Origin: Aporrectodea caliginosa
Taxonomy: Eukaryota > Annelida > Clitellata > Crassiclitellata > Lumbricidae
NCBI GenBank assembly: GCA_020284085.1
Contig: JACEVL010000080.1
Coordinates: 938,001 to 1,002,000 of the forward strand
Direction of reading: 5' to 3'
Length of the DNA: 64,000 nucleotides
The translations under genes were made by a program, and so were the position numbers. Every line of letters starts with the position of its first letter. Position 1 is the first letter of the stretch. Under the pieces are notes generated by a model. It was not told where the DNA came from. It searched no databases and saw nothing but the letters and a program-made list of their open reading frames with translations. Positions 1 through 64,000 of the stretch are shown piece after piece.

Positions 1-808
1 TCATGTAAAACATGCCCATTATCCACCAGGATCGATGAAAAAGTCGGGAATCAGCCTTTATGCATAGTTGCTCAAAAGACAGGGAATCTCCAGGAAGATA
101 GTGATAGCGGATCAAGCGACGCATCAAGACTTCAAACCTGTCTTTGTCACGCTGACCCACGAAACCCCACCAGGCGGGTGAGGCATACAGCATTCTTGCC
201 AAGGTAGTGGCTCTCACAACGTCATACAAATGTAGACCACGCAGGCCATGGGCGACCAAAGTTCGCAAAGCGTAAAAGGATTGACGGGCCTGACAGCAAA
301 GTCGTTGGATATGATTATCAAATCTTAAGTCATCAGAAATGGTTACTCCCAAGATCACCATACTGGTAACCCTAGCTAGACCTGGCGTGGTGCCTGGGGC
401 AGTAAGGTTACCATGGCGCACCCTAGGACGGTGAATTATCATTTCACTGGTTTTCTTTTGGTTCAGCTTCAGGTTACAGTCAGCAGCTCATCGGGAGATA
501 TGGTCCAATTCTAAAGTCACAGAAGCACTATTTGAGGAAGGGATCAAAAGGTAGCAGTCATCTGCATATTTGAGGAGCCTGTTTGCAGGGTTGGCTGCGT
601 TAAGACTGGTTATTGCAGTGATGAAGTTCATAGGTCCAAAGCCCGAACCCTGGACCATGCTGGCATTTATTTCAATGTAAGTTGATATTTCTCCCAAGAA
701 TTTCGTACAATGTTGGCGACCATTAAGGAAAGCAATGATCCAATTATAGACATTGTCGGGTATTGGTAATTTCGCTAGTATGCTAGCCAGGTGTGCGTGC
801 ATTCACTG
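1..808 (-). mobile_element. LINE reverse transcriptase fragment (family A, jockey/CR1-like)
   Basis: Reading the minus strand from about 802 to the window edge gives a continuous reverse-transcriptase C-terminal half. Features include a QGSGFGP motif before the palm, the catalytic YADD motif (read as YADDCYLL), LKLNQKKT, and a C-terminal region with YASPAWWGF. A single in-frame TGA, replacing the expected Trp just after ELDHISR, interrupts an otherwise open frame. The element is 5' truncated near 805 and its 3' end lies outside the window. Close relatives are at 12345-12835, 12863-13705 and 24540-25690. It is a dead retrotransposon copy, not a host gene. Confidence 0.85.
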
Positions 809-1198
809 AAAGCTGGACTGAGGGGTTAACTTAACCCCACAGATAATTTCATGGAATTAACTGGAGGGGTTGAAAATTAATTCGGGGGTTTAACACTCCA
901 AACCCCGCGACAATTCAATCACCGTATATATATATATCCTCTGTCTTACATATATAATGTAGTATTCATCTAAGACAGAGGACCTTTTCGATCTTCTCTA
1001 GCTCAAGGGACCCAAATGAGTGGACCAGAAATATGACTATAATTTCAAATGAACGATAACAGCTGCTATCTAAATGGTCAGTTCACAATAAAACAGCCAG
1101 CCAGAAATGTAGTGAAGTCATGACATAAGCCTTACACCTGGCGAGATACGGGCCCACTAGGCTATAGTTCTTTATAGCAGACCTATTAGATCATTTTT
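809..1198. other. Intergenic, no gene seen; one short perfect hairpin
   Basis: I see no coding signal here. Positions 937-948 (TCCTCTGTCTTA) and 971-982 are perfect reverse complements around an AT-rich loop, which could be the core of a small decayed hairpin repeat. Confidence 0.5.
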
Positions 1199-1368
1199 GA
1201 GTTGGCGTCAGTAGTGGTTAAACCACGGACACTATGCCAGCGAGGGGAAGGGGAGGGGGAGGTGCGGAGGGTAGGAAGCCTTCTGATTGGTCCACGCAAG
1301 TCACCTGACCTATGACGTCATATCTATTTATAGCACAATGGGGAATTTGCTGAAGTAGTTTCCATGAC
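1199..1368 (+). repeat. Inverted repeat B, left copy (partner at 5677-5846)
   Basis: About 170 bp that reappear as the reverse complement at 5677-5846. Shared landmarks are GGTTAAACCACGGACACTAT, a G/A-rich tract, CTTCTGATTGGTCCACGCAA and TGACGTCATATCTATTTATA. The two copies differ by a few substitutions and small indels. The left copy ends abruptly where the AAAAGGGCG arm begins at 1367, so the arm appears to have joined or inserted here. Confidence 0.8.
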
Positions 1369-1699
1369 TTACTGGTATCCTATCAAAAGGGCGACTTCGA
1401 AAGGGCGACCATCAAAAGGGCGCATTCAAAAGGGCGCCGCTTAAAAGGGCGCCTGTTTAAAAGGGCGCTGATCAAAAGGGCGAGCAAACAAAAGGGCGAC
1501 AATCGAAAGGGCGACAAATAGGTTACAATCGTATAATAACTAAAGCAATTGTTGATCAAAAGTGCGACACAGGACCTGGTTACGAAAAAGAGGAATTTAA
1601 TTCTAAATTTGTGTTATTAATCGAAAGGGCGACAAATAGGTTACAAAAAAATGTAGGTTACAAAAAAAGGAATTTAATTCGAAATTTGTGTATTAAGAT
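1367..1699 (+). repeat. Solo inverted arm of AAAAGGGCG fold-back element
   Basis: 333 bp that match 7639-7971 in reverse complement over the same length, with only one difference noticed (AAAGCAATT versus AAAACAATT). It is built from a run of units of about 13 bp, each ending in AAAAGGGCG or GAAAGGGCG, followed by a more unique segment. The element terminus GGTATCCTATC starts at 1374. The 7 bp outside it (ACTTACT) are also shared with the right copy, so the duplication includes flanking DNA. It is not itself a complete element. Confidence 0.85.
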
Positions 1700-2600
1700 T
1701 GGACGTTTGTACGTTTCTAAGTTTTCCAGCTCATGGATTTCGCAAAGCTTGCGAGTTTGCGAGTTTCACAAGCGATAAATTTCTAAGTTTGACAATTTTT
1801 AAGCTTCCCGAGTTGTAAGTTCTCTAAACGTTTTACGTTTCATGAGTCTTAAGTTTCTAGGAATAACAATAATTTGTAAACTTCACAAGTTCTATGTTTC
1901 ACGAATGCTAAGTTTCACGAATGCTAAGTTTCACAATTTGAAACTTTCAGAGTTGTGAGTTTCTCAAGTCTTAGGTTACTCAAGTTTTGTAAATACTACT
2001 AGTTTCGCAAAGATTGAAGTTTCTGAAGTTGTAAGTTCTCTTAAAGATTTCTGTTTCACTAGTCTTAAGTTTCTAGGCTTCACGTTTTGTATGCTTCCAA
2101 GGTTGTGAGTTTCTCACGTTTTAGGGTCTTAGAGTTTGGCAAATACTGCGAGTTTCAAAATTTTCAATATTCAAAGTTTTAAATTTCACACGTTTACAGT
2201 TTCTCAAGTTTCGCAAAGACCGCTAGCTCCACAAAGATTGACGTTTCTCGAGTTTCACAATTTTTAATCCGTTCAAGTTGTAAGTTCACTGAAAGTTTTA
2301 AATCACACGAGTTTCGCAAAGGTTGTAAGTTTCACAAAGATTGTAGGTTCTCTAAAGGTTTTAAATATCACGATTTGTCAGTTTCACGAGTTTCACAAAG
2401 GTTGCAAGTTTCCTGAATTTTGAAGTTTCTCGTGTTCGTGGAGTTGTAAGTTCTCTAAAACTTTTCAATTTCAAAAGCTGTGCGCTTTCAAAAGCTGTAA
2501 GCTATCAACGTTTTACATTGCTCGAGTTGAAAGTTCGTTGAAAGTTGCAAATTTCTCAATCTATTCGTTTTCAATTTGTTAATTTGTTACTTTCTCAAAT
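1700..2600. repeat. Degenerate AAGTTTC / GAGTTTC satellite, block 1
   Basis: About 900 bp of poorly conserved short units rich in AAGTTTC, GAGTTT, TTTCACGAGT and TTGTAAGTTCTC. A second block of the same kind is at 4190-4870, so the two blocks bracket the LDLa/TM exons. No open frame in it looks real. Confidence 0.65.
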
Positions 2601-2614
2601 AAAGGCGACTCAGC

Positions 2615-2913
2615 TTATAAACAATCATCTCCTCCGGGGGAAATCCGTGCATATGTTGGCGGATTGGTCGCATAAGATGGTGTGAGTGGTAGATAGAAGT
2701 CGTAGGGAGGCGGATTCTGGCAGGTGTTTTGGTATTCCGCGATGGTCTGAGCTTGTCGTCTGATGGTTCGAAACAGTATGGATCGTCGTCGAAATGCGTT
2801 GATGATGTACATTACGACTAGCACGGATATGACGATAGATACGATGCTGACACCGATTATGACTCGATTTGCGAGGAATATGCGATTGATGACTCCTGTA
2901 TAAAGTTCGCCAC
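2615..2913 (-). CDS. Last exon: transmembrane helix and PPxY cytoplasmic tail
   Basis: On the minus strand an acceptor (ATATATAG) is followed by a phase-1 exon reading GGELYTGVINRIFLANR, then a hydrophobic stretch of about 21 residues rich in Ile/Val/Ser (from VIIGVSIV to VVMYII). A basic stop-transfer segment (NAFRRRS, RTIRRQ) follows, then a tail of about 50 residues. The tail carries NPPPYDFY and NPPTY, which are PPxY motifs that in other proteins bind WW domains of Nedd4-type ubiquitin ligases. The frame ends in GGDDCL and a stop. It joins in phase to the LDLa exon at 3140-3310, so together they make the C-terminus of a type I membrane protein. Upstream exons were not found. It could be a gene remnant, because it sits inside a repeat-bounded block. 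Confidence 0.7.
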
Positions 2914-3139
2914 CTATATATCGCATAATTAATGTGTAAATCGTGTAAGTGTATTGCGGTTTCCTATATGTATATATGATATTGACGCGTTCGTTTCTAC
3001 CATGAATAACTTCTCTTTACACAAGCGCCGAACATCATTATCTCGGAACCTGAATTTCTGTTGCTGTTTCTTCGATTTTATAAATAAATATTTTGAATAA
3101 TATTATGATACGTAAAATCCATATGTATAATACTCATAC

Positions 3140-3310
3140 CGGTGAACGGGCAAATGTTCTCATCCGATCCGTCGAAACAATCGTTCCTTCCATCACAGGT
3201 TAGATTTAGATTGACGCAGCTACTGTCGGATACGCATGTGTATTCATCCCATTGACAACTCGAATTTTGACCAATCGATGGTCGTACGATGCGTGGTTGA
3301 GTTCTCATTG
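3140..3310 (-). CDS. LDL-receptor class A module exon
   Basis: A 171-nt phase 1-1 exon between an acceptor (CCAATTGCAG) and a GTATGAG donor. It encodes one complete LDLa repeat with all six cysteines (SCQW, YTC, SSC, LTC, NDC, NIC) and the calcium-binding C-terminal signature CDGRNDCFDGSDENIC. LDLa modules are extracellular ligand-binding units folded around one calcium ion. The donor continues in phase into the transmembrane exon at 2913, giving a junction of PFTG then GELYTG. Symmetric phase-1 borders are typical of shuffled extracellular modules. The full protein is unknown. Confidence 0.8.
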
Positions 3311-3774
3311 CTGCAATTGGTGGATTATTATTATTTATAAATTCAATGTGAAATCCTTAAGGATGCCTCTTCGCGCAAGCTGTATGTTCTCAATTTACTA
3401 CGTAAACCTTCGCGCCGTACATCTTTTCAAACTCTCGATATCAAAGTTTTACGATACAAACCAATATTTTAAGCTAGAAATCTTCACTTCGTCCGTAGTT
3501 TCCTTAGAAATTTACAATTTTATAATGCAAATAATATTATGTATTAGTAAACCGCCGACTATCTCACGTGTCTTTCGACCTATGCAATTGTAGCTTCTAG
3601 TGAACGAGTCATATTCTCGTGAATTTTTATAATATAATGCAATAATACAACTATATTTCGGTGTCGTCCTCCTCCTTACAAAGTACTGAATACGTCGAAT
3701 ACGCCGATACACGTGTATTGTAGAGAAAATGTGAGTGAAGGACTCGCTCAATGTCCAGTCCCTACACAGTAGGC

Positions 3775-3856
3775 CTAACTATCTCGGATGAGGCTCGAAC
3801 CCGTACTCTGTGCGTTACAGATCAGGCGCTCTAACCAGTCGACCACCGTGCCTCAC
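3775..3856 (-). repeat. tRNA-derived SINE head or decayed tRNA
   Basis: Read on the minus strand this has a tRNA-like layout: GGTGGTCGACTGGTTAGAGC resembles an A-box region and GGGTTCGAGCC matches the B box. The anticodon arm (TCTGT...ACAGA) has too short a loop and the T stem is mismatched, so it is unlikely to be a working tRNA. A tRNA-derived SINE or pseudogene fits better. Confidence 0.6.
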
Positions 3857-4189
3857 AATCTTTGTAGTTCAATATATATAAGTCTCTTTACAATATAGAA
3901 ACGCATAAGGCTGCTAAGAAAACATTCATCTCATGTTGTACCCTGAAAGATGTGTATTTGCTTTACGAATAATCATTCCTTCTATCTCTGCTCCATTAAA
4001 ATATACAATTTAACTATACGAGTCTTCTACTCATGTACTCACAATACAGCCTAAAAGTCGTGGGTTTGTACTATGCACTATCAATCTTCTATTTCACGAT
4101 GATAAATTTCAATCTCTCGAACTTCTAATGCTCTATAGGTCAAACTAATGTATCTCTCGCTCACACTTTCTGACTCTCTCGATCATGTA

Positions 4190-4870
4190 AAGCATTACAC
4201 AAAGTTTGAAGTTTTCCAAAGTTTTAGGTTGCTCAAGTTTCGTGTTTTATAAGAGTTGCGGGTTGCACGAGTTTTGAATTCTCTGAAAGTTGTAAATTTC
4301 ACTAGGTTTCTTAGGTTTATGGTTATCCAAGAGCTGTAAGTTTCACGAGTTGTGAGTTCTCTAAAAGTTTCATCAGTTCTTAGATCTCTAAGACTTTCAA
4401 ATTTCATCACGTTTCTCAAGTTTCGCTCTCTCGAGCTTCTAAAGCGTCATACAAAGTTTTAAGTTTCCCAAAATTCTGAAGTTTTCTTAGAGTTGCTGGT
4501 TTCTCGAGTTTCGCTCTCTCTGGATACACTATGTCTCTCTTATTCTCTCGAACTTTTACGTGTTTGTACGTTTCTAAGTTATCCAACCCTGTGATTCCTC
4601 AAAGATTGCCGATTTACGAGTTTCACAATGGCCAAATTTCCAAGTTTATCAATTTTAGAGATTCGCCAGTTGTGAGTTTGTCGAGTTTTATGTTTCATTA
4701 GTGTTAAGTTTCTAGGTTTCACAACTTTTAAACTTCTCGAGTTGAGAGTTTCTCATGTTTTACGTTTCGCAAGTCTTAAGTTTCACAATTTGAATCTTCC
4801 CGAGCTGTGAGTTTCTCGATTCTTAGGTTATTCGAACTTGGTAGAAACTGCCAGTTTCACACAGATTGAA
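4190..4870. repeat. Degenerate AAGTTTC satellite, block 2
   Basis: Same texture as 1700-2600: repeated AAGTTTC, GTTGTGAGTTTCTC and CGAGTTTC words at irregular spacing. Between 3860 and 4190 I see only AT-rich DNA without a gene. Confidence 0.6.
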
Positions 4871-5089
4871 GTTTATAAAACTCCATATTCTAATGGTACT
4901 CTACGTCTCTCTTCCGAACTTCTAACTCTTCCGAAGAAAATTCTACATGTATTGGATCGTTTATATGATATAATTCCAACTTGTATGCAGATTTATGTAA
5001 ATGCGCAATATAATCAAACAATTGCTGTTAAGTATGAAATGATGCGATCGTTTAATATTTATAAGAAATATACTTCAAGGTATGCGTGT

Positions 5090-5676
5090 TGTGGATATGT
5101 AAATGAGGACAATAAACTTACTATTCATATGCTAGTGAGGTTGTGTGGCTAGGTAGATTGGCTGTTACGTAATGGTTGATGTGGTGCAATAGGTGAGTTG
5201 CTGCAATAATGATGTGCTAATTAGCTCATGATATAGAAACTTTGCGTACCGTCGTGATGGAAATGGTGACAACAATCCTGCTATTCCTATGCTATTGAGA
5301 ACATGTAACCACATCATAAGAGTGTTATGTAATGGGTTAGGTGGTGAACTAGCTATATACTAATTATCTCATATTTGTTCAAACGATCGTATTTGTGTAT
5401 GAAATTATGAATGCACACGTCATGGAACCGGTGACACCAAACGATGAAACAAACCCTTATTGAGATGCTAACGAGTAATGGCAGAGATCAGGTGCCATAC
5501 TTACTATATGCTAATTAGATCATTGTTGTGTAGTCGAGCGTGGGTGATTCAGAAACTAGGCGTACTGTCGTTATGGAAATGGTGACAACAAATGATGAAG
5601 CAAATCCTTATTGATATGCTAATAAGGTCATTGTTGTGCAGTCGAGCGTGGATGAGTCAGAAACTGGACGTGCCGT
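5090..5676 (+). repeat. Degenerate tandem repeat, roughly 140-190 bp units
   Basis: Recurring landmarks are GGAAATGGTGACAACAA, a CTTATTGATATGCTAA-like segment, and CAGTCGAGCGTGG plus GAAACT..GTACCGTCGT. They recur about three times with drift (near 5270, 5430 and 5580). No coding potential recognised. Confidence 0.5.
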
Positions 5677-5846
5677 CGTCATGGAAACTACTTCAGCAAA
5701 TTCCCCATTGTGCTATAAATAGATATGACGTCATAGGTCACGTGACTTGCGTGGACCAATCAGAAGGCTTCCTACCCTCCGCACCTCCCCTTCTCCTTCC
5801 CTCCCCCGCTGGCATAGTGTCCGTGGTTTAACCACTACTGGCGTCT
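5677..5846 (-). repeat. Inverted repeat B, right copy
   Basis: Reverse complement of 1199-1368. Contains TATAAATAGATATGACGTCA, the CCAATCAGAAGG segment and a C-rich tract. TATAAATAG followed by a CRE-like TGACGTCA and a CCAAT box could be promoter-like, but since the segment is repeated it more likely belongs to a mobile element. Confidence 0.75.
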
Positions 5847-6019
5847 GCTGAGCGGATTCTGCGGTGCGGCCTTGCGCAAGTTGTTTTTGCAAACTTGCTC
5901 TGTCTTCAAGCAGAATAAACGGGTAGCCTACTGGTGTAAGCTTGTAAGCGAACCGCAAGACATGCGATGCGCTGTGCGATTCATTTTGTGCTAGATTTAG
6001 GCAGACTTGTATACGAGAC

Positions 6020-6175
6020 ATAAAACTCGAGACCGAGACCGAGACAGTGGGGTTCGAGACCGAGACCGAGACCGAGACCGAGACAGTGGGGTCCGATTCC
6101 GAGACCGAGACGAGACACCTGGTCCGAGACAGTTCGAGACAGTTCAAAACGAGTGAAATGCAAATTGGACCCAAA
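6020..6175. repeat. CGAGAC hexamer satellite, block 1
   Basis: Iterated GAGACC/CGAGAC units interspersed with GACAGTGGGGTCCGA. It generates long but meaningless low-complexity frames on both strands. The related block is at 6835-6955. Confidence 0.8.
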
Positions 6176-6834
6176 TTCCGAAACAATGTTTCTCAACTTT
6201 TGAAGTCTAATACAAGGGTCAAGTCACTAAAATCAGCCGATCACCTGAATTGTATAAACTATAAAGAAATTAAATATTTCAGCCATTCAGAGACCTTAAG
6301 TTTCTAAATGATTCTAAAATTTAAACCAACAAAATTCCATTTAGGCGCTAGGCCTATTAGCGATTTAACGACATAAGTCACATCACTCACCTTGAGAAAC
6401 TATAGATGTTGTTAAAAGAGTTTCGCTTATGTTGGCTTTACACAAACGACGAACGACATGCCATTTATTTTGGTTTTCATTGATTTCAAACATGCGTGAT
6501 TTCACGATTTCAGGTTCTTTATGAGACATTTTAAGATATTTGGAAATTTTGGACTGAAAGTGCAAACTTAAGACTGCTTTTTCAATACTCTTAAATCTTA
6601 ATACCAGAAACACCGCTTTTTAAACTTCCTGTCTGTTTGGCACTTCCGATTAACTAGTTATCCATTCGGCACAAGACAATTTTACAGTGCAATACTGTAC
6701 GAAGTTCCGAACAAAATACAGTTTGTACGAGAACTTTGGAGACCGCTTCTATAAGAGAACAAGACTTTCGCTTCGAGACAGTTTCCAAAAAGACAAGACT
6801 TTCGTTTCGAGACAGTTTCCAAAAAGTCGAGAAA
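6176..6834. other. No gene recognised
   Basis: AT-rich sequence without recognisable exons. Two copies of GACAGTTTCCAAAAAG with flanking TTTCG, near 6777 and 6811, lead into the second CGAGAC block, suggesting one decayed repeat unit spans this stretch. Confidence 0.4.
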
Positions 6835-6955
6835 TGATCTCGAGACCGAGACCGAGACCGAGACAGTGAGGTCCGAGACCGAGACCGAGACCGAGACATC
6901 GAAAAACCTGTCTCGAGACGTCTCGAGACCGAGACAGTGTCTCGAGACAATACAA
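6835..6955. repeat. CGAGAC hexamer satellite, block 2
   Basis: Runs of GAGACCGAGACCGAGAC and TCTCGAGAC, partly palindromic through TCTCGAGA. Same family as 6020-6175. From 6956 to 7307 I see no gene. Confidence 0.8.
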
Positions 6956-7316
6956 CTCTGGATTTAGGTCTATGACATTGCTGGCTGCACAAAATCTTAT
7001 AATGTGTTTTGGACTTCCATCTTCGTCTTCAATTAGCAAACCGCAGTTTTCAAAGAAATGTTAATCACAATCGGTGATTTTAACAGAACAGCTGGTTACT
7101 GTTATTCGTCTTCATTGGAAGGTTGCATGACCGATTCGTTGCCTTTGGATTAACATTCCTTTGGCCTTAATAGTTGTCGTAATTTTATTTAGCGTAGCCG
7201 AATGCGTGGGCTAACCGCTTGTTCTGCTCAGAGAAATTACATTAAAACTGCAAAATTGTTTTTGTGCCTATATGTCTACATGCGTTTAGAACTGTCGCTG
7301 CTTTATATGTAAGTAT

Positions 7317-7964
7317 GGTTTACTATCAAAAGGGCGACTTCGAAAGGGCGACCATCAAAAAGGCGCCGCTTAAAAGGGCGCCTGTTTAAAAGGGCGCTGA
7401 TCAAAAGGGCGAGCAAACAAAGGGCGACAATCGAAAGGGCGACAATGTCCGCAGTAGATTCGCACGGTAGGAAAATTTACTGGGAAGTTGCCAAGCGTCT
7501 CAAGACAGTAGTTGAAGATTACGGCAACAGAAACAACATGGATTTTCTGAGAGGGATCGCTCATAATCTCAACCTGAACATTTGATTATCATAATCTGAA
7601 CCAGAACATTTGATTATCATAATAAGAGACATTAGTGTATCTTAATACACAAATTTCGAATTAAATTCCTTTTTTTGTAACCTACATTTTTTTGTAACCT
7701 ATTTGTCGCCCTTTCGATTAATAACACAAATTTAGAATTAAATTCCTCTTTTTCGTAACCAGGTCCTGTGTCGCACTTTTGATCAACAATTGTTTTAGTT
7801 ATTATACGATTGTAACCTATTTGTCGCCCTTTCGATTGTCGCCCTTTTGTTTGCTCGCCCTTTTGATCAGCGCCCTTTTAAACAGGCGCCCTTTTAAGCG
7901 GCGCCCTTTTGAATGCGCCCTTTTGATGGTCGCCCTTTCGAAGTCGCCCTTTTGATAGGATACC
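7317..7964. mobile_element. AAAAGGGCG fold-back element, complete copy, 9-bp TSD
   Basis: A 648-bp element starting GGTTTACTATCAAAAGGGCG and ending CTTTTGATAGGATACC. The left arm (7323-7445) and longer right arm (7639-7964) are inverted arrays of units of about 13 bp with AAAAGGGCG cores; the left arm lacks some units. Flanks are TGTAAGTAT (7308-7316) and AGTAAGTAT (7965-7973), a 9-bp duplication with one mismatch. A 9-bp TSD is characteristic of Mutator-like elements. The middle (7446-7638) is unique sequence with no transposase, so it is non-autonomous. Confidence 0.8.
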
Positions 7965-8226
7965 AGTAAGTATAACGATCAAACGTTTCCTCTGGATGCG
8001 TTGGTGTTGGTGCAACTGTTAACGAAACACGTCGATCAACAATTGGAAGAAACCTATAATAAGCTTACATATTTTATACAACCTTTCTATTCACAGATTT
8101 ATGTGCTTGCATGGCTGCCAATGGGTAAGAAATATACTTATGTTATTGTTATTATAAAACTTGCGGTCGCCTTTAGGCCTACTGTCCTTGTGTGTCCGTC
8201 CAAAATAAAAAGCCAATCGTGTAGAC

Positions 8227-9249
8227 CAGTGTCTCGCAAACTTTTTTCACTCCCGGCACTCAGAGCAAATTTTTATCGCGGCACACCAGTTCAAATAAAT
8301 TTATTAAAATTACAAAATCAGCAGCAATCATTTCAGTTTGTCTTATTTTAAGCTTATCATTTTAGTCCAGTAGCCTAATAGCGAACTAAAGCATATTTTC
8401 AACTTGACTAATCATCACTAATGCGATGAATGAGCATATTAACTCAAGACGCGGTTTATTCTTCTTTGCTAAGAGTTGCGCAATCTTGTAACTTGTGATT
8501 TGTGCCTTCTCTAGGGTCGAACAAATGTCTTCAGCTTTTTGATTGCTTTCGTATGTTAAATCTGAGTTTCTCAAAATAATCTTTCTCCTTGTCTTTGAGT
8601 TCTGGATGGTTTTTTGTCAGATGTCGTTCAAGCTAACTAGGCACCATAGCCTCATTTGAAAGCTTTGTTGAACAAATCTAACAATACAGAAGCGAGCTGT
8701 CTTTTTTCTGATTAAATGAAACCAAATTCGATATAATCTTCATTACCGGTATATTTACGTTTCGATAAATTGGATGGTTTGGTTACCTGTAAATTTTTCC
8801 CTCTACTAGCCTACTCAGTCTAGGCTACTGTTGACCTTTCTATCATTTTTTCAGTTCTTGCAGAGAAATTATCAATTTCCGGCTAATATGTTCTATGTTT
8901 GAGTAATAATAAATGAAAAAGTAGAAGAACATGCATTATTCCGTTACAGTTTATATGCTGGTATCTCCTTATTAATGACGTCGAGAGGAGGGTGAACACA
9001 TAGGCCTACATAACATAGAATAGATTAATGTCACTAGAGTTTTTACTTTTGACCACATGACATCGAATAACTGTGAATGAGAAACTATTCTTTAAAATGA
9101 AAACATTAAAAAGCCGAAAATTGTATTTATGAAATAATTTCTTATATAGTCAATTAAATAGACTATCGAATTTTAGGTTTCTCTCGCTGCACACCTGAAA
9201 TCTCGCACGGCACACTAGTGTGCCGCGGGACACAGTTTGCGATACACTG
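8227..9249 (-). mobile_element. hAT transposon remnant with perfect 8-bp TSD
   Basis: A 1023-bp element bounded by CAGTGTCTCGCAAACTTTTT and, inverted, CAGTGTATCGCAAACTGTGT. It is flanked on both sides by GTGTAGAC (8219-8226 and 9250-9257), the 8-bp duplication expected for hAT. The ends also carry the CGGCACAC words common in Charlie-like elements. On the minus strand, around 8386-8680, decayed frames resemble an hAT transposase N-terminal part: a BED-finger-like LKRHL region (the zinc ligands are not all visible), then KAQITSYKIAQLLAKKNKP. The catalytic region is missing, so this is an internally deleted, non-functional copy. Confidence 0.85.
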
Positions 9250-9257
9250 GTGTAGAC

Positions 9258-9499
9258 TGTAGACTACACATTTTTTCAGACCGTAAACGCTTATTTCCTA
9301 ACTCGACAGAACCCTCTTTTAGACTGTAGTTCAGTCAAAACCATTTCATGGTAGGCCTGTCAAGCCACATCAGTGGGTCAGTGACTGCGTGAGATTTTGC
9401 CTTTAATCGAAATCCAAGAGGTCAGATATTAAATATTATTATACTGCACGTGGCAATGAAGGTCATAGTAAAAGAAATGTAGGCTAGTAGAACAGCAAT
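9258..9499. other. No gene recognised
   Basis: Short AT-rich spacer between the hAT remnant and the dispersed repeat; nothing supportable. Confidence 0.4.
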
Positions 9500-10060
9500 G
9501 CATGTAAGGCCTATCATTATAGCAGAATTCAAGGAACACTATCTTGAGATTTATGAATTTTAATAAGTTCAACAAGTGTCTTGTTGATTACAGTTATATC
9601 ATAATTTTATAGCTATATTAATAATTATACTCTTAGAGATCAGTTGTTCATTACTTTATAGACTGTTACCTAGAACCTGCATCATTGACTATATTAAAAT
9701 TAAGTTTTGTAATAGGCCCTAAGCTATCCTCCCAAAAGAACTCTTTGAGATGAAATGTTTATAGTCACTTGAATCGGTGCTCGTCGTAGACAGTTACTGT
9801 TGAGCGATGCTGACATCCATCTTGGCAAGCTTGGCTTTCTCCAATGCTGCTGAATTTATTCTGTTCGAAGTTTTCTTCTTGCAGTATTCGTCGATCTTTC
9901 CAGCTTACTTCTATAGCTAGGACATGATGATGATTTCATGATAAATCGATGATAAATCGATCACCAAAGCAAGAGTTCGTACAACTCGCAAAAGCAATAC
10001 ATTTTAACAACTAATGCAGCCGTACAGGCGTACACCTTAACTGTACATGATTGTATGCAT
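9500..10060 (+). repeat. Dispersed repeat X, copy 1 (copy 2 at 19880-20520)
   Basis: Shares a long collinear match with 19880-20520. Landmarks are GTAAGGCCTATCATTATAG, AGATCAGTTGTTCATTA, CCTGCATCATTGACTATAT, CTTGAATCGGTGCTCGT, CAATGCTGCTGAA and CACCAAAGCAAGAGTT. No protein match recognised. It may be a non-coding transposon interior or a segmental duplication. Confidence 0.8.
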
Positions 10061-11760
10061 AAGAATGTATATCTACGGCATCTAGTAATGTGGGGTCTCA
10101 AGGACATACATGTACCCGTACGTTAGAAATAAACCCCGACGAAGTAAAATTTGAACACAAAATTGAAATAGCCTACTTAATGTCCTTATATAACTACCCA
10201 GTACTCACAGATTTTATCATTACATATAGAGACCATTTATTTACTTACATATCCAACTACCTTCTCTTAATCTAATAATAATAATTATATTCGTTTATTG
10301 AGAAAGACAACTCTGATTGGCACACCGCAATCAGATACAATGTCATAGAGTTTAGAGAAAATAATAGGTAATAATTTCATTCTATATATCTTATCCTATA
10401 CATTGCACGTAGACTAGAAAAACTTTAGAACATCAATTCTAAACTAATCAATATTTAAGTAAGTGATAATTTTAACCATCACCGTACTACTTTACCTTAT
10501 AATTCTTCACTTGCTTACTCATTTATTTACATACTATTTATCATTACATCTATGATCTATCTATTCTACTCTAACCCTCTACTCAAGTTATCTGCTACAG
10601 GATTTTCATTCCCGCTTATGTAGGCCTACCGTACTTAATCCGAAAGCTGTAGTTCTGAAACAATAGGTAACATCTCATGACCTTTGACTTCTTTGCACTA
10701 CATGTCTTAAACTATTGCAACCCGTTTCCATAAACCATGAGGAATTCCCTACCATACACGTATGTATTGAATATGTCGATTTGGTCATCTTAGCATTTTT
10801 TATTTACACCTAAAATTTACATCTATTTACATCTGGTATCAAGTAAGGTCTTTACTATTTACAACATCAAATAACTGACCTTAATCAGCCTCTACAGAGT
10901 CCTACAATCTGCCCAAAAAATATTAATCTATAACTAAATCAGCAAATTACTTAATTTACTATTTAACCTACCTTATAAACTAAACTCCTCTCATAGATAG
11001 GCCCTACACTTAATTATCTATAGCATGGACAATGCACACTCGATTACCTTAATCGTCTTCACACAATTTTGCCAAAGTAGAGTACCGTGATCTTCGGATC
11101 TTTCTTCTCATTAAATCTCCTTCCCCATTTCCAATCAGGTAGCCTACATTACCATCTCTCACTCTAACTTCTCTCTCAAATCCAATAGAATTCCTCTTTA
11201 GATTCATCCATCTTCTTCTCTTCAGCCACTCCTCGTCCATACTTTTCTCATTATAGATCTCAGTATTTTCTCCCTCTATATTCACTGTCGAATAAGCTAC
11301 ATTAGCCGGCCTCCCCCAGTTTAAACATTCTCCTTTAATTTCCTTTCGATCTCCTCTCCAGTTGGTCACACAAGTAAGGTTACCACTATCTGCTACTATC
11401 TTGTCTGAAAATACTACTTATTCATACTACTTCCGACTCCATTCCTTCCGTTCTACACCATCTAGGCTCACTCTTATGCAGATAGTCTCTTCTGTAGGCC
11501 CTACCTCACTTTATCATCGTGTCTGACTCCGCTCATCTGTTTATTCCGCCAATCGGACGTAGGCCCCCCTATAAGATTTCGATAACCTTTCTTATCACTG
11601 ATCTCTTCACTTCTATCTCCTTCTTCACTGTATGTATAATCGTATATTTCAGAAAACAACAGGCAGAACGCAGTATGTTAACAATAACAGTTGAATAAGT
11701 ATGGCTACTTATGGATGGGTTGATTAGTAGGCCTACATGTTTTATATAACATTCTAGGAA
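10061..11760. other. AT-rich region without a recognisable gene
   Basis: From about 10430 the plus strand is pyrimidine-rich, which leaves a purine-rich minus-strand frame of 106 codons (11049-11369). Its product is unusually Arg/Lys/Glu-rich and matches no family I know. A near copy of an ATTCGTTTATTGA word (10290) recurs at 20355 and resembles the reverse of a LINE A 3' tail. Confidence 0.45.
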
Positions 11761-11766
11761 TAAAGT

Positions 11767-12204
11767 TCATCGAGTGTTTATCAGGGAGGGTGAAATTGTG
11801 TGCCCTATGTCGGACGTTATATAAAGGTTCACGTTGCTCTGGGCAGAGGCCACGGAGAACATGAAGCTCATTATTCTGCTTCTCTCATTCAAATACAATT
11901 CGGGATTCCTTTTCACATAGTTAATTGGCTTATTTTGCACACCGCTAACTAATTTATTTGGAGTCACTTCCAAATCAGTTGAGACTGACACTTGCAAGGG
12001 TTTCTCTGTTCGAACCCGTTTCTCTGTTTGTGTGCGTGTGTTGCACCCTGCTATCTTTTCTGCCTCAGGTTCAACTACTAACATACCGCCATTTTCATTT
12101 GCCGCGCTATCCTGCACGCGTTCTCTTATGACGTCGTCGCTTTCATTCTCAGCTATCCTTTCAGCAGTTAAGACTACAGCACACAACCATACTCTCCCAC
12201 CCAA
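11767..12204 (-). CDS. Unrecognised 145-codon open frame, doubtful
   Basis: An uninterrupted minus-strand frame begins MGGRVWLCAVVL and continues with an acidic/basic segment (ERIAENESDD, EPEAEKIAG, TEKRVRTEK) to a stop at the 11767 end. The opening residues look hydrophobic, but the start codon lies over a LINE A 3'-end fragment on the other strand (CACACAACCATACTCTCCCA near 12180, also at 12655), so the start is suspect. No domain is visible. It may be chance or part of an unrecognised element. Confidence 0.2.
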   Translation of the reverse strand: MGGRVWLCAVVLTAERIAENESDDVIRERVQDSAANENGGMLVVEPEAEKIAGCNTRTQTEKRVRTEKPLQVSVSTDLEVTPNKLVSGVQNKPINYVKRNPELYLNERSRIMSFMFSVASAQSNVNLYITSDIGHTISPSLINTR

Positions 12205-12224
12205 AGATAACTCTCAATATTTAT

Positions 12225-12265
12225 TAGTAAGTAAGTATATTCTTAAGTAAGTAAGTAAGTAAGTA
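12225..12265 (+). repeat. GTAA microsatellite
   Basis: A run of GTAAGTAAGTAAGTAAGTA, probably expanded from a LINE 3' tail. A shorter similar run lies at 49695-49710. Confidence 0.85.
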
Positions 12266-12344
12266 AGTATATTCTTTATTCACCCAATTGCATATCCGCA
12301 CTTTGGTGTACATACATTTATACAGAGTATAACATTCTTATTAT

Positions 12345-12829
12345 AGACGATCATGGCCTTTCTTCCTCATCCATCCATAATGTAACCAAAGCCACTACCG
12401 TTGCTAAACTTCTATATGCCTCCCCATCCTGGTGGGGTCTCACGCTGGCTTCCGATAAAGAACGCCTGGAAAAACTCCTAAAAAGAGCCAAACGCCTTGG
12501 TTACCTAGAGCAATTCTTTCCAACAGTCTCTGAACTTGCCAATATAGCCGATGCTAAACTCTTTTTCTCCATATTACACAACCCTAAGCATGTACTTCAC
12601 CAACTCCTACCTCCACTCCGACCCCTCTCCTCTCACCAACTAAGACCTAGAGCACACAACCATATTCTCCCACCAAAGGACAACTCTCAATTTATTCCCA
12701 GATCATTATATAAAAATATTTACTAGTTTATCCTAAAATCTTCTAATCGAACTTTAATTATCCATTATCACTCATGTTAACATTTCTGCGTTTTTGTCAG
12801 ATTGTTTTTGTCAATTAAACGAATATAAC

Positions 12830-12835
<6 letters not shown>
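12345..12835 (+). mobile_element. LINE family A, C-terminal fragment and 3' UTR
   Basis: Open frame from about 12345 to the TAG at 12723. It contains LLYASPSWWGLT, KRAKRLGYLEQF, NPKHVLHQLLPP and ends with FIPRSLYKNIY, the C-terminal end of the same reverse-transcriptase family as at 1-808 and 24540. A 3' UTR follows with CTGCGTTTTTGTCAGATTG and ends near ATTAAACGAATATAACG, then a TA microsatellite. It is 5' truncated. Confidence 0.8.

Positions 12836-12862
<27 letters not shown>
12836..12862. repeat. (TA)n microsatellite
   Basis: About 13 TA units at the junction of two oppositely oriented LINE A copies. It probably arose from the 3' tails. Confidence 0.9.
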
Positions 12863-12866
<4 letters not shown>

Positions 12867-13705
12867 CCGCTTGTGGAATAAAACGGTCATGTAATCTCGG
12901 GCGCAGGGTGTAGGGGAGCGGCTTTTGGGGGAGTAGCCCATGGAGTACATGCCCCGGGTTTCCTAGGACCGCAGAGAAGAGGCGTGAGTCAGCAGTGTTG
13001 CAAAGATGCTCAAACGATGGACTGTTGTCCTCTGGCAGGTACCGCAGACGAATCAGACGCCGCATCGCCGACTGAAGGCGGTTCTTTTCTTGGTGCCCTG
13101 CAAACCCCCACCAAGCCGGAGCAGCATAGAGCATTCGGGCCACCGTTGTAGTACGAACCACGTCGTATAGCATAGGGCCTGAAAGACCACGCGCCACGAG
13201 GATGCGCAAGGCATACAGCGATTGTCTGGCCTGACAACATATACGGGTGATGTGTGACTCGAAACTCAAAGCTTCATTCATTGTAACGCCCAAGATGACC
13301 ATGCTGGAGACCCTTGTCAGTCCCGGAGTAGTAATCGGAACCGCGTCACGCTCAGCACGCCCCCTTGGCCGACGAATCACCATCTCAAAGGTATTTTTTG
13401 AGTTCAGTTTTAAGTTACAGGTTGCAGCCCAATCTGTGACGTGGTCTAGTTCTGCTGCGATCGTTGCACTATGTGAGGCGGGTATCAGGAGATAAGTGTC
13501 ATCAGCATATTTGATTACCCTGTTTGAAGGGTGGACCGTCTTGAGTTTTGAAATAGCTGTTATAAAATTAGCTGGTCCCAAACCCGATCCTTGAACTATG
13601 CTGGCGCAGATACTAATAATTGCGGAAAGTAAACCATTGAATTTGGTTGCATGTTTACGATTGTCTAAAAAGGCAATTAGCCTAGGCCTATCCAGTTATA
13701 AATAC
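12863..13705 (-). mobile_element. LINE family A reverse transcriptase fragment
   Basis: The minus-strand frame, open over 250 codons, contains the QGSGLGP motif, the catalytic YADDTYLLIP, LKLNSKNT, MLYAAPAWWGF and the C-terminal LRPRLHDRFIP. The C-terminus runs into the TA microsatellite, so the native end (FIPR-LYKN) is lost. The 5' end is truncated around 13700 upstream of a FLDNRKHATKFNG region. No endonuclease is present. It is one of the better preserved copies here but cannot be autonomous. Confidence 0.85.
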
Positions 13706-13724
13706 AGTCAAATTTAGGCCTATT

Positions 13725-14055
13725 TTTTAATATTCTAATTAACTTTTAGTATCCATTATCGCTCATGTTAGGGTTGCCAGACGTCCGGCAAAAGGAGGAC
13801 ATGTCCTCCTTTTTGGCCTCGTGTCCTCCGTCCGGCAGGCAGAGCTAGAAACGTGGGAAATGTCCGGCTTTTTGTACTTGTTTTGTGGGGCTATTGGCTC
13901 TTATTTCATGGTAGCTTTTAACGACTTAACACGCTCATGTTGTCCCTAAGTTCCCCTCGGGCTCCAGCAGACTAACAGTCCAATCTACTAACTTGAGTCA
14001 TGTAAGAATTTCTGCGTTTTTGCCAGATTATTTTTCTCAGTTAAACGAATATAAA
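13725..14055 (+). mobile_element. LINE A 3' UTR split by a short hAT-like insert
   Basis: 13735-13768 and 13996-14053 together match the 3' UTR at 12735-12830 (ATCCATTATC.CTCATGTT, then TTTCTGCGTTTTTG and TTAAACGAATATAA). The intervening 225 bp begin GGGTTGCCAGACGTCC, a start typical of hAT-type non-autonomous elements, and are flanked by similar TCATGT words. A clear inverted right end is not visible. A sequence with a related start (GGGTTGCCACCCGTCC) lies at 14314. Confidence 0.55.
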
Positions 14056-14059
14056 AAAA

Positions 14060-14860
14060 AGATATCTGCCTTGCGCTGATAAAATCCTTAAGGCTATAAA
14101 TAGTATAACCTTGACGCAACCTCATAATGCACTTGACCTGACCTCGCCAAAATGACGTCACTGTTACGTCGTGACTACTAATTAGTCGACATTCGACAAA
14201 GACGACAGCAAGAATTTACAAATGGCTGCCAAGTGAGTTCAATTCGATTTCAATCTGAAAAATAATGTTAGCTCGTGTCTAATTGGTTGTCTAATTCTAC
14301 CCGGGTAAAACTAGGGTTGCCACCCGTCCTGATTTTGTCGGTACCGTCCCGATTTCCAGGAAAATGTCCCGTGTCCCGACTTGACCTAGTCGTGGCATCC
14401 AAATTTGTCTTTCAAATTTGTGACCAAACGGTCAAAATGTTGTGGCTTAAAATACAATACCCGTACTAACTACTGCTAACTGTTCTTCGATTGGTGACGG
14501 AAATTAGCTTTACAACGCAATAATAGTCCCAGGAAGAACCTATGGACTGACAAACTTAACAGAATGCGTGTTGAACTTGTCGAACCTAAATTGCTTGTGA
14601 AAACAATTTATAGAATGACAAGTGCGGAGTTCTACAACCTTGTTGAAAACTGTGAGGAGTAATTTAAAATACTGCTTTAAATCAAAATCATGATCATCGC
14701 GTAAGAAAGCTGCTTGAAAACTTGATCTGATCGACAGAATCTGCATGTGTTCTCAAAGTTAGACTATTTAATAAAATCTTAGTCACAATTTCACAGAATT
14801 GCAGAAATCATTGTTGGAAATGAACCATTATTTAGAATGTAATAAAAATTTCCACTCCTC
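14060..14860. other. No confirmed gene; possible short first exon at 14223
   Basis: ATGGCTGCCAA followed directly by GTGAGTTC at 14223-14240 looks like a start codon and splice donor (Met-Ala-Ala-). I found no matching downstream exon, so it is only noted. The rest is unremarkable AT-rich DNA. Confidence 0.25.
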
Positions 14861-15225
14861 TGGATCACTACTTATCTGTCGAAGCGCTCTAAGTTTACCA
14901 GTTATCACTCATCTCGCTCGCCTTGGAGTCCTGCTACTTTTGGTCTCCCCCAGGGTTCTTTGGCCCCTTCTCTACGTCCTCTACAGTGTCTACACTGATA
15001 CGGAGTCTCTACTTGCATCCTGTTCTCTCACTTCTCTTAACACTCCAGAGGAGTGGTAACCTCCCTTCTATGATAAACCTCCCCTCTGACCTGCGTTCTC
15101 TCTCGCGAGACCTCTCTGGCTCTTTTTATAAACTACTTAAGACTTTCCTTTTTGACCGGGCCTGGGTCGGCAGCGCCTCTGACTGGTTATCTTGAAGGGG
15201 CGCTATATAAATCTCATAGACAGAC
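14860..15225 (+). mobile_element. L2-type LINE, decayed 3' end
   Basis: A frameshifted C-terminal region includes remnants of the polymerase palm (VSPRVLWPLLYVLY) and a later LKTFLFDRAWVGSASD ending. It is followed by the L2-like tail GGGGCGCTATATAAAT and CAGACAGA repeats. The same terminal formula recurs at 24360, 27190, 29600 and 52385. Confidence 0.75.
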
Positions 15226-15229
15226 AGAT

Positions 15230-15950
15230 CGATATTTGTACCTAACACAAATCTTTAATAGCGACATCTAAACTCAAAAAATTACTCGGTTGCACGACTT
15301 GCGCGGCCGTCTCCACATGATCGTAACTCGTGAGGTGTTTCACGAGAAAATTGCTGTAGTGAATGCGAGGAAAATGAACGATGAAAATATCAATTAAAGC
15401 GATGATACTAATGAACATAAGCTAAATGCATAGGATAATAATGATGAATTGCGTAGATGTAACCGTATGAACACAGAACTAAAGACATGTATACTTGAAT
15501 AGACCGAATGTAACCCCTTTAATCAGGGTGAACGCTGGCCGAAGACGCCAGTACACAATGAACAAATTGCGCAGTGGATGTGACCATAATTATTGATATA
15601 AACACGTGAAGGACACTTAAGCTTATACTCTGACTAACCTAAGGTAGAACCGTAGAACATGGAAGGTCAGGAAAACAGGCAAGGTCGGGTAGGCATGTAG
15701 GACACGTGCACTTGACCATTTGGGCAGAAATAATACGCAGCAGACTGACCGTGCTCATATAAACCCACATTCCCACAAGGACATTTGTACCTACAGACTG
15801 ACCTAGGGTGGGACTTAACAGGTAAACATGGAAGGTCAGGTAAGCAGGTAGGACTGACCAATCGCGGAGCGAATAATACGCAGCAGAGTTGATCATACTG
15901 AGGAAAACACAAAAGATATTGCGCAGTTAGATTGACTTAGACGGGACTTG
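15230..15950. repeat. Non-coding, with a roughly 171-bp tandem repeat at 15655-15905
   Basis: ACATGGAAGGTCAGG occurs at 15657 and 15828, and AATAATACGCAGCAGA at about 15729 and 15880, giving two diverged tandem units of about 150-171 bp. The antisense frames here are shadows of the repeat. Confidence 0.55.
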
Positions 15951-15952
15951 AA

Positions 15953-18318
15953 TTGCGCAGTTATGAGCATGTAGATGTAAACAGGAAGGGGAAGACGTTC
16001 GGAATGGAACGTATCGTGATGGAAGAACGACGCAAAAGAAGGAAGCTCCAAGCTTTTAAATATTTTCGCAGGAAACTTGAGCATATCTACCAGCGCTCCA
16101 TCGATCCCACATCCAGAGCAAAAGCCCTCATCAACCTCAAATCAGCCACAAACAGATACCATAAACTCATCGCTGCTGCCAAAAAGAAATACTACTCCTC
16201 ACTCATCCATTCCAGCTCCTCCAACCCTCGGCACCTCTGGAGAGCTGTCAACTCTCTTCTTCATCGCAAATCCTCCTCACCGCTGCCAAGTTCCATTCCC
16301 TCCCCGTCTATCGCTGATACCTTCTGCTCATTCTTCTCGGACAAGATCTCATCCCTTCGCTTCACGCTACAGTCTCTTCTAGATTCACACTCCCCTAGCA
16401 CTGATCCACTTCCCTCTCCAGACCCTACTCCTCCTGCCTCCCAGTCATCGCTCTCAATCCTCTCTCCTGCCTCTGAAACAGAAGTGTCACTCCTATTAAA
16501 TTCTCTTCCCAACAAACAATGCGAACTAGATCCTATCCCCACCTCTCTTCTAAAAGACTGTGCCTCCGTCCTCATTCCAGTAATCACTAAAATCATAAAT
16601 CTTTCACTCTCTTCTGGCAACTTCCCAATGGTCCTCAAGCAATCTTTTGTTACTCCACTTCTGAAAAAATCAAATCTTGACAAGGAAAACCTATCTAATT
16701 ACCGACCTATCTCCAACCTTTCCTTTCTATCTAAATTAACTGAACGAATTGTCCTTTCTAGGCTAAAAGATTATCTCTCTTCTAACTCACTCCTCAACCC
16801 CTACCAATCTTGCTTCACTAAACACCACTCCACAGAAACTCTACTCGCCTCTTTGTACAATAAACTGGTCTCTGCCGTCAGCCATCAGCAAGTCTCCTGC
16901 CTCTGTCTCCTTGACATCTCTGCCGCATTTGACACCATCGATCACAGCCTCCTTCTTCGTCGACTTTCATCTTGGTTTGGCGTCTCTGGTACTGCTCTAT
17001 GTTGGTTTCAGTCCTACTTGTCTTCCAGATCCTTCTCTGTTAAAGCATCCAGTCATTGTTCGCAACCCCTCCCGCTCTGCTGTGGTGTCCCTCAAGGTTC
17101 CGTCCTGGGCCCACTGCTCTTCATTCTGTACACTACACCATTAAGCCATCTCATAAAATCCTCTTCTGTTGACCACCATCTCTACGCAGACGACACCTAA
17201 CTCTACATATCCTTCTCCCCAGCTCTTTTTCTACTTCCATTGCAAAACTACTCAATGTGGTTAACCTAGTCTCTCAATGGATGTCGTCCAACCTGCTTTG
17301 CTTCAACCCTTCCAAAACAGAATTCATCATCCTGGGCCTTCCTGACCAAATCAAGAAAATACCTGACCTTTCAATACACCTATCTACTAAGTCTTCATCT
17401 CTTACCTTCACCTCTGATGCCCCGCCCCTGTCCGCAATCTTGGTGTTACTTTTGATCCACATCTCTCCTTCTCTAATCACATCTCCAACCTCTCGCGCTC
17501 CTGCTTCATGCACATTCGTGACCTCCGCCGCATCCGACCCATGCTCGACTTCAAAACTGCCTCCACCATTGCTACCTCCATTTTCCACTCAAAGCTCGAC
17601 TATTGCAATTCCCTCTTTCTCAACCTTGAAGCCACCCAACTAAAGCGTCTGCAGCTCATCCAAAACTCATTAGCCAGAGCCGTCACCAGAACGCCCAAGC
17701 ATCATCACATCACTCCAATCCTCAAATCACTCCATTGGTTAAAAATCCCAGAGCGAATTCACTTCAAAGTCCTATCACTAACCTACAACTCCCTACAACA
17801 CTCCCAGCCCAGATATCTTCGCGAACTCTTCACCATCCAGCCAACCCGTTCTACCCGATCATCCTCCGTTCTCACTCTTTCTAGACCCCCGGTCACTACT
17901 CATCTCAAGTTCTCCAACCGAGCAATATCCAACACTGCGCCGCGTCTCTGGAACGATCTACCTCCTGAATTCCGCACTTTTTCGGTTCCTCCACCATCAT
18001 CGCCAATCATCCACCATCATCTGCCTCAGGCTCCTCTATCCATCACCCCAAGGCTTTCCACTCGAAACTAAAGTCTCTGCTTTTCAAGAACTCTTATCCT
18101 GACTCATCTGATCCTGTACCTTCCAATCCTCGACCTAAAAGACACCCGCCTTAACATCTGCTGTGCCCTCTGATCCCCTGGAAACCGGACTCGGACCTCC
18201 CTCGGACTACTCTTTTGGACAACCCCTCTGATTAGACGCAGCGCTCGTGAATAAGCTGGTGCCCTGCGCTTGGCTTTCGAGTGGCGCTTTAGAAGTTTGG
18301 AGATTACGATTACGATTA
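15953..18318 (+). mobile_element. L2-type LINE with most of its reverse transcriptase
   Basis: The first frame (15953-17200) gives the region before the palm, then NYRPISNLSFLSKLTERIV, DISAAFDTIDHSLLL, CGVPQGSVLGPLLF and HHLYADDT. There a TAA (for the usual Gln) stops it. A frameshifted middle contains FNPSKTEFIILG, and a third frame (17508-18071) carries SKLDYCNSLF, SLHWLKIPERIHFKVL and TAPRLWNDLPPE, the conserved thumb and C-terminal region of this clade. The 3' end near 18318 has GGCGCTTTAGAAGTTTGG and GATTAC repeats. The endonuclease is missing (5' truncated near 16000). At least one stop and two frameshifts make it inactive. Confidence 0.9.
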
Positions 18319-19879
18319 CGAAGCTGAAGAGGTGGGGAGAAAGGGAGAGAAAGTATAATAAGCGATGGAAAGATGAAGCGAAGGGACTATGAGAGACGGC
18401 AGCGACAACTCAAGAAGAGAGACTTTATCCAGAAGGTTTCTCAGAGTACATGAACGTTGCATGACGGTCAAGTCGATAGGCTACGCAATACTGTTGAGCA
18501 TTTAGCATCGTAGAATAATAAAATCGTGAAAAGGAAACGAAGGTGTTTACTGAAGAGGTCGTCACGCAATGTTCAGGAAAATCCCCCGAAGCCTGCTATT
18601 ATCACCGCCGCCACCAAGCCAGTTTTTCATCAGATGATTGTTCTAAGGTATTCAGTACCACGCCAATCATCTTTGAAAACAGTACAATTTTGTCCCGAAT
18701 TCCTAGTTCGAAAAGGTGGCAATCCTAGGTTAAACAGTAGTTTAGGGTGTCAAATTATTTGATATGATCAAATTAAAATGGAAGCTGGACTGATGAAAAT
18801 AATTGTTTGCCTAAATGGAAGTTGAATATGGTTATTCATTGTTAAACAATTAGTTAAGTGACCTTGTTAAGTGTTGTTAGTTAAACTAGTTATTCTTATT
18901 TTTTTCTGTTGACAATGCAATTTGTGTTAACTCCACCGTCATCCCTCTGCTAACATGGTACACGGGTATCCCTAACTTAGCGGGACTTTCCCTTCTGGGT
19001 ACCTGATTGTTTCACTCAAAAGTTAATAAGATAATCATGTGATCTGTCTGTTTTAAATTTCCAATCTTATGATCGGTGATTAATGATTCTTCTGGATCAC
19101 TACTTGTAAACTATTCTCCGGAAACAATAAAAGGATTGATTGATTGAATTGATTAAACTAATTCTTTGCTTAAATCGAAGCTATATTGATGGAAATTATT
19201 GTTTCCTTAAATAGAAGCTGGATTGATTAAACTACATCTTTGCTTCAATAGAAGCTGGATCGATGAATAATTATAATAATAATCTTCGTTTAATGTTTCA
19301 AACTGACAAGTACGCAGGATGATTACAAATCATAGTATGAACGGATGATCACAAGTTATTACAGGAGTCGAATTTAACTGTTTGGCAGCCGTGCAAGGCG
19401 CCCATCACGTCCTACCACTAATTTTTTTCAACGCAACCTAGCGAATGAAAAGGCTGAATCGACCTTAGGGAGTGTACCTGGAAGCGATCCCGAGTTCATT
19501 GCCTGTGTTGATGAAGTTCTTTGCTCAAATAGAAGTGGGTTTGACGACAAAAATTGCTGCCTAAATGAAGTTGGATTGATTTAAAAATTCTTGGTTAAAT
19601 GGAAGTTGGATTGATGACAATAATTGTTGCTTAAACAGAAGTTCGATTGATAAAATAATTTTTGCTGAAATTGAAGCTGGATTGAAGACAGTTATTATGG
19701 ACATTGGTAGATTGCTTACTTACCAACGTAACGTACGGCATTGAAGACAAATAAATAATTTACTAACATAAACTACGGGATAACCCTATCCCGGACGAAA
19801 TGCCCCACTCATGTGATGGGTACTCTCAATAGAGACCTTACTCACGTCACTTTATTAACATCACTATTGTGAGGTTAGC
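18319..19879 (+). repeat. LINE-tail-like segment and GATTGATG-type interspersed repeat
   Basis: 18880-19150 ends in AATAAAAGGATTGATTGATTG and shares a CTTAGCGGGA..CCCTTCTGGG block with 42300-42350, suggesting a common LINE 3' UTR. From 18765 to 19300 and 19505 to 19700, units of the form AAGCTGGATTGATGAAAATA alternate with TTGCTTAAATAGAAGTTGG. This is the core repeat of the fold-back elements at 32547, 42838, 52565 and 55682. No gene recognised. Confidence 0.6.
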
Positions 19880-20520
19880 ATTGCTTGTAAGGCCTATCAT
19901 TATAGTAGAGTTCAATTAGCACAATCTTGAGGTTTATAATATTAATAAGTTCAATATGTGTCTTATTGAATACAATTATATTATAATGTCATAGCTATAT
20001 TGACATACTCTTAAAGATCAGTTGTTCATTAATTTATAGACTGTTAGCCTTACCTCGAACCTGCATCATTGACTATATCAAAATTACTTTTTATAATAGG
20101 TCCTCAGCTGTCCACCCAAAACAAAATGAAACTTTTGTTATCATAGCCCTAAGCTTCCAAAACAACTCCTCCCCAAAACAACTCTTTGAGATTAAATGTT
20201 TACAGTCGCTTGAATCGGTGCTCGTAGCAGAAAGTTACTGTTCAGCGATGCTGACCTTTATCTTGGCTAGCTTGGCTTCTTCCAATGCTGCTGAAGTAGT
20301 TCTGTTCGAAGTTACTTCTTGTTGAAGTTTTCTTCTTGCAGTATTTATATATATATTCGTTTATTGAAATCTGAGTGACAAACCGCATTCAGTGACAATT
20401 GAGGTAATTATAGTGTCGAGAAGTTGATGATCTTTCCAGCTTACTTCTAGCTAGAACTTGATGATGATTCATGATGAATCGATCACCAAAGCAAGAGTTT
20501 GTGCAACTCGCAAAAACGTT
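19880..20520 (+). repeat. Dispersed repeat X, copy 2
   Basis: Collinear with 9500-10060 (see that entry). It has an insertion of about 80 bp near 20345-20425 containing ATATTCGTTTATTGAAATC, and a short internal duplication of GTTTTCTTCTTG. From 20521 to 21600 I see no convincing gene. Confidence 0.75.
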
Positions 20521-21609
20521 CTGCGTTAGAGGTAAAAGTTGTACGTTCGATTCGCAACTGGCGTTGAACAGCAACCCCGTCAATTGCAAGTTAAACGCCT
20601 TGACTTACGATAGTCCTCCAAAGTTCGCAACGTTCTTTTCGCTAAAACTCAACGAAGTGTGTCAATGGACACCTCCCTAACGATACTTCACTTTCTGACC
20701 GTCCGTCGAAAAAATGACCAAAATTTGTTGAGCGATCAGGAGTTTGTTCAATTAACTGCCTCGCTAGACCACCGAAGCCTACGCAGTCACCAACACAACT
20801 GACTTGATTCATGCATTCTTGCGTGAAGGCGCCAACTACGGTTCAAATCGCAGACGACAATTCTCAACCGTCCGTATTTAAATTCGGCCAATCGCAACTC
20901 GCCAACATCTTCACGGATTAGCCCAGCATCTCAGGTTATCCCTTAATCGTAGCTAAATATTATTATTAATTATAGTGCTGGTTACGACACTGGTTCGATT
21001 AATTAATTAAATAATTCACCTTCTTCACTTCAATATCTTGACAACTATTAATGCTGCCTTACACCTTAACTGTACATGTACAGTACATTAGGGGTGTCCA
21101 CAAATATGCTACATCGCAGAAAACACCCATACTCAAGTTTTTCCCATTATTCGACTTATTAGTTGTCTATAAATTTTTTTTTCAGAATTTTAAAATGTTA
21201 CCCTGAGGTTGCCAAAAGCCCACGAACATACCCTACTTAAATACTCAAGGCGCCCATGCTAGGGAATTCGAACTTGGGTTCATTGTGAATTTACTCTTTT
21301 TATCACAAAAAAATAACAGAGTCCGATTTGGATGAACTTTTTGCAAGTTGTTTGACTCGACAAGAGCTACATCTGGAGAAATGTAGACACCCATATTAAG
21401 GTCATTCAAGGTCATTTCACTATCAGAATAAACGAAATCTAGCAAAAACGTGAAAAAATTGGCCAGCTCTCGTCAAATAAATGTGGAAATCGGCTAATTG
21501 TTTCTTGTGTTTTTCTTCCTGATATGGACTACCTGTAGTAAGAAACAAGGCTACTAAATGCAAGACAATCCAAGGTTATTTTAAGGTCAATAAGGTCAAT
21601 TTGAGAGAA

Positions 21610-21992
21610 AAATCAGAAGAAATGGCCATAACGCAGCCAAATATTGCTCTATTTGAGTGATTCTTTTACCTAATTGCTCGGGCGGATAAGGACTATATTC
21701 GAGGAGATATAGTACTAAGAGGCTAAGATAACAAGGTCATTTCAAGGTCAAAAGGTTAAAATAAAAGAAAATGGCTGTAGCGCAGCCAAATGTTATTTCA
21801 TTTTGGTGAATCTGAGTTATGGTAATTTTTCCTTGATTTTTACTTTTTGACCTTGAAATGACCTTGGATTATGTTAGCCTTTTAGTACAATGTCCTCTCG
21901 AATGTGGCCGTTATCAGTACGAGCAACCAGGTAAAAGAAATCACCCAAAATAGAGCAACATCTGGCTGAGTTATGGCCATTTCTTCTCATTT
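21610..21992. mobile_element. Long hairpin (MITE-like), roughly 170-bp arms
   Basis: The left arm starts GAAATGGCCATAACGCAGCC and the right arm ends with its complement near 21985. In between, GAGGACAT..GTACTAA and AAGGTCATTTCAAGGTCAAA pair across the centre near 21800. Related words (TTGACCTTGAAATGACC) and AAGGTCATTT near 21400-21420 suggest the repeat extends leftwards. No coding capacity. Confidence 0.75.
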
Positions 21993-22029
21993 TCACGTTG
22001 AGATATAACGGCATTTATGCTGCACACAA

Positions 22030-22640
22030 ATGGCACAATACACTCGTTAAGTCTTTCCACTTTTGCGAAACTGCCTTAATCCTGTTCTAGACGTCAATGC
22101 TCACAACCACCCTTAGCGTTCATTACCGATCCAAGATATTTAAATTTTTCGGTTTGTTTCAATACGTTTCCAGCCTCTTTCATTTGTTTTAGAGCAGACC
22201 ATGGTTTCTGCCTTATTGACATTATTTTTAAAACCGTTGCTCTCCAGTGCCCTCTGCCAAGGAGTAAAACGTGTCTGTCCCTGCCTCCTCATCGTATGCC
22301 ACTATAAGGTCATCCGCATACAGCATTACCCATGACACTTCTATTCTTACATGTTCCAATATACAGTAGCGTCCATTACTACGATATACAGCAGAGGACT
22401 AGGGCAGGATCCCTTATGTACACCCACTCTGACCTCGAATTTTACTCTGGGAATTCTTGTCTCCACCTCAAAATCTGATTTATAGTATAACAGCACATTC
22501 AAACAACAGTTATCCAATTTCTTACGGAGTTCTTGTCTTCCCCTCAGGGTTCCGCCGAGCACACTATGGCCTATGGGAAACGCTGCTTTAACTCCTTCCA
22601 TGACAGGTATTTTTAGCCTTGTTTTGACCACTCCCAGATT
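22030..22640 (-). mobile_element. RTE-like reverse transcriptase fragment
   Basis: On the minus strand, GVHKGSCPSPLLYIVVMDA corresponds to the palm motif of RTE-type elements (usually GVHQGSxLSPLLF). It is followed after stops and frameshifts by YADDLIVAYDEE, then a NKAETMVCSK segment matching the KTKxMVC region. Without a complete frame it is a dead fragment about 600 bp long, next to the hairpin at 21610. Confidence 0.75.
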
Positions 22641-22926
22641 TTTTGCCAGTTCTGGTACATTTCATTCCATAACGGTAAAACGTTAAATATCGTCAAATAT
22701 CGAAGTTGGAGCTACAGTGTAAGCATGAAATTTGATTACAATTGAATTCTTTACAAACATGCGGTATCTTGGTATGTACTTACTGGAACGGGCTTCTTCT
22801 ATTTAAGCATGTTGGTCCGAAAAGGTGCTATATGAAAATACATCAAAATATCATTGTGACTTAAATAAAAGACTGCAAATAATGTTTATACTTCTTATTT
22901 TAAAGGTATTGTGGCGGCATACCCTC

Positions 22927-23878
22927 GCAACCAGAACCAGTAACCTCAGCCGTTTTATAAACCAGCCTCGTAGCAACCAGCCACCTTAGCAACCACCGTA
23001 CTTCACAGCCAAATTCAAGGCCTGTCTTAGCCTGTTTAACAGCCAGTGTCCTTAGCAACAAGTTTTCCTAGCAACCAGACTCAAGTCTTTCTAGCAACCA
23101 GCCTTCTTAGCAACCACAAACCTTAGCAACCAGACTCCCTAGCAACTGTACTCATTAGCAACTGTACTCCTGAGCAACAAGCCTCCTGATCAACCGCACT
23201 TATTAGCAACCAGGCTTATGATCAGCCTCATCCTGTTCAACAACCTGCCTTTTTAACATCCTGCTTCCTTAGCATGCATCTTCTTTATCAACCCCACTCT
23301 TTAGTAACCGCCTTCCTTAGCAACCAACCTTCTTAGAAACCAATCTCTTTAGAAACCAGCTACAAGATCGCCTTAGCCCTTTAAGCACCAGCCTCTTTAG
23401 CAACTAGTATCCTTAGCAGCGAGCCATTCTTCTTAGCAACCAATCTCCTTAGCAACAAAGGACGTTGGTTGCTAAAGAAGCTGAGGCTGAGGCTGGTTGC
23501 TAAGAATGCTGAGGCTGGCTTTGAGGTGGTTGCTAAACAGGGTGAGGCTGACATTGAGGTAGGTTGCTAAGAAGGTTGGTTGTGATGAAGGTTGGTTGCT
23601 GAAAGAAACGGTTTCTGAGGAAGCTGGCTGCTAAAGAGGCTGTTTTCTGTAAATGCTGGTTGCTAAATGGGCTGGTTGCTAAAAGTAGGAGTCTTACTTT
23701 GAAACTGGGGATAAAGAAGCTGCAGGCTGATGTTGTGGTTGCTTGCTTCTTATCAACAAAGGTGGTTGCAAGAAGAATGGTTGCTAAGATGGTGGAATGT
23801 TTTGGAAGTTGGTTGCTAATTAGACTGGTTACTACGGAGGCCGAGGCTGTTCTTGAGTCTGGTTGTTAAGGAGGCTTT
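22927..23878. repeat. Large inverted minisatellite, GCAACCAG units
   Basis: 22927-23460 consists of some 30 loosely conserved units of about 16-18 bp of the form CTTAGCAACCAGCCTC. From 23461 the same unit continues in the opposite orientation (GGTTGCTAAGAAGGCTG) to about 23878. The array changes polarity once, near 23460, so the whole block could fold into a hairpin of about 450 bp. The frame at 23660-23869 is a shadow of the repeat. Confidence 0.9.
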
Positions 23879-24259
23879 ACTTTCACAATGGTACGTACGA
23901 TAATCGTAGATGTTGCTGATACACTGAATACGGCGGTCGGATTTGGAAAATAATCTTGGCGAGCAAATTCCCCGACTGGCGGGTCTATTACCTCCCCAAC
24001 CGTGCTACTTTTGTAAAAAAAATCACCCGGGGAAACTTCTATCCCATTAATTGCTCTAATTAACAGTGCCCTTATTTCTTCATTCAAAGACTGCTAGTTT
24101 CCAAACGTCATCTGCTTTAGGGAACGCACGTAAAATGTCGCAGTTCTGCACCTCTGGCACAAAGAACAATGTTACTGATGTTGAATATCTGCACCTCTGG
24201 CACGCAAAGGGTATTAATGACATTAATGACATGGCTGCATTGTCGTAGATCTATCTGAC
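23879..24259. other. No gene; short direct repeat near 24135
   Basis: CTGCACCTCTGGCAC occurs twice, about 45 bp apart (24145 and 24190). Nothing else stands out. Confidence 0.4.
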
Positions 24260-24400
24260 CTTATGGATTTCATGTATCGTACTACGTTCTACAGGCTCCT
24301 TAGGACTTACTTGTATCACCGTGGTTGGACTGGGAGCGCCTCTGAGTAGGCTTCTTGAAGGGGCGCTATATAAATTCCTGAAATGAATGAATGAATGGAG
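24260..24400 (+). mobile_element. L2-type LINE 3' end
   Basis: Ends with GGGAGCGCCTCTGAGTAG, CTTGAAGGGGCGCTATATAA and ATGAATGAATG, the terminal formula of the L2-like family seen repeatedly here. Only the last part of the frame remains. Confidence 0.75.
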
Positions 24401-24539
24401 TACACGGATAAAGGCCGTGACTTGTAGTTAAAGCACGTTTAGGAGCGCAAATACGTAAATCTGAAACACGTGAACACTGACAGACAAGATGAGATGGGCG
24501 TTAGTTTTTAATTCTTTTTCACACTCGTTAAAGGGAACT

Positions 24540-25690
24540 AGAAAATAATTGTGCAACACGTTTGCTTAGTTAATCAGAGGCCTTTTAATAGAAATCCGAT
24601 GGTTTGGCTCTATTTGCGTGCGTGGGCCTACCACCGGGGACTTCTATTCGTCATCACTCTTTGTTGGTTAAGCTTGGGTCTATTGATATTCCGGATCAAA
24701 TTTTCAATTGGCTTCCAAACTATTTTCAAGAGCGCAAGCATATCACCAAATTTCAAGGAGAAGTTTCGTCAATTGCATCCATAAATGCACATTATGCCAG
24801 TGTTGTTCAAGGCTCTGGGGTTGGACCTGGATCCTACGTTGTTGGGTCGTCTGACGTTCATCCTAACAACAGCTTTAATATTCTTGTTAAAAATGCTGAC
24901 GATACCTATTTATTAGTAGGGTCATCTAACATCAGAACAGCTGCTGAAGAATTTGATCATGTGGCGACCTGGGCAAAAACTAATACTTTGAAGTTAAATC
25001 CATCTAAGACTCGTGAAATAATTTTCTCAAAAAGGGGTTTTAAAGGGTCATCTATACCTATTGTCAGGATTGACACTATTAGAGTGCTAGGGTTTACCCT
25101 AAGCTCTAACTTGCGAATGACAAAGCATGCTGAAAAAGTCCTTACCTCAAGTTCCACTTCTCTATACGCCCTTCGTGTTTTGAGAGATCATGGCATGTCT
25201 ACTTACGCGCTCCATGATGTTGCTTTTTCTACCACTGTGGCATACCTAATGTATACCTCCCCTGCCTGGTGGGGGTATGCCAGTGAGACTGATAGGAATA
25301 AATTACAAAGTATGCTAAATAGGATGAAACGTAGAGGCTTCCTCTTATCTTCTACCCCTAGCGTTGTTGATGTGTCCCAAGCTGCTGATTCTGGCCTATT
25401 TCTGGCTATTTGTGGGGAACCATGCCATGTTCTGCCAGGAATCTTTCCACCTACACAGCAAAACAAATATAGGCTAACTTAAGTCCTAGAATTCACAATT
25501 TTATTCTCCCCATCAATGATAAATGTAATAACATACCACGAATCTTGTTTAAAGATACATCTTAATTGTCTCATAATTATAATTACTTGTATTTGGCTTG
25601 AATCATTAACTTTAGCCTGACTCTTTTAGCTAATTGTGTTACTTGTAACCTGTTGCGTTTTGTCAACTGGATTATGTTGAAATTAAACTA
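24540..25690 (+). mobile_element. LINE family A, reverse transcriptase C-terminal half with 3' UTR
   Basis: An open frame of 292 codons ends at 25482. It carries QERKHITKFQG, QGSGVGPGSYVVGSSDVHP, the catalytic motif as NADDTYLL (the usual Tyr before ADD is replaced by Asn), LKLNPSKTREII, YTSPAWWGY and a C-terminus cut short at QNKYRLT. The YADD-to-NADD change alone would be expected to abolish activity. The 3' UTR ends at ATTGATTGATT. 5' truncated near 24550. Confidence 0.85.
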
Positions 25691-25699
25691 ATATTGATT

Positions 25700-27120
25700 G
25701 ATTAGTTTTATGTGTCCTGTTATGCTTAGGCTACTGATATTTCAATTGTTAATGACATTCAACATAATTTAGGTTAGCGCAGAAACCGCCTATGACTATG
25801 GAGTGGCGATGTATAAAATTTCGTAACAAATAAATATAGACTTTAGTTTATAGAAGTTCACATTTACATAGCGCCTCTTCGAGAAAACGTAGAGCTGACC
25901 TGACAGCACTGGACCACGATCAAACTCAATGGACTTCAACTGCTGCGGAAAGAGGGAGAAACCGAAATCTTTGCTTACATAGGCCTACTTATGTGCAGGT
26001 ATACCTGTTAAACCGTGCATGTTTTTAGTCAATGCAAAGATTTGGGCAATAGTAAGCGGGACCAATATTATCTAAACACAATCCAATACTACTGGGTTAA
26101 ACAAGTGACGTTTATAGTTGTTGATGACGTAAATCCAATTACTGATGTCACAATCGTTGATTATGGGAAAAAATTATTGGATTTACGTCAACCGCCATTT
26201 ATCTTTTGGAGTTCCTTCATTGGGGACTGACTGAAAATTTGTCTTGCTACTGATGTTGTTTCAGTTCAGGTAACCGCTGCAATTTAGTTTTATCGATTAT
26301 GTTAGTGTATTGCAAAAGATAATATAAAACCAAAGGTCACAACCAAATATTCTGTTTAAGTTTATTCGGTAGAATACTATCTTGATTTTTCTGTTCACCA
26401 TATCATTCTCATTGCTCCATTTCCATGCTACATTCGATGCAGCCTACTTAGTACGTAGTCTGTGTAGGATCCTAATTCCCAACGTTTTGATTAATCGTTA
26501 AATTTAGCACGGAAACTCACATTAACCTGTCTGCCTGAGGAATGTTGTTTTAAGTTAAGCGCTTGTGAAAAGCTGACCTCCACAACTTAGGTTTTTGGTT
26601 GCTGAAGAAATACAGGGTTTTCGATTATAATTGCGAGAAATCCTACCACAGTGATTCCCTCACCGAAGAATATAAAAAACGCAGCGAATGTCCTTCGATA
26701 ATCTAAACCTAGGTTGACCTGGTGGTAAACTTAAAATAATTGTCTCCATATGTACTTGTCCACACCTGAATACATGCACAGGCCTATACACACAGAATTA
26801 ATGTTAGTCTCGGATCACCCATGATGTAATGATCAGCCTGGCTATAACTATTCAAAATCTTTCGTGCATTTAAGACCTTTATATTATGTGCGACTGTCTA
26901 ACTGAAAAAGATCGTCTCTTGGCCGAGATTGTTGATTTGTTGGTTTCTCTAAACTTTCGTTTTTTGTTGACTGTTCTTCAAGACTTTATAAAAAAATATC
27001 AATTCGTACTAATAATTTCAATTCCGTAAATGCTTCCAGTATATTGTATAAATTTTTACAGAAACTGTCGTTACACTTGTACAGTTTAGTCCTTCACTCG
27101 CAATTGCTCATGCGCTTCGG
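25700..27120. other. No gene recognised; one imperfect hairpin
   Basis: 26121-26195 can pair GATGACGTAAATCCAATTA with TTATTGGATTTACGTCAAC. The rest is AT-rich and upstream of the Ig-like gene's first exon. I could not identify a promoter with confidence. Confidence 0.4.
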
Positions 27121-27129
27121 CGTGAAACT

Positions 27130-27225
27130 CCGATTCAGTGTCCGCGCTGTAGTCGGGAGCGCCTCTGAGTAGAAATCTTGAAGGGGCGCTATATAAATAT
27201 CTGAAATGAATGAATGAATGAATGA
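27130..27225 (+). mobile_element. L2-type LINE 3' end, short
   Basis: GGGAGCGCCTCTGAGTAG, AAGGGGCGCTATATAAATA and a (GAAT)n tail. It lies about 300 bp upstream of the signal-peptide exon. Confidence 0.75.
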
Positions 27226-27520
27226 ATGTAAAAGCAAAAAATGTGGCATATAAAACTGTCTTTACACAGAGTTGACCTGAGCAGAAAAACTAAGGAAAGT
27301 GTTCGGCTTACTTATTTGAAGTTATTCTTCAAGAATGAATTAAATGTACATGTGCAAGCGCTCGTGAAAATGCTTTAGAGCTTTAGAAGTTTGGAGTTAA
27401 CGATTGCGATTACGCATAAAATTACTAAAGAAGCTATTTTCTGAACGTGAACTGTATCTGTAGGTGGTGTTGCGGTTGAAAGAGAAACTCGGTCTACATA
27501 TGCACGCATCCACGACAGGA

Positions 27521-27584
27521 ATGGAGACAACTCGTGCAGTCTTACTGGTTCTAGGCCTACTGTGCCTGACATGTCTTGCATCGG
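27521..27584 (+). CDS. Ig-like gene exon 1: signal peptide
   Basis: ATG in the context AGGAATGGAG opens METTRAVLLVLGLLCLTCLAS. This has a short polar N-terminus, a Leu/Val-rich h-region of about 12 residues and small residues (Ala-Ser-Gly) for signal-peptidase cleavage. A donor GTATGC follows after one base of the Gly codon (phase 1). The 30-nt exon at 33850, which begins GT, completes that codon. The first intron of 6.3 kb is mostly filled by an L2 LINE and two fold-back elements. No other ATG with a comparable leader was found upstream. Confidence 0.75.
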
Positions 27585-27741
27585 GTATGCTTTAAGTTTA
27601 TCTCATTTATGTGATTGTTCGAAACTGAAACTCATGTACTAACTAGCGCTTCAGTTGCTAATAGCCTGTTTTAATCATAATTAGGCCTATTTGAATTGTG
27701 TTTTGGTTACTTAATTTGACTTAAAATAGCTATTGTGTTAT

Positions 27742-28032
27742 ATTGTATTGTATTTATAAATTTATGTAGCGCCTGTCGCAGTGCACACCAATCAGAGGCG
27801 CTCCCAGTGCGAGAAACCCAGAGAAAAGAAAGTGGGCTTGAGACAACGAAAAGAGGCACTTGGACTACCAGTTAATAAGGCGGAATGTGCCAAAGAACGG
27901 CGCTCGTTCCATAGTGCAAGGTCAAAGAAAGCTCGTAATTTAGCCATAGCAGTTCTGGCTCGCGGGACAAACAGATCATGCCGGTTTTTTGAGCGTAGCG
28001 GGCGAAGAGAAGTGGCCAAGGTCGCTGTCGCG
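27742..28032 (-). mobile_element. L2-type LINE, 3' part of an interrupted copy
   Basis: The minus strand reads RPLRSKNRHDLFVPRARTAMA and continues to the family's closing residues SHWERL and a stop near 27790, followed by the AGGCGCTACATAAAT-type tail. The preceding part of the same element resumes at 30498, separated by the insertion at 28033-30497. Equivalent intact spacing can be seen in the copy at 38300-39420. Confidence 0.8.
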
Positions 28033-30497
28033 TTACAGAGTCTCCCCCCTAAAAGTCTCCCCCGGAGACTCTATTTCGAAGCAGATTCTACCTCCGGCGG
28101 ATCTGTTTCAGAATAAGTTCCCCCCGGATCTCCCGGGGAGAGAATATTTTATCCCCCGTTGAAATAAAGTCTCCCCGGGGAGACTTTATTTCAATTTTCA
28201 TTTTCAAACAATTTATTGTTCCCAGTTTTAATCAACAATTATGCAGTTATTGTCATAATTTTAAGAAACTAATTGTCCATATTAATTAATTTTAGCAAAT
28301 AATAAGCACAGTGGAATATTTAAAACAATCTTTATTAAGTATTAGCAACATAGAAACTTAACTCGCGTTCTCCTGTCTTTGGCGCCAATGTGAAGCAAGT
28401 CCCCACTACTGACACAGAATGAATCAGATTTCTCTCGTACACGACATTTCTCGTATGTAGAATGTATCCTGATGGATATTCTTTTTGGTAATATAATTAA
28501 ACAAAGCTTCACATTCAGCCTTATCCATGAAAATAATTTTGAACTGTTTCACAACGTATTACTTGTTAATGCAACTTGTTGCCAATATAATACTAACTAA
28601 TATTGAATCCATTGAGATCATCTAAGTCTAAGCAGAAAATGAACTTGAGCTACGAATAATTGTTGTACTTCGGCTTAACGACACTTTTTCATATCGAAGA
28701 TGATTAGTGTCGGAGGCAGAAAGCAACCTCGTACTCCACGTTTATATTGCGACCGAGCCACCCGCAGCTACGAATAATTCGTGGTGGTCTGCCCTTTATA
28801 GTCAACCAATTAACTTTGTTCTAGCTTTTGCTACCTACGCGAGCAAATAACATTCCATATAAGCCGAATAATTCCATTGTTCAACAAATGCTTCAGTAGT
28901 CTTTATCTCAAGCCTGTACAGGCTTCATGGACTACAAGGCTTTATTTTCTTTAATTGATATTGGCCTATTGCCTATAATTGTGTGATTGCCTAATCTTCA
29001 TCAATGAATGCCAGAAAACAAAGGGCAAGCTCATATCAGGAAGCCAGTACTTTATTTATAATCACTGGTTATGACTTCTTTAGTAATAATCTGACACCAG
29101 CAAACAATAATAAACAACGAATATATTAACCAGATGAATGGATGAATGGTAGGCCTAATCCGCATAAAAGGAATCACTTAAAATGAAGTGAAAGCTCATA
29201 ATGGTTGATCCCGGTTGAAGGGTAGGTCTAATTCGCATCATGAATCGCATTGAAGCCATGGCGTGCTAGCTCGTATCGGGAAGCCAGTACGTTATAGTTA
29301 TTCCCATGCATTGTTTCTGAGTCCTTTTAAAACTAATTAGCTGGACTGGTACATCTGACGCTAATAATCTTGAACGACCACTATCAAACACAAATTTCAG
29401 TGGTAGATCTTCCCCGCAAAGAATCAAGGTGACTCTAATTATCGCTACCTGGCATAAGATACACAATTACACATCAATCAATGAATGGGATAGGGATTAC
29501 TGATCACAGAATCGTTTCAGAAACCAGTGCTAACTAGCACCGTAAAATGTCTACTTTCAGTCCGAACCATTTTAATTATTTATTTCAGAAAATTTATATA
29601 GCGCCCCTTCAAGGATGCCTACTCAAAAGCGCTCCCAGCCCAACCCCGGTCGAACAGGACAGTCTTAAGAGTACTGAGAAATGAGGCAGAGTTGCCAGCA
29701 GGTGTCAGACGAAACATGCATGGTAGGGAGCCCATTCCAGGTTGAAGGGCCCGCCACGGAGAAGGCGCGACGCTACCTGAGAGCAGTCCGCGAACGAGGA
29801 ACAATGAGCTCAGCCTGTGCAGCCGAGCGGAGAAAGCAACGGCGCTGGACGCATGTGGTGGAGCAGCAGAGCTCCCGCAAGTACGGAGGGGCTAGACCCT
29901 CAATACAGCGCCGGACCAAGACAGAGATTCGATACACAATACGCTGTGGGTAAGGAAGCCAGTGGAGCACGTCCTTCATGTATTCAGAAACCCGCCCAAA
30001 CCTCAGAATGCGGCCAGCAAGGCGGGCGGCAGTGCGCAGGACCCTATTCAGGGACCCGGTCCGGCAGGCGGGAAGTCCATCATATATGGCGCTACAGTAG
30101 TCGAGCCGTGAGACTACAATGTGTGTAATCTTTCCACTGCGTTTTAAATATACAAACGCGCCCGACATCCTAGTGGTGTCATACAATGCTACATTTTACT
30201 CCTATAAAACATTTATTTAACAAATTTCTTATTTCAGTTCATTTTTATATGTCCAATTCAACCAATAAACACAAACGTAATTTATTTAAGAAAATGTACA
30301 TTTTAAATAATATTTAAAATTATATAGAAAAGGAACCGAAATATAGAGAGGGGACGATTTTTAGTAGAGGAAGACTTTGAATCGTAGAGGGGAGATTCTA
30401 TTTCAATGGGGGAGACTTTGTTTCGATACAGAGTCTCCGGGGGGGAGACATTATATCAGCCGGGGGAGACTCTGTTTCGAAGGGAGACTTTATATCG
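28033..30497. mobile_element. Fold-back element with GAGTCTCCCCC arms, inserted in L2
   Basis: The left end (28033-28200) and right end (about 30348-30497) are inverted relative to each other. Both are made of irregular units with GAGTCTCCCCC, AGACTCTATTTCGAA and related words. The outermost inverted match is GCTGTCGCGTTACAGAGTC (28024) against GGTGTCACGATATAAAGTC (right end read inverted). The insertion splits an L2 LINE frame. The interior holds AT-rich DNA with two loose direct repeats (GGAAGCCAGTAC at 29039 and 29279) and a second LINE fragment. No transposase was found. I could not define a clear target duplication. Confidence 0.65.
29595..30190 (-). mobile_element. L2-type LINE 3' fragment nested in the fold-back element
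   Basis: The minus strand gives VSRLDYCSAIYDGLPACR, LHWLPYPQRIVYRISVL, GLAPPYLRELC, VPRSRTALR and, after a frameshift, LKTVLFDRGWAGSAFE and a stop at 29619. A GGGGCGCTATATAAAT tail follows at 29600. These are the thumb and C-terminal part of L2-like reverse transcriptases. It differs in sequence from the host L2 copy, so it was inserted separately. Confidence 0.85.
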
Positions 30498-32340
30498 TGA
30501 CACCGGCAGGCGTATAAGTTCACGGAGATATTTTGGAGCTGGACAGTATACGACATGTAGATTAATGTAAGAACCTTGAGTTGAATCCGAGCAATAAGAG
30601 GGACCCAATGAAGGTGGTCAAACATGAAAGCAGAGGTGTGGGATGAGCGAGAAAGTCGGGCAATTAGTCTGGCCGCAGCATTTAGAACAAACTGAAAAGG
30701 AGAGAGACGAACTTTTGGAAGTTCAACCAAGAGAGAATTACAGTAATCAATTCGAGAGCAGATGAAGGCATGGACAATTAGGTAAAGACAGAGGAGGAGA
30801 CGAAGCGTCGGATTAATCTAAGCCGCCTCAGTTGGAAGTTAGAAGATCGCGTAGCATTGGCAATATGTACAGAAAAGGTTAGGGTGCTGTCCAGGACTAC
30901 GCCAAGGTCTCGAACATTGGAGTAGAAAGCGAAGGACGGAAATCTCTCTGCAAGAAGAAAGAAATGAAGCAAGTTTCGAGAGAGAGCATCAATCGGCCTG
31001 TAAGAGCAAGCTGAGCTGGGTGTCTTTCAATCTGCTCTAACTTAAGCCAAATAAGATGCAGCGCATCTGGTTCGGCGCTCACCAACAGCTTCTGAGCAGA
31101 GGGTGTACCATGAACAAGCGCCTGTACATCGTCAGCATAGAGGTGACCAGTTGAGTGTTTAGAGAACATGGCTGGAATGTCGGCCGTTTATAAGAGGTAG
31201 AGGAGAGGAATCAGAACAGAGCCCTGAGGGACACCATATTTGACCAAGACCCAGGGAGTTCTAGAGTCACCACAAATAGCCATTTGAGTACCACCAGTAA
31301 GGTAAGAACGTAGCCAGAGAAGAGGAAGGCATCTGATGCCAAAGGAGTCTCGAGGCGTTGCAGTAAAATGTCATGGTCTACCATGTCAAAGGCAGCAGAG
31401 AGTTCAAAGAGAGCCAGCAGTTTAAGTTGAGATCTATCTACAGCAGAGTAGATGTCGGAAAACAGGGAGAGGAGAACAGTTTCAGTGGAATGATGAGCTC
31501 TGAAGCCTGATTGACTGGGAGTGAGAAGTCCTGACTGTTCAAGATAAAGGAGAAGTTGTATAGAGACAAGCCGTTCAAGAGTCTTGGAAAGGAAGGAAAG
31601 GTTGGAGATGGGGGGTTAATTCTGGCAGAGGTTAGGATCCAAGTTGAGTTTCTTGAGGGTAGGGTAAAAAGAGCTTCAGACAGAGACCTATTAACTAAAT
31701 TCAGTAAAAACGGAGCAGTGTCATCAACAATATCAGCAATAATAAATGGATGAAAGGGGTCCAGTTCACAAGACTTTAAGTTTAGAGGAAACGAGTAGAC
31801 GTCGTAGGTCAGTTTCCAGAATCGGTCGAAATCCATCAAGAACGGAATCAGTCGACGCAATGAAAGGCGGAGGCGAATCAGCGGTCGAAGCACGAAGGTC
31901 TTCCTCCATCTTGATAGAAATCATTGTGCGGAAATCGCTGGCTGAGAAGAGCTTCCCATAAGACGAGAGACGGATGACCATCATGAACGGAATCAGTCGA
32001 CGCGACCATAGTCGTTTTGGGTTTTCTCATTTCGTATGACCAGGTTTCCAGTAGGCTTTCTCCTTCCGATGGTAGAGCTGGTGGAGAGCACGAAGTTGTG
32101 ATATCCAGGCCTGTCGATCAGCCGGATCCTGTGGTGGGTTGCTTCAATTTACGTTCTGACGTAATCGAAATTTGAAAAGGAAGCTCGAGGAAAGTGATGA
32201 TCTTCTAGGTGAAGATTAAAATCGCCCAGGATCAGGAGCTGGATATTTCTGGTGACAAGGCATTCGAAAACAGAGGAGAACTAGTCGAAGAATTTTCCTG
32301 TAGTGGCGTCGGAGCCGGGCCTGTAGATGGATAGCCTAGT
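30498..32340 (-). mobile_element. L2-type LINE, 5' part with endonuclease remnant
   Basis: Reading down the minus strand: a YRPGSDATT region and LLILGDFNLHLE at about 32230-32205 (the GDFN motif of the AP-type endonuclease); later SCELDPFHPFI, LSAAFDMVDHDILLQRLE, a decayed palm, HLYADDVQALVHG, RDLGVVLDSTLTF and LHWVPLIARIQLKVLTLIY. The frame then runs into the fold-back element at 30497. Several frameshifts are present. It is the only LINE in the window in which I can see an endonuclease motif. Confidence 0.85.
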
Positions 32341-32546
32341 AGTGTGGTGTACAATTGTATATTGCATAACAGAATACACACTCACAAACTTTATAATCAA
32401 TATTTTAGACAGCATTTTCAAGTTCCAAGCCTAACGACAAGAGACAATAGTACTAATCACAGACCAATCCACATAACGACGAAATAATAATTATCGCATT
32501 AGCCCTAGTGCTTGACGCGTATAGGCCTACGTCCGACGATAAACAT

Positions 32547-33321
32547 GGTGTCACGACAACTCGTCGAACGACATTTCGTATACGACACTTCGTCGAGCGA
32601 CATTTCGTCGAACGATATTTCGTCTACAAAGTTATTTGATATTGTCACTTTAAAATGGAACCTGGATTGATGAAAAAAACAGTTTCCCGAAATGGAAGTG
32701 GGATTGATGAAAACATTCCTGTGTTGAAATAGAAGCTGGATTGATCGAAATTATTTTTTCCGTAAATAGAAGCTGGAAATCAACCTGGATGCATGAATGA
32801 AAATAAGTTTCCATTCAATAGAAGCTGGATTGATGAAAATAATCTTGTCAGTAATTAGAAGCTGGATTTCTGAGAATATATAGCACGTTTTAGCGAAACT
32901 ATAAGAAAGCGGCCTCTGTTGATTAGCCGTAATGGATACAGATACACTTGTAGATGAAATGTCAGAAATCCAGTTTCCCGAAATGGAAGTGAGATTGATG
33001 AAAGCATTCCTGTGTTGAAATAGAAGCTGGATTGATCGAAATTATTTTTTCCGTAAATAGAAGCTGGAAATCAACCTGGATGCATGGATGAAAATAAGTT
33101 TCCATTCAACAGAAGCTGGATTGATGAAAATAATCGTGTCAGTAATTAGAAGCTGGATTTCTGAGAATATATAGCACGTTTTAGCGAAACTATAAGAAAG
33201 CGGCCTCTGTTGATTAGCCGTAATGGATACAGATACACTTGTAGACGAAATGTCGTTAGACGAATTGTCGTAGACGAAGTGTCGTTATACGAAATGTCGT
33301 TCGACGAGTTGTCGCGGAACC
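32547..33321. mobile_element. ACGACATTTCGTC fold-back element, copy 1, perfect 9-bp TSD
   Basis: 775 bp starting GGTGTCACGACAACTCGTCG and ending with the complement, TCGACGAGTTGTCGCGGAACC less its first base. It is flanked by GATAAACAT at 32538-32546 and 33322-33330. Both arms are arrays of the 13-15 bp unit around ACGACATTTCGTC. The core consists of AAGCTGGATTGATGAAAATA repeats. About 291 bp of the core are tandemly duplicated (CAGTTTCCCGAAATGGAAG at 32680 and 32971), each copy ending at TTGTAGA(C/T)GAAATGTC. No protein is encoded. A 9-bp TSD suggests mobilisation by a Mutator-like transposase. Confidence 0.85.
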
Positions 33322-33849
33322 GATAAACATACATGGACGTATGCAACTTACCTTTGAAATTTTACTTATGCCTAGTCCGAGAAATTTGGACGTTTGGACA
33401 TTTGTTACGGACGTGAAAACGGTCATTTGGGCGTTAACAAAAAACACTGTGTAGAGTGTAGACCTAGTTATACCTCTTTAGAAAGGCATTTCGAATTTCG
33501 GTCCGGCGTCTCAGACGGTTTTTGATTTTGACCACAGTTCCCATTGAAGCAAACAAGAATTGATGTCGTATGCGCTATGATCACAGTGCTTTAGCAGTCA
33601 TGAGATTATATTAAGCAATGTCCCAATTAATTTGACATGTGCTGATTCGACTTGTTTACGCGATCAAAACAGGGCAGTGCAAGACGTTGAGAAGCAAAAC
33701 TCATCTGATTGTGTTGCTGAAAAGACAGGCCTTTTTTAGATAATGAGCCCCGACTGCAGAACCGTGCCTCTGCAGACTGCTATGTATAGACTTGCGATAA
33801 GCATGCATTTACATTGAACTTCTAACCATACATCGCCTGACTTTTGTAG

Positions 33850-33879
33850 GTTTATCAGAAACCAAGGCAGATCAGTCAG
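33850..33879 (+). CDS. Ig-like gene exon 2: 30-nt linker
   Basis: After the acceptor CTTTTGTAG, 30 nt encode (G)LSETKADQS(G), then a GTAATT donor. Phase 1 on both sides joins the signal-peptide exon to A1 without interrupting the frame. Very short exons after a leader are known in extracellular receptors. The call rests on splice-site and phase fit, so it is moderately sure. Confidence 0.6.
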
Positions 33880-34369
33880 GTAATTTCAAATTTCATAGAA
33901 AGTATCGTCATAATTTAAACCGAAGTACATGTAGTTTGTGCGAATTAATTTATCATGATCACGATGATCAGAAACTTTTATCACCGTTGACATCGTTGTT
34001 TAGCCTACATTGGCGTCTTTCTTAAATTGTTCTGTTATCTTGATTTTAAATGTTGAAATGTGATTTATCCTGACCAAACAATGTCATGGTACAGCTATCC
34101 TCCGTAAATACATAACACTCAGGGCCTACATTCAGTAGAGAGATATTTGTCGTTCAGCGCCAAGATACCGAATTTTTCTATTTCTTTTGAGTTTAAATCA
34201 CAGCTCAGTGTAGACTCAATCTAGTAAGCTTAGTCATCTTGTATATTTAAGTAAATGTTGCTAATATAGATCCTTAGTTTTTTTCTTCAGAATTAAGCGT
34301 TATAATTCGGGGCCTCCTTGCATCCTCTTTAAGTTAGAGGTCAAGTTAATGTGACGATGTGGTTCACAG

Positions 34370-34762
34370 GTACTTTTTCCGTGGAAGACTATAGTGATTG
34401 TTTGGAGAATCATACAATTAACGTGGTCAACTATGTCGCAGAAGTTGGAACGGATGTAGCTATCCTGTCACCAATCTCACCTCCTCCAATCGGTATGAAA
34501 TGGTTTAGTCTCAACTTTGATGGCGAACTACGACGTCCAGTTAGCAGAGAAGTTGGCCGTGTGGGTTCTACCAACTCGGAGAAGTTTCTGGAGACCTACA
34601 ACACTTCTTGGCAGAATCAGGGGCTGAGAATCCGGAAGGTTCACCTCGCTAACGCTGATTTATTGCGAGTGTTTGTTGGAGAAAATGGAACAGGGGAAAC
34701 TGCAGGAAGAGGTTCTGAAGAATGCCAAGCCTTTGATGTAGCGATCACTCTCATGACTTTCG
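34370..34762 (+). CDS. Ig-like gene exon A1: V-like domain without the disulphide pair
   Basis: A 393-nt phase 1-1 exon (acceptor TTCACAG, donor GTGAGA) encoding about 131 residues. NVVNYVAEVGTDVAILSP and IGMKWFSL fit strands B and C of a V-type Ig domain, with the core Trp present. Where a canonical domain has Cys the sequence has Ser (LSP), and the F-strand position reads LLRVFVGEN without Cys. Two other cysteines occur (YSDC near the start, EECQ near the end). Three sequons (NHT, NTS, NGT) suggest a glycosylated extracellular domain. It ends DVAITLMTFG, shared exactly with A2. Family unrecognised beyond Ig-like. Confidence 0.75.
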
Positions 34763-34914
34763 GTGAGAATTTCTAGGAAGTCGATGCATTAACCAATTTG
34801 CAACGATTTATATAATTAAGAGAACGCTCTTACATAACATAATAAGGGTTTTAAGTGTTTCAGAAGACGTGTGGTTTGTGTTAGAACCAATGCAGATTAA
34901 TCTGGAACGCTTAA

Positions 34915-35070
34915 TAGCCCAATATTCCTAGCTGCCAGAAGACGTTCTACAAGTCTAAAATCTGTTTATAGCTCTCATTTGCACTTTCTCCAGTTTCTTT
35001 CATGCCCTGTTTCAGGAATGGATTACAATTTAGTACTAATATTGGTATGGATTCCATACTTTGATGCAGT
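34915..35070 (-). mobile_element. CR1-like LINE, C-terminal part (piece 3 of 3)
   Basis: The minus strand, read from the hAT MITE junction at 35078, shows KVWNPYQ and, after frameshifts, KKLEKVQMRAI, corresponding to the C-terminal VWxPY..KKLExVQRRAT region of CR1 elements. It continues the fragment at 35896-36411 on the other side of the MITE. Confidence 0.6.
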
Positions 35071-35078
35071 ATTCCAAC

Positions 35079-35887
35079 CATAGTTGTAAAAAACGTTTTT
35101 TTCGTTTTTTATTTTTTCCCAAAAACGTCGTTTTTTTCTTTTTTTATTTCTCATCTCGTTTTTTCCGTTTTTTATATTTTATATGTAGGCTAACTTTATT
35201 TAGTTATTCACCGTCTGTTACTATTTGTTTAATTTTAATTTTGTCTGATATCCCTTACGTTCTCTCGGTCCTTTCAAGGATTCATCTAATTTACATCACT
35301 AGCCTATTTAGTGTCGTCAGTTGAGAAATAAACAGCAAAGTTCAGGAATTAACATTTATAAAAGTTATCTGAATTTCTAAGTTATCCAACATGCGAAATA
35401 TTTTCTTTGTACTCAGTAGACCTAATATCTGATTGACTGATAAACTGACGGATATAATACTCCATATTAAGTTCTTATATAAGTCAGAATTGTAAGTAGA
35501 TCTACAATTTTTAATTAAGTACACTCTATACTAGCAAAGTTTAGTTTTTAATTGCTTATGTTAGCATGGACTTATGTATGAAATTTAAATTTGAAAAGAT
35601 TTCAATATTTTTAATTCCTCAATTTCTTTTTAAACCAAACGTATGAAAAAGAAAATAATTCTTGTAGATTACTGTTATTTGGTGTTTACTAATAAAGTTA
35701 TGCTATTTGCTGATTAAAATTAAATTGTGTAAACAAGATTTCTAATTTTAAAATGCAGTAAAAGATGTAGCAAAGTCAAATTATTTTCTTTTTCCGTTTT
35801 TATCGTTTTTTCCGTTTTTTATTTTTTTCAATAAAACGACGTTTTTTTCCGTTTTTTATTTTGATTTTACCGTTTTCAACAACTATG
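35079..35887. mobile_element. hAT-type MITE with perfect 8-bp TSD
   Basis: 809 bp between CATAGTTGTAAAAAACG and, inverted, CATAGTTGTTGAAAACGG, flanked by ATTCCAAC at 35071-35078 and 35888-35895. The ends are T-rich with CGTTTTTTCCGTTTTTTATT repeats. The middle is AT-rich with a recognisable block shared with 60380-60904. No open frame is convincing. An 8-bp duplication points to hAT mobilisation. It interrupts the CR1 LINE in this intron. Confidence 0.85.
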
Positions 35888-35895
35888 ATTCCAAC

Positions 35896-36411
35896 TGTGG
35901 GCTAACCAATGATTTGTAAAACGTCAGTATTGTATCCTTGTCTCTGGTGACTTGTCCTTCTTATCATCCCTGAAGTTGAATAAGCCTTTTTTGATACTTC
36001 AGCACATTGCCTTGAAGGGCTTTGAACTCTTGCGCATAATCAGTCCCAAATCCCTTTCTTCCTCACTCACTTTCATTTAGAAACTCTATGTTTCCATGTT
36101 CCCTATGCATCACTAAGCACTTTTCCAAATAAAAGAGCATTTGCCTGTCCTGTTACCATCCGATCATTATTATTAGATCTCCCCGCAGTATCTCCGCTTC
36201 TTCGTCATCACCCACTGCACTGCAACTTAGAAATTTTCGATAAAGTCCCATCGTCTATGTCATTAATAAAAAAAGCACGAACAGCAGTAGCCCAAGAACT
36301 GATCCTTATGGCACTCCACTTAAAACTGTCGTCCAGCTAGAATCTTTATCACCTATGCCCTTCTGTTGTCATCTACCTGATAACCAGCATTGGATCCATG
36401 TTAGTACCATT
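35896..36411 (-). mobile_element. CR1-like LINE, palm and thumb region (piece 2 of 3)
   Basis: The minus strand from 36411 downward gives TWIQCWLSGR, DSSWTTVLSGVP, then GSVLGLLLFVLF (the GVPQGSVLGPLLF motif with changes), a decayed IND.DDGTLSK region and, near 36050, VSEEERDLGLIM, typical of CR1 elements. Stops and frameshifts are frequent. It is interrupted at 36412 by a 3.4-kb insertion; the upstream part is at 39774. Confidence 0.75.
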
Positions 36412-36619
36412 AGTGATACGGCTACCGGTTCTACCTCACTCACACTTGACTGAACACCAATCAGATGGTAAGCCCGCCCCTATTGTTCTAAGCCCCGCAT
36501 CCCATTGTTCTAAGCCCCGCCTCCTATTGTTCTACTAAGGTAAGCCCCACCCCCATTGTTTTAATATATAAATGGGAGGAGGAGGAGCCACGGGCTGCGA
36601 GATGTAACCATTGTCTGAG

Positions 36620-36900
36620 GATATTGTCCCCGGCTCTGGGCAGGCGGTCCTGTTGTCCTTAGCCTCTGAGCCGTCCAATTGTATTCAGCTCTGGACTGTC
36701 CAGTTTGACTGACAGACAGGCATACGCGGTCCCTTTGTCACCGACTCTGGGCCATTCAATTCGATTGACAGATTAGCGCACGCGGACCTATTATCCTCAG
36801 CTCTGGGCCATCCAATTCAATTGACAGGTAGGCGCACGCGGTCCTATTGTGCTCAGCTCTGGGCCATCCAATTCGATTGACAGATAGACGCACGCGTAGA
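36620..36900 (+). repeat. Minisatellite, roughly 66-bp unit, about four copies
   Basis: CTCTGGGCCATCCAATTCGA, TTGACAG(A/G)TAG and GCGCACGCGGTCCTATTGT recur in order, with the first unit most diverged. Located just inside the left end of the composite element. Confidence 0.8.
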
Positions 36901-37474
36901 CTGGTTCCTAGCTTTATGCACTGGCGGTGGCAGCGGCGGCATCCCTATCTAGGACAGTTTAAACCTAGCACAGGTCCTGGCACGGCCGTATTTACTGTGG
37001 TGGAGGCCCCAGTGCACCGCTGTGGTGGAGGCCCTTAGAAAGCCGCAGACCAGGTGCGGATGATGCCTGAAAGTCTGTAGTTATAAGGTGGCTCAGTAGC
37101 CACGACTCGCGAAACACGACGCGTCAACTCAGCATATACCAAAGCCAAGGATGTAATTGAAGCTAGGATAATCTATAGTTTTAGCGTTCTACATTATTCG
37201 CCCATTGTAGCATTATTATTTTTCATCAATCCAGCTTCTATTCAAACAACAATTATCCAACTTCTACTTAAGCAAGAATCTCTTTCTCAGTCTCACTTCT
37301 ATTTAAACCAAAATTATTCATCAATCCGACTTCAATTTACCAAGAATTCTTTTCGTCAATCCAAGTTGTATTCCACCAACGCTGAAACCCATATACAGTG
37401 GCGAATAACTTAGAACACCGAAAAGATAGTTTATCAAAGCTAGAACTAGTAGCTACCTACTTTACTTTAGTCTG

Positions 37475-38051
37475 TTGACACAGTCAGATAAATTTCGAAT
37501 ACAAAACTTTCTACCAGTCACTGATCAGTTTGTTACTGCTTTGCAACATCGGCTTGGTGCTTACGAGCTTATCTCGTCTCGGTTCGGTTGCCTACGCAAA
37601 CTGCATGTACTTTCATCGCAAGAACTACTGGCAGCAGCATCGAATCTCTTTGATGTATTTGAAGACGACCTCAATTGATGCATGCTTAGGAAATGAGCTT
37701 GTGCAGTTTGTTGACTTTGTGGACACATTCAAGGACGAAAAAGCTCAAGACGTCTCTCGAGAGCATTTCATGTGTCAGCTGATACTCGAGAAACAAGTTC
37801 AGGGCTAATTTCCTAATGTGGAAATAGCACTACGCATGTATCTGGTGCTGATGGTCAGTAACTTCAGTGCGGAACGTTCCTTCTTAAAAATGAAACAAAT
37901 AAACAACAGATTTCGCACATCAATGGGCAATGAGCGGTTGTCCCATCTAGCTCTGATGAGCATAGAAGCTCACATTCTGCGTGAGATCAACTTTGAAGAC
38001 CTGGTGACCGAATTTGCGAAGAAGAAAAAACGCAAAGTTCCACTAATTTGA
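37475..38051 (+). pseudogene. hAT transposase C-terminal (dimerisation) region, broken
   Basis: Three consecutive frames are needed. 37475-37678 ends after FDVFEDDLN; 37678-37808 continues with GNELVQFVDFVDTF; 37818-38051 gives EIALRMYLVLMVSNFSAERSFLKMKQ and then RLSHLALMSIEAHILREINF. The sequence SNFSAERSF..K and ALMSIE is the hAT C-terminal dimerisation signature. Upstream parts, including the BED finger and catalytic residues, were not found. GTGGTGGAGGCCCC words at 36998 and 38200-38235 may be the ends of the original hAT element. A frameshifted, non-functional remnant. Confidence 0.85.
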
Positions 38052-38299
38052 CATAAATTCATGCCCGAGACAAACTACCTTCTAACCTGTTAACTGTTTC
38101 TTAGTTTTAGATATTTTTTTAATTGTGTCTGTGCGCGCTGTGAACTACTAAAATATTTCATAATCAATTATGAAACACAAGTAAAACAAAATTCTTGCAT
38201 CTGTGGTGGAGGCCCCTATGTGGTGGAGGCCCCTGTGCACTGGCACATAGTGGAGATTCTTCTCCAGCGTATTGAGACCTCTTATGGGCTTAAGGGCCT

Positions 38300-39420
38300 C
38301 CCCTTTGTTGGTTTCGCTCATACCTATCCGAACGAACCCAAATGATTGTTACTGGTGACTCCAGAACCCAATGGGTCCACGTTAAACTGGGTGTCCCTCA
38401 AGGCTCCGTTCTCGGCCCTCTCTTATTTATTTTATATACGGCTGACATCTCCTCTCTTTTTCCGATCTGTGGTGCTGCTGGTCATCTCTTCGCTGATGAT
38501 GTGCAAGCATTTGTCCATGGTCCTTCGTCATCGCAGTTGCTTTTGGTCGGGAGTATTCAATCTCTCTCTAATCATCTCCACTCTTGGATGTCATCTAATC
38601 GCCTCTCCCTTAATGCTTCTAAGACTCAATTCATTTGGTTTGGTATCCCTCAGCAGTTCCATAAACTTGATTTTGCTCTCCTCTCTGAAAAGTTCCCTCT
38701 CTTCTCTTTCTCGTCAAGTGTACGCGATCTGGGTGTTACCCTTGATAGTTCACTTACCTTTACCGAGCACATCTCTAATCTCACACGCTTCTCCTATTTT
38801 CACTTAAGGCGTCTCAGGGTCATTCGTCGTTCTGTCTCCTCCTTCATATTCACAACTTTAGTTCATGCTTTTGTATCTTCTCGGATTGACTACTGCAATT
38901 CCCTTCTTGTTGGTCTTCCTAAGGTTCTTCTCTCTCCTCTTCAGTCGGTCCTCAACACAGCTGCTAGACTGATAGCCCGCCTTCCCCGGTACTCTCACAT
39001 CTCTACCTTTATGTTTGATGAACTTCATTGGCTCCCTCTGCATGCTCGTATACAATTTAAAATCCTCTCTCTGATCTTCAAGGCTCACAAGGGTCTTGCC
39101 CCTCAATATCTGGTTGGTGTAATTCTTCGGCATCACTCAGCTTCCTCCCACCGTCCACTTCGTTCCTGCAATAGACTTGACCTCTTGGTTCCCCGTAGTA
39201 GAACTGCTATGGCTCAGGCTCGTTCCTTTGTTTCAATTGGTTCCTCTCTTTGGAATGCTCTTTCTCCTTCTGTTTGCTCTAAAATTCTCTCTGGCAGTCT
39301 ATCTTCTTCTTTCGCTTTTCTCAAAACCTGCTTGTTTTCGCGGGGCTTAGCACACTGGGAGCGCTTCTGAACGGTTCACCCTACGAGAGGCGCTTTACAA
39401 ATACTTAAATACGATACGAT
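38300..39420 (+). mobile_element. L2-type LINE, 3' half with a long open frame
   Basis: 38342-39370 is open for 342 codons. It includes KLGVPQGSVLGPLLF, the catalytic region as HLFADDVQAFVHG (FADD rather than YADD, which is tolerated in this family), SLNASKTQFIWFG, RDLGVTLDSSLTF, RIDYCNSLLVGLPK, LHWLPLHARIQFKIL, GLAPQYL and LFSRGLAHWERF with a stop. The tail is GGCGCTTTACAAATAC plus (GATAC)n. Absence of stops over this length suggests a fairly recent insertion. It is 5' truncated before the palm, so it cannot move itself. Confidence 0.9.
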
Positions 39421-39567
39421 ACGATACATGCCTAAATCCAGGCCTGGGTCCTGGGCAGTTAAAACCTAATGCGAGTCCTAGCCCACTTTGCATCGAATGA
39501 CCCCAGACTTCAACCACGTGACAGAGGAGTGCTCTGGTATATCTCATTTTACAGGTAGATAAACAAA

Positions 39568-39622
39568 TAGTCGTCCAGCTGATCTGCTGTGAACTTTGAT
39601 CATATACAGCAGATAAGCTGGA
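39568..39622. repeat. Near-perfect hairpin, roughly 27-bp stem
   Basis: ACAAATAGTCGTCCAGCTGA pairs with TCAGCTGGACGACTATTTGT apart from one base, followed by TCTGCTG/CAGCAGA, with a loop of about 17 nt. It sits just inside the right end of the composite element. Confidence 0.85.
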
Positions 39623-39773
39623 CGACTATTTGTGGGGCTTACCATTAGTAGAACAATAGGAGGCGGGGCTATGAACAATGGGATGCGGAGCTTAGAACAA
39701 TGGGAGGCGGGGCTTACCATCTGCTTGGTGTTCAGTCAAGTGTGACTGAGGTAGAACCGGCAGTCGTATCAGT

Positions 39774-39985
39774 ACTAGTATCTGCCCTCTAATCCCCCCC
39801 AGGTTACAACTTTTGGCCAGCCTTACACTAGGTACTTTGTCAGATGCCTTGGCAAAATCTAGGTAAATGACATCAACAGATTTTCCCTTTTCAATCCGCT
39901 CATAGACCTCCTAAAATATCTCCAACAAATTTGTCAAACACGAACGGCCTCTGGTCAATCTATACTGACTGCCCTTTAAAATAAT
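39774..39985 (-). mobile_element. CR1-like LINE, start of palm (piece 1 of 3)
   Basis: The minus strand gives LTRGRSCLTNLLEIF, IEKGKSVDVIYLDFAKASDK and VPSVRLA, matching the CR1 motif SCLTNLLE...DVIYLDFAKAFDKVPH. It continues, across the composite element, into 36411. Confidence 0.8.
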
Positions 39986-40866
39986 TCTGCCTGAGGATCA
40001 CTATGCACTTATACAGGCAACAAATGTTTGGATTTATTGTCCACTTTAGTTCCCTGAACTAGGCCGTAGATCCTTGCAATGTTGATGTCATTTACTTAAC
40101 TGCGATTTCTGTCTTATTAGGAATACAAAAAGAGTTAACCTACATTTATTTAGAAATGGTTAAGAAAAAATAAATAAAATGAGATTGTCAATAGCAATGC
40201 TGAAAGCACGCATACTAACATAACAATTAAATGATTTGTAACTTTAAATCAAACTGTGGTAGGTCTCCGTAAGGGAATTTATGTGTACACCCACACATTG
40301 CAAGTATAGGCTACCTACAAGATCTGCTCGTTTTGGCAAGTTTCTAGGTGAAAAATATTTTGCAAAAGCAAGGCTTAGTTTGAGTGCAAACTGTGAAACG
40401 CAAACTTTTAGACTTTGAACTCGTTTGAAATCTTTTAAAATGTAAGCCTCTTACCATTAATAGATAAAAGTGACATTTCTCACTTTTAACGGAACGAATT
40501 TGCCAACAAATCGGAGTAACATTTGAATCACAACATTAATTATACTAGACTCGTTTCCATGACGTAATATTGAAATAAAAAATGCTAAATTGCATGAAAG
40601 TTTAATTTTGGTAAGAAAAGAACAGAAGTCTCTAAAATGTGAATAAGATGCTATTGGCATCTAAGAGCATATCAAGAGGCTAATAAGAACGCAACTGAGG
40701 TTGAAAATTTATATTTTTGAGTGCCGCTATCTCTGTGGTATATCAATTAACTGTTTTCCTCAACTTTGAGAAAGTTTGAAGGTTAACAATTTATTAATAA
40801 CATTGACACCGAAAATAAAAGAGGTAAGGACAAGTAAAATAATCGAGGTTTTAATGTACTCTGTAG
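39986..40866. other. Intron sequence before exon B1
   Basis: AT-rich with no recognised repeat or exon. The reverse frame at 40457-40660 has no family signature. Confidence 0.5.
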
Positions 40867-41229
40867 AGAAATACGAGTGTGGCTTTACATCAAAGCCTCA
40901 GAATCCGAAGGCGGGTGACACGTTGATCCTGAGCTGTAGTGTCATAGTCAACGGAATGTGGAATGCATCGCTGATCTTCCGCAATAACTATGACAAAAGC
41001 GAACTCATAGGAGAAACAAAGACCTGTGGAATTCAGCGAAGCCTTGGTTCTAAGATCTGCAGCTCAGTCAGAGTCAAGGCTGAAACGGTTATCCTTGCTT
41101 ATAGCTGTCGCCTCGAATTTCCTTCAGATGGAAGGCATGTCCCAAACAAACCGATGTTTCTGAGCTCAAAATGGACGGCTGCGTTTGATAAGGAGGTGCT
41201 TTGCAACCTTCCTAAAATCTACTTGGACG
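40867..41229 (+). CDS. Ig-like gene exon B1: six-cysteine Ig-like domain
   Basis: A 363-nt phase 1-1 exon (acceptor CTCTGTAG, donor GTAAGT) of about 121 residues. YECGFTSKP opens it, then GDTLILSCSVIVNG (strand B with Cys), WNASLIFRN (one sequon), KTCG, SKICSSVRVKAETVILAY and SCRLEF (strand F with Cys), ending VLCNLPKIYLDG. Six cysteines are conserved in place with B2: one Ig-type pair plus probably two extra disulphides. The usual Trp of strand C is not at its normal place. It follows A1 after a 6.1-kb intron and precedes C1 by 373 bp. Confidence 0.85.
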
Positions 41230-41602
41230 GTAAGTAGTAGACTTCTGCAAATAAAGACCTACACAATCTTTCCAATCTAATAATTTGAGAATATGCTTCA
41301 CCAATTAAGCCTACATTTTAGTCAATTGCCTTTAAAAGTAGCATAATGCAGATTATCTATTGTAAGACTATTTGTAACTGTGAGCAGTAAAAAGCGTCGC
41401 AGTCCAAGTTCTCATTCATTCCGACTGGACCTTTTTAAGAGACTTCCTTCTTCATTTTTACACCTTACTTTGCAGATATATTTACTGAAGTGAAATATAA
41501 ACGTTTTAAATTACATTTATCTGTGATGCAAATTATTCAGAAATTAGTCGATGAAGATATTTTGCTTTGAATTACGTACTGTATGTGCGTTCGGGCTTTT
41601 AG
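41230..41602. other. Intron B1-C1
   Basis: 373 bp with no repeat recognised. It is comparable in size to the B2-C2 intron (491 bp), supporting cassette duplication. Confidence 0.7.
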
Positions 41603-41986
41603 CTATTCCATCTGACGTTACGCTGCTGTGTAACAATATGCCTTGCGGGGAAACAGTGGTAGTTAACGACACAGTAACATGCGTGGCACACGGGTATCCG
41701 CAACCAGTCTTTGACCTTCGCATCAGAGATGCTTCAGCAAAAACAGGAAACAATTCTGAGAGTCAGGAAGTAGAATACGAAAACCGATTCTTCATGGATA
41801 CGGATGAGGAAGAAAGAGACGACGGTTTCGGTGGCGATTATACCAAAGATGCAACTGAAGTGGAGATTAAAGGACATGAGGACTTCCGAATTGGGCCGAA
41901 GAACGTGGGGCACATAGAAATAACCTGTAACGTATCGAATGCACTCGGATGGGGATACAACGCGCTGGTCCTAGAAGTCAAAATAA
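41603..41986 (+). CDS. Ig-like gene exon C1: C-x5-C leader and I/C2-set-like domain
   Basis: A 384-nt phase 1-1 exon (acceptor GCTTTTAG, donor GTAAGT). It begins IPSDVTLLCNNMPCG, then NDTVTCVAHGYPQPVFDLRI (strand B Cys, and the GYPxP motif common before strand C in I/C2-set domains), an acidic insert (MDTDEEERDDGFGG) and ITCNVSNALGWGYNALVLEV (strand F Cys, then the N.LG motif). Four cysteines and sequons NDT, NNS and NVS. Its homologues are C2 (46998) and C3 (61374). The next base pair of the split codon is supplied by A2 at 45066. Confidence 0.85.
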
Positions 41987-42680
41987 GTAAGTCATACAAC
42001 GACAATTCTTTAAAATTTAATTGCATACTGTACAGTTTCAACTTGCTAATCCTCTCACGTCGGCTCTAAATATTAAATAGGCACCAAATTTGCACATATT
42101 AAAAAAAGTTGCTATCATATTTAATCAATGAGATGTAAATTAAACACTATTGGGTTAAATAGTTTTCAGTAGTTAAGTAGTAGTTAATTTTAATAGTTAA
42201 GTGTCATATGTTTTGAACTTATGTTGTTCCCTTTGCATGTTTCAGTTTTGTAGCCTGTTCTCAGACACTTTAAGTTATCCGTTCCGTCCCTATTTACTCC
42301 TTGGTAATTGGGGTCCTTCCTCTTAGCGGGATTCTTATCCCTTCTGGGGTCCCGTTGTTGCCTGCGTTCCAATGGTTTGTTAAAATTTTCTTTGCTGAAT
42401 CTATGTTTGTCTATTTATTGTTTGCATATATTGGTTTGCTGTGTCTATGTTTGTACATTGGTTCACAAAGGTTTCAATAAATAAAAATGAAATGAAATTA
42501 GATATATGACTTTACGTTATAACAATTACTCAGTTTGATTCAAATACGCTTGATTATGATGTTTGCGTGACGTTATTTCACGTTTATTGGAGTCAGAATC
42601 TGGTCGGTGATGTTTAGTTCAACATTTCTGTGTCACAAAGAAAAGATCAATGCATGCTAATTATCATGTTTATCGTTCGA
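41987..42680 (+). other. Intron with a LINE 3'-UTR-like segment (about 42235-42500)
   Basis: A CTTAGCGGGATTC..CCCTTCTGGGG block resembles 18960-19000, and the segment ends AATAAATAAAAATGAAATGA, as expected for a LINE or processed tail. No coding part remains. Confidence 0.45.
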
Positions 42681-42684
42681 ATGC

Positions 42685-42800
42685 ACGATAGTCTAGCGCT
42701 TAGTGTGCTGGACCGATATGTTAGGGCTCAGCCCCGCCAGCGCCGAAATTTGCGTCGAAATTTCGGCTCACCTGCGTCCTAGCCGACTCAGCTGTCAATA
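42685..42800 (+). repeat. Possible tRNA-derived SINE
   Basis: GATAGTCTAGCGCTTAGTGTG resembles an A box (written to 20 bases: GATAGTCTAGCGCTTAGTGT), and GGGCTCAGCCCC lies at B-box distance but diverges from the consensus. It continues as CGAAATTTGCGTCGAAATTT and GTCGTGAGTAAACTGAG. Weak evidence. Confidence 0.3.
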
Positions 42801-42837
42801 GCTCTGGCCGACTATGCTGTCGTGAGTAAACTGAGTG

Positions 42838-43322
42838 GGTGTCACGACAACTCGTCGAACGACATTTCGTCTACGACACTTCGTCGAGAACGACAATTCG
42901 TCGAACGACATTTCGTCTACTAAGTTATTTGATATTGTCACTTTAAAATGGAAGCTGGATTGATGAAAAAACTGTTTCCCGAAATGGAAGTGGGATTGAT
43001 GAAAACATTCCTGTGTTGAAATAGAAGCTGGATTGATCGAAATAATTTTTCACTTAAAAATAAGCTGGAAATCAAACTGGATGCATGGATGAAAATAGGT
43101 TTCCATTCAACAGAAGCTGGATTGATGAAAATAATCTTGTCAGTAATTAGAAGCTGGATTCCTGAGAATATATAGCACGTTTTAGCGAAACTATAAGAAA
43201 GCGGCCTCTGTTGATTAGCCGTAATGGATACAGATACACTAGTAGACGAAATGTCGTTATACGAATTGTCGTAGACGAAGTGTCGTTATACGAAATGTCG
43301 TTCGACGAGTTGTCGCGGAACC
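42838..43322. mobile_element. ACGACATTTCGTC fold-back element, copy 2, perfect 9-bp TSD
   Basis: 485 bp, GGTGTCACGACAACTCGTCG to TTGTCGCGGAACC, flanked by AACTGAGTG at 42829-42837 and 43323-43331. Same family as 32547-33321 but with a single core unit, so the copy here is closer to the basic form. Arms are arrays of the ACGACATTTCGTC unit; the core has GATTGATG repeats. Inserted in the C1-A2 intron. Confidence 0.9.
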
Positions 43323-43531
43323 AACTGAGTGTACCCTGTCGGTGGGAAGATCAGATGGTGAGGGGAAACTGGCCACCCGCCCTCATGATGACGCTAAGAA
43401 AAATGCAATCGCTAATAATTCTCGGGACTAGCTTTAGAGACTGTTCTTATTTGTGGACTTCACGTAAAAAGGGCCCAGATGGTCGGTATAGAGTTATTGG
43501 AATTTTAAAAATCTTCATGTCTGGTTATTGT

Positions 43532-44049
43532 CAGTGATGGGCAAAAGTTAACTAAATATTTTTAGTAAAGGCAAAAGCTTAACTAAAAATAAATTGTTTA
43601 GTTAAAACCAAAGTTTAACTAATATTTTTTAGTTATTAGCTAGAAAATCAGCAACTATCTTCTGCAATGATTGTCATAGGTACTGGTTTCATTACTCAAG
43701 TCAAGTGAACTGCATTGCACGATGCATCATCGTTTGCATTAGCAACTTCATGATATTTTGGTAGAACTGTACTACTAGGACTGTTAGTCTAGTAGCCTAC
43801 ACATTACATAGTTTGAGAGTTAAATTGTCATTGACGCTGTGCATTATTACAGTTCACTTAACCTTTGTAATTGTGAAAATGTTTGTGAAAAAAGTTTGTT
43901 ATAAAGTTGGAAAAAGTTTAACTAAAGATTTTTAGTTTAATTAACTTATTTACAAAATCAGTTGCCGACTTTTAGTTAAACTTTTTATTTTAGACTTTGA
44001 AAAATAGTTATAATTTAAACTAAAAAAAATTAGTTACTGCCCATCACTG
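43532..44049. mobile_element. hAT-type MITE, CAGTGATGGGCA ends
   Basis: 518 bp. The left end CAGTGATGGGCAAAAGTTAA matches the right end inverted (CAGTGATGGGCAGTAACTAA). TSDs are GTTATTGT (43524-43531) and GCTATTGT (44050-44057), an 8-bp duplication with one mismatch. Subterminal AGTTAACT words repeat on both sides. Non-coding and AT-rich. Confidence 0.85.
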
Positions 44050-44514
44050 GCTATTGTAGAGACTGGTAAACGCAATATCTCCGGAAATACTAATTTTGAG
44101 TAAACTGCGATGAAACAATACAGTTACATGACATTGTAGGTTTCGCAACTACTATTGTATTGACTTGTAGTGCTATACATCATTAGAAGCCATTTCTTTT
44201 CAACTTCACTAATATGTTACTGCCGCTGAATTATCTGAAAAATTAATAATTATGCAGTTTATTCGTTAAGTACTGTACCGAAAACAATTATTGACATTTT
44301 ATGAAGTCGTAAAGTAACACAACATTTTGTCGTAAAATACTTTTATTTCAATGAAATTGAAGTTTACAGGTAAAGTAAGTTGATAGTAACACGTAATTAA
44401 ATAAAGGAAATCACAAATTCTAACTCAAGCCACTTCAGGCACTGTTTTCTCTGAAACTAGGATCGACAATCTGGGCCATTTTCACGTAAATGTCCACATT
44501 TTAATTCTATTGTA

Positions 44515-44870
44515 GTGTATTCAGACACTTATAAAGCGCCTCTTGTAGGTTGAAACGTTCAGAGGCGCTCCCAGGCGCAAGGCCACGAGAGAAGAAATAG
44601 GTCTTGAAAAAGGCAACAGAGGAGGAAGAGTTACCACTTTACCAGCTAGAATTTGAGAGCCAGTAGATGCAGACAACGCATTTCAAATAGCGGGACCAAT
44701 CGAGGTAAAGAGCCGGGACTGAGTCAAAGCTGTTCTTGTATGAGGAACTAGAAAGTCAAGTCTGTTTCAAGAGCAGAGTGGACGATGCGAGGAGGTTGAA
44801 ACTTGAAAGAGGCCAAGGTAATACATCAGCTAGATATTTCGGGGCAAGACCGCGTTGCTCTAATTATGAT
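44515..44870 (-). mobile_element. L2-type LINE 3' fragment
   Basis: The minus strand ends WAWERL-like with GGAGCGCCTCTGAACG and an AGGCGCTTTATAAGTG tail. The remaining frame is badly decayed (LSPGSLPRLV, CLFQDLF). Same family as at 27742 and 62080. Confidence 0.7.
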
Positions 44871-45065
44871 TGTAACGCATTGCTGGTGTAATCTGGCTTT
44901 TGTGCTCTTCAAATAAGAACGTAAAGCGGCATGTTTCCATTTAATGCAACAGTCTCTCTCGTCTTCCATAAAGAATTGTTGCGGTATCTAGTTCTGTTTT
45001 ATATTTTTTATTTCGAACTTTGAAACAAATTTAACACTTTGTAGCTTGCATGATACGATTCATAG

Positions 45066-45467
45066 GTAAGCCTACGTTTCTCGTGAAAGATTCTAGTTGG
45101 AAGAAGCACCAAATTAACTTGGTCAACTACGTCGCAGAGGTTGGATCGAACGTACTTATCTTGTCGCCAATAATACCCGCTCCCATCGGAATACGCTGGT
45201 TCAGCCTAAATATGGACAGCGAACTACCACCTCCTTCCGGCAAGGAGGTCGGTCTTAACAATTCGAGTCACTTTGAGAACTTTCAGACAGGTTACAACAC
45301 ATCGTGGGAGATTGTTTTTGACTATGATAGACGCAGGCGATGGCTGAAAATTCAGAAGGTTCCTCTTGGTTACACTGATGTATATAGAGTGTTTATTGAG
45401 AACAGGCAGGCAGGAAACGCTGATGACAAAACTTCCTTCGATGTCGCGATCACTCTGATGACATTTG
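45066..45467 (+). CDS. Ig-like gene exon A2: cysteine-free V-like domain
   Basis: A 402-nt phase 1-1 exon (acceptor ATTCATAG, donor GTAAGA), clearly homologous to A1: VNYVAEVGSNVLILSP, IGIRWFSLNMDSELPPPSGK, a YNTSWE segment and FDVAITLMTFG. It contains no cysteine at all. The strand-B position is Ser and the strand-F region reads VYRVFIENRQAG, so a V-type fold without the core disulphide is the simplest reading. Sequons NSS and NTS. Compared with A1 it has a few extra residues (FDYDRRRR). The intron to B2 is only 673 bp, showing the compact original spacing. Confidence 0.8.
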
Positions 45468-46140
45468 GTAAGAATTTCCACGAGGTCGTTGTTTTCTCTC
45501 TTGATGCAAAGTGTAAAGCACCGGCACAGTTATTAAAGTTAATTCAACCAGTATCTTAAGAAGGCTGCTTACTGTTGTATTGCTGGTTATTTCAAGTGCA
45601 ATTAGTGCAGTAGAAATATGTAGCGTTCTACCAAAATATAAACGAGCGTTGATGAAACGTACAAGATTTGCTTCTCAATAATTAATTATTTGTTAACTCA
45701 GATGTTTACGGTCTTTAAATAGTAGCAGTTATTTCGCATGACGTTGAGGTATCGGCTCAAATATTTTAATAGACCTCACACTCACACTGGTTAGCTATCT
45801 CGTTTTCCCATCCGTTAAATCACTTACCAATTCAGTTTCTGTAATCATCCAACCTTCATAGATGCATGTTTTACCTCGAAACGTTGGTTTCTTCTGCGTT
45901 GGATCTTATTGGTCGTTGGATAATTGGATTTTATGTAAACTTTACCCAGCAATTGTTCACTTCGAGGTTAATCAAGCCTTTAGACTAGACACTTTCGTGA
46001 AGCGTACGTTTGGCGTCGTGAGGAAATGCGAATTTCATGTTGCACTACCAAGTCCACGATAAAGTAAACTAGACGTGTAGTATGTTTAAACTATTGGTTT
46101 GCAATAGTAAAATCATTGATAGAGTAACATGCAATTACAG
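45468..46140. other. Intron A2-B2
   Basis: 673 bp without recognised repeats. The frame 45862-46062 lies within it and has no domain. Confidence 0.6.
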
Positions 46141-46506
46141 AGAAACACGAATGTGGCTATGTATCGAAGCCTCCAAATCCGACAGAGGGCGACGAATTCG
46201 TCCTCAACTGCAGCGTCATAGTCAACGGATGGTGGAATGCATCTTTGGTGTTCCGCAATGCCTACGACGGAAGTGAAATCAGAGGAGAAATGTCCGAATG
46301 TAACGATCAGCCAAGCACCGGTACCACCAAGATCTGCAGCACAGTCAGGATCAAGGCTGAAACGGACATCCTCGCTTATAGCTGTCGCCTCGAATTTCCT
46401 CCGATTGAAAGACTTGATCTGGAAAGCCCTTTGTTCCAAAATTCAAAATGGCCGGATGCGTTTAATAAAGAAGTTGTTTGCTATCTACCCGAAATCTACT
46501 TAGAGG
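46141..46506 (+). CDS. Ig-like gene exon B2: six-cysteine Ig-like domain
   Basis: A 366-nt phase 1-1 exon (acceptor GCAATTACAG, donor GTTAGT). It aligns end to end with B1: HECGYVSKP, FVLNCSVIVNG, WNASLVFRNAYDGSE, SECND, KICSTVRIKAETDILAYSC, FNKEVVCYLPEIYLEG. All six cysteines are kept. It has sequons NCS and NAS, one more than B1. Codon-level divergence with domain features retained suggests the copy is, or recently was, under selection. Confidence 0.85.
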
Positions 46507-46997
46507 GTTAGTAAACAGATAAGTTAGACGTGGGGTTAATTGTACGGTTTCAAAATTGTAGTCTAAAGATGACTACTGAAATTACTTAAAACTGTGCGTC
46601 TGCTTTGCAGTTTACAAGCTATATTAGCCGCATTACACTGGGAATTTTGACAAAAGTTGAAGTTTCCCCATGTAAATCAGCTAAGACCAGTATCTGATAT
46701 GCAGCGGAAACAGGCGTAGCCTGAACTGTTTATTCGACATTTGAAATGGCTAATGGGTCTTTCTAGAATTTAAATTATCATCGGCTAAATTTTATTATGC
46801 AACTTCTAAATTCTGTTTTGCAGACCTTTAATGTTATCATTTAACCTGTATCGCTCCTTTGTTATGCAAACAAATATAATAGCTAAAACTTTCAACATTT
46901 TCATAAAGCCTACACATCATAGTTATTTGAATCACGATTTCCTTCTTGTTGGTTAAACTTTTTTTATTTAGATCCGTCAAATTATTTGTTTTGTTAG

Positions 46998-47511
46998 TTA
47001 TTCCATCGAGTGTTGCGTTCTTCTGCAACGATACCAATTGCCCTGTAACGATCTTCCCACTACGATTCGCTCTATGATCTTAACTGGGGGTACTTATGTC
47101 TCTGCCCGTACTCTTAAGACCTTCTTTTCTCTCGGGGATTATCGCATTGGGAGCGCCTCTGTCCCTCTGATTAGGTCGTACTGAGTGAGGCGCTTTAGAA
47201 ATCCATATATACAATGCACCACAATGCATGCGTGGCTCACGGGTATCCACCGCCCATCTTTGATCCTCGCATTTGGCACATTTTCGTAGGACCCTGCAAT
47301 AAATCTAGGGATCCAGACTATCAAGTGAATTATGACAACCACTTCTTCATGGACACGGTTGATGGCCAATTAAAGATCAGATTAGAGGCTGTGCGACAGT
47401 GTGCAAGTTACCGGATAAGTAAGGCAGACTTGGGACAAGTTTAAATAACCTGTAACGCATCGAATGCACTTGGCTGGGGATACAACGATTTGATACTAGA
47501 AATAAAATTGA
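46998..47511 (+). pseudogene. Ig-like gene exon C2, broken by LINE insertion and a stop
   Basis: The acceptor (TTGTTAG) and donor (GTAAGT) are kept. The 5' part reads VIPSSVAFFCNDTNCP, equivalent to the C-x5-C leader of C1. The frame is then lost in an inserted L2 3' end (about 47043-47213), resumes with CVAHGYPPPIFDPRI and YDNHFFMDT, and hits TAA just before ITCNASNALGWGYNDLILEI (Glu codon in C1). If included in the mRNA it would truncate the protein. Phase 1-1 borders let it be skipped. Confidence 0.85.
47043..47213 (+). mobile_element. L2-type LINE 3' end inserted in exon C2
   Basis: Contains LKTFFSLGDYRIGSAS and GGGAGCGCCTCTGTCCCTCT, then GTGAGGCGCTTTAGAAATCC, the terminal formula of the L2-like family (compare 39360-39400). 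Its borders replace about 25 bp of the exon as judged against C1. No clear target duplication. Confidence 0.8.
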
Positions 47512-47575
47512 GTAAGTCAAGCAGCAGTTAATTAAACTCTAATATTTCTTGGTTTTCAGCAGACATGTCACATTA

Positions 47576-49947
47576 GGGTGGTTCACAGATATATGGTAAA
47601 AAATAAAGTTCAAGCTAGAAACCAAGGCACCCTCTCAGTTTGTTAGACCTCTCAATAGTATTATTTAAACAAATTTTCAGCTTCAAATTCAAAGTGGAAG
47701 ATGATGCTCACGGACTGTGTTACTTTGCCCTATGCCGATAAATGCACAATTGCACATTCATTTTAGAAATGAATGCATCGAGCGTTCACATTTATTTCAT
47801 GTCAAGATAGTATCAATGCACTGTAATTTGACAACACTGGAACAGTTAGTCAGATTGAATTGTAAAATTTCAGTAAGTTTGAAGAATTGGAAATTTCCAA
47901 AAATGTCAGAAACATCGTCCAGTTCATAAATGTCGAATGTTGATTATTCTTGTTTTAATTACTTCCAAAACCCATTGCAGACGTAGACTCTAGAAACTGC
48001 AAGGATTTTCAAGCACTGCGTCAACAGCAGACTTCTTTGTTGTGTGAGTGGGGACAGCTCTCCCAAAGTCTCCCATTTGCCTCGACCAATTGGAGTAGAA
48101 ACTACTTTTCTTCTTCATCATTGGTGATGAGTCGGATGAATTCCTCGAACAACTTCACATCCCTCTCAACCGTGTTGTTGACCACTCTCAATTGCTGAAT
48201 TCTCTCTGTACCAGTCCCTGCTTGTAATCATTACTTCGGATCCATGTCTCTGGTGGAAGTGTAAGAAAGGAATCACCAGTCTGCAGGCGTGACAGTAGTG
48301 TCAGTGTTCGCTGGGTTGCAAAATCACCCAGGCAAGACCCCTTCTACAGTACTGTAGCTGGCATCACCTCTCACCTTCCTTTCATCAGGTTTTGCAGTTA
48401 TTCTGTCGACAATCTTCACCTTTTCTGTTGCAGAAAGTTGATCTGAGAACAGTGCCAGACCTACATCTTCATCTGGAAGGTACCACAAGTGATTTTCTGG
48501 GACCTTCCTGGCAGCAACGCTCATCTCACGGTCAATTCACGCGTATTTGGTCGCGAGAACGGTAGATTTTAATGGCTTACAGTAACTTGGCCATCCAGCG
48601 TGCATGGTGAACTAGCCCAGGAGCTCTCCAGTGAATTATCAAAGGCTGATTTCCAAGAACAACCATGTCAGCTCAATGAGTTCTTGGTATCTGAAATTCC
48701 TTGAGAAAACTGAGTGCTGTTTCATGGAAGGCTTCAGTGCTGGATATGACTTCCAGTCCTCGGAAGTTCTCACGTGTAACACCTTCCCAAGCAGCTTTAA
48801 AGGTCTGGAAGATTATAATATATGGTGAATTATATGGACCGCAGCACATGGTGAATACTTTGGCTAAATCAGTTCCATCAAAAGATGATGGCAGACCAAC
48901 CACAGAAGCTCTCGACCTATCTTGTCTTCCAGCACAACGCACATTCCGTTAAAATGTCCAGTGTTCACAAAAATTGTATCGAGACTCAAGGCATGAACCT
49001 TGTCAGTGAGTTTCCATCTCCAGAAGATTATGAATGGCCAATTGGCCATGGATTCGTTGTATCTTGTCCCAGAGGCTAATTCAGGCACACCGAGGAGCTT
49101 ATCCACACCATCACCTGAAACTAGCACTGGCAGGCGGTCGACATTTCCTGCTCCAATGTAGTACCAGTGCATATTCTGGTACACATTCAGATCTTACAGC
49201 TCCAGCATGCTCATTTTTGTCTTTCTTCCGCTCTCTGTGGATGGTACTCCACGAAAGTGGTGGGGCAGAGGGTTCACAGCCAAGCGCTGCAGCAATTGGC
49301 ACCACCAATCTCAATACTTCGCCCTCAGAAGTCTTATTTCGATCCAATGCACTTGTCACATGATGAGTGAACAGCTGGTTAGTCTTGATCGTGGTGAGCT
49401 GCTTTTCCACATGTTGACTTGGAGTTTTCCGTAGTGCTGGCTTAAAGTCTTCATCAGAATCGTTGGAGCTCTGGGAGTGGGAGGTCTCTGTTCCATCTGT
49501 CAGGTAATCCTCTGAAGCTACTGATGTTGACTCGGTAATGCCTGCGTCGGCTGTCTTTCGACGTACCTCTGCCTCAAGTTGCCGCTGACGAACCCGCTCT
49601 TGCCTGTTTGAATTTCCTTGTCTTCAGTTGCTATATACATTTACCTGGCCCCTCGCTGATCAAGCAAGAAATCACGATCTTGAGCAAATACCAATTAGTA
49701 AGTAAGTAAGTATGTTTCTACAACATAAATTATTTCAAGCTCATCTCCACGACAAATGTTGACCAAGTTATACGGCATCAAGATTCACTGCTAATACTAC
49801 TATAATGGTAATATTATATGTCATTGAGCACCATCTTCCAGTTGGAATAAGAAGATGACATTTTCTCTCAATAATACTATTGACAGGTCTAACAAACTGA
49901 GAGGGTGCCTTGGCTTCTAGCTTGAACTTTGTTTTTATGGACCACCC
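47576..49947 (-). mobile_element. DNA transposon, roughly 90-bp TIRs, decayed transposase
   Basis: 2.37 kb. The left end GGGTGGTTCACAGATATATG and its continuation (AAAGTTCAAGCTAGAAACC, GGCACCCTCTCAGTTTG) match the right end inverted over about 90 bp, and TA lies outside both ends. On the minus strand broken frames give DKLLGVPELASGT, KVHALSLDTIFVNTGHFNG, CVVLEDKIGRELLWLVCHH, GLPSSFDGTDLAKVF and NHLWYLPDEDVGLALFSDQL. The SLDT..NTG....LE..LGRELLWL..RHH pattern recurs in uncharacterised invertebrate transposon proteins as I remember them. I cannot place it in a named superfamily. At least three frameshifts; it is inactive. Confidence 0.75.
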
Positions 49948-49949
49948 TA

Positions 49950-51040
49950 TTGTCACATATATCTGAGGATGTGAGGATGTCGCTACACAGGCCTGTGATT
50001 TATCGGAACGCGACCTCTAAAAATGACCAGGATACAGAAATACATTGAAAGCCTACGTGCTATCTTTTAAATGATTTGAGTATCACGCAAGCTACTGTAG
50101 AAGTCACACAATTCTGGTAAAGTGTCTCGAAAATAAACTTTTATTCTTTAATATTGTTAGTAATATTAGTGTTAGTATTATTATTTTTATATGAATTATG
50201 AAATGTGGATATGGTCTACTTTCTGATTATTTTCGGTTTTGATTATAATTTTGTTAAAATTGGAGGTCACTCAGTGACTGTCTTTAACGTTAACAAGAAT
50301 GACCACCATGTTCTTTTATTTGCGGTGGAGATTCAAATATTTGTGGGCAATTTAATTATGAATACGTCATTTCAACTATCGATACTCTGAAAAATTAATA
50401 TGGTATTTCAGCTTTATCAGCAGCGTGGCGAATGTTCTAACCTTATAAGATAAATGCAAGATGCGGGGCCATATTTCAGATAACAAATATAAATAATATT
50501 TTTGAATATTTTCTGAGCCAAGTAATTTTGGAGAAAATTGCCGGTGTCAGTTTCGTGTCAGAGTCTACACGCAGCTAAGCACGTCACGGATCCATAGGGC
50601 CTAATTACTCTACTGAATATTTTGCTTTAAAATCTTAGCAATTTCTCAGAGATCTGTAGTGAAAAAAATTATGATAACTAAAAAGATTGCCAAACTGATG
50701 TCCGAATTGGATCCACTAAACTGAGTATATTTGGATGTAATAAAGTGACTTACAATTTTGAGTCCCAAACATTCAGTTCGGGGACATGGTTCCCACTGGT
50801 ATCCTCTGTAAAGGGGCTACATTATAGAGAAAATGAATGGAAGCGGCGGTGACAGGCCGACGCTTGTAAAATTAGTGATCCTGAAACGAACGAACCTAAG
50901 TACATAGTACTACATAATTATGTATATATTCATGCATACATGTGTGCATGTATGTATGGCATGCACGTGCTTAGGCCTACGTGCGCACGTTAAGTACACA
51001 GATATCATGTACTTATGTATGTACGAATGCATATTATTAT
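49950..51040. other. No gene recognised
   Basis: AT-rich intronic DNA. 50900-51035 is loosely repetitive in ATGTATGT/TGCATG words leading to an ATT microsatellite. Confidence 0.5.
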
Positions 51041-51044
51041 TATT

Positions 51045-51370
51045 ATTTTATTATTATTAAATAAATTTGTAACGCGCGCAAGGTCACACCGAGATGTGAA
51101 TCTGAGGCGCGGATAGTCAGCCGCCAGGTGAAGATGCACTTAGATTTCTAAATCCTTGAAAGCCAAGGAGATATAGTGAGTTTTGAGCCGCTTTTTGAAT
51201 GAAGGAAGTGAAGTTGAGCTACGAAGAGAAAGTGGTAGTCGATTCCATTCCCTTGGAGCAGAGGCGTGGAATGCACGAGAGCCCATAACTGTTCTGCATC
51301 GTGGCTCAGCTAGAAGACCCGTACTTGATGATCGCAGGCAACGAGGAGGGATGTAAGGAGTTAGTAGTGC
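51045..51370 (-). mobile_element. LINE (L2/CR1-like) C-terminal fragment
   Basis: The minus-strand frame reads PPRCLRSSSTGLLAEPRCRT, GSRAFHASAPREWNRLPLSL, LPSFKKRLKTHYISLAF and stops. It is followed by GGCGCG-type sequence and an (ATT)n/AATAAA tail. The SAPREWNRLP region is the conserved C-terminus of L2/CR1 proteins. It abuts the opposite-strand L2 copy at 51371. Confidence 0.8.
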
Positions 51371-52412
51371 ATGAATATATATGGTAGGTGTGCTATACTC
51401 CCTGCCCCTTACGGCCTTCCGCAGGGCTCGGTGCTGGGTCCCGTTCTTTACATCATTTACACCTCTGAAATTGGTTCCCTACATACTGCTTCTGCTGTGC
51501 TAGGTCACCTGTACGCTGATGACGTTCAGACCTACCTGCACTGCCTTGCTACTAATGCCACTGCTGCTGTTCGAGCAATGAGCCTGGCTTTGGGTACTCT
51601 GGAGGCCTGGATGTCAACGAACCGCCTGCGCCTTCAATCCATCAAAAACTCAATTTATCTGGCTGGACACTCGGCAGCAGCTTGCGAAGCTAAACCTTTC
51701 CTCCATTGATGCAGACTTCCCTCAATTTGTCTTTCCTCTGTTGTCCGTGACATTGGAGTTACACTGGACCAAGAGTTAACCTTTGCCCCTCATATAAACC
51801 GCTTCTGCCGTGATTCTTACTATCAGTTACGCCAGTTCCGCACTGTTGCTCGCTCACTTACTTCAGACTCCACTGCTACACTCATCCACTCTTTTATCAC
51901 AGTCCGACTTGATTACTGTTGTTCACTCTATGTTGGTCTCCCAGCTTGTCGGTTGGGATGCCTGAACCGGGTCCTGCGCTCTGCCGCACGCCTTTGCGGA
52001 CGTATTCCAAAAATTTGGCCACGTCTCAGGTTATATGCTGGATGTGCTTCATTGGCTCCCCCTACTGCAGCGGATCTCGTATCGGATCATCGCTTTGGTC
52101 TGGCGGTCCTTGCTCGGCCTAGCCTCTGCCTATCTACGCGACCTCTGCTGACCTTGGGTGCTCCGGGTCGTCGCTCTCTCCGCTCTACTGAGCGGGGTGT
52201 GCTCATGGTCCCTTTTGCTACTAAGCAGAATCGAGCCTTATCAGTGGTTGGCCCATCCCTCTGGAACGGGCTCCCTTTCACAATGCGCTTGCATCCCAGA
52301 ATCCACTCTGAATCTTTCTATACTTGCCTCAAAACTGTCCTTTTCAGCCGTGCTGTGGTCGGGAGCGCTCCTGAGTAGTGACCTTGAAGTGGCTCTATAT
52401 AAAACTTCGTAA
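51371..52412 (+). mobile_element. L2-type LINE, 3' half, frameshifted
   Basis: The first frame has YGLPQGSVLGPVLYIIYTSE and the catalytic HLYADDVQTYLHC with WMSTNRLRLQ. After frameshifts come RDIGVTLDQELTF, VRLDYCCSLYVGLPACR, LHWLPLLQRI-like and LWNGLPFTMRLHP, ending LKTVLFSRAVVGSAPE with a stop. The tail is GGGAGCGCTCCTGAGTAG, TATATAAAAC and (GAAT)n. 5' truncated just before the palm. Confidence 0.85.
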
Positions 52413-52530
52413 TGAATGAATGAATGAATATGCATGTGTGTGCAATTGTGTATGTATGTATTTATGTATGTACGGATCTCTGTATGTATGTGTTTAAATG
52501 TAAACATGTCTTTATAATATTATTGTGCAG
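52413..52530 (+). repeat. GAAT and GTAT microsatellites
   Basis: ATGAATGAATGAATAT runs into TGTGTATGTATGTATTTATG words. The frames across it are repeat shadows. Confidence 0.8.
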
Positions 52531-52564
52531 GCCATTTAAAAACGCTAGGCATTGTGTGTTATAT

Positions 52565-53208
52565 GGTATGCGATTCGTCAACGGACTGTTCGTCAAGGAC
52601 TGTTCGTCAAGTGGACGTTTCGTCAACGGACGATTCGTCAACGGACTGTTCGTCAAACGGAATCGATTATTAATTCTCGTTGGCCAATAAAGGGATTGCT
52701 AGCCCATTAAGCAGGTGCGCAAAATACATGCAATTGAAGTTGGATTGGTGATAATAACTTCCTTAAGTAGAAGTTGGATTGATGCAAATAATTTTTTTTA
52801 ACTGGAAGTCGGATTGATGAAAATAATTCTTGCTATTTAAGCACAGAATTAGTTTCATCAATCCAACTTCTATTTCAGCAAAGAATTATTTTCATCAATC
52901 CAACTTCTATTTACAGAAAGAATTATTTTCATCAATCCAACTTCTATTTAAGGAAAGAATTATTTTCATCAATCCAACTTCTATTTAAGGAAAGAATTAT
53001 TTTCATCAATCCAACTTCCAGTTCAAATTGAGAGCGCGTAATGTGTGCAATAAAATGGCTTACATAATCTCCCCCTCCATGCGAGGACATAATCCCCACC
53101 AGCTAGGATATAATATAATATATTTTGATCCCACTGGAAAAAGTGTATTATTTCCCCTGGACGAACAGTCCGTTGCCGAATCGTCCGTTGACGAAACGTC
53201 CCCGAACC
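52565..53208. mobile_element. CGTCAACGGAC fold-back element, copy 1
   Basis: 644 bp from GGTATGCGATTCGTCAACGG to GAAACGTCCCCGAACC. Arms are arrays of the unit CGTCAACGGACNNTT on the left and its complement on the right. The core has GGCCAATAAAGGGATTGCTA and many ATTTTCATCAATCCAACTTC units. Flanking GTTATAT occurs on both sides (52558-52564 and 53209-53215). Same family as 55682-56400, inverted. Confidence 0.8.
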
Positions 53209-53572
53209 GTTATATTTTGTTTGTTCTTGCCTATGTTTTAATAAAATTATTTGAAATGTTTCCTAGTATCATTGGTCTAGTATTTTTCTTAGTTTTCCGT
53301 ATTTTCGTATATTTTGGCGTCATTCTATATTTTGGGTCTTTATATTGTGTACTAGAAGTTCCCCAACCGGCCTTGTCTCTACTTCCACACTATCCAGACG
53401 TCTCAATTCTGGGCCAAATAGGCCTACGTAATTCCTTCTCCATTTCATATGTCTTTATTGAGCGGTCACCATTCGTTGTCGCGTCTTTGGCAATGTACTA
53501 GTTGCATGTAGTAATTTTTCCCTTTCGTGCAACACACTGTTCATCATGTGATTAATCACCTATCTTGTGTAG

Positions 53573-53674
53573 AACGCGAAGAAGGTGATGCTACGGAAAC
53601 CGCATTCAGTGACGTTGAAGCTGCAGCAGCTGACGGAACAGTTAAAGGAAATATCCCTCGAATAGACTCAACAG
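53573..53674 (+). CDS. Ig-like gene: acidic phase 1-1 linker exon
   Basis: Between the acceptor TCTTGTGTAG and donor GTAATT, 102 nt encode REEGDATETAFSDVEAAAAD and then GTVKGNIPRIDSTG, a hydrophilic, acidic segment without cysteine. Phase 1 at both ends and position between C2 and C3 fit the gene model. A short stalk between Ig-like domains is the most natural reading. The evidence is splice sites, phase and lack of stops only, so it could be coincidental. Confidence 0.5.
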
Positions 53675-54190
53675 GTAATTTAAAATCAGTCTTCACTAAT
53701 AATACTCTTAGCAAAGTGCTGAGAAATTGTAGGTCTTCCTCCATGTGCTAATCTATATTCAAACACACGATTTCAATAATGTGAGAAATTTTCTAACAGC
53801 AAACCTGTGGCTTTTGATATTTTACCTGATTGAATAAGACAAATTATTAGTATAGTTTTAACACATAAGTTATTTTAATAAAATGAATCTGGGGACGCCT
53901 TTTATGGAAAATATTGTTTGGCCATAGCCTTCTCAAAAGACAAGAGATTGCTCTCTACATCAGACTCTTCAAGTTTTGATATTAGTTTAACTGTTTAACA
54001 GGAGACGTAAATCGAAACAACTCTGTCTCGAACCGGCATTGTCTCGGCATACACACCAACCAGACGCTTTAATCCTAGCTCATATCGGAGCTGTCGTTTC
54101 TTCTCCATGTCATATTGTCTGTTTTCCTCCATTTTCAATCGAACCTTTTCTCCTCTTTTCCACTTCAAGCTGGCTTTCTAAAAACTGCAC
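53675..54190. other. No gene recognised
   Basis: AT-rich intronic DNA after the linker exon; nothing supportable. Confidence 0.45.
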
Positions 54191-54193
54191 CAT

Positions 54194-54195
<2 letters not shown>

Positions 54196-54263
<68 letters not shown>

Positions 54264-54310
54264 GTCTCTGTCTGTCTGTCTCTCTCTATCTCTCTCTGTC
54301 TCTCTCTCTG
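54196..54310 (+). repeat. (CT)n microsatellite
   Basis: More than 30 CT units, then CTGT-interrupted repeats. It yields Leu-Ser and Arg-Glu repeat frames that are not genes. Confidence 0.95.
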
Positions 54311-55210
54311 TATTGTAATGTCACGTGTTCTGGAGAAAGTAACTGACAAGGGGTTTCACAAATATTTAATGTGAATCCCTCTTTCCCAAAACCATAACTT
54401 GATACTTATATAATCCTTTTAAGGACGACACTTTAAGAGAAACCATTGATCCAACGCAAAGTCAACTGTAACGTCAAAGTTTGACGTCATGTCACATGGC
54501 GTCATGTAGGGAACAACCGGAAATCGCTTCGGCCATTTGCCCCGGCCGGATATCGGGTTTTTCGGAACTATTCGCCTCGGCAAATAATACCCACGCAAAT
54601 ACCTACAATTTTTGGAATTCGATCAATCTCAAGATTATAGTTACAATTTACAAATAAATTATACAACTGAACTAAATTTCTGCAACAATTTAAGTATTTA
54701 ACCGAGAATCGCTATTTAGCGCTGAGATTGGTTGTCATTGTTCTAGCCCTTCGTACTATATTACATGTAAAAAACGGTACTCGGTTCGTACCCGGATCCG
54801 GCAAATAGTACATCCAAATACTCGGATTTGCTACCCGGTAGAAAATGTCTACCCGGTTGTTCCCTGCAAGACTAACCTTATGAAACAGAAACTAAGTTGT
54901 ATGCAAACATTTTCAGGAATACTCGCCAAAGGAATTTTTATATCTCTTCCAGTTTGAAAGGTACCGTATGCATTGAGAACCGCTATGTTGGTAAAAATTA
55001 CAGGCTATATTATATGGGCGTATACGAAATTTGAAAACGTCTAAACCATGTTCGATTTTTCTTTAACTTTGCATTTTTTATCAGTATAGCCAAGAGAAAC
55101 TCTTTGGAGGTTGGCCAGTGCCACTGATATTTGAGAACTTTGTTTTTTGGGCGGACACCCGACCTCACAGGCGTAGAACCCAAACGCCAGTCAGGATGAC
55201 ATCCAAATTG
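54311..55210. other. No gene recognised
   Basis: 54540-54850 contains short CCGGATATCGGG, GGATCCGGCAAATAGTACAT and TACCCGG words that may be a decayed repeat. No coding signal. Confidence 0.45.
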
Positions 55211-55214
55211 TAAT

Positions 55215-55660
55215 TGTAATTGTAATTGAACATTTGTATAGCGCCACTCACAGATTCAGAGGCGCTTTCGACCCAGGGCTCTAACAAATAAGATAGTCCT
55301 CAGGCGTTTCCGAAACACATGAAGAGAAAGGCTGAGGAGCTCAAGACGCAATTCATGCGGAAGATGGTTCCAACTGGAGGGGCCGACATAAGCAATGCTT
55401 CTGGATTGAGCAGTTGAACCACGCATGCGAGGGACAACCAGAAGGCCTCTGGCGGCAGAGCGCAGAGCAGAGCGACCAGGGAGTGTAGAAGCCGATGTAT
55501 TTGAAGGAGCTACCCCGAGTAGAGAGTTGCACATAAGTGTGAGAATTTTGAACTGAATGCACTGGGGCACAGGAAGCCAGTGAAGAGTTTCCCGAATGAA
55601 GGAAGATATGTGACAATACTTCGGGATCCCAAATAAGTCTGATCTGCTAGACAAAGTCGT
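55215..55660 (-). mobile_element. L2-type LINE 3' fragment
   Basis: The minus strand has YCHISSFIRETLHWLPVPQC, IQFKILTLMCNSLLGVAPS, LRSAARGLLVVPRMRG, VGPSSWNHLPHELRLELLS and a stop at 55256, then AGCGCCTCTGAATCTG, GGCGCTATACAAATG and an (ATTACA)n tail. Its 5' end is at the fold-back element at 55682. Confidence 0.85.
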
Positions 55661-55681
55661 TCAATGACTCCTATGGTTTGG

Positions 55682-56400
55682 GTTCTAGGACGTTTCGTCA
55701 ACGGACGATTCGTCAACGGACTGTTCGTCCAAAGGAAATAATATACTTTCACCAGTGGAATCAAAATATATTATATAATTATATCCTAGCCGGCGGAGAT
55801 TAAGTCCTCGCTTGGGGGAGATTATGTAATCCATTTTCTTGCACATATCACGGGTTCTCAATTTCAACTGGAAGTTGGATTGATGAAAATAATTATTTGC
55901 TTAAATAAAATTGGGATTGGTGAAACTAATTCTTTGCTTAAATAGAAGTCGGATTGATGAAAGAAATTCTGTGCTTAAATAGAAGTTGGATTGATGAAAC
56001 TAATTCCTTGCTTAAATAGCAAGAATTATTTTCATCAATCCGACTTCTAGTTTTAGAGACAACTATTTTCATCAATCCAATTTTTATATGAACAAATTAT
56101 TTTCATCAATCCAACTTCTATTTAATGAAGCGTTATTATCATCAATCCAACTTCAATTGTATGTATTTTGCGCACGCTTAAAATAGCAATCCTTTTATTG
56201 GTCAACGAGAATTAATTATCGATTTCGTTTGACGAATAGTCCGTTGACGAACAGTCCGTTGACGAATCGTCCACTTCACGAACAGTCCGTTGACGAATAG
56301 TCCGTTGACGAACAGTCCTTGACGAACAGTCCGTTGACGAATCGTCCACTTGACGAACAGTCCGTTGACGAATCGTCCGTTGACGAAACGTCCGCATACC
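55682..56400. mobile_element. CGTCAACGGAC fold-back element, copy 2, perfect 9-bp TSD
   Basis: 719 bp, flanked by ATGGTTTGG at 55673-55681 and 56401-56409. Short left arm GGACGTTTCGTCAACGGACG and long right arm (about 56230-56400, some ten CGTTGACGAA..GTC units). The core of GATTGATG / CATCAATCC repeats changes orientation near 56020, so much of it can self-pair. Opposite orientation to 52565-53208. Frames across the right arm are repeat shadows. Confidence 0.9.
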
Positions 56401-56482
56401 ATGGTTTGGACATGTGGAGAGAATGCCAGTTATCGGACTAATCAGGCTAATTTATCGTTTTTGCTGTCTAAATAATTATTTA

Positions 56483-57493
56483 GGGTGACACAAAAGTTCG
56501 TTCACCGTTTTCAAAATGCGATGTCTCAGTAACGGCTGCATATTTCTTTATAATATCTTATCAATACATACATAAGTCACACGAAAGATACTGGTAAGAA
56601 TTTGAGTATGATCCGGTCCGTGGTTGCCATTATTTATAAGAAAATGTAAAGACCACCAGTTTTTGCGGAAAAAACTGCGTTCATCAAATTAACGCAGTAA
56701 AGGAAATGTGTAACCTCGTACACAATAAGACACTGTTGTTACCTAGGACATACAGACGTAGGTTATTAGCGTACAGTATCTCATTTCTGCTTAATGACAG
56801 CACTGACTCTATCCGGCATAGACTGGATCAACGTCTGAAGTGTTCTAACTGCTATCGATCTCCACGCAAATTCTTGCGACGCCAGTTTCTCCACTTCAGA
56901 TCGTTCACCATGTAGCGTCGAATGGTTTCTCCACTACCACGCTGATTATGAACTTTAAGTTGATTTTCAATGCGTCTCACACCATGTCCGCGCTTGTACT
57001 TCGTTGCACTAATGAGTCGCTTGGCTGCATTGGACAAAATCTTGGATCGTCCACTGCGTTTCCTGTCAATCAATGTGTCGTTGACTCTGCCGCGAACAAC
57101 CCATTTCGTTACCCAGCGCTTTGAACGCTGCAACTTCTTTCCTGTTACGGAATGTGAGTATCCTTCACTAGCTAATATTATTGCTTGAGCACGAAGCTTG
57201 ATATAATTAATTTTACCCATTTTAAAATAATAAACAACATAAATTATAGGCAACCTAATCACGCGGAAGAATATTGGCTTCAGACATACACAGCGCAGGC
57301 TATTATTGGCCCAGCGCCGGCTGCTTGACGTCATATCCAGGCACGAGCTAGCACGAGCTAAAAAATGCGTGATGTCATTTTACGATGTCTCATATGTGAG
57401 TCTTGTATACGCTGGCAAAATATTTCCGAAATCTGAATCATATTGACCCAGATATTTAAGTTTGAAAACGGTGAACGAACTTTCGTGTCACCC
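56483..57493 (-). mobile_element. Tc1/mariner-like element, internally deleted, TA target
   Basis: 1011 bp with 33-bp terminal inverted repeats starting GGGTGACACAAAAGTTCG (left) and, inverted, GGGTGACACGAAAGTTCG (right), which differ by one base as far as I can read. TA lies directly outside both ends. It encodes only the DNA-binding part of a transposase on the minus strand (see 56852-57220); full elements of this type are usually longer. Non-autonomous but possibly mobilisable. Confidence 0.9.
56852..57220 (-). pseudogene. Mariner-like transposase, N-terminal DNA-binding part only
   Basis: From MGKINYIKLRAQ the frame gives two helix-turn-helix-like segments: AIILASEGYSHSVTGKKLQR with SKRWVTKWV, and ISATKYKRGHGVRRIENQL with SGETIRRYMVNDL. 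They are joined by the linker DRKRSGRSKILS, a GRPR-like AT-hook position. Stop after RRKNLRGDR. The catalytic DDE/D domain is absent. An ATG 38 codons upstream is in frame but lies in less conserved sequence; the one at 57220 fits the family start. As it stands it could only bind TIRs. Confidence 0.85.
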
Positions 57494-57495
57494 TA

Positions 57496-58045
57496 TATAT
57501 ACATAGCATTTCAATACCTATGTTCGGAATTGCTCTGATTAGTTCGATAATTAATTTTTGCTGTACTCACCTTGGATCGGCGAAAATGCGTAGCCCGCGG
57601 CTGTGATTTTATTTTTACGCTTCAGAAGCGTTCTTCAAAAGCGTCTTCAATTTTCCTCGGTAAATCAACAGCAGCAGCATCTGTCGACGAAAACCCTACA
57701 CTCAACATAGGACTGCAATGTCACCAGATTTCTGAAGACTGCACAATTGCGCCCTTTCAAAATAGCGAACACCTGCGCGAATAGCAGCGTCAACGCATTT
57801 CTTAATTAATTATACAGGGCCTATACATTAAAGAATATACTTACTTACATAGCTGAGAACCAACGTTGCCGCTATTAAGCACGTTCAATATATACAGTGT
57901 GATTGGCAATAAAGCTACCCCTGAAACTGTAATATGTAACAACGAAATATTCGTAGGCCTAAATGTAGAGGGCTAAGCCTGTTGAACTACTGGGTGTGTT
58001 TTTCCGAGAAGATTTAAAACTCGATGACCAAGTGACGATCATTTT
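57496..58045. other. No gene recognised
   Basis: Mixed sequence with no domain in either strand. An acceptor-like or donor-like site alone is not enough to call an exon. Confidence 0.45.
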
Positions 58046-58049
58046 GAAT

Positions 58050-58660
58050 GCTTGCAGCCAACGCCTATGTCTGCCATAAGTCCTCCGATCTGAAGAAATC
58101 TTCCTCTTCTTCTTTCCCTTCCGTTAGGTGTGCGCCGACGATGAGGTTTGTATACAGATCTATACTGCATTTCTATCTGTCTCTGATTGTATCCAGGGCC
58201 GTTCTCATGTCTATGTCTTGTTCCTTAAAGATCTTGTCTTCCGGATTACCTCATTACGAATCCTATCTAGTGTGGTCCTTCCCATTATTCTTACTCAGCT
58301 CATTTCCGCCAAAGAATCTTCCCGTTGTCCTCCTTCCGTAGGCACCAACACTCAGATCTATACTGCCTTATCAGTAGCCTATATAGTATATATACTGGAG
58401 TGAAAAAGGCCCTATACAGTTCTAGGCTATATTTTCTCGTTTTCCCACATCCTGTTCAATCTGACAAATATCGCTGACGTCAGACTAATCTGCGTTTTAT
58501 GTTCTTTTACATTAGCCGTATTCCTTTATTAATCCTCCCATGCAGGTACACAAACTCGTTGACTTGCTCCAGTTCGTCGACATCTAGTCTCACCTTCAGT
58601 TCTTTATGTTGTTTTCCGGTTGTTATTGTCTTGTTTTCCCCCTATTTATTCTCAGTCAAA
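58050..58660 (-). mobile_element. RTE-like LINE, C-terminal fragment
   Basis: The minus strand reads KELKVRLDVDELEQVNEFVY and LHGRI, matching the LEQV..F.YLG..I motif that follows the palm in RTE-type endonuclease-reverse transcriptases. Further on, GRTTLDRIRNEVIRKTRSL matches the conserved C-terminal DRIRNE.IR segment. Frameshifts separate the pieces. Confidence 0.65.
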
Positions 58661-59716
58661 ACCTTCTACTATACTGCCATGTTCCTGTCTTTCCGTGCAT
58701 GTGAGCGCCCAACCCAGACCGATAAAGCACTAGTCGCTGTCTTATAGCCTGCATCGAAGTCTGCGAGATTTGAACCCTTGCCTCCGAAATATTCCACAAA
58801 GAAATGTCAGCTGCATGATCGACTCTTTCCGACCGAAATATTATCCAGTAATTCAGTGCAAATTCTTTATACAATTGCATCTGCGCTTGCTAATATTAGA
58901 TTTCGAATCGAAAATGTCTCAATATTGCGTTTTTTCCTCGTTCAAACTTTATTCAGTTTAACTTCAAAGCAACACGAACTCTTTGTCTAGTCCTTCTCCC
59001 GCAAATCTTCCTCTCTGCCCCCTGAAAGACACACCATCGACGTATATTAGGTGGACACAGCATAAGAGATTCAAGCTGAAGCCTGGCCATTTGCCATGCG
59101 TGACGTCACATGCACGCAAACGGCTAGCCGATAATAATCATACCATCGACGTTTATTGGATGCGTTATTTATATGAGGTCGATGATTGGATGGACACAGA
59201 ACCTATTATGATAATGAGCTCTGCCTGACGTCATGCATGGTAGAAAGTTAAGGTTTCACTTCACAATACAACCTTAGTTGTGCTATACTGTGTACAGTGT
59301 ACACCCATACACGTCGATAGAAGTTTATAACGTTTATTTTATGGTCGTGGACATAGAACGAGTATGCGCATATTACGAATATTAAGATTTTTAGAAATTT
59401 ACAAATACTGACGAATATTAAACTGGCCAAAGAATATTAATTTTTTTGTTTTTTAATTCTTCAAAATCCGGAAATAGTAGTAAACTATATTCATTGCCAC
59501 AAACTAGGTAGGCCTATCAGAGCTAGAACAAGAACAGTTACATGTTACAGTTACTCATCTTAATGATCTTATATCAGTTACTTCACTTAGTCTATTGTTT
59601 GAAGTCTCAATAGGCTACATGCGGTCCGATCATGCGGAATTCAAATTTTTGGCGCCCAAACGAACGACACCGGTACTAGGGTGGAGTGAAAAAGCAAAAA
59701 TTCTAGAACCTCAACG
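58661..59716. other. No gene recognised
   Basis: Several frames of 60-80 codons occur on both strands but none shows a family motif, and splice or phase signals do not link them to the Ig-like gene. Confidence 0.45.
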
Positions 59717-59718
59717 TA

Positions 59719-60066
59719 ATAGTGATAACTCGTTGCCTTTTGGTATAGTAAGTTATCATGTCAAATATTTCTTTAAAATTCGTTCTCTAAGATTTGCCCC
59801 AACGCGTTTTAAAATTTGACAATTTAATAAAAAATTACGAATATATAAAAATGTCAATAAATTTTTAAAATGTAATGCGCTGATTGTAATAGTGATAACT
59901 CGTTTCCATTTGATGTAGCCTAGTTAGTTATCAGGTTAAATATTTCTTTAAAATTCGTTCTCTAAGATTTGCCCCAACGCGTTTTAAAATTTAACAATTT
60001 AAAAAAATTGTAGAATTTATACAAATTTCAATAAATTTAAAAACATTTAATGCGCTAATTGTAATA
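59719..60066 (+). repeat. Tandem duplication, period about 170 bp
   Basis: AATAGTGATAACTCGTT occurs at 59719 and 59889. Both units share AAATATTTCTTTAAAATTCG and TTTGCCCCAACGCG, then a T/A-rich end with AATGCGCT(G/A)ATTG. Two units with moderate divergence. Confidence 0.85.
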
Positions 60067-60379
60067 GTGTTTAAGCATTTAATTATGACGTATTTAATGA
60101 CCATGCAAATTAAAATTAATAAAATGACTGTATGTCAGCAATATTAAATAAACAATAAGCCCTAAACATTATAAACAATCCCAACAGTTGTAGACTAGAT
60201 ATTATGTCACTAATTACTGAAAAGTGAGTCAATGCTCATTTATTTTATTCTGTTGATTGAACTCCAATTGAAATTCTGCTTTAGTATAAAAGGAAGGTAT
60301 TAGTTCCCGTGATTCCGATCTGGCAAGGATGAAACCATTTTTAGATGTTTGTCCAACAACAGCAGTAGATGCTTCATCT

Positions 60380-60904
60380 GATATCCTTTACGTTGTCTCT
60401 GTCCATTCAAGGATTCATCTAATTTAAGTCACTATTTAGTGTCATCAGTTGAGAAATAAACAGCAGAGTACAGGAAATAAATTTTTTAAAGTTATTTGAA
60501 TTTCTAAGTTATCCAAAAATACGAATTATTTTCTTTTCCGTTTTGTCCTCGTTTTTTTCCGTTTTTTATTATTTTGAATAAAACGACGTTTTTTTCCGTT
60601 TTTTATTTTGATTTTACCGTTTTTAACAACTATGTCCAAAACCTTCTGCCTGATCTGAAACTGAAAGAAAATAATAGTTGTAGATTAATGTTACCTGGTG
60701 TTTACTAATAAAGTTATGTTATTTGCTGATTAAAATTAAATTGTGTAAACAAGGTTTTTAATTTTAAATGCAGTTAAAGATGTAGCAAAGTACATTTATT
60801 TTCTTTTCCGTTTTGTCCCCGTTTATTTCCGTTTTTTTATTTTTTTGAATAAAACGACGTTTTTTTCGTTTTTTATTTTGCTTTCACCGTTTTTAACAAC
60901 TATG
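60380..60904. mobile_element. hAT-type MITE, rearranged copy of the 35079-35887 family
   Basis: 60380-60470 matches 35250-35340 (GATATCC.TTACGTT, TTCAAGGATTCATCTAATTT) and 60660-60790 matches 35650-35780 (GTTTACTAATAAAGTTATG, AAATTAAATTGTGTAAACAA). Two right ends are present (60590-60635 and 60860-60904), both finishing ACCGTTTTTAACAACTATG. A 5' truncation plus partial duplication is the simplest explanation. Confidence 0.75.
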
Positions 60905-61373
60905 AGTAAAATTGATTGTTTTTTACAAACAGTTTTCTTGTTATTTATTTTGGATGCAGGTTAATATGACGTTTATAGGGTCGCTTTTCCACTCACCATC
61001 TATATATAAACAAAATTACTGATGCAATCACATGTGTAATGCTTGGGCAAATTTATTACTAGACCCGCCTAGAATTTCGCCATTGGCAATGCGCCAAAAG
61101 ACACTTTCATGTACATGTACTATTAGTTTCGCGTCATTACTTGATGACGTGCAACTAATAGAAATCTACAAACTACAGGCCATTTACAACAGCAAACAAA
61201 TGCGCATACGGTAAGTAGTATGCTCATGGTTTCCACTAGAACAGTTTTCTTCTGTTATCTAAGACTGAGAATCGATCAGGGATAACTGATGACAACTATG
61301 ACCGATGTTCCACGTTATTAAATGTATGAATTCTGATAATATTGCAAATAATTTCCTGCAAACTTACTTTTAG

Positions 61374-61637
61374 GTACATTTCCTGACCACACATTTAATC
61401 TACTGTGCAATGGCGAGCTTTGCAAGGATTCCGTAAAAGTTGGACACGCATTATCCGTAACTTATATTGTCAGCAAACCTAAAACGTACTACTGCGAACT
61501 GTGGATAGATAATTCTGCGAAACCGGATTGTGGTTATACTTTGAGCGAGCGAGATGTCGGCCCAAAGTCGATAGTCATAAGAACCACCCATGATGAGGGG
61601 CCAGAAACTTGGAAACAAGACATCATGGTTTATGCAG
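61374..61637 (+). CDS. Ig-like gene exon C3: diverged C-type domain
   Basis: A 264-nt phase 1-1 exon (acceptor TACTTTTAG, donor GTAATC). HTFNLLCNGELCKDSVKVGH aligns with the C-x5-C leader of C1 (VTLLCNNMPCGETVVVND). Then comes LSVTYIVSKPKTYYCELWID, where the C1 strand-B Cys is replaced by Tyr and a Cys appears eight residues on. The closing part (SIVIRTTHDEGPETWKQDIM) lacks the usual strand-F Cys. It is shorter than C1 (88 against 128 residues). It is the last exon I can see, and its donor implies more exons beyond the window. Confidence 0.75.
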
Positions 61638-62075
61638 GTAATCATTGGCCATCTATAACTCAATGCATAGGCTAAATGCAGCGCGGTAGAAGTAATAAAA
61701 ATAACGTCAGTAAATAATAAATATTAAATAATAAATAATAAAATAATACTTTTTCCGACGCACTCCCTGACAAAAACGTTTTGCTACCATCGACGGAAAA
61801 TATGTAATATAATATATAAAATCATTCGTTTAATATAATATTCAAATTGGAGTATGCCTCACAGACGTAGAGCCAAAAACGTCAGCCAAGATGGCGAACG
61901 AAAACCAACTAGTCTCACAGAGACAACACGGCATCAGTCAAAAAACTCACCACAAGTCATCCACATGTGGAGAGACTGATACTAACAACAAAAACATCCT
62001 CGCAGCACCAATAGACAAAACCCAGTCTCAGTTTAACACAAACCTAACACCTTGGTGTAAAATGTAAATGTAATG
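61638..62075. other. Intron start, no repeat recognised
   Basis: AT-rich; short A/T runs of AATAAT near 61700-61745. No exon seen. Confidence 0.5.
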
Positions 62076-62079
62076 TAAT

Positions 62080-62940
62080 TAGTAATTTATATAGCGCCGC
62101 TCACAGCCGTGGCCATTCAGTAGCGCTCCCATTGTGAAAACCCCGAGAGAAGAAATAGGTTTTAAGGAGAGAGAGAGGTGAAGACAATGATCCTAAAAGG
62201 AAAGTCTCACGCAGAGTGAAGGGAAGGGCATTCCATAAAGAGAACCCAATGATGGCAAAGAACGAGTTTGAGCAATCGTTTTCCTTGCTCGAGGGACAAA
62301 AAAGTCTGACCGGTCCAGAGATCGGAGAGGCCGATGAGAAGATGCGGAAAGAGGAGGACGAATGAGATCCATGGGGTATTTTGGAGCAAGATCCAGTTTT
62401 GACTTGACGACCAAATAAGGTTTAAACTTAATGCGGTCGGAGAGAGGAAGCCAGTGCAGTTGGTTGACCATAAACGATGAAATATTGGAGTATTTAGGAA
62501 GGTGAGCAACTGAGCATTCAATCGAGCAGCAGTATTGAGAACATATTGAATAGAAGATAGACGGACCTTGGGCATACCAATGAGTAGGGAATTGCATTAA
62601 TCAATTCTGGAACAGACAAATGCATGAACAATAGATGCCATGGTAGAAAGGTAGAAAGGGAAACAGATCTGCGAATAGCCCTGAGACGCTGGAGGTGAAT
62701 GTAAGACTTGTAAGAGGATCGTGTAAAGTTGGTCACATGAGCAGAAAAAGCGAGAGAGCTGTTAAAGGTGACAACTAGGTCACGCACACAAGTAGAGAAA
62801 GTAAATTGAGAAAAGTTTTAAGAGAGAAGCGAAAAGTCAATTTTCATAAGTTTTTGGGGTGTGCCAAGCCAAATAAGTTGAGTTTTGGAAGAGTTTAGTG
62901 AAAGGCGATTGGAAGACATCCACAATGTAAATTGTACCAA
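62080..62940 (-). mobile_element. L2-type LINE 3' half, frameshifted
   Basis: Down the minus strand: MSSNRLSLNSSKTQLIWLG, VRDLVVTFNSSLAFSAHVTN, LQRLRAIRRSVSLS, NQLHWLPLSDRIKFKPYLV, LDLAPKYPMDLIRPPLSASS, LDRSDFFVPRARKTIAQTRS, then an AGCGGCGCTATATAAAT tail. It belongs to the same subfamily as 30498 and 38300. Several frameshifts. Confidence 0.85.
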
Positions 62941-63243
62941 TTTTCAGACCAATTGAAAAAGGTTAAGCCTTGCCCCGGCACAAAAATGTTAGAATATGTG
63001 AAACTATGGGAATTTGCTTAAAAATTGGCAATATCATGGAGGAATATCGTAATTAGTTTCATGATGATTAACTTCTTTTGTGAACTATTGTGTGCAGAGG
63101 TATAGTATTGGTACTTGTACTTGTACTCAAGTGCAACTTGAGTACAGTCAGTACTTGAACTTGTACTGGAGACCTAAGTACTTAGACACAAATGACATTT
63201 CTACAGGCACTCGCATACTTTACCAGTAAGCTTTGTCTTTCCT
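62941..63243. other. No gene; GTACTTG-rich patch at 63105-63180
   Basis: GTACTTGTACTTGTACT and CAGTACTTGAACTTGTACTG make a short imperfect repeat. Nothing coding. Confidence 0.5.
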
Positions 63244-64000
63244 TTAACCCATTAATGCCCAATTGTTCCCCCAATGGCCAATTTTTTTATACTTGGGAAT
63301 ATAAGAAATGATGCTAGGGCAAGGTCCCTGGAACTTGTATTTATGTGATTCCGCGATCAGCCGCTAGATGGCGTGCTGTTCCCATTTTGGAACATTGGGC
63401 ACATATGGAGTCTGTTCCCATTTGGGAACACCATGCAAATTTATTGAAGATAATCTGTTAAATTTGCAGTTTTCAGTTACTACACTAGTTTTACTTTATG
63501 CACAGCATATCGGCTGCTTTGCTAGAGCAATAAAACCACACATCATTGTTGAAGTAACTAGTTTTCAGAAGTTATAAAGCAGTGCCAACGATAGCATTGT
63601 CTAATTCTGCGATTGAACACATCATGCACATCAGCATATTCCAGGTAGATACCTGCAATACCTTCCAGGAGACTGACAATATTCTGTCTCAAATGCGATG
63701 ATATGATACTATGAAGTATATAGAACCATGCACTTTGCACAGTGCGGCCTTGTATTCTTCTTACACAATCGACATCTTGCTTGTCTTGCACTCGGAACCC
63801 AGTGATGGTCTACTCCATCGTAGCGAATGTCACTGACTGAGTGGCCATCTGATAGAGCTGTTGGAGGATTGTCCAACCGTTGTATAGTATTGTTCATAAT
63901 TTGCCGCCAGAACTCCAGTTGATGAGACAAGCCACAGACTTCCACGTGAATAGGCCAGGCAGCAACAACAGTCATGTTCAAACCGTTGATAAAGAGTGGC
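63244..64000 (-). mobile_element. piggyBac element, 3' end (continues beyond window)
   Basis: TTAA at 63244-63247 followed by CCCATTAATGCCCAATTG fits a piggyBac target site and terminal repeat. Subterminal GTTCCCATTTTGGAAC and GTTCCCATTTGGGAAC palindromes follow near 63378 and 63412. The transposase C-terminus is read on the minus strand at 63709-64000. The other end lies outside. Confidence 0.75.
63709..64000 (-). CDS. piggyBac transposase, C-terminal end (partial)
   Basis: Open from the window edge to a stop at 63709. It contains LEFWRQIMNN (family: LxFRxxL), then HHWVPSARQARCRLCKKNTR and PHCAKCMVLYTS, which is the cysteine-rich zinc-binding end of piggyBac transposases (C..C......C..C). 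The usual last cysteine (LC) is replaced (LYTS), and the protein seems to end early. The catalytic aspartates would be upstream, outside the window. It acts on DNA at TTAA sites; whether this copy is intact cannot be seen. Confidence 0.75.
   Translation of the reverse strand, partial: PLFINGLNMTVVAAWPIHVEVCGLSHQLEFWRQIMNNTIQRLDNPPTALSDGHSVSDIRYDGVDHHWVPSARQARCRLCKKNTRPHCAKCMVLYTS

What the first reader, a model, noticed from the sequence alone, without database searches (positions are those of the whole stretch)
27521..61637. Unrecognised multi-exon Ig-like receptor gene with an all-phase-1 duplicated A-B-C exon cassette
Signal peptide, linker, A1-B1-C1, A2-B2-C2, linker and C3 are all bounded by consensus splice sites in phase 1 with lengths divisible by three. 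Symmetric phase-1 exons are the classic condition for exon shuffling and for frame-neutral alternative splicing. The domain types match no named family I know (A without cysteines, B with six, C with a C-x5-C leader). A tandem-duplicated, highly glycosylated, secreted or membrane receptor in an invertebrate is a candidate immune or self-recognition system. Function is inference.
Basis: partly seen in the sequence, partly recalled or inferred. Interest (0 to 1): 0.88.

Follow-up and report, generated by a model that had tools for sequence, protein, structure and literature searches.

The report
Unnamed annelid Ig-domain surface-receptor gene family
The window holds the first half of a large gene, one of a family in what looks like an annelid worm genome, that appears to encode chains of immunoglobulin-like domains held at the cell surface; it is real and I found no description of it, but any role in immunity or self-recognition is only a guess.

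Summary
The multi-exon gene is real. A 1172-residue relative joins A1-B1-C1-A2-B2 exactly as predicted, on a contig too short for the introns. Corrections: C2 is dead (LINE-tail insert, in-frame stops); "C3" is another domain type (here D); A1 has two non-conserved cysteines; the C leader is C-x4-C.

The window cuts a larger gene, about 91 kb as modelled. Beyond it lie A3, five tandem B-C exon pairs, a second D and a last exon ending in a tail-less hydrophobic segment, as in GPI-anchored proteins. Joined, 21 exons give 2188 residues without an internal stop. The 1.1-Gb genome has 23 B and 25 C matches on eleven contigs. Mitochondrial code and gene order suggest an annelid.

Model comparisons put A in the immunoglobulin fold and B in an Ig-like sandwich (FNIII not excluded). 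Selection is mainly purifying (333 of 334 pairs dN/dS below 1, median 0.38). Best reading: a lineage-restricted, CEACAM-like family of surface adhesion or recognition proteins. Immune or self-recognition function is untested.

The parts
27521..27584 (+). Exon 1: signal peptide METTRAVLLVLGLLCLTCLASG (an in-frame ATG also at 27500)
   Evidence: region conserved at 69-92% DNA identity in four other gene copies, each with a GT donor at the same place
33850..33879 (+). Exon 2: 30-nt linker, phase 1
   Evidence: eight copies in seven regions, all 30 nt
34370..34762 (+). Exon A1: Ig-fold domain without conserved cysteines
   Evidence: fold from the model of A2 with relatives
40867..41229 (+). Exon B1: Ig-like sandwich domain with six cysteines
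   Evidence: fold from the P0001 model
41603..41986 (+). Exon C1: Ig-like domain with C-x4-C leader and a second cysteine pair
   Evidence: sub-threshold Pfam Ig_PDGFR_d4 in 15 of 15 aligned C sequences, best E 0.0013
45066..45467 (+). Exon A2: second A domain
46141..46506 (+). Exon B2: second B domain
46998..47511 (+). Dead exon C2: C copy with a LINE-tail insert (about 47047-47225) and in-frame stops
61374..61637 (+).

Best explanation
The window carries the 5' half of one member of a lineage-restricted multigene family in an annelid, probably a clitellate. As modelled the gene spans about 91 kb (contig C79, 965521-1056936) and encodes a signal peptide, a short linker, 18 Ig-like domains of four types (three A, seven B, six C, two D), each on one phase-1 exon, and a tail-less hydrophobic C-terminus. 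Shown: exon structure, relatives, copy number, constraint, and model matches of A (Ig) and B (Ig-like). Inferred: that all 21 exons are one transcript; that the protein is held on the outer face of the membrane by a GPI anchor; that the N-terminal A domain is the binding face and the B-C repeats a stalk, so that it works by adhesion or ligand binding at the cell surface, much as CEA-family proteins do. Because the exons are symmetric phase 1, domains can be lost (C2) or multiplied (five B-C pairs) without breaking the frame, and copies exchange segments.
Confidence: 0.58

Rival explanations
1. Histocompatibility or allorecognition receptors: copy-number-variable, allelic Ig proteins that tell self from non-self, the unknown molecular basis of annelid graft rejection.
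For: Multigene Ig-like family with segment exchange between copies 0.9 Mb apart (A3-B3-C-B4 dS 0.01-0.03 against A1-B1-C1-A2-B2 dS 0.07-0.29; DNA identity). Annelid-type mitochondrial genome. Annelids are reported to reject grafts with short-term memory (PMC2248247, passages).
Against: 333 of 334 pairs have dN/dS below 1; no population data; the tail-less C-terminus has no signalling motif of its own.
Confidence: 0.12
2. Splice-diversified receptor: B-C pairs and other symmetric exons are included or skipped to make many isoforms, as in arthropod Dscam or chelicerate sDscam.
For: Exons symmetric phase 1; five tandem B-C pairs; P0001 lacks a C after B2 and any B-C array.
Against: B4-B7 are 93-99% identical in protein, so choosing among them adds little sequence diversity; P0001 is not one of this genome's matched copies (identity at most 81%) and its gene may simply lack the array; no isoform data.
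Confidence: 0.2
3. Pathogen-binding or decoy surface proteins diversified by duplication, like CEACAM or FREP families.
For: Recent copies, exon loss and segment exchange; CEACAM genes show duplication with corrupted exons and gene conversion (PMC2110893, passages).
Against: No ligand test; mainly purifying selection.
Confidence: 0.25
4. Two genes: SP to D1 is one gene whose last exon was not found, and A3-(B-C)5-D2-last exon is another.
For: 52 kb between C2 and A3 in this copy, holding D1 as the only strong match.
Against: No second SP-like exon found there by DNA search; in copy C79a, A3 lies 2.4 kb after C2.
Confidence: 0.25
5. Decaying or non-coding relic.
For: Dead C2; a dead C in C723 and a truncated C1 in C85.
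Against: 2188-residue open model, constraint, apparent transcript in a relative.
Confidence: 0.03

Closest known systems
CEA/CEACAM family (mammals)
   Same: Leader exon, IgV-type N domain exon, IgC-type A and B domain exons, GPI-signal exon, recent duplication, corrupted exons in some copies (PMC2110893, passages); that the CEACAM N domain lacks the cysteine pair is recalled
   Different: No CEACAM among the Pfam or PDB sequence matches; four domain types, A-B-C unit, B-C array, extra cysteines in B and C; annelid
Chelicerate sDscam / arthropod Dscam
   Different: No FNIII family matched in P0001 by Pfam; alternative promoters and splicing not shown; the array is internal and its B copies nearly identical
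Hydractinia Alr family
   Same: Multigene Ig surface family of an invertebrate, 41 members (PMC11999971, passages)
   Different: Matches on eleven contigs here; tail-less C-terminus; allelic polymorphism unknown
FREP (snails)
   Same: Invertebrate Ig-bearing multigene family, variable through point mutation and recombination (PMC11999971, passages)
   Different: No fibrinogen domain matched in P0001

Membership tests
Immunoglobulin superfamily | Ig beta-sandwich fold, domain A | tested here: met
Immunoglobulin superfamily | Ig beta-sandwich fold, domain B | tested here: inconclusive
Immunoglobulin superfamily | Canonical cysteine pair | tested here: inconclusive
   Candidate pairs invariant in C (15 of 15) and B (18 of 18); none conserved in A (13 copies)
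Immunoglobulin superfamily | Pfam Ig model above its curated cut-off | tested here: not met
   Window C1: Ig_PDGFR_d4 18.4 bits against cut-off 27; membership rests on fold, not sequence
CEA/CEACAM | Sequence kinship to CEACAM domains | tested here: inconclusive
   No CEACAM listed by sequence in Pfam or PDB; limited libraries
CEA/CEACAM | GPI-anchor signal or TM exon at the end | tested here: inconclusive
   Last exon encodes a hydrophobic tail-less end; no predictor or assay
Dscam / sDscam | FNIII repeats after the Ig domains | tested here: inconclusive
   No FNIII family for P0001 or the window exons by Pfam, but some rows for B are FNIII-type receptors
Dscam / sDscam | Mutually exclusive splicing or alternative promoters | not testable with these tools
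   no RNA-seq
Hydractinia Alr | Transmembrane protein with signalling tail (recalled) | tested here: not met
   No residues after the hydrophobic end in P0001 or in the last exon
FREP | Fibrinogen domain | tested here: not met
   none matched in P0001; the window gene's later exons were not all scanned
Allorecognition system | High allelic polymorphism linked to fusion or rejection | not testable with these tools
   one assembly only

The most novel reading that the evidence does not exclude
This family is the polymorphic, recombining Ig receptor system behind annelid graft recognition: N-terminal A domains bind partners on other cells, genes differ between individuals in sequence and in number of B-C pairs, and exchange of segments between copies keeps producing new combinations.
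Probability: 0.1. Interest if true: 0.9.

Novelty: new variant of a known kind. Interest (0 to 1): 0.5.

Why it matters
Annelids are reported to reject tissue grafts with a weakly specific, short-lived memory (PMC2248247, passages), and the listings and passages I saw name no annelid receptor for it. A compact family of duplicating Ig-like surface genes gives a concrete candidate list and makes the question testable by resequencing individuals and by expression in coelomocytes. It also shows how symmetric phase-1 exons let a receptor gain (B-C) and lose (C2) domains freely.

Tried and rejected
Mobile-element origin: reverse-transcriptase and transposase-like pieces lie between the exons, but the exons match none. 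Pfam and PDB by sequence: single exons and P0001 gave nothing above cut-off; profiles gave weak Ig names for C (NCAM E 0.26), nothing for B, and CD2 at E 0.49 behind unrelated chains for A. The C-terminal half of P0001 as query found only itself among 5722 candidates. Host contamination in bacterial genome contigs (a LINE protein as query) and exon A in viral contigs: none. The full-length P0001 model was poor (pLDDT 36). Diversifying selection: 10 of 78 overlapping 20-codon windows have pN above pS, strongest in A2 111-130 and C1 31-50; not tested for significance. An early echinoderm guess, from TAGGCCTA counts (17), was dropped when mitochondrial AAA read as lysine. Whole-genome counts of the A and D exons were sought and not obtained.

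Full report
WHAT IS THERE. The internal exons have lengths divisible by three, GT/AG borders and phase 1 on both sides; the join has 755 residues and no stop. C2 at 46998-47511 fails: 514 nt, an insert whose pieces match three other places in the window, one of them the end of a reverse-transcriptase frame, and stops in frame.

INDEPENDENT EVIDENCE. A search of 5.8 billion proteins (7316 candidates) returned one relative, P0001 (1172 aa, 4189-nt contig, source label "lgn"). It is 75% identical over 81% of the query and joins A1, B1, C1, A2 and B2 at the four predicted junctions. In the window these exons are separated by introns of 373 nt to 6.1 kb, so that contig is very probably from mRNA; the tool does not say so. 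Its identity to this genome's matches is at most 81%, so I take it to be from another species. After B2, P0001 has no C. By eye it continues with four D-like domains, a stretch I could not assign and a hydrophobic end; of these only the third was matched by sequence to D1 (31%) and D2 (36%). A profile search (5351 candidates) added 11 relatives of one exon each: nine A (P0002-P0010) and two C (P0011, P0012). All 11 continue past the exon end with GK or SK, as reading through the same donor would give; their DNA was not seen.

THE WHOLE GENE. The window is G000:C79:938001-1002000 of a 1.098-Gb assembly. Fetched DNA downstream holds A3 (1037828-1038226), five B-C pairs (1040037-1052030), D2 (from 1053300, with a donor giving an end at 1053578) and a last exon (1056826 to a stop) matching the P0001 tail. 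Between C2 and A3 a profile search of open frames of 45 residues or more found D1 and two weak opposite-strand matches (E 0.1 and 0.058) and nothing else. The 21-exon join is 2188 residues without an internal stop, with 32 N-glycosylation motifs and 78 cysteines; the part in the window has 12 motifs in 755 residues.

THE FAMILY. P0001 as query gave 44 exon matches (39 of 117 candidates scored, so a lower bound). B2 gave 23 matches (38 of 38 scored; none with a stop), C1 gave 25 (26 of 26; one with a stop, the window's C2). Both sets lie on the same eleven contigs: C79 (two places 0.94 Mb apart), C723, C2822, C3001, C85, C1205, C360, C665, C623, C113 and C337; the last and a few others are partial matches. 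I annotated seven regions on six of these contigs (C79 twice, C723, C2822, C3001, C85, C1205); the other five contigs were not annotated. In the seven regions, the window's included, there are 13 A, 18 B and 15 C intact exons. Left out of those counts as broken: window C2, an extra C in C723 and the truncated C1 of C85. The signal exon is found in five regions and the 30-nt linker in eight copies. C2822 is probably an allele of C79a (dS 0 to 0.11 over six exons), so loci are fewer than contigs suggest.

EVOLUTION. Trees (midpoint-rooted) group copies by position: all A1, all A2, A3 with P0009 and P0010, all B1, all B2, and the array B4-B7; P0001 falls in the matching classes. The layout therefore predates the gene copies. 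Of 334 exon pairs with defined values, 333 have dN/dS below 1 (median 0.38, range 0.08-1.07; two pairs undefined); the exception is B3 of C79a and C79b, dS 0.03. Pooled pN/pS is 0.40-0.68 in seven groups. C79a and C79b differ by dS 0.07-0.29 over A1, B1, C1, A2 and B2 but 0.01-0.03 over A3-B3-C-B4. DNA identity is 97-98% over 37.8-41.5 kb and 93% over the next matched 1.5 kb, against 78-91% for the corresponding matches upstream: recent segment exchange or duplication, or less likely an assembly fault.

ORGANISM. COX1 on contig C4544, read by eye against recalled conserved positions, fits AAA=Lys, ATA=Met, AGA=Ser. The order nad3-S-nad2-cox1-N-cox2-D-atp8-Y-G-cox3 (tRNAs by ARAGORN; protein genes recognised by eye) is, from recall, that of earthworms and many other annelids; that the COX1 looks clitellate is also recall. 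No tool named the species.

MECHANISM AND NOVELTY. Shown: gene, exons, relatives, constraint. Inferred: one transcript, surface attachment through GPI, binding by the N-terminal A domain, B-C repeats as stalk. The nearest analogy is the CEACAM family, by layout only. Six searches of an open-access library aimed at such a family listed no paper that I recognised as describing it; two more were for comparators. Most subscription papers are not in that library.

Noticed in passing
window 2615-3356, - strand: Part of another gene: an LDL-receptor class A domain (E 1.4e-8) and nearby an open frame with a hydrophobic stretch and PPPY-like motifs and no Pfam match.
   Followed up: partly
window 15941-17200, 24592-25482, 38294-39370: Reverse-transcriptase pieces of LINEs (RVT_1; the middle one below its cut-off).
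   Followed up: partly
window 56852-57379, - strand: Helix-turn-helix frame that looks like a transposase remnant ('transposase' is recall).
   Followed up: no
window 52600-52740, 55670-55740, 56200-56400: Tandem 15-nt units such as GTTGACGAACAGTCC, in both orientations, shared by several places.
   Followed up: no
G000:C79 37824-41454 against 1037670-1042425: 97-98% identity between two family clusters 0.94 Mb apart, in contrast to 78-91% over matches in their 5' halves.
   Followed up: partly
G000:C70:3435453-3436790 (L050): A copy of mitochondrial COX1 scoring the same as the one on C4544, inside a large contig: nuclear insertion or misassembly.
   Followed up: no
G000:C85 399997-400428 (L048): C1 truncated and followed at once by a second linker exon, as if two gene copies were fused.
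   Followed up: no
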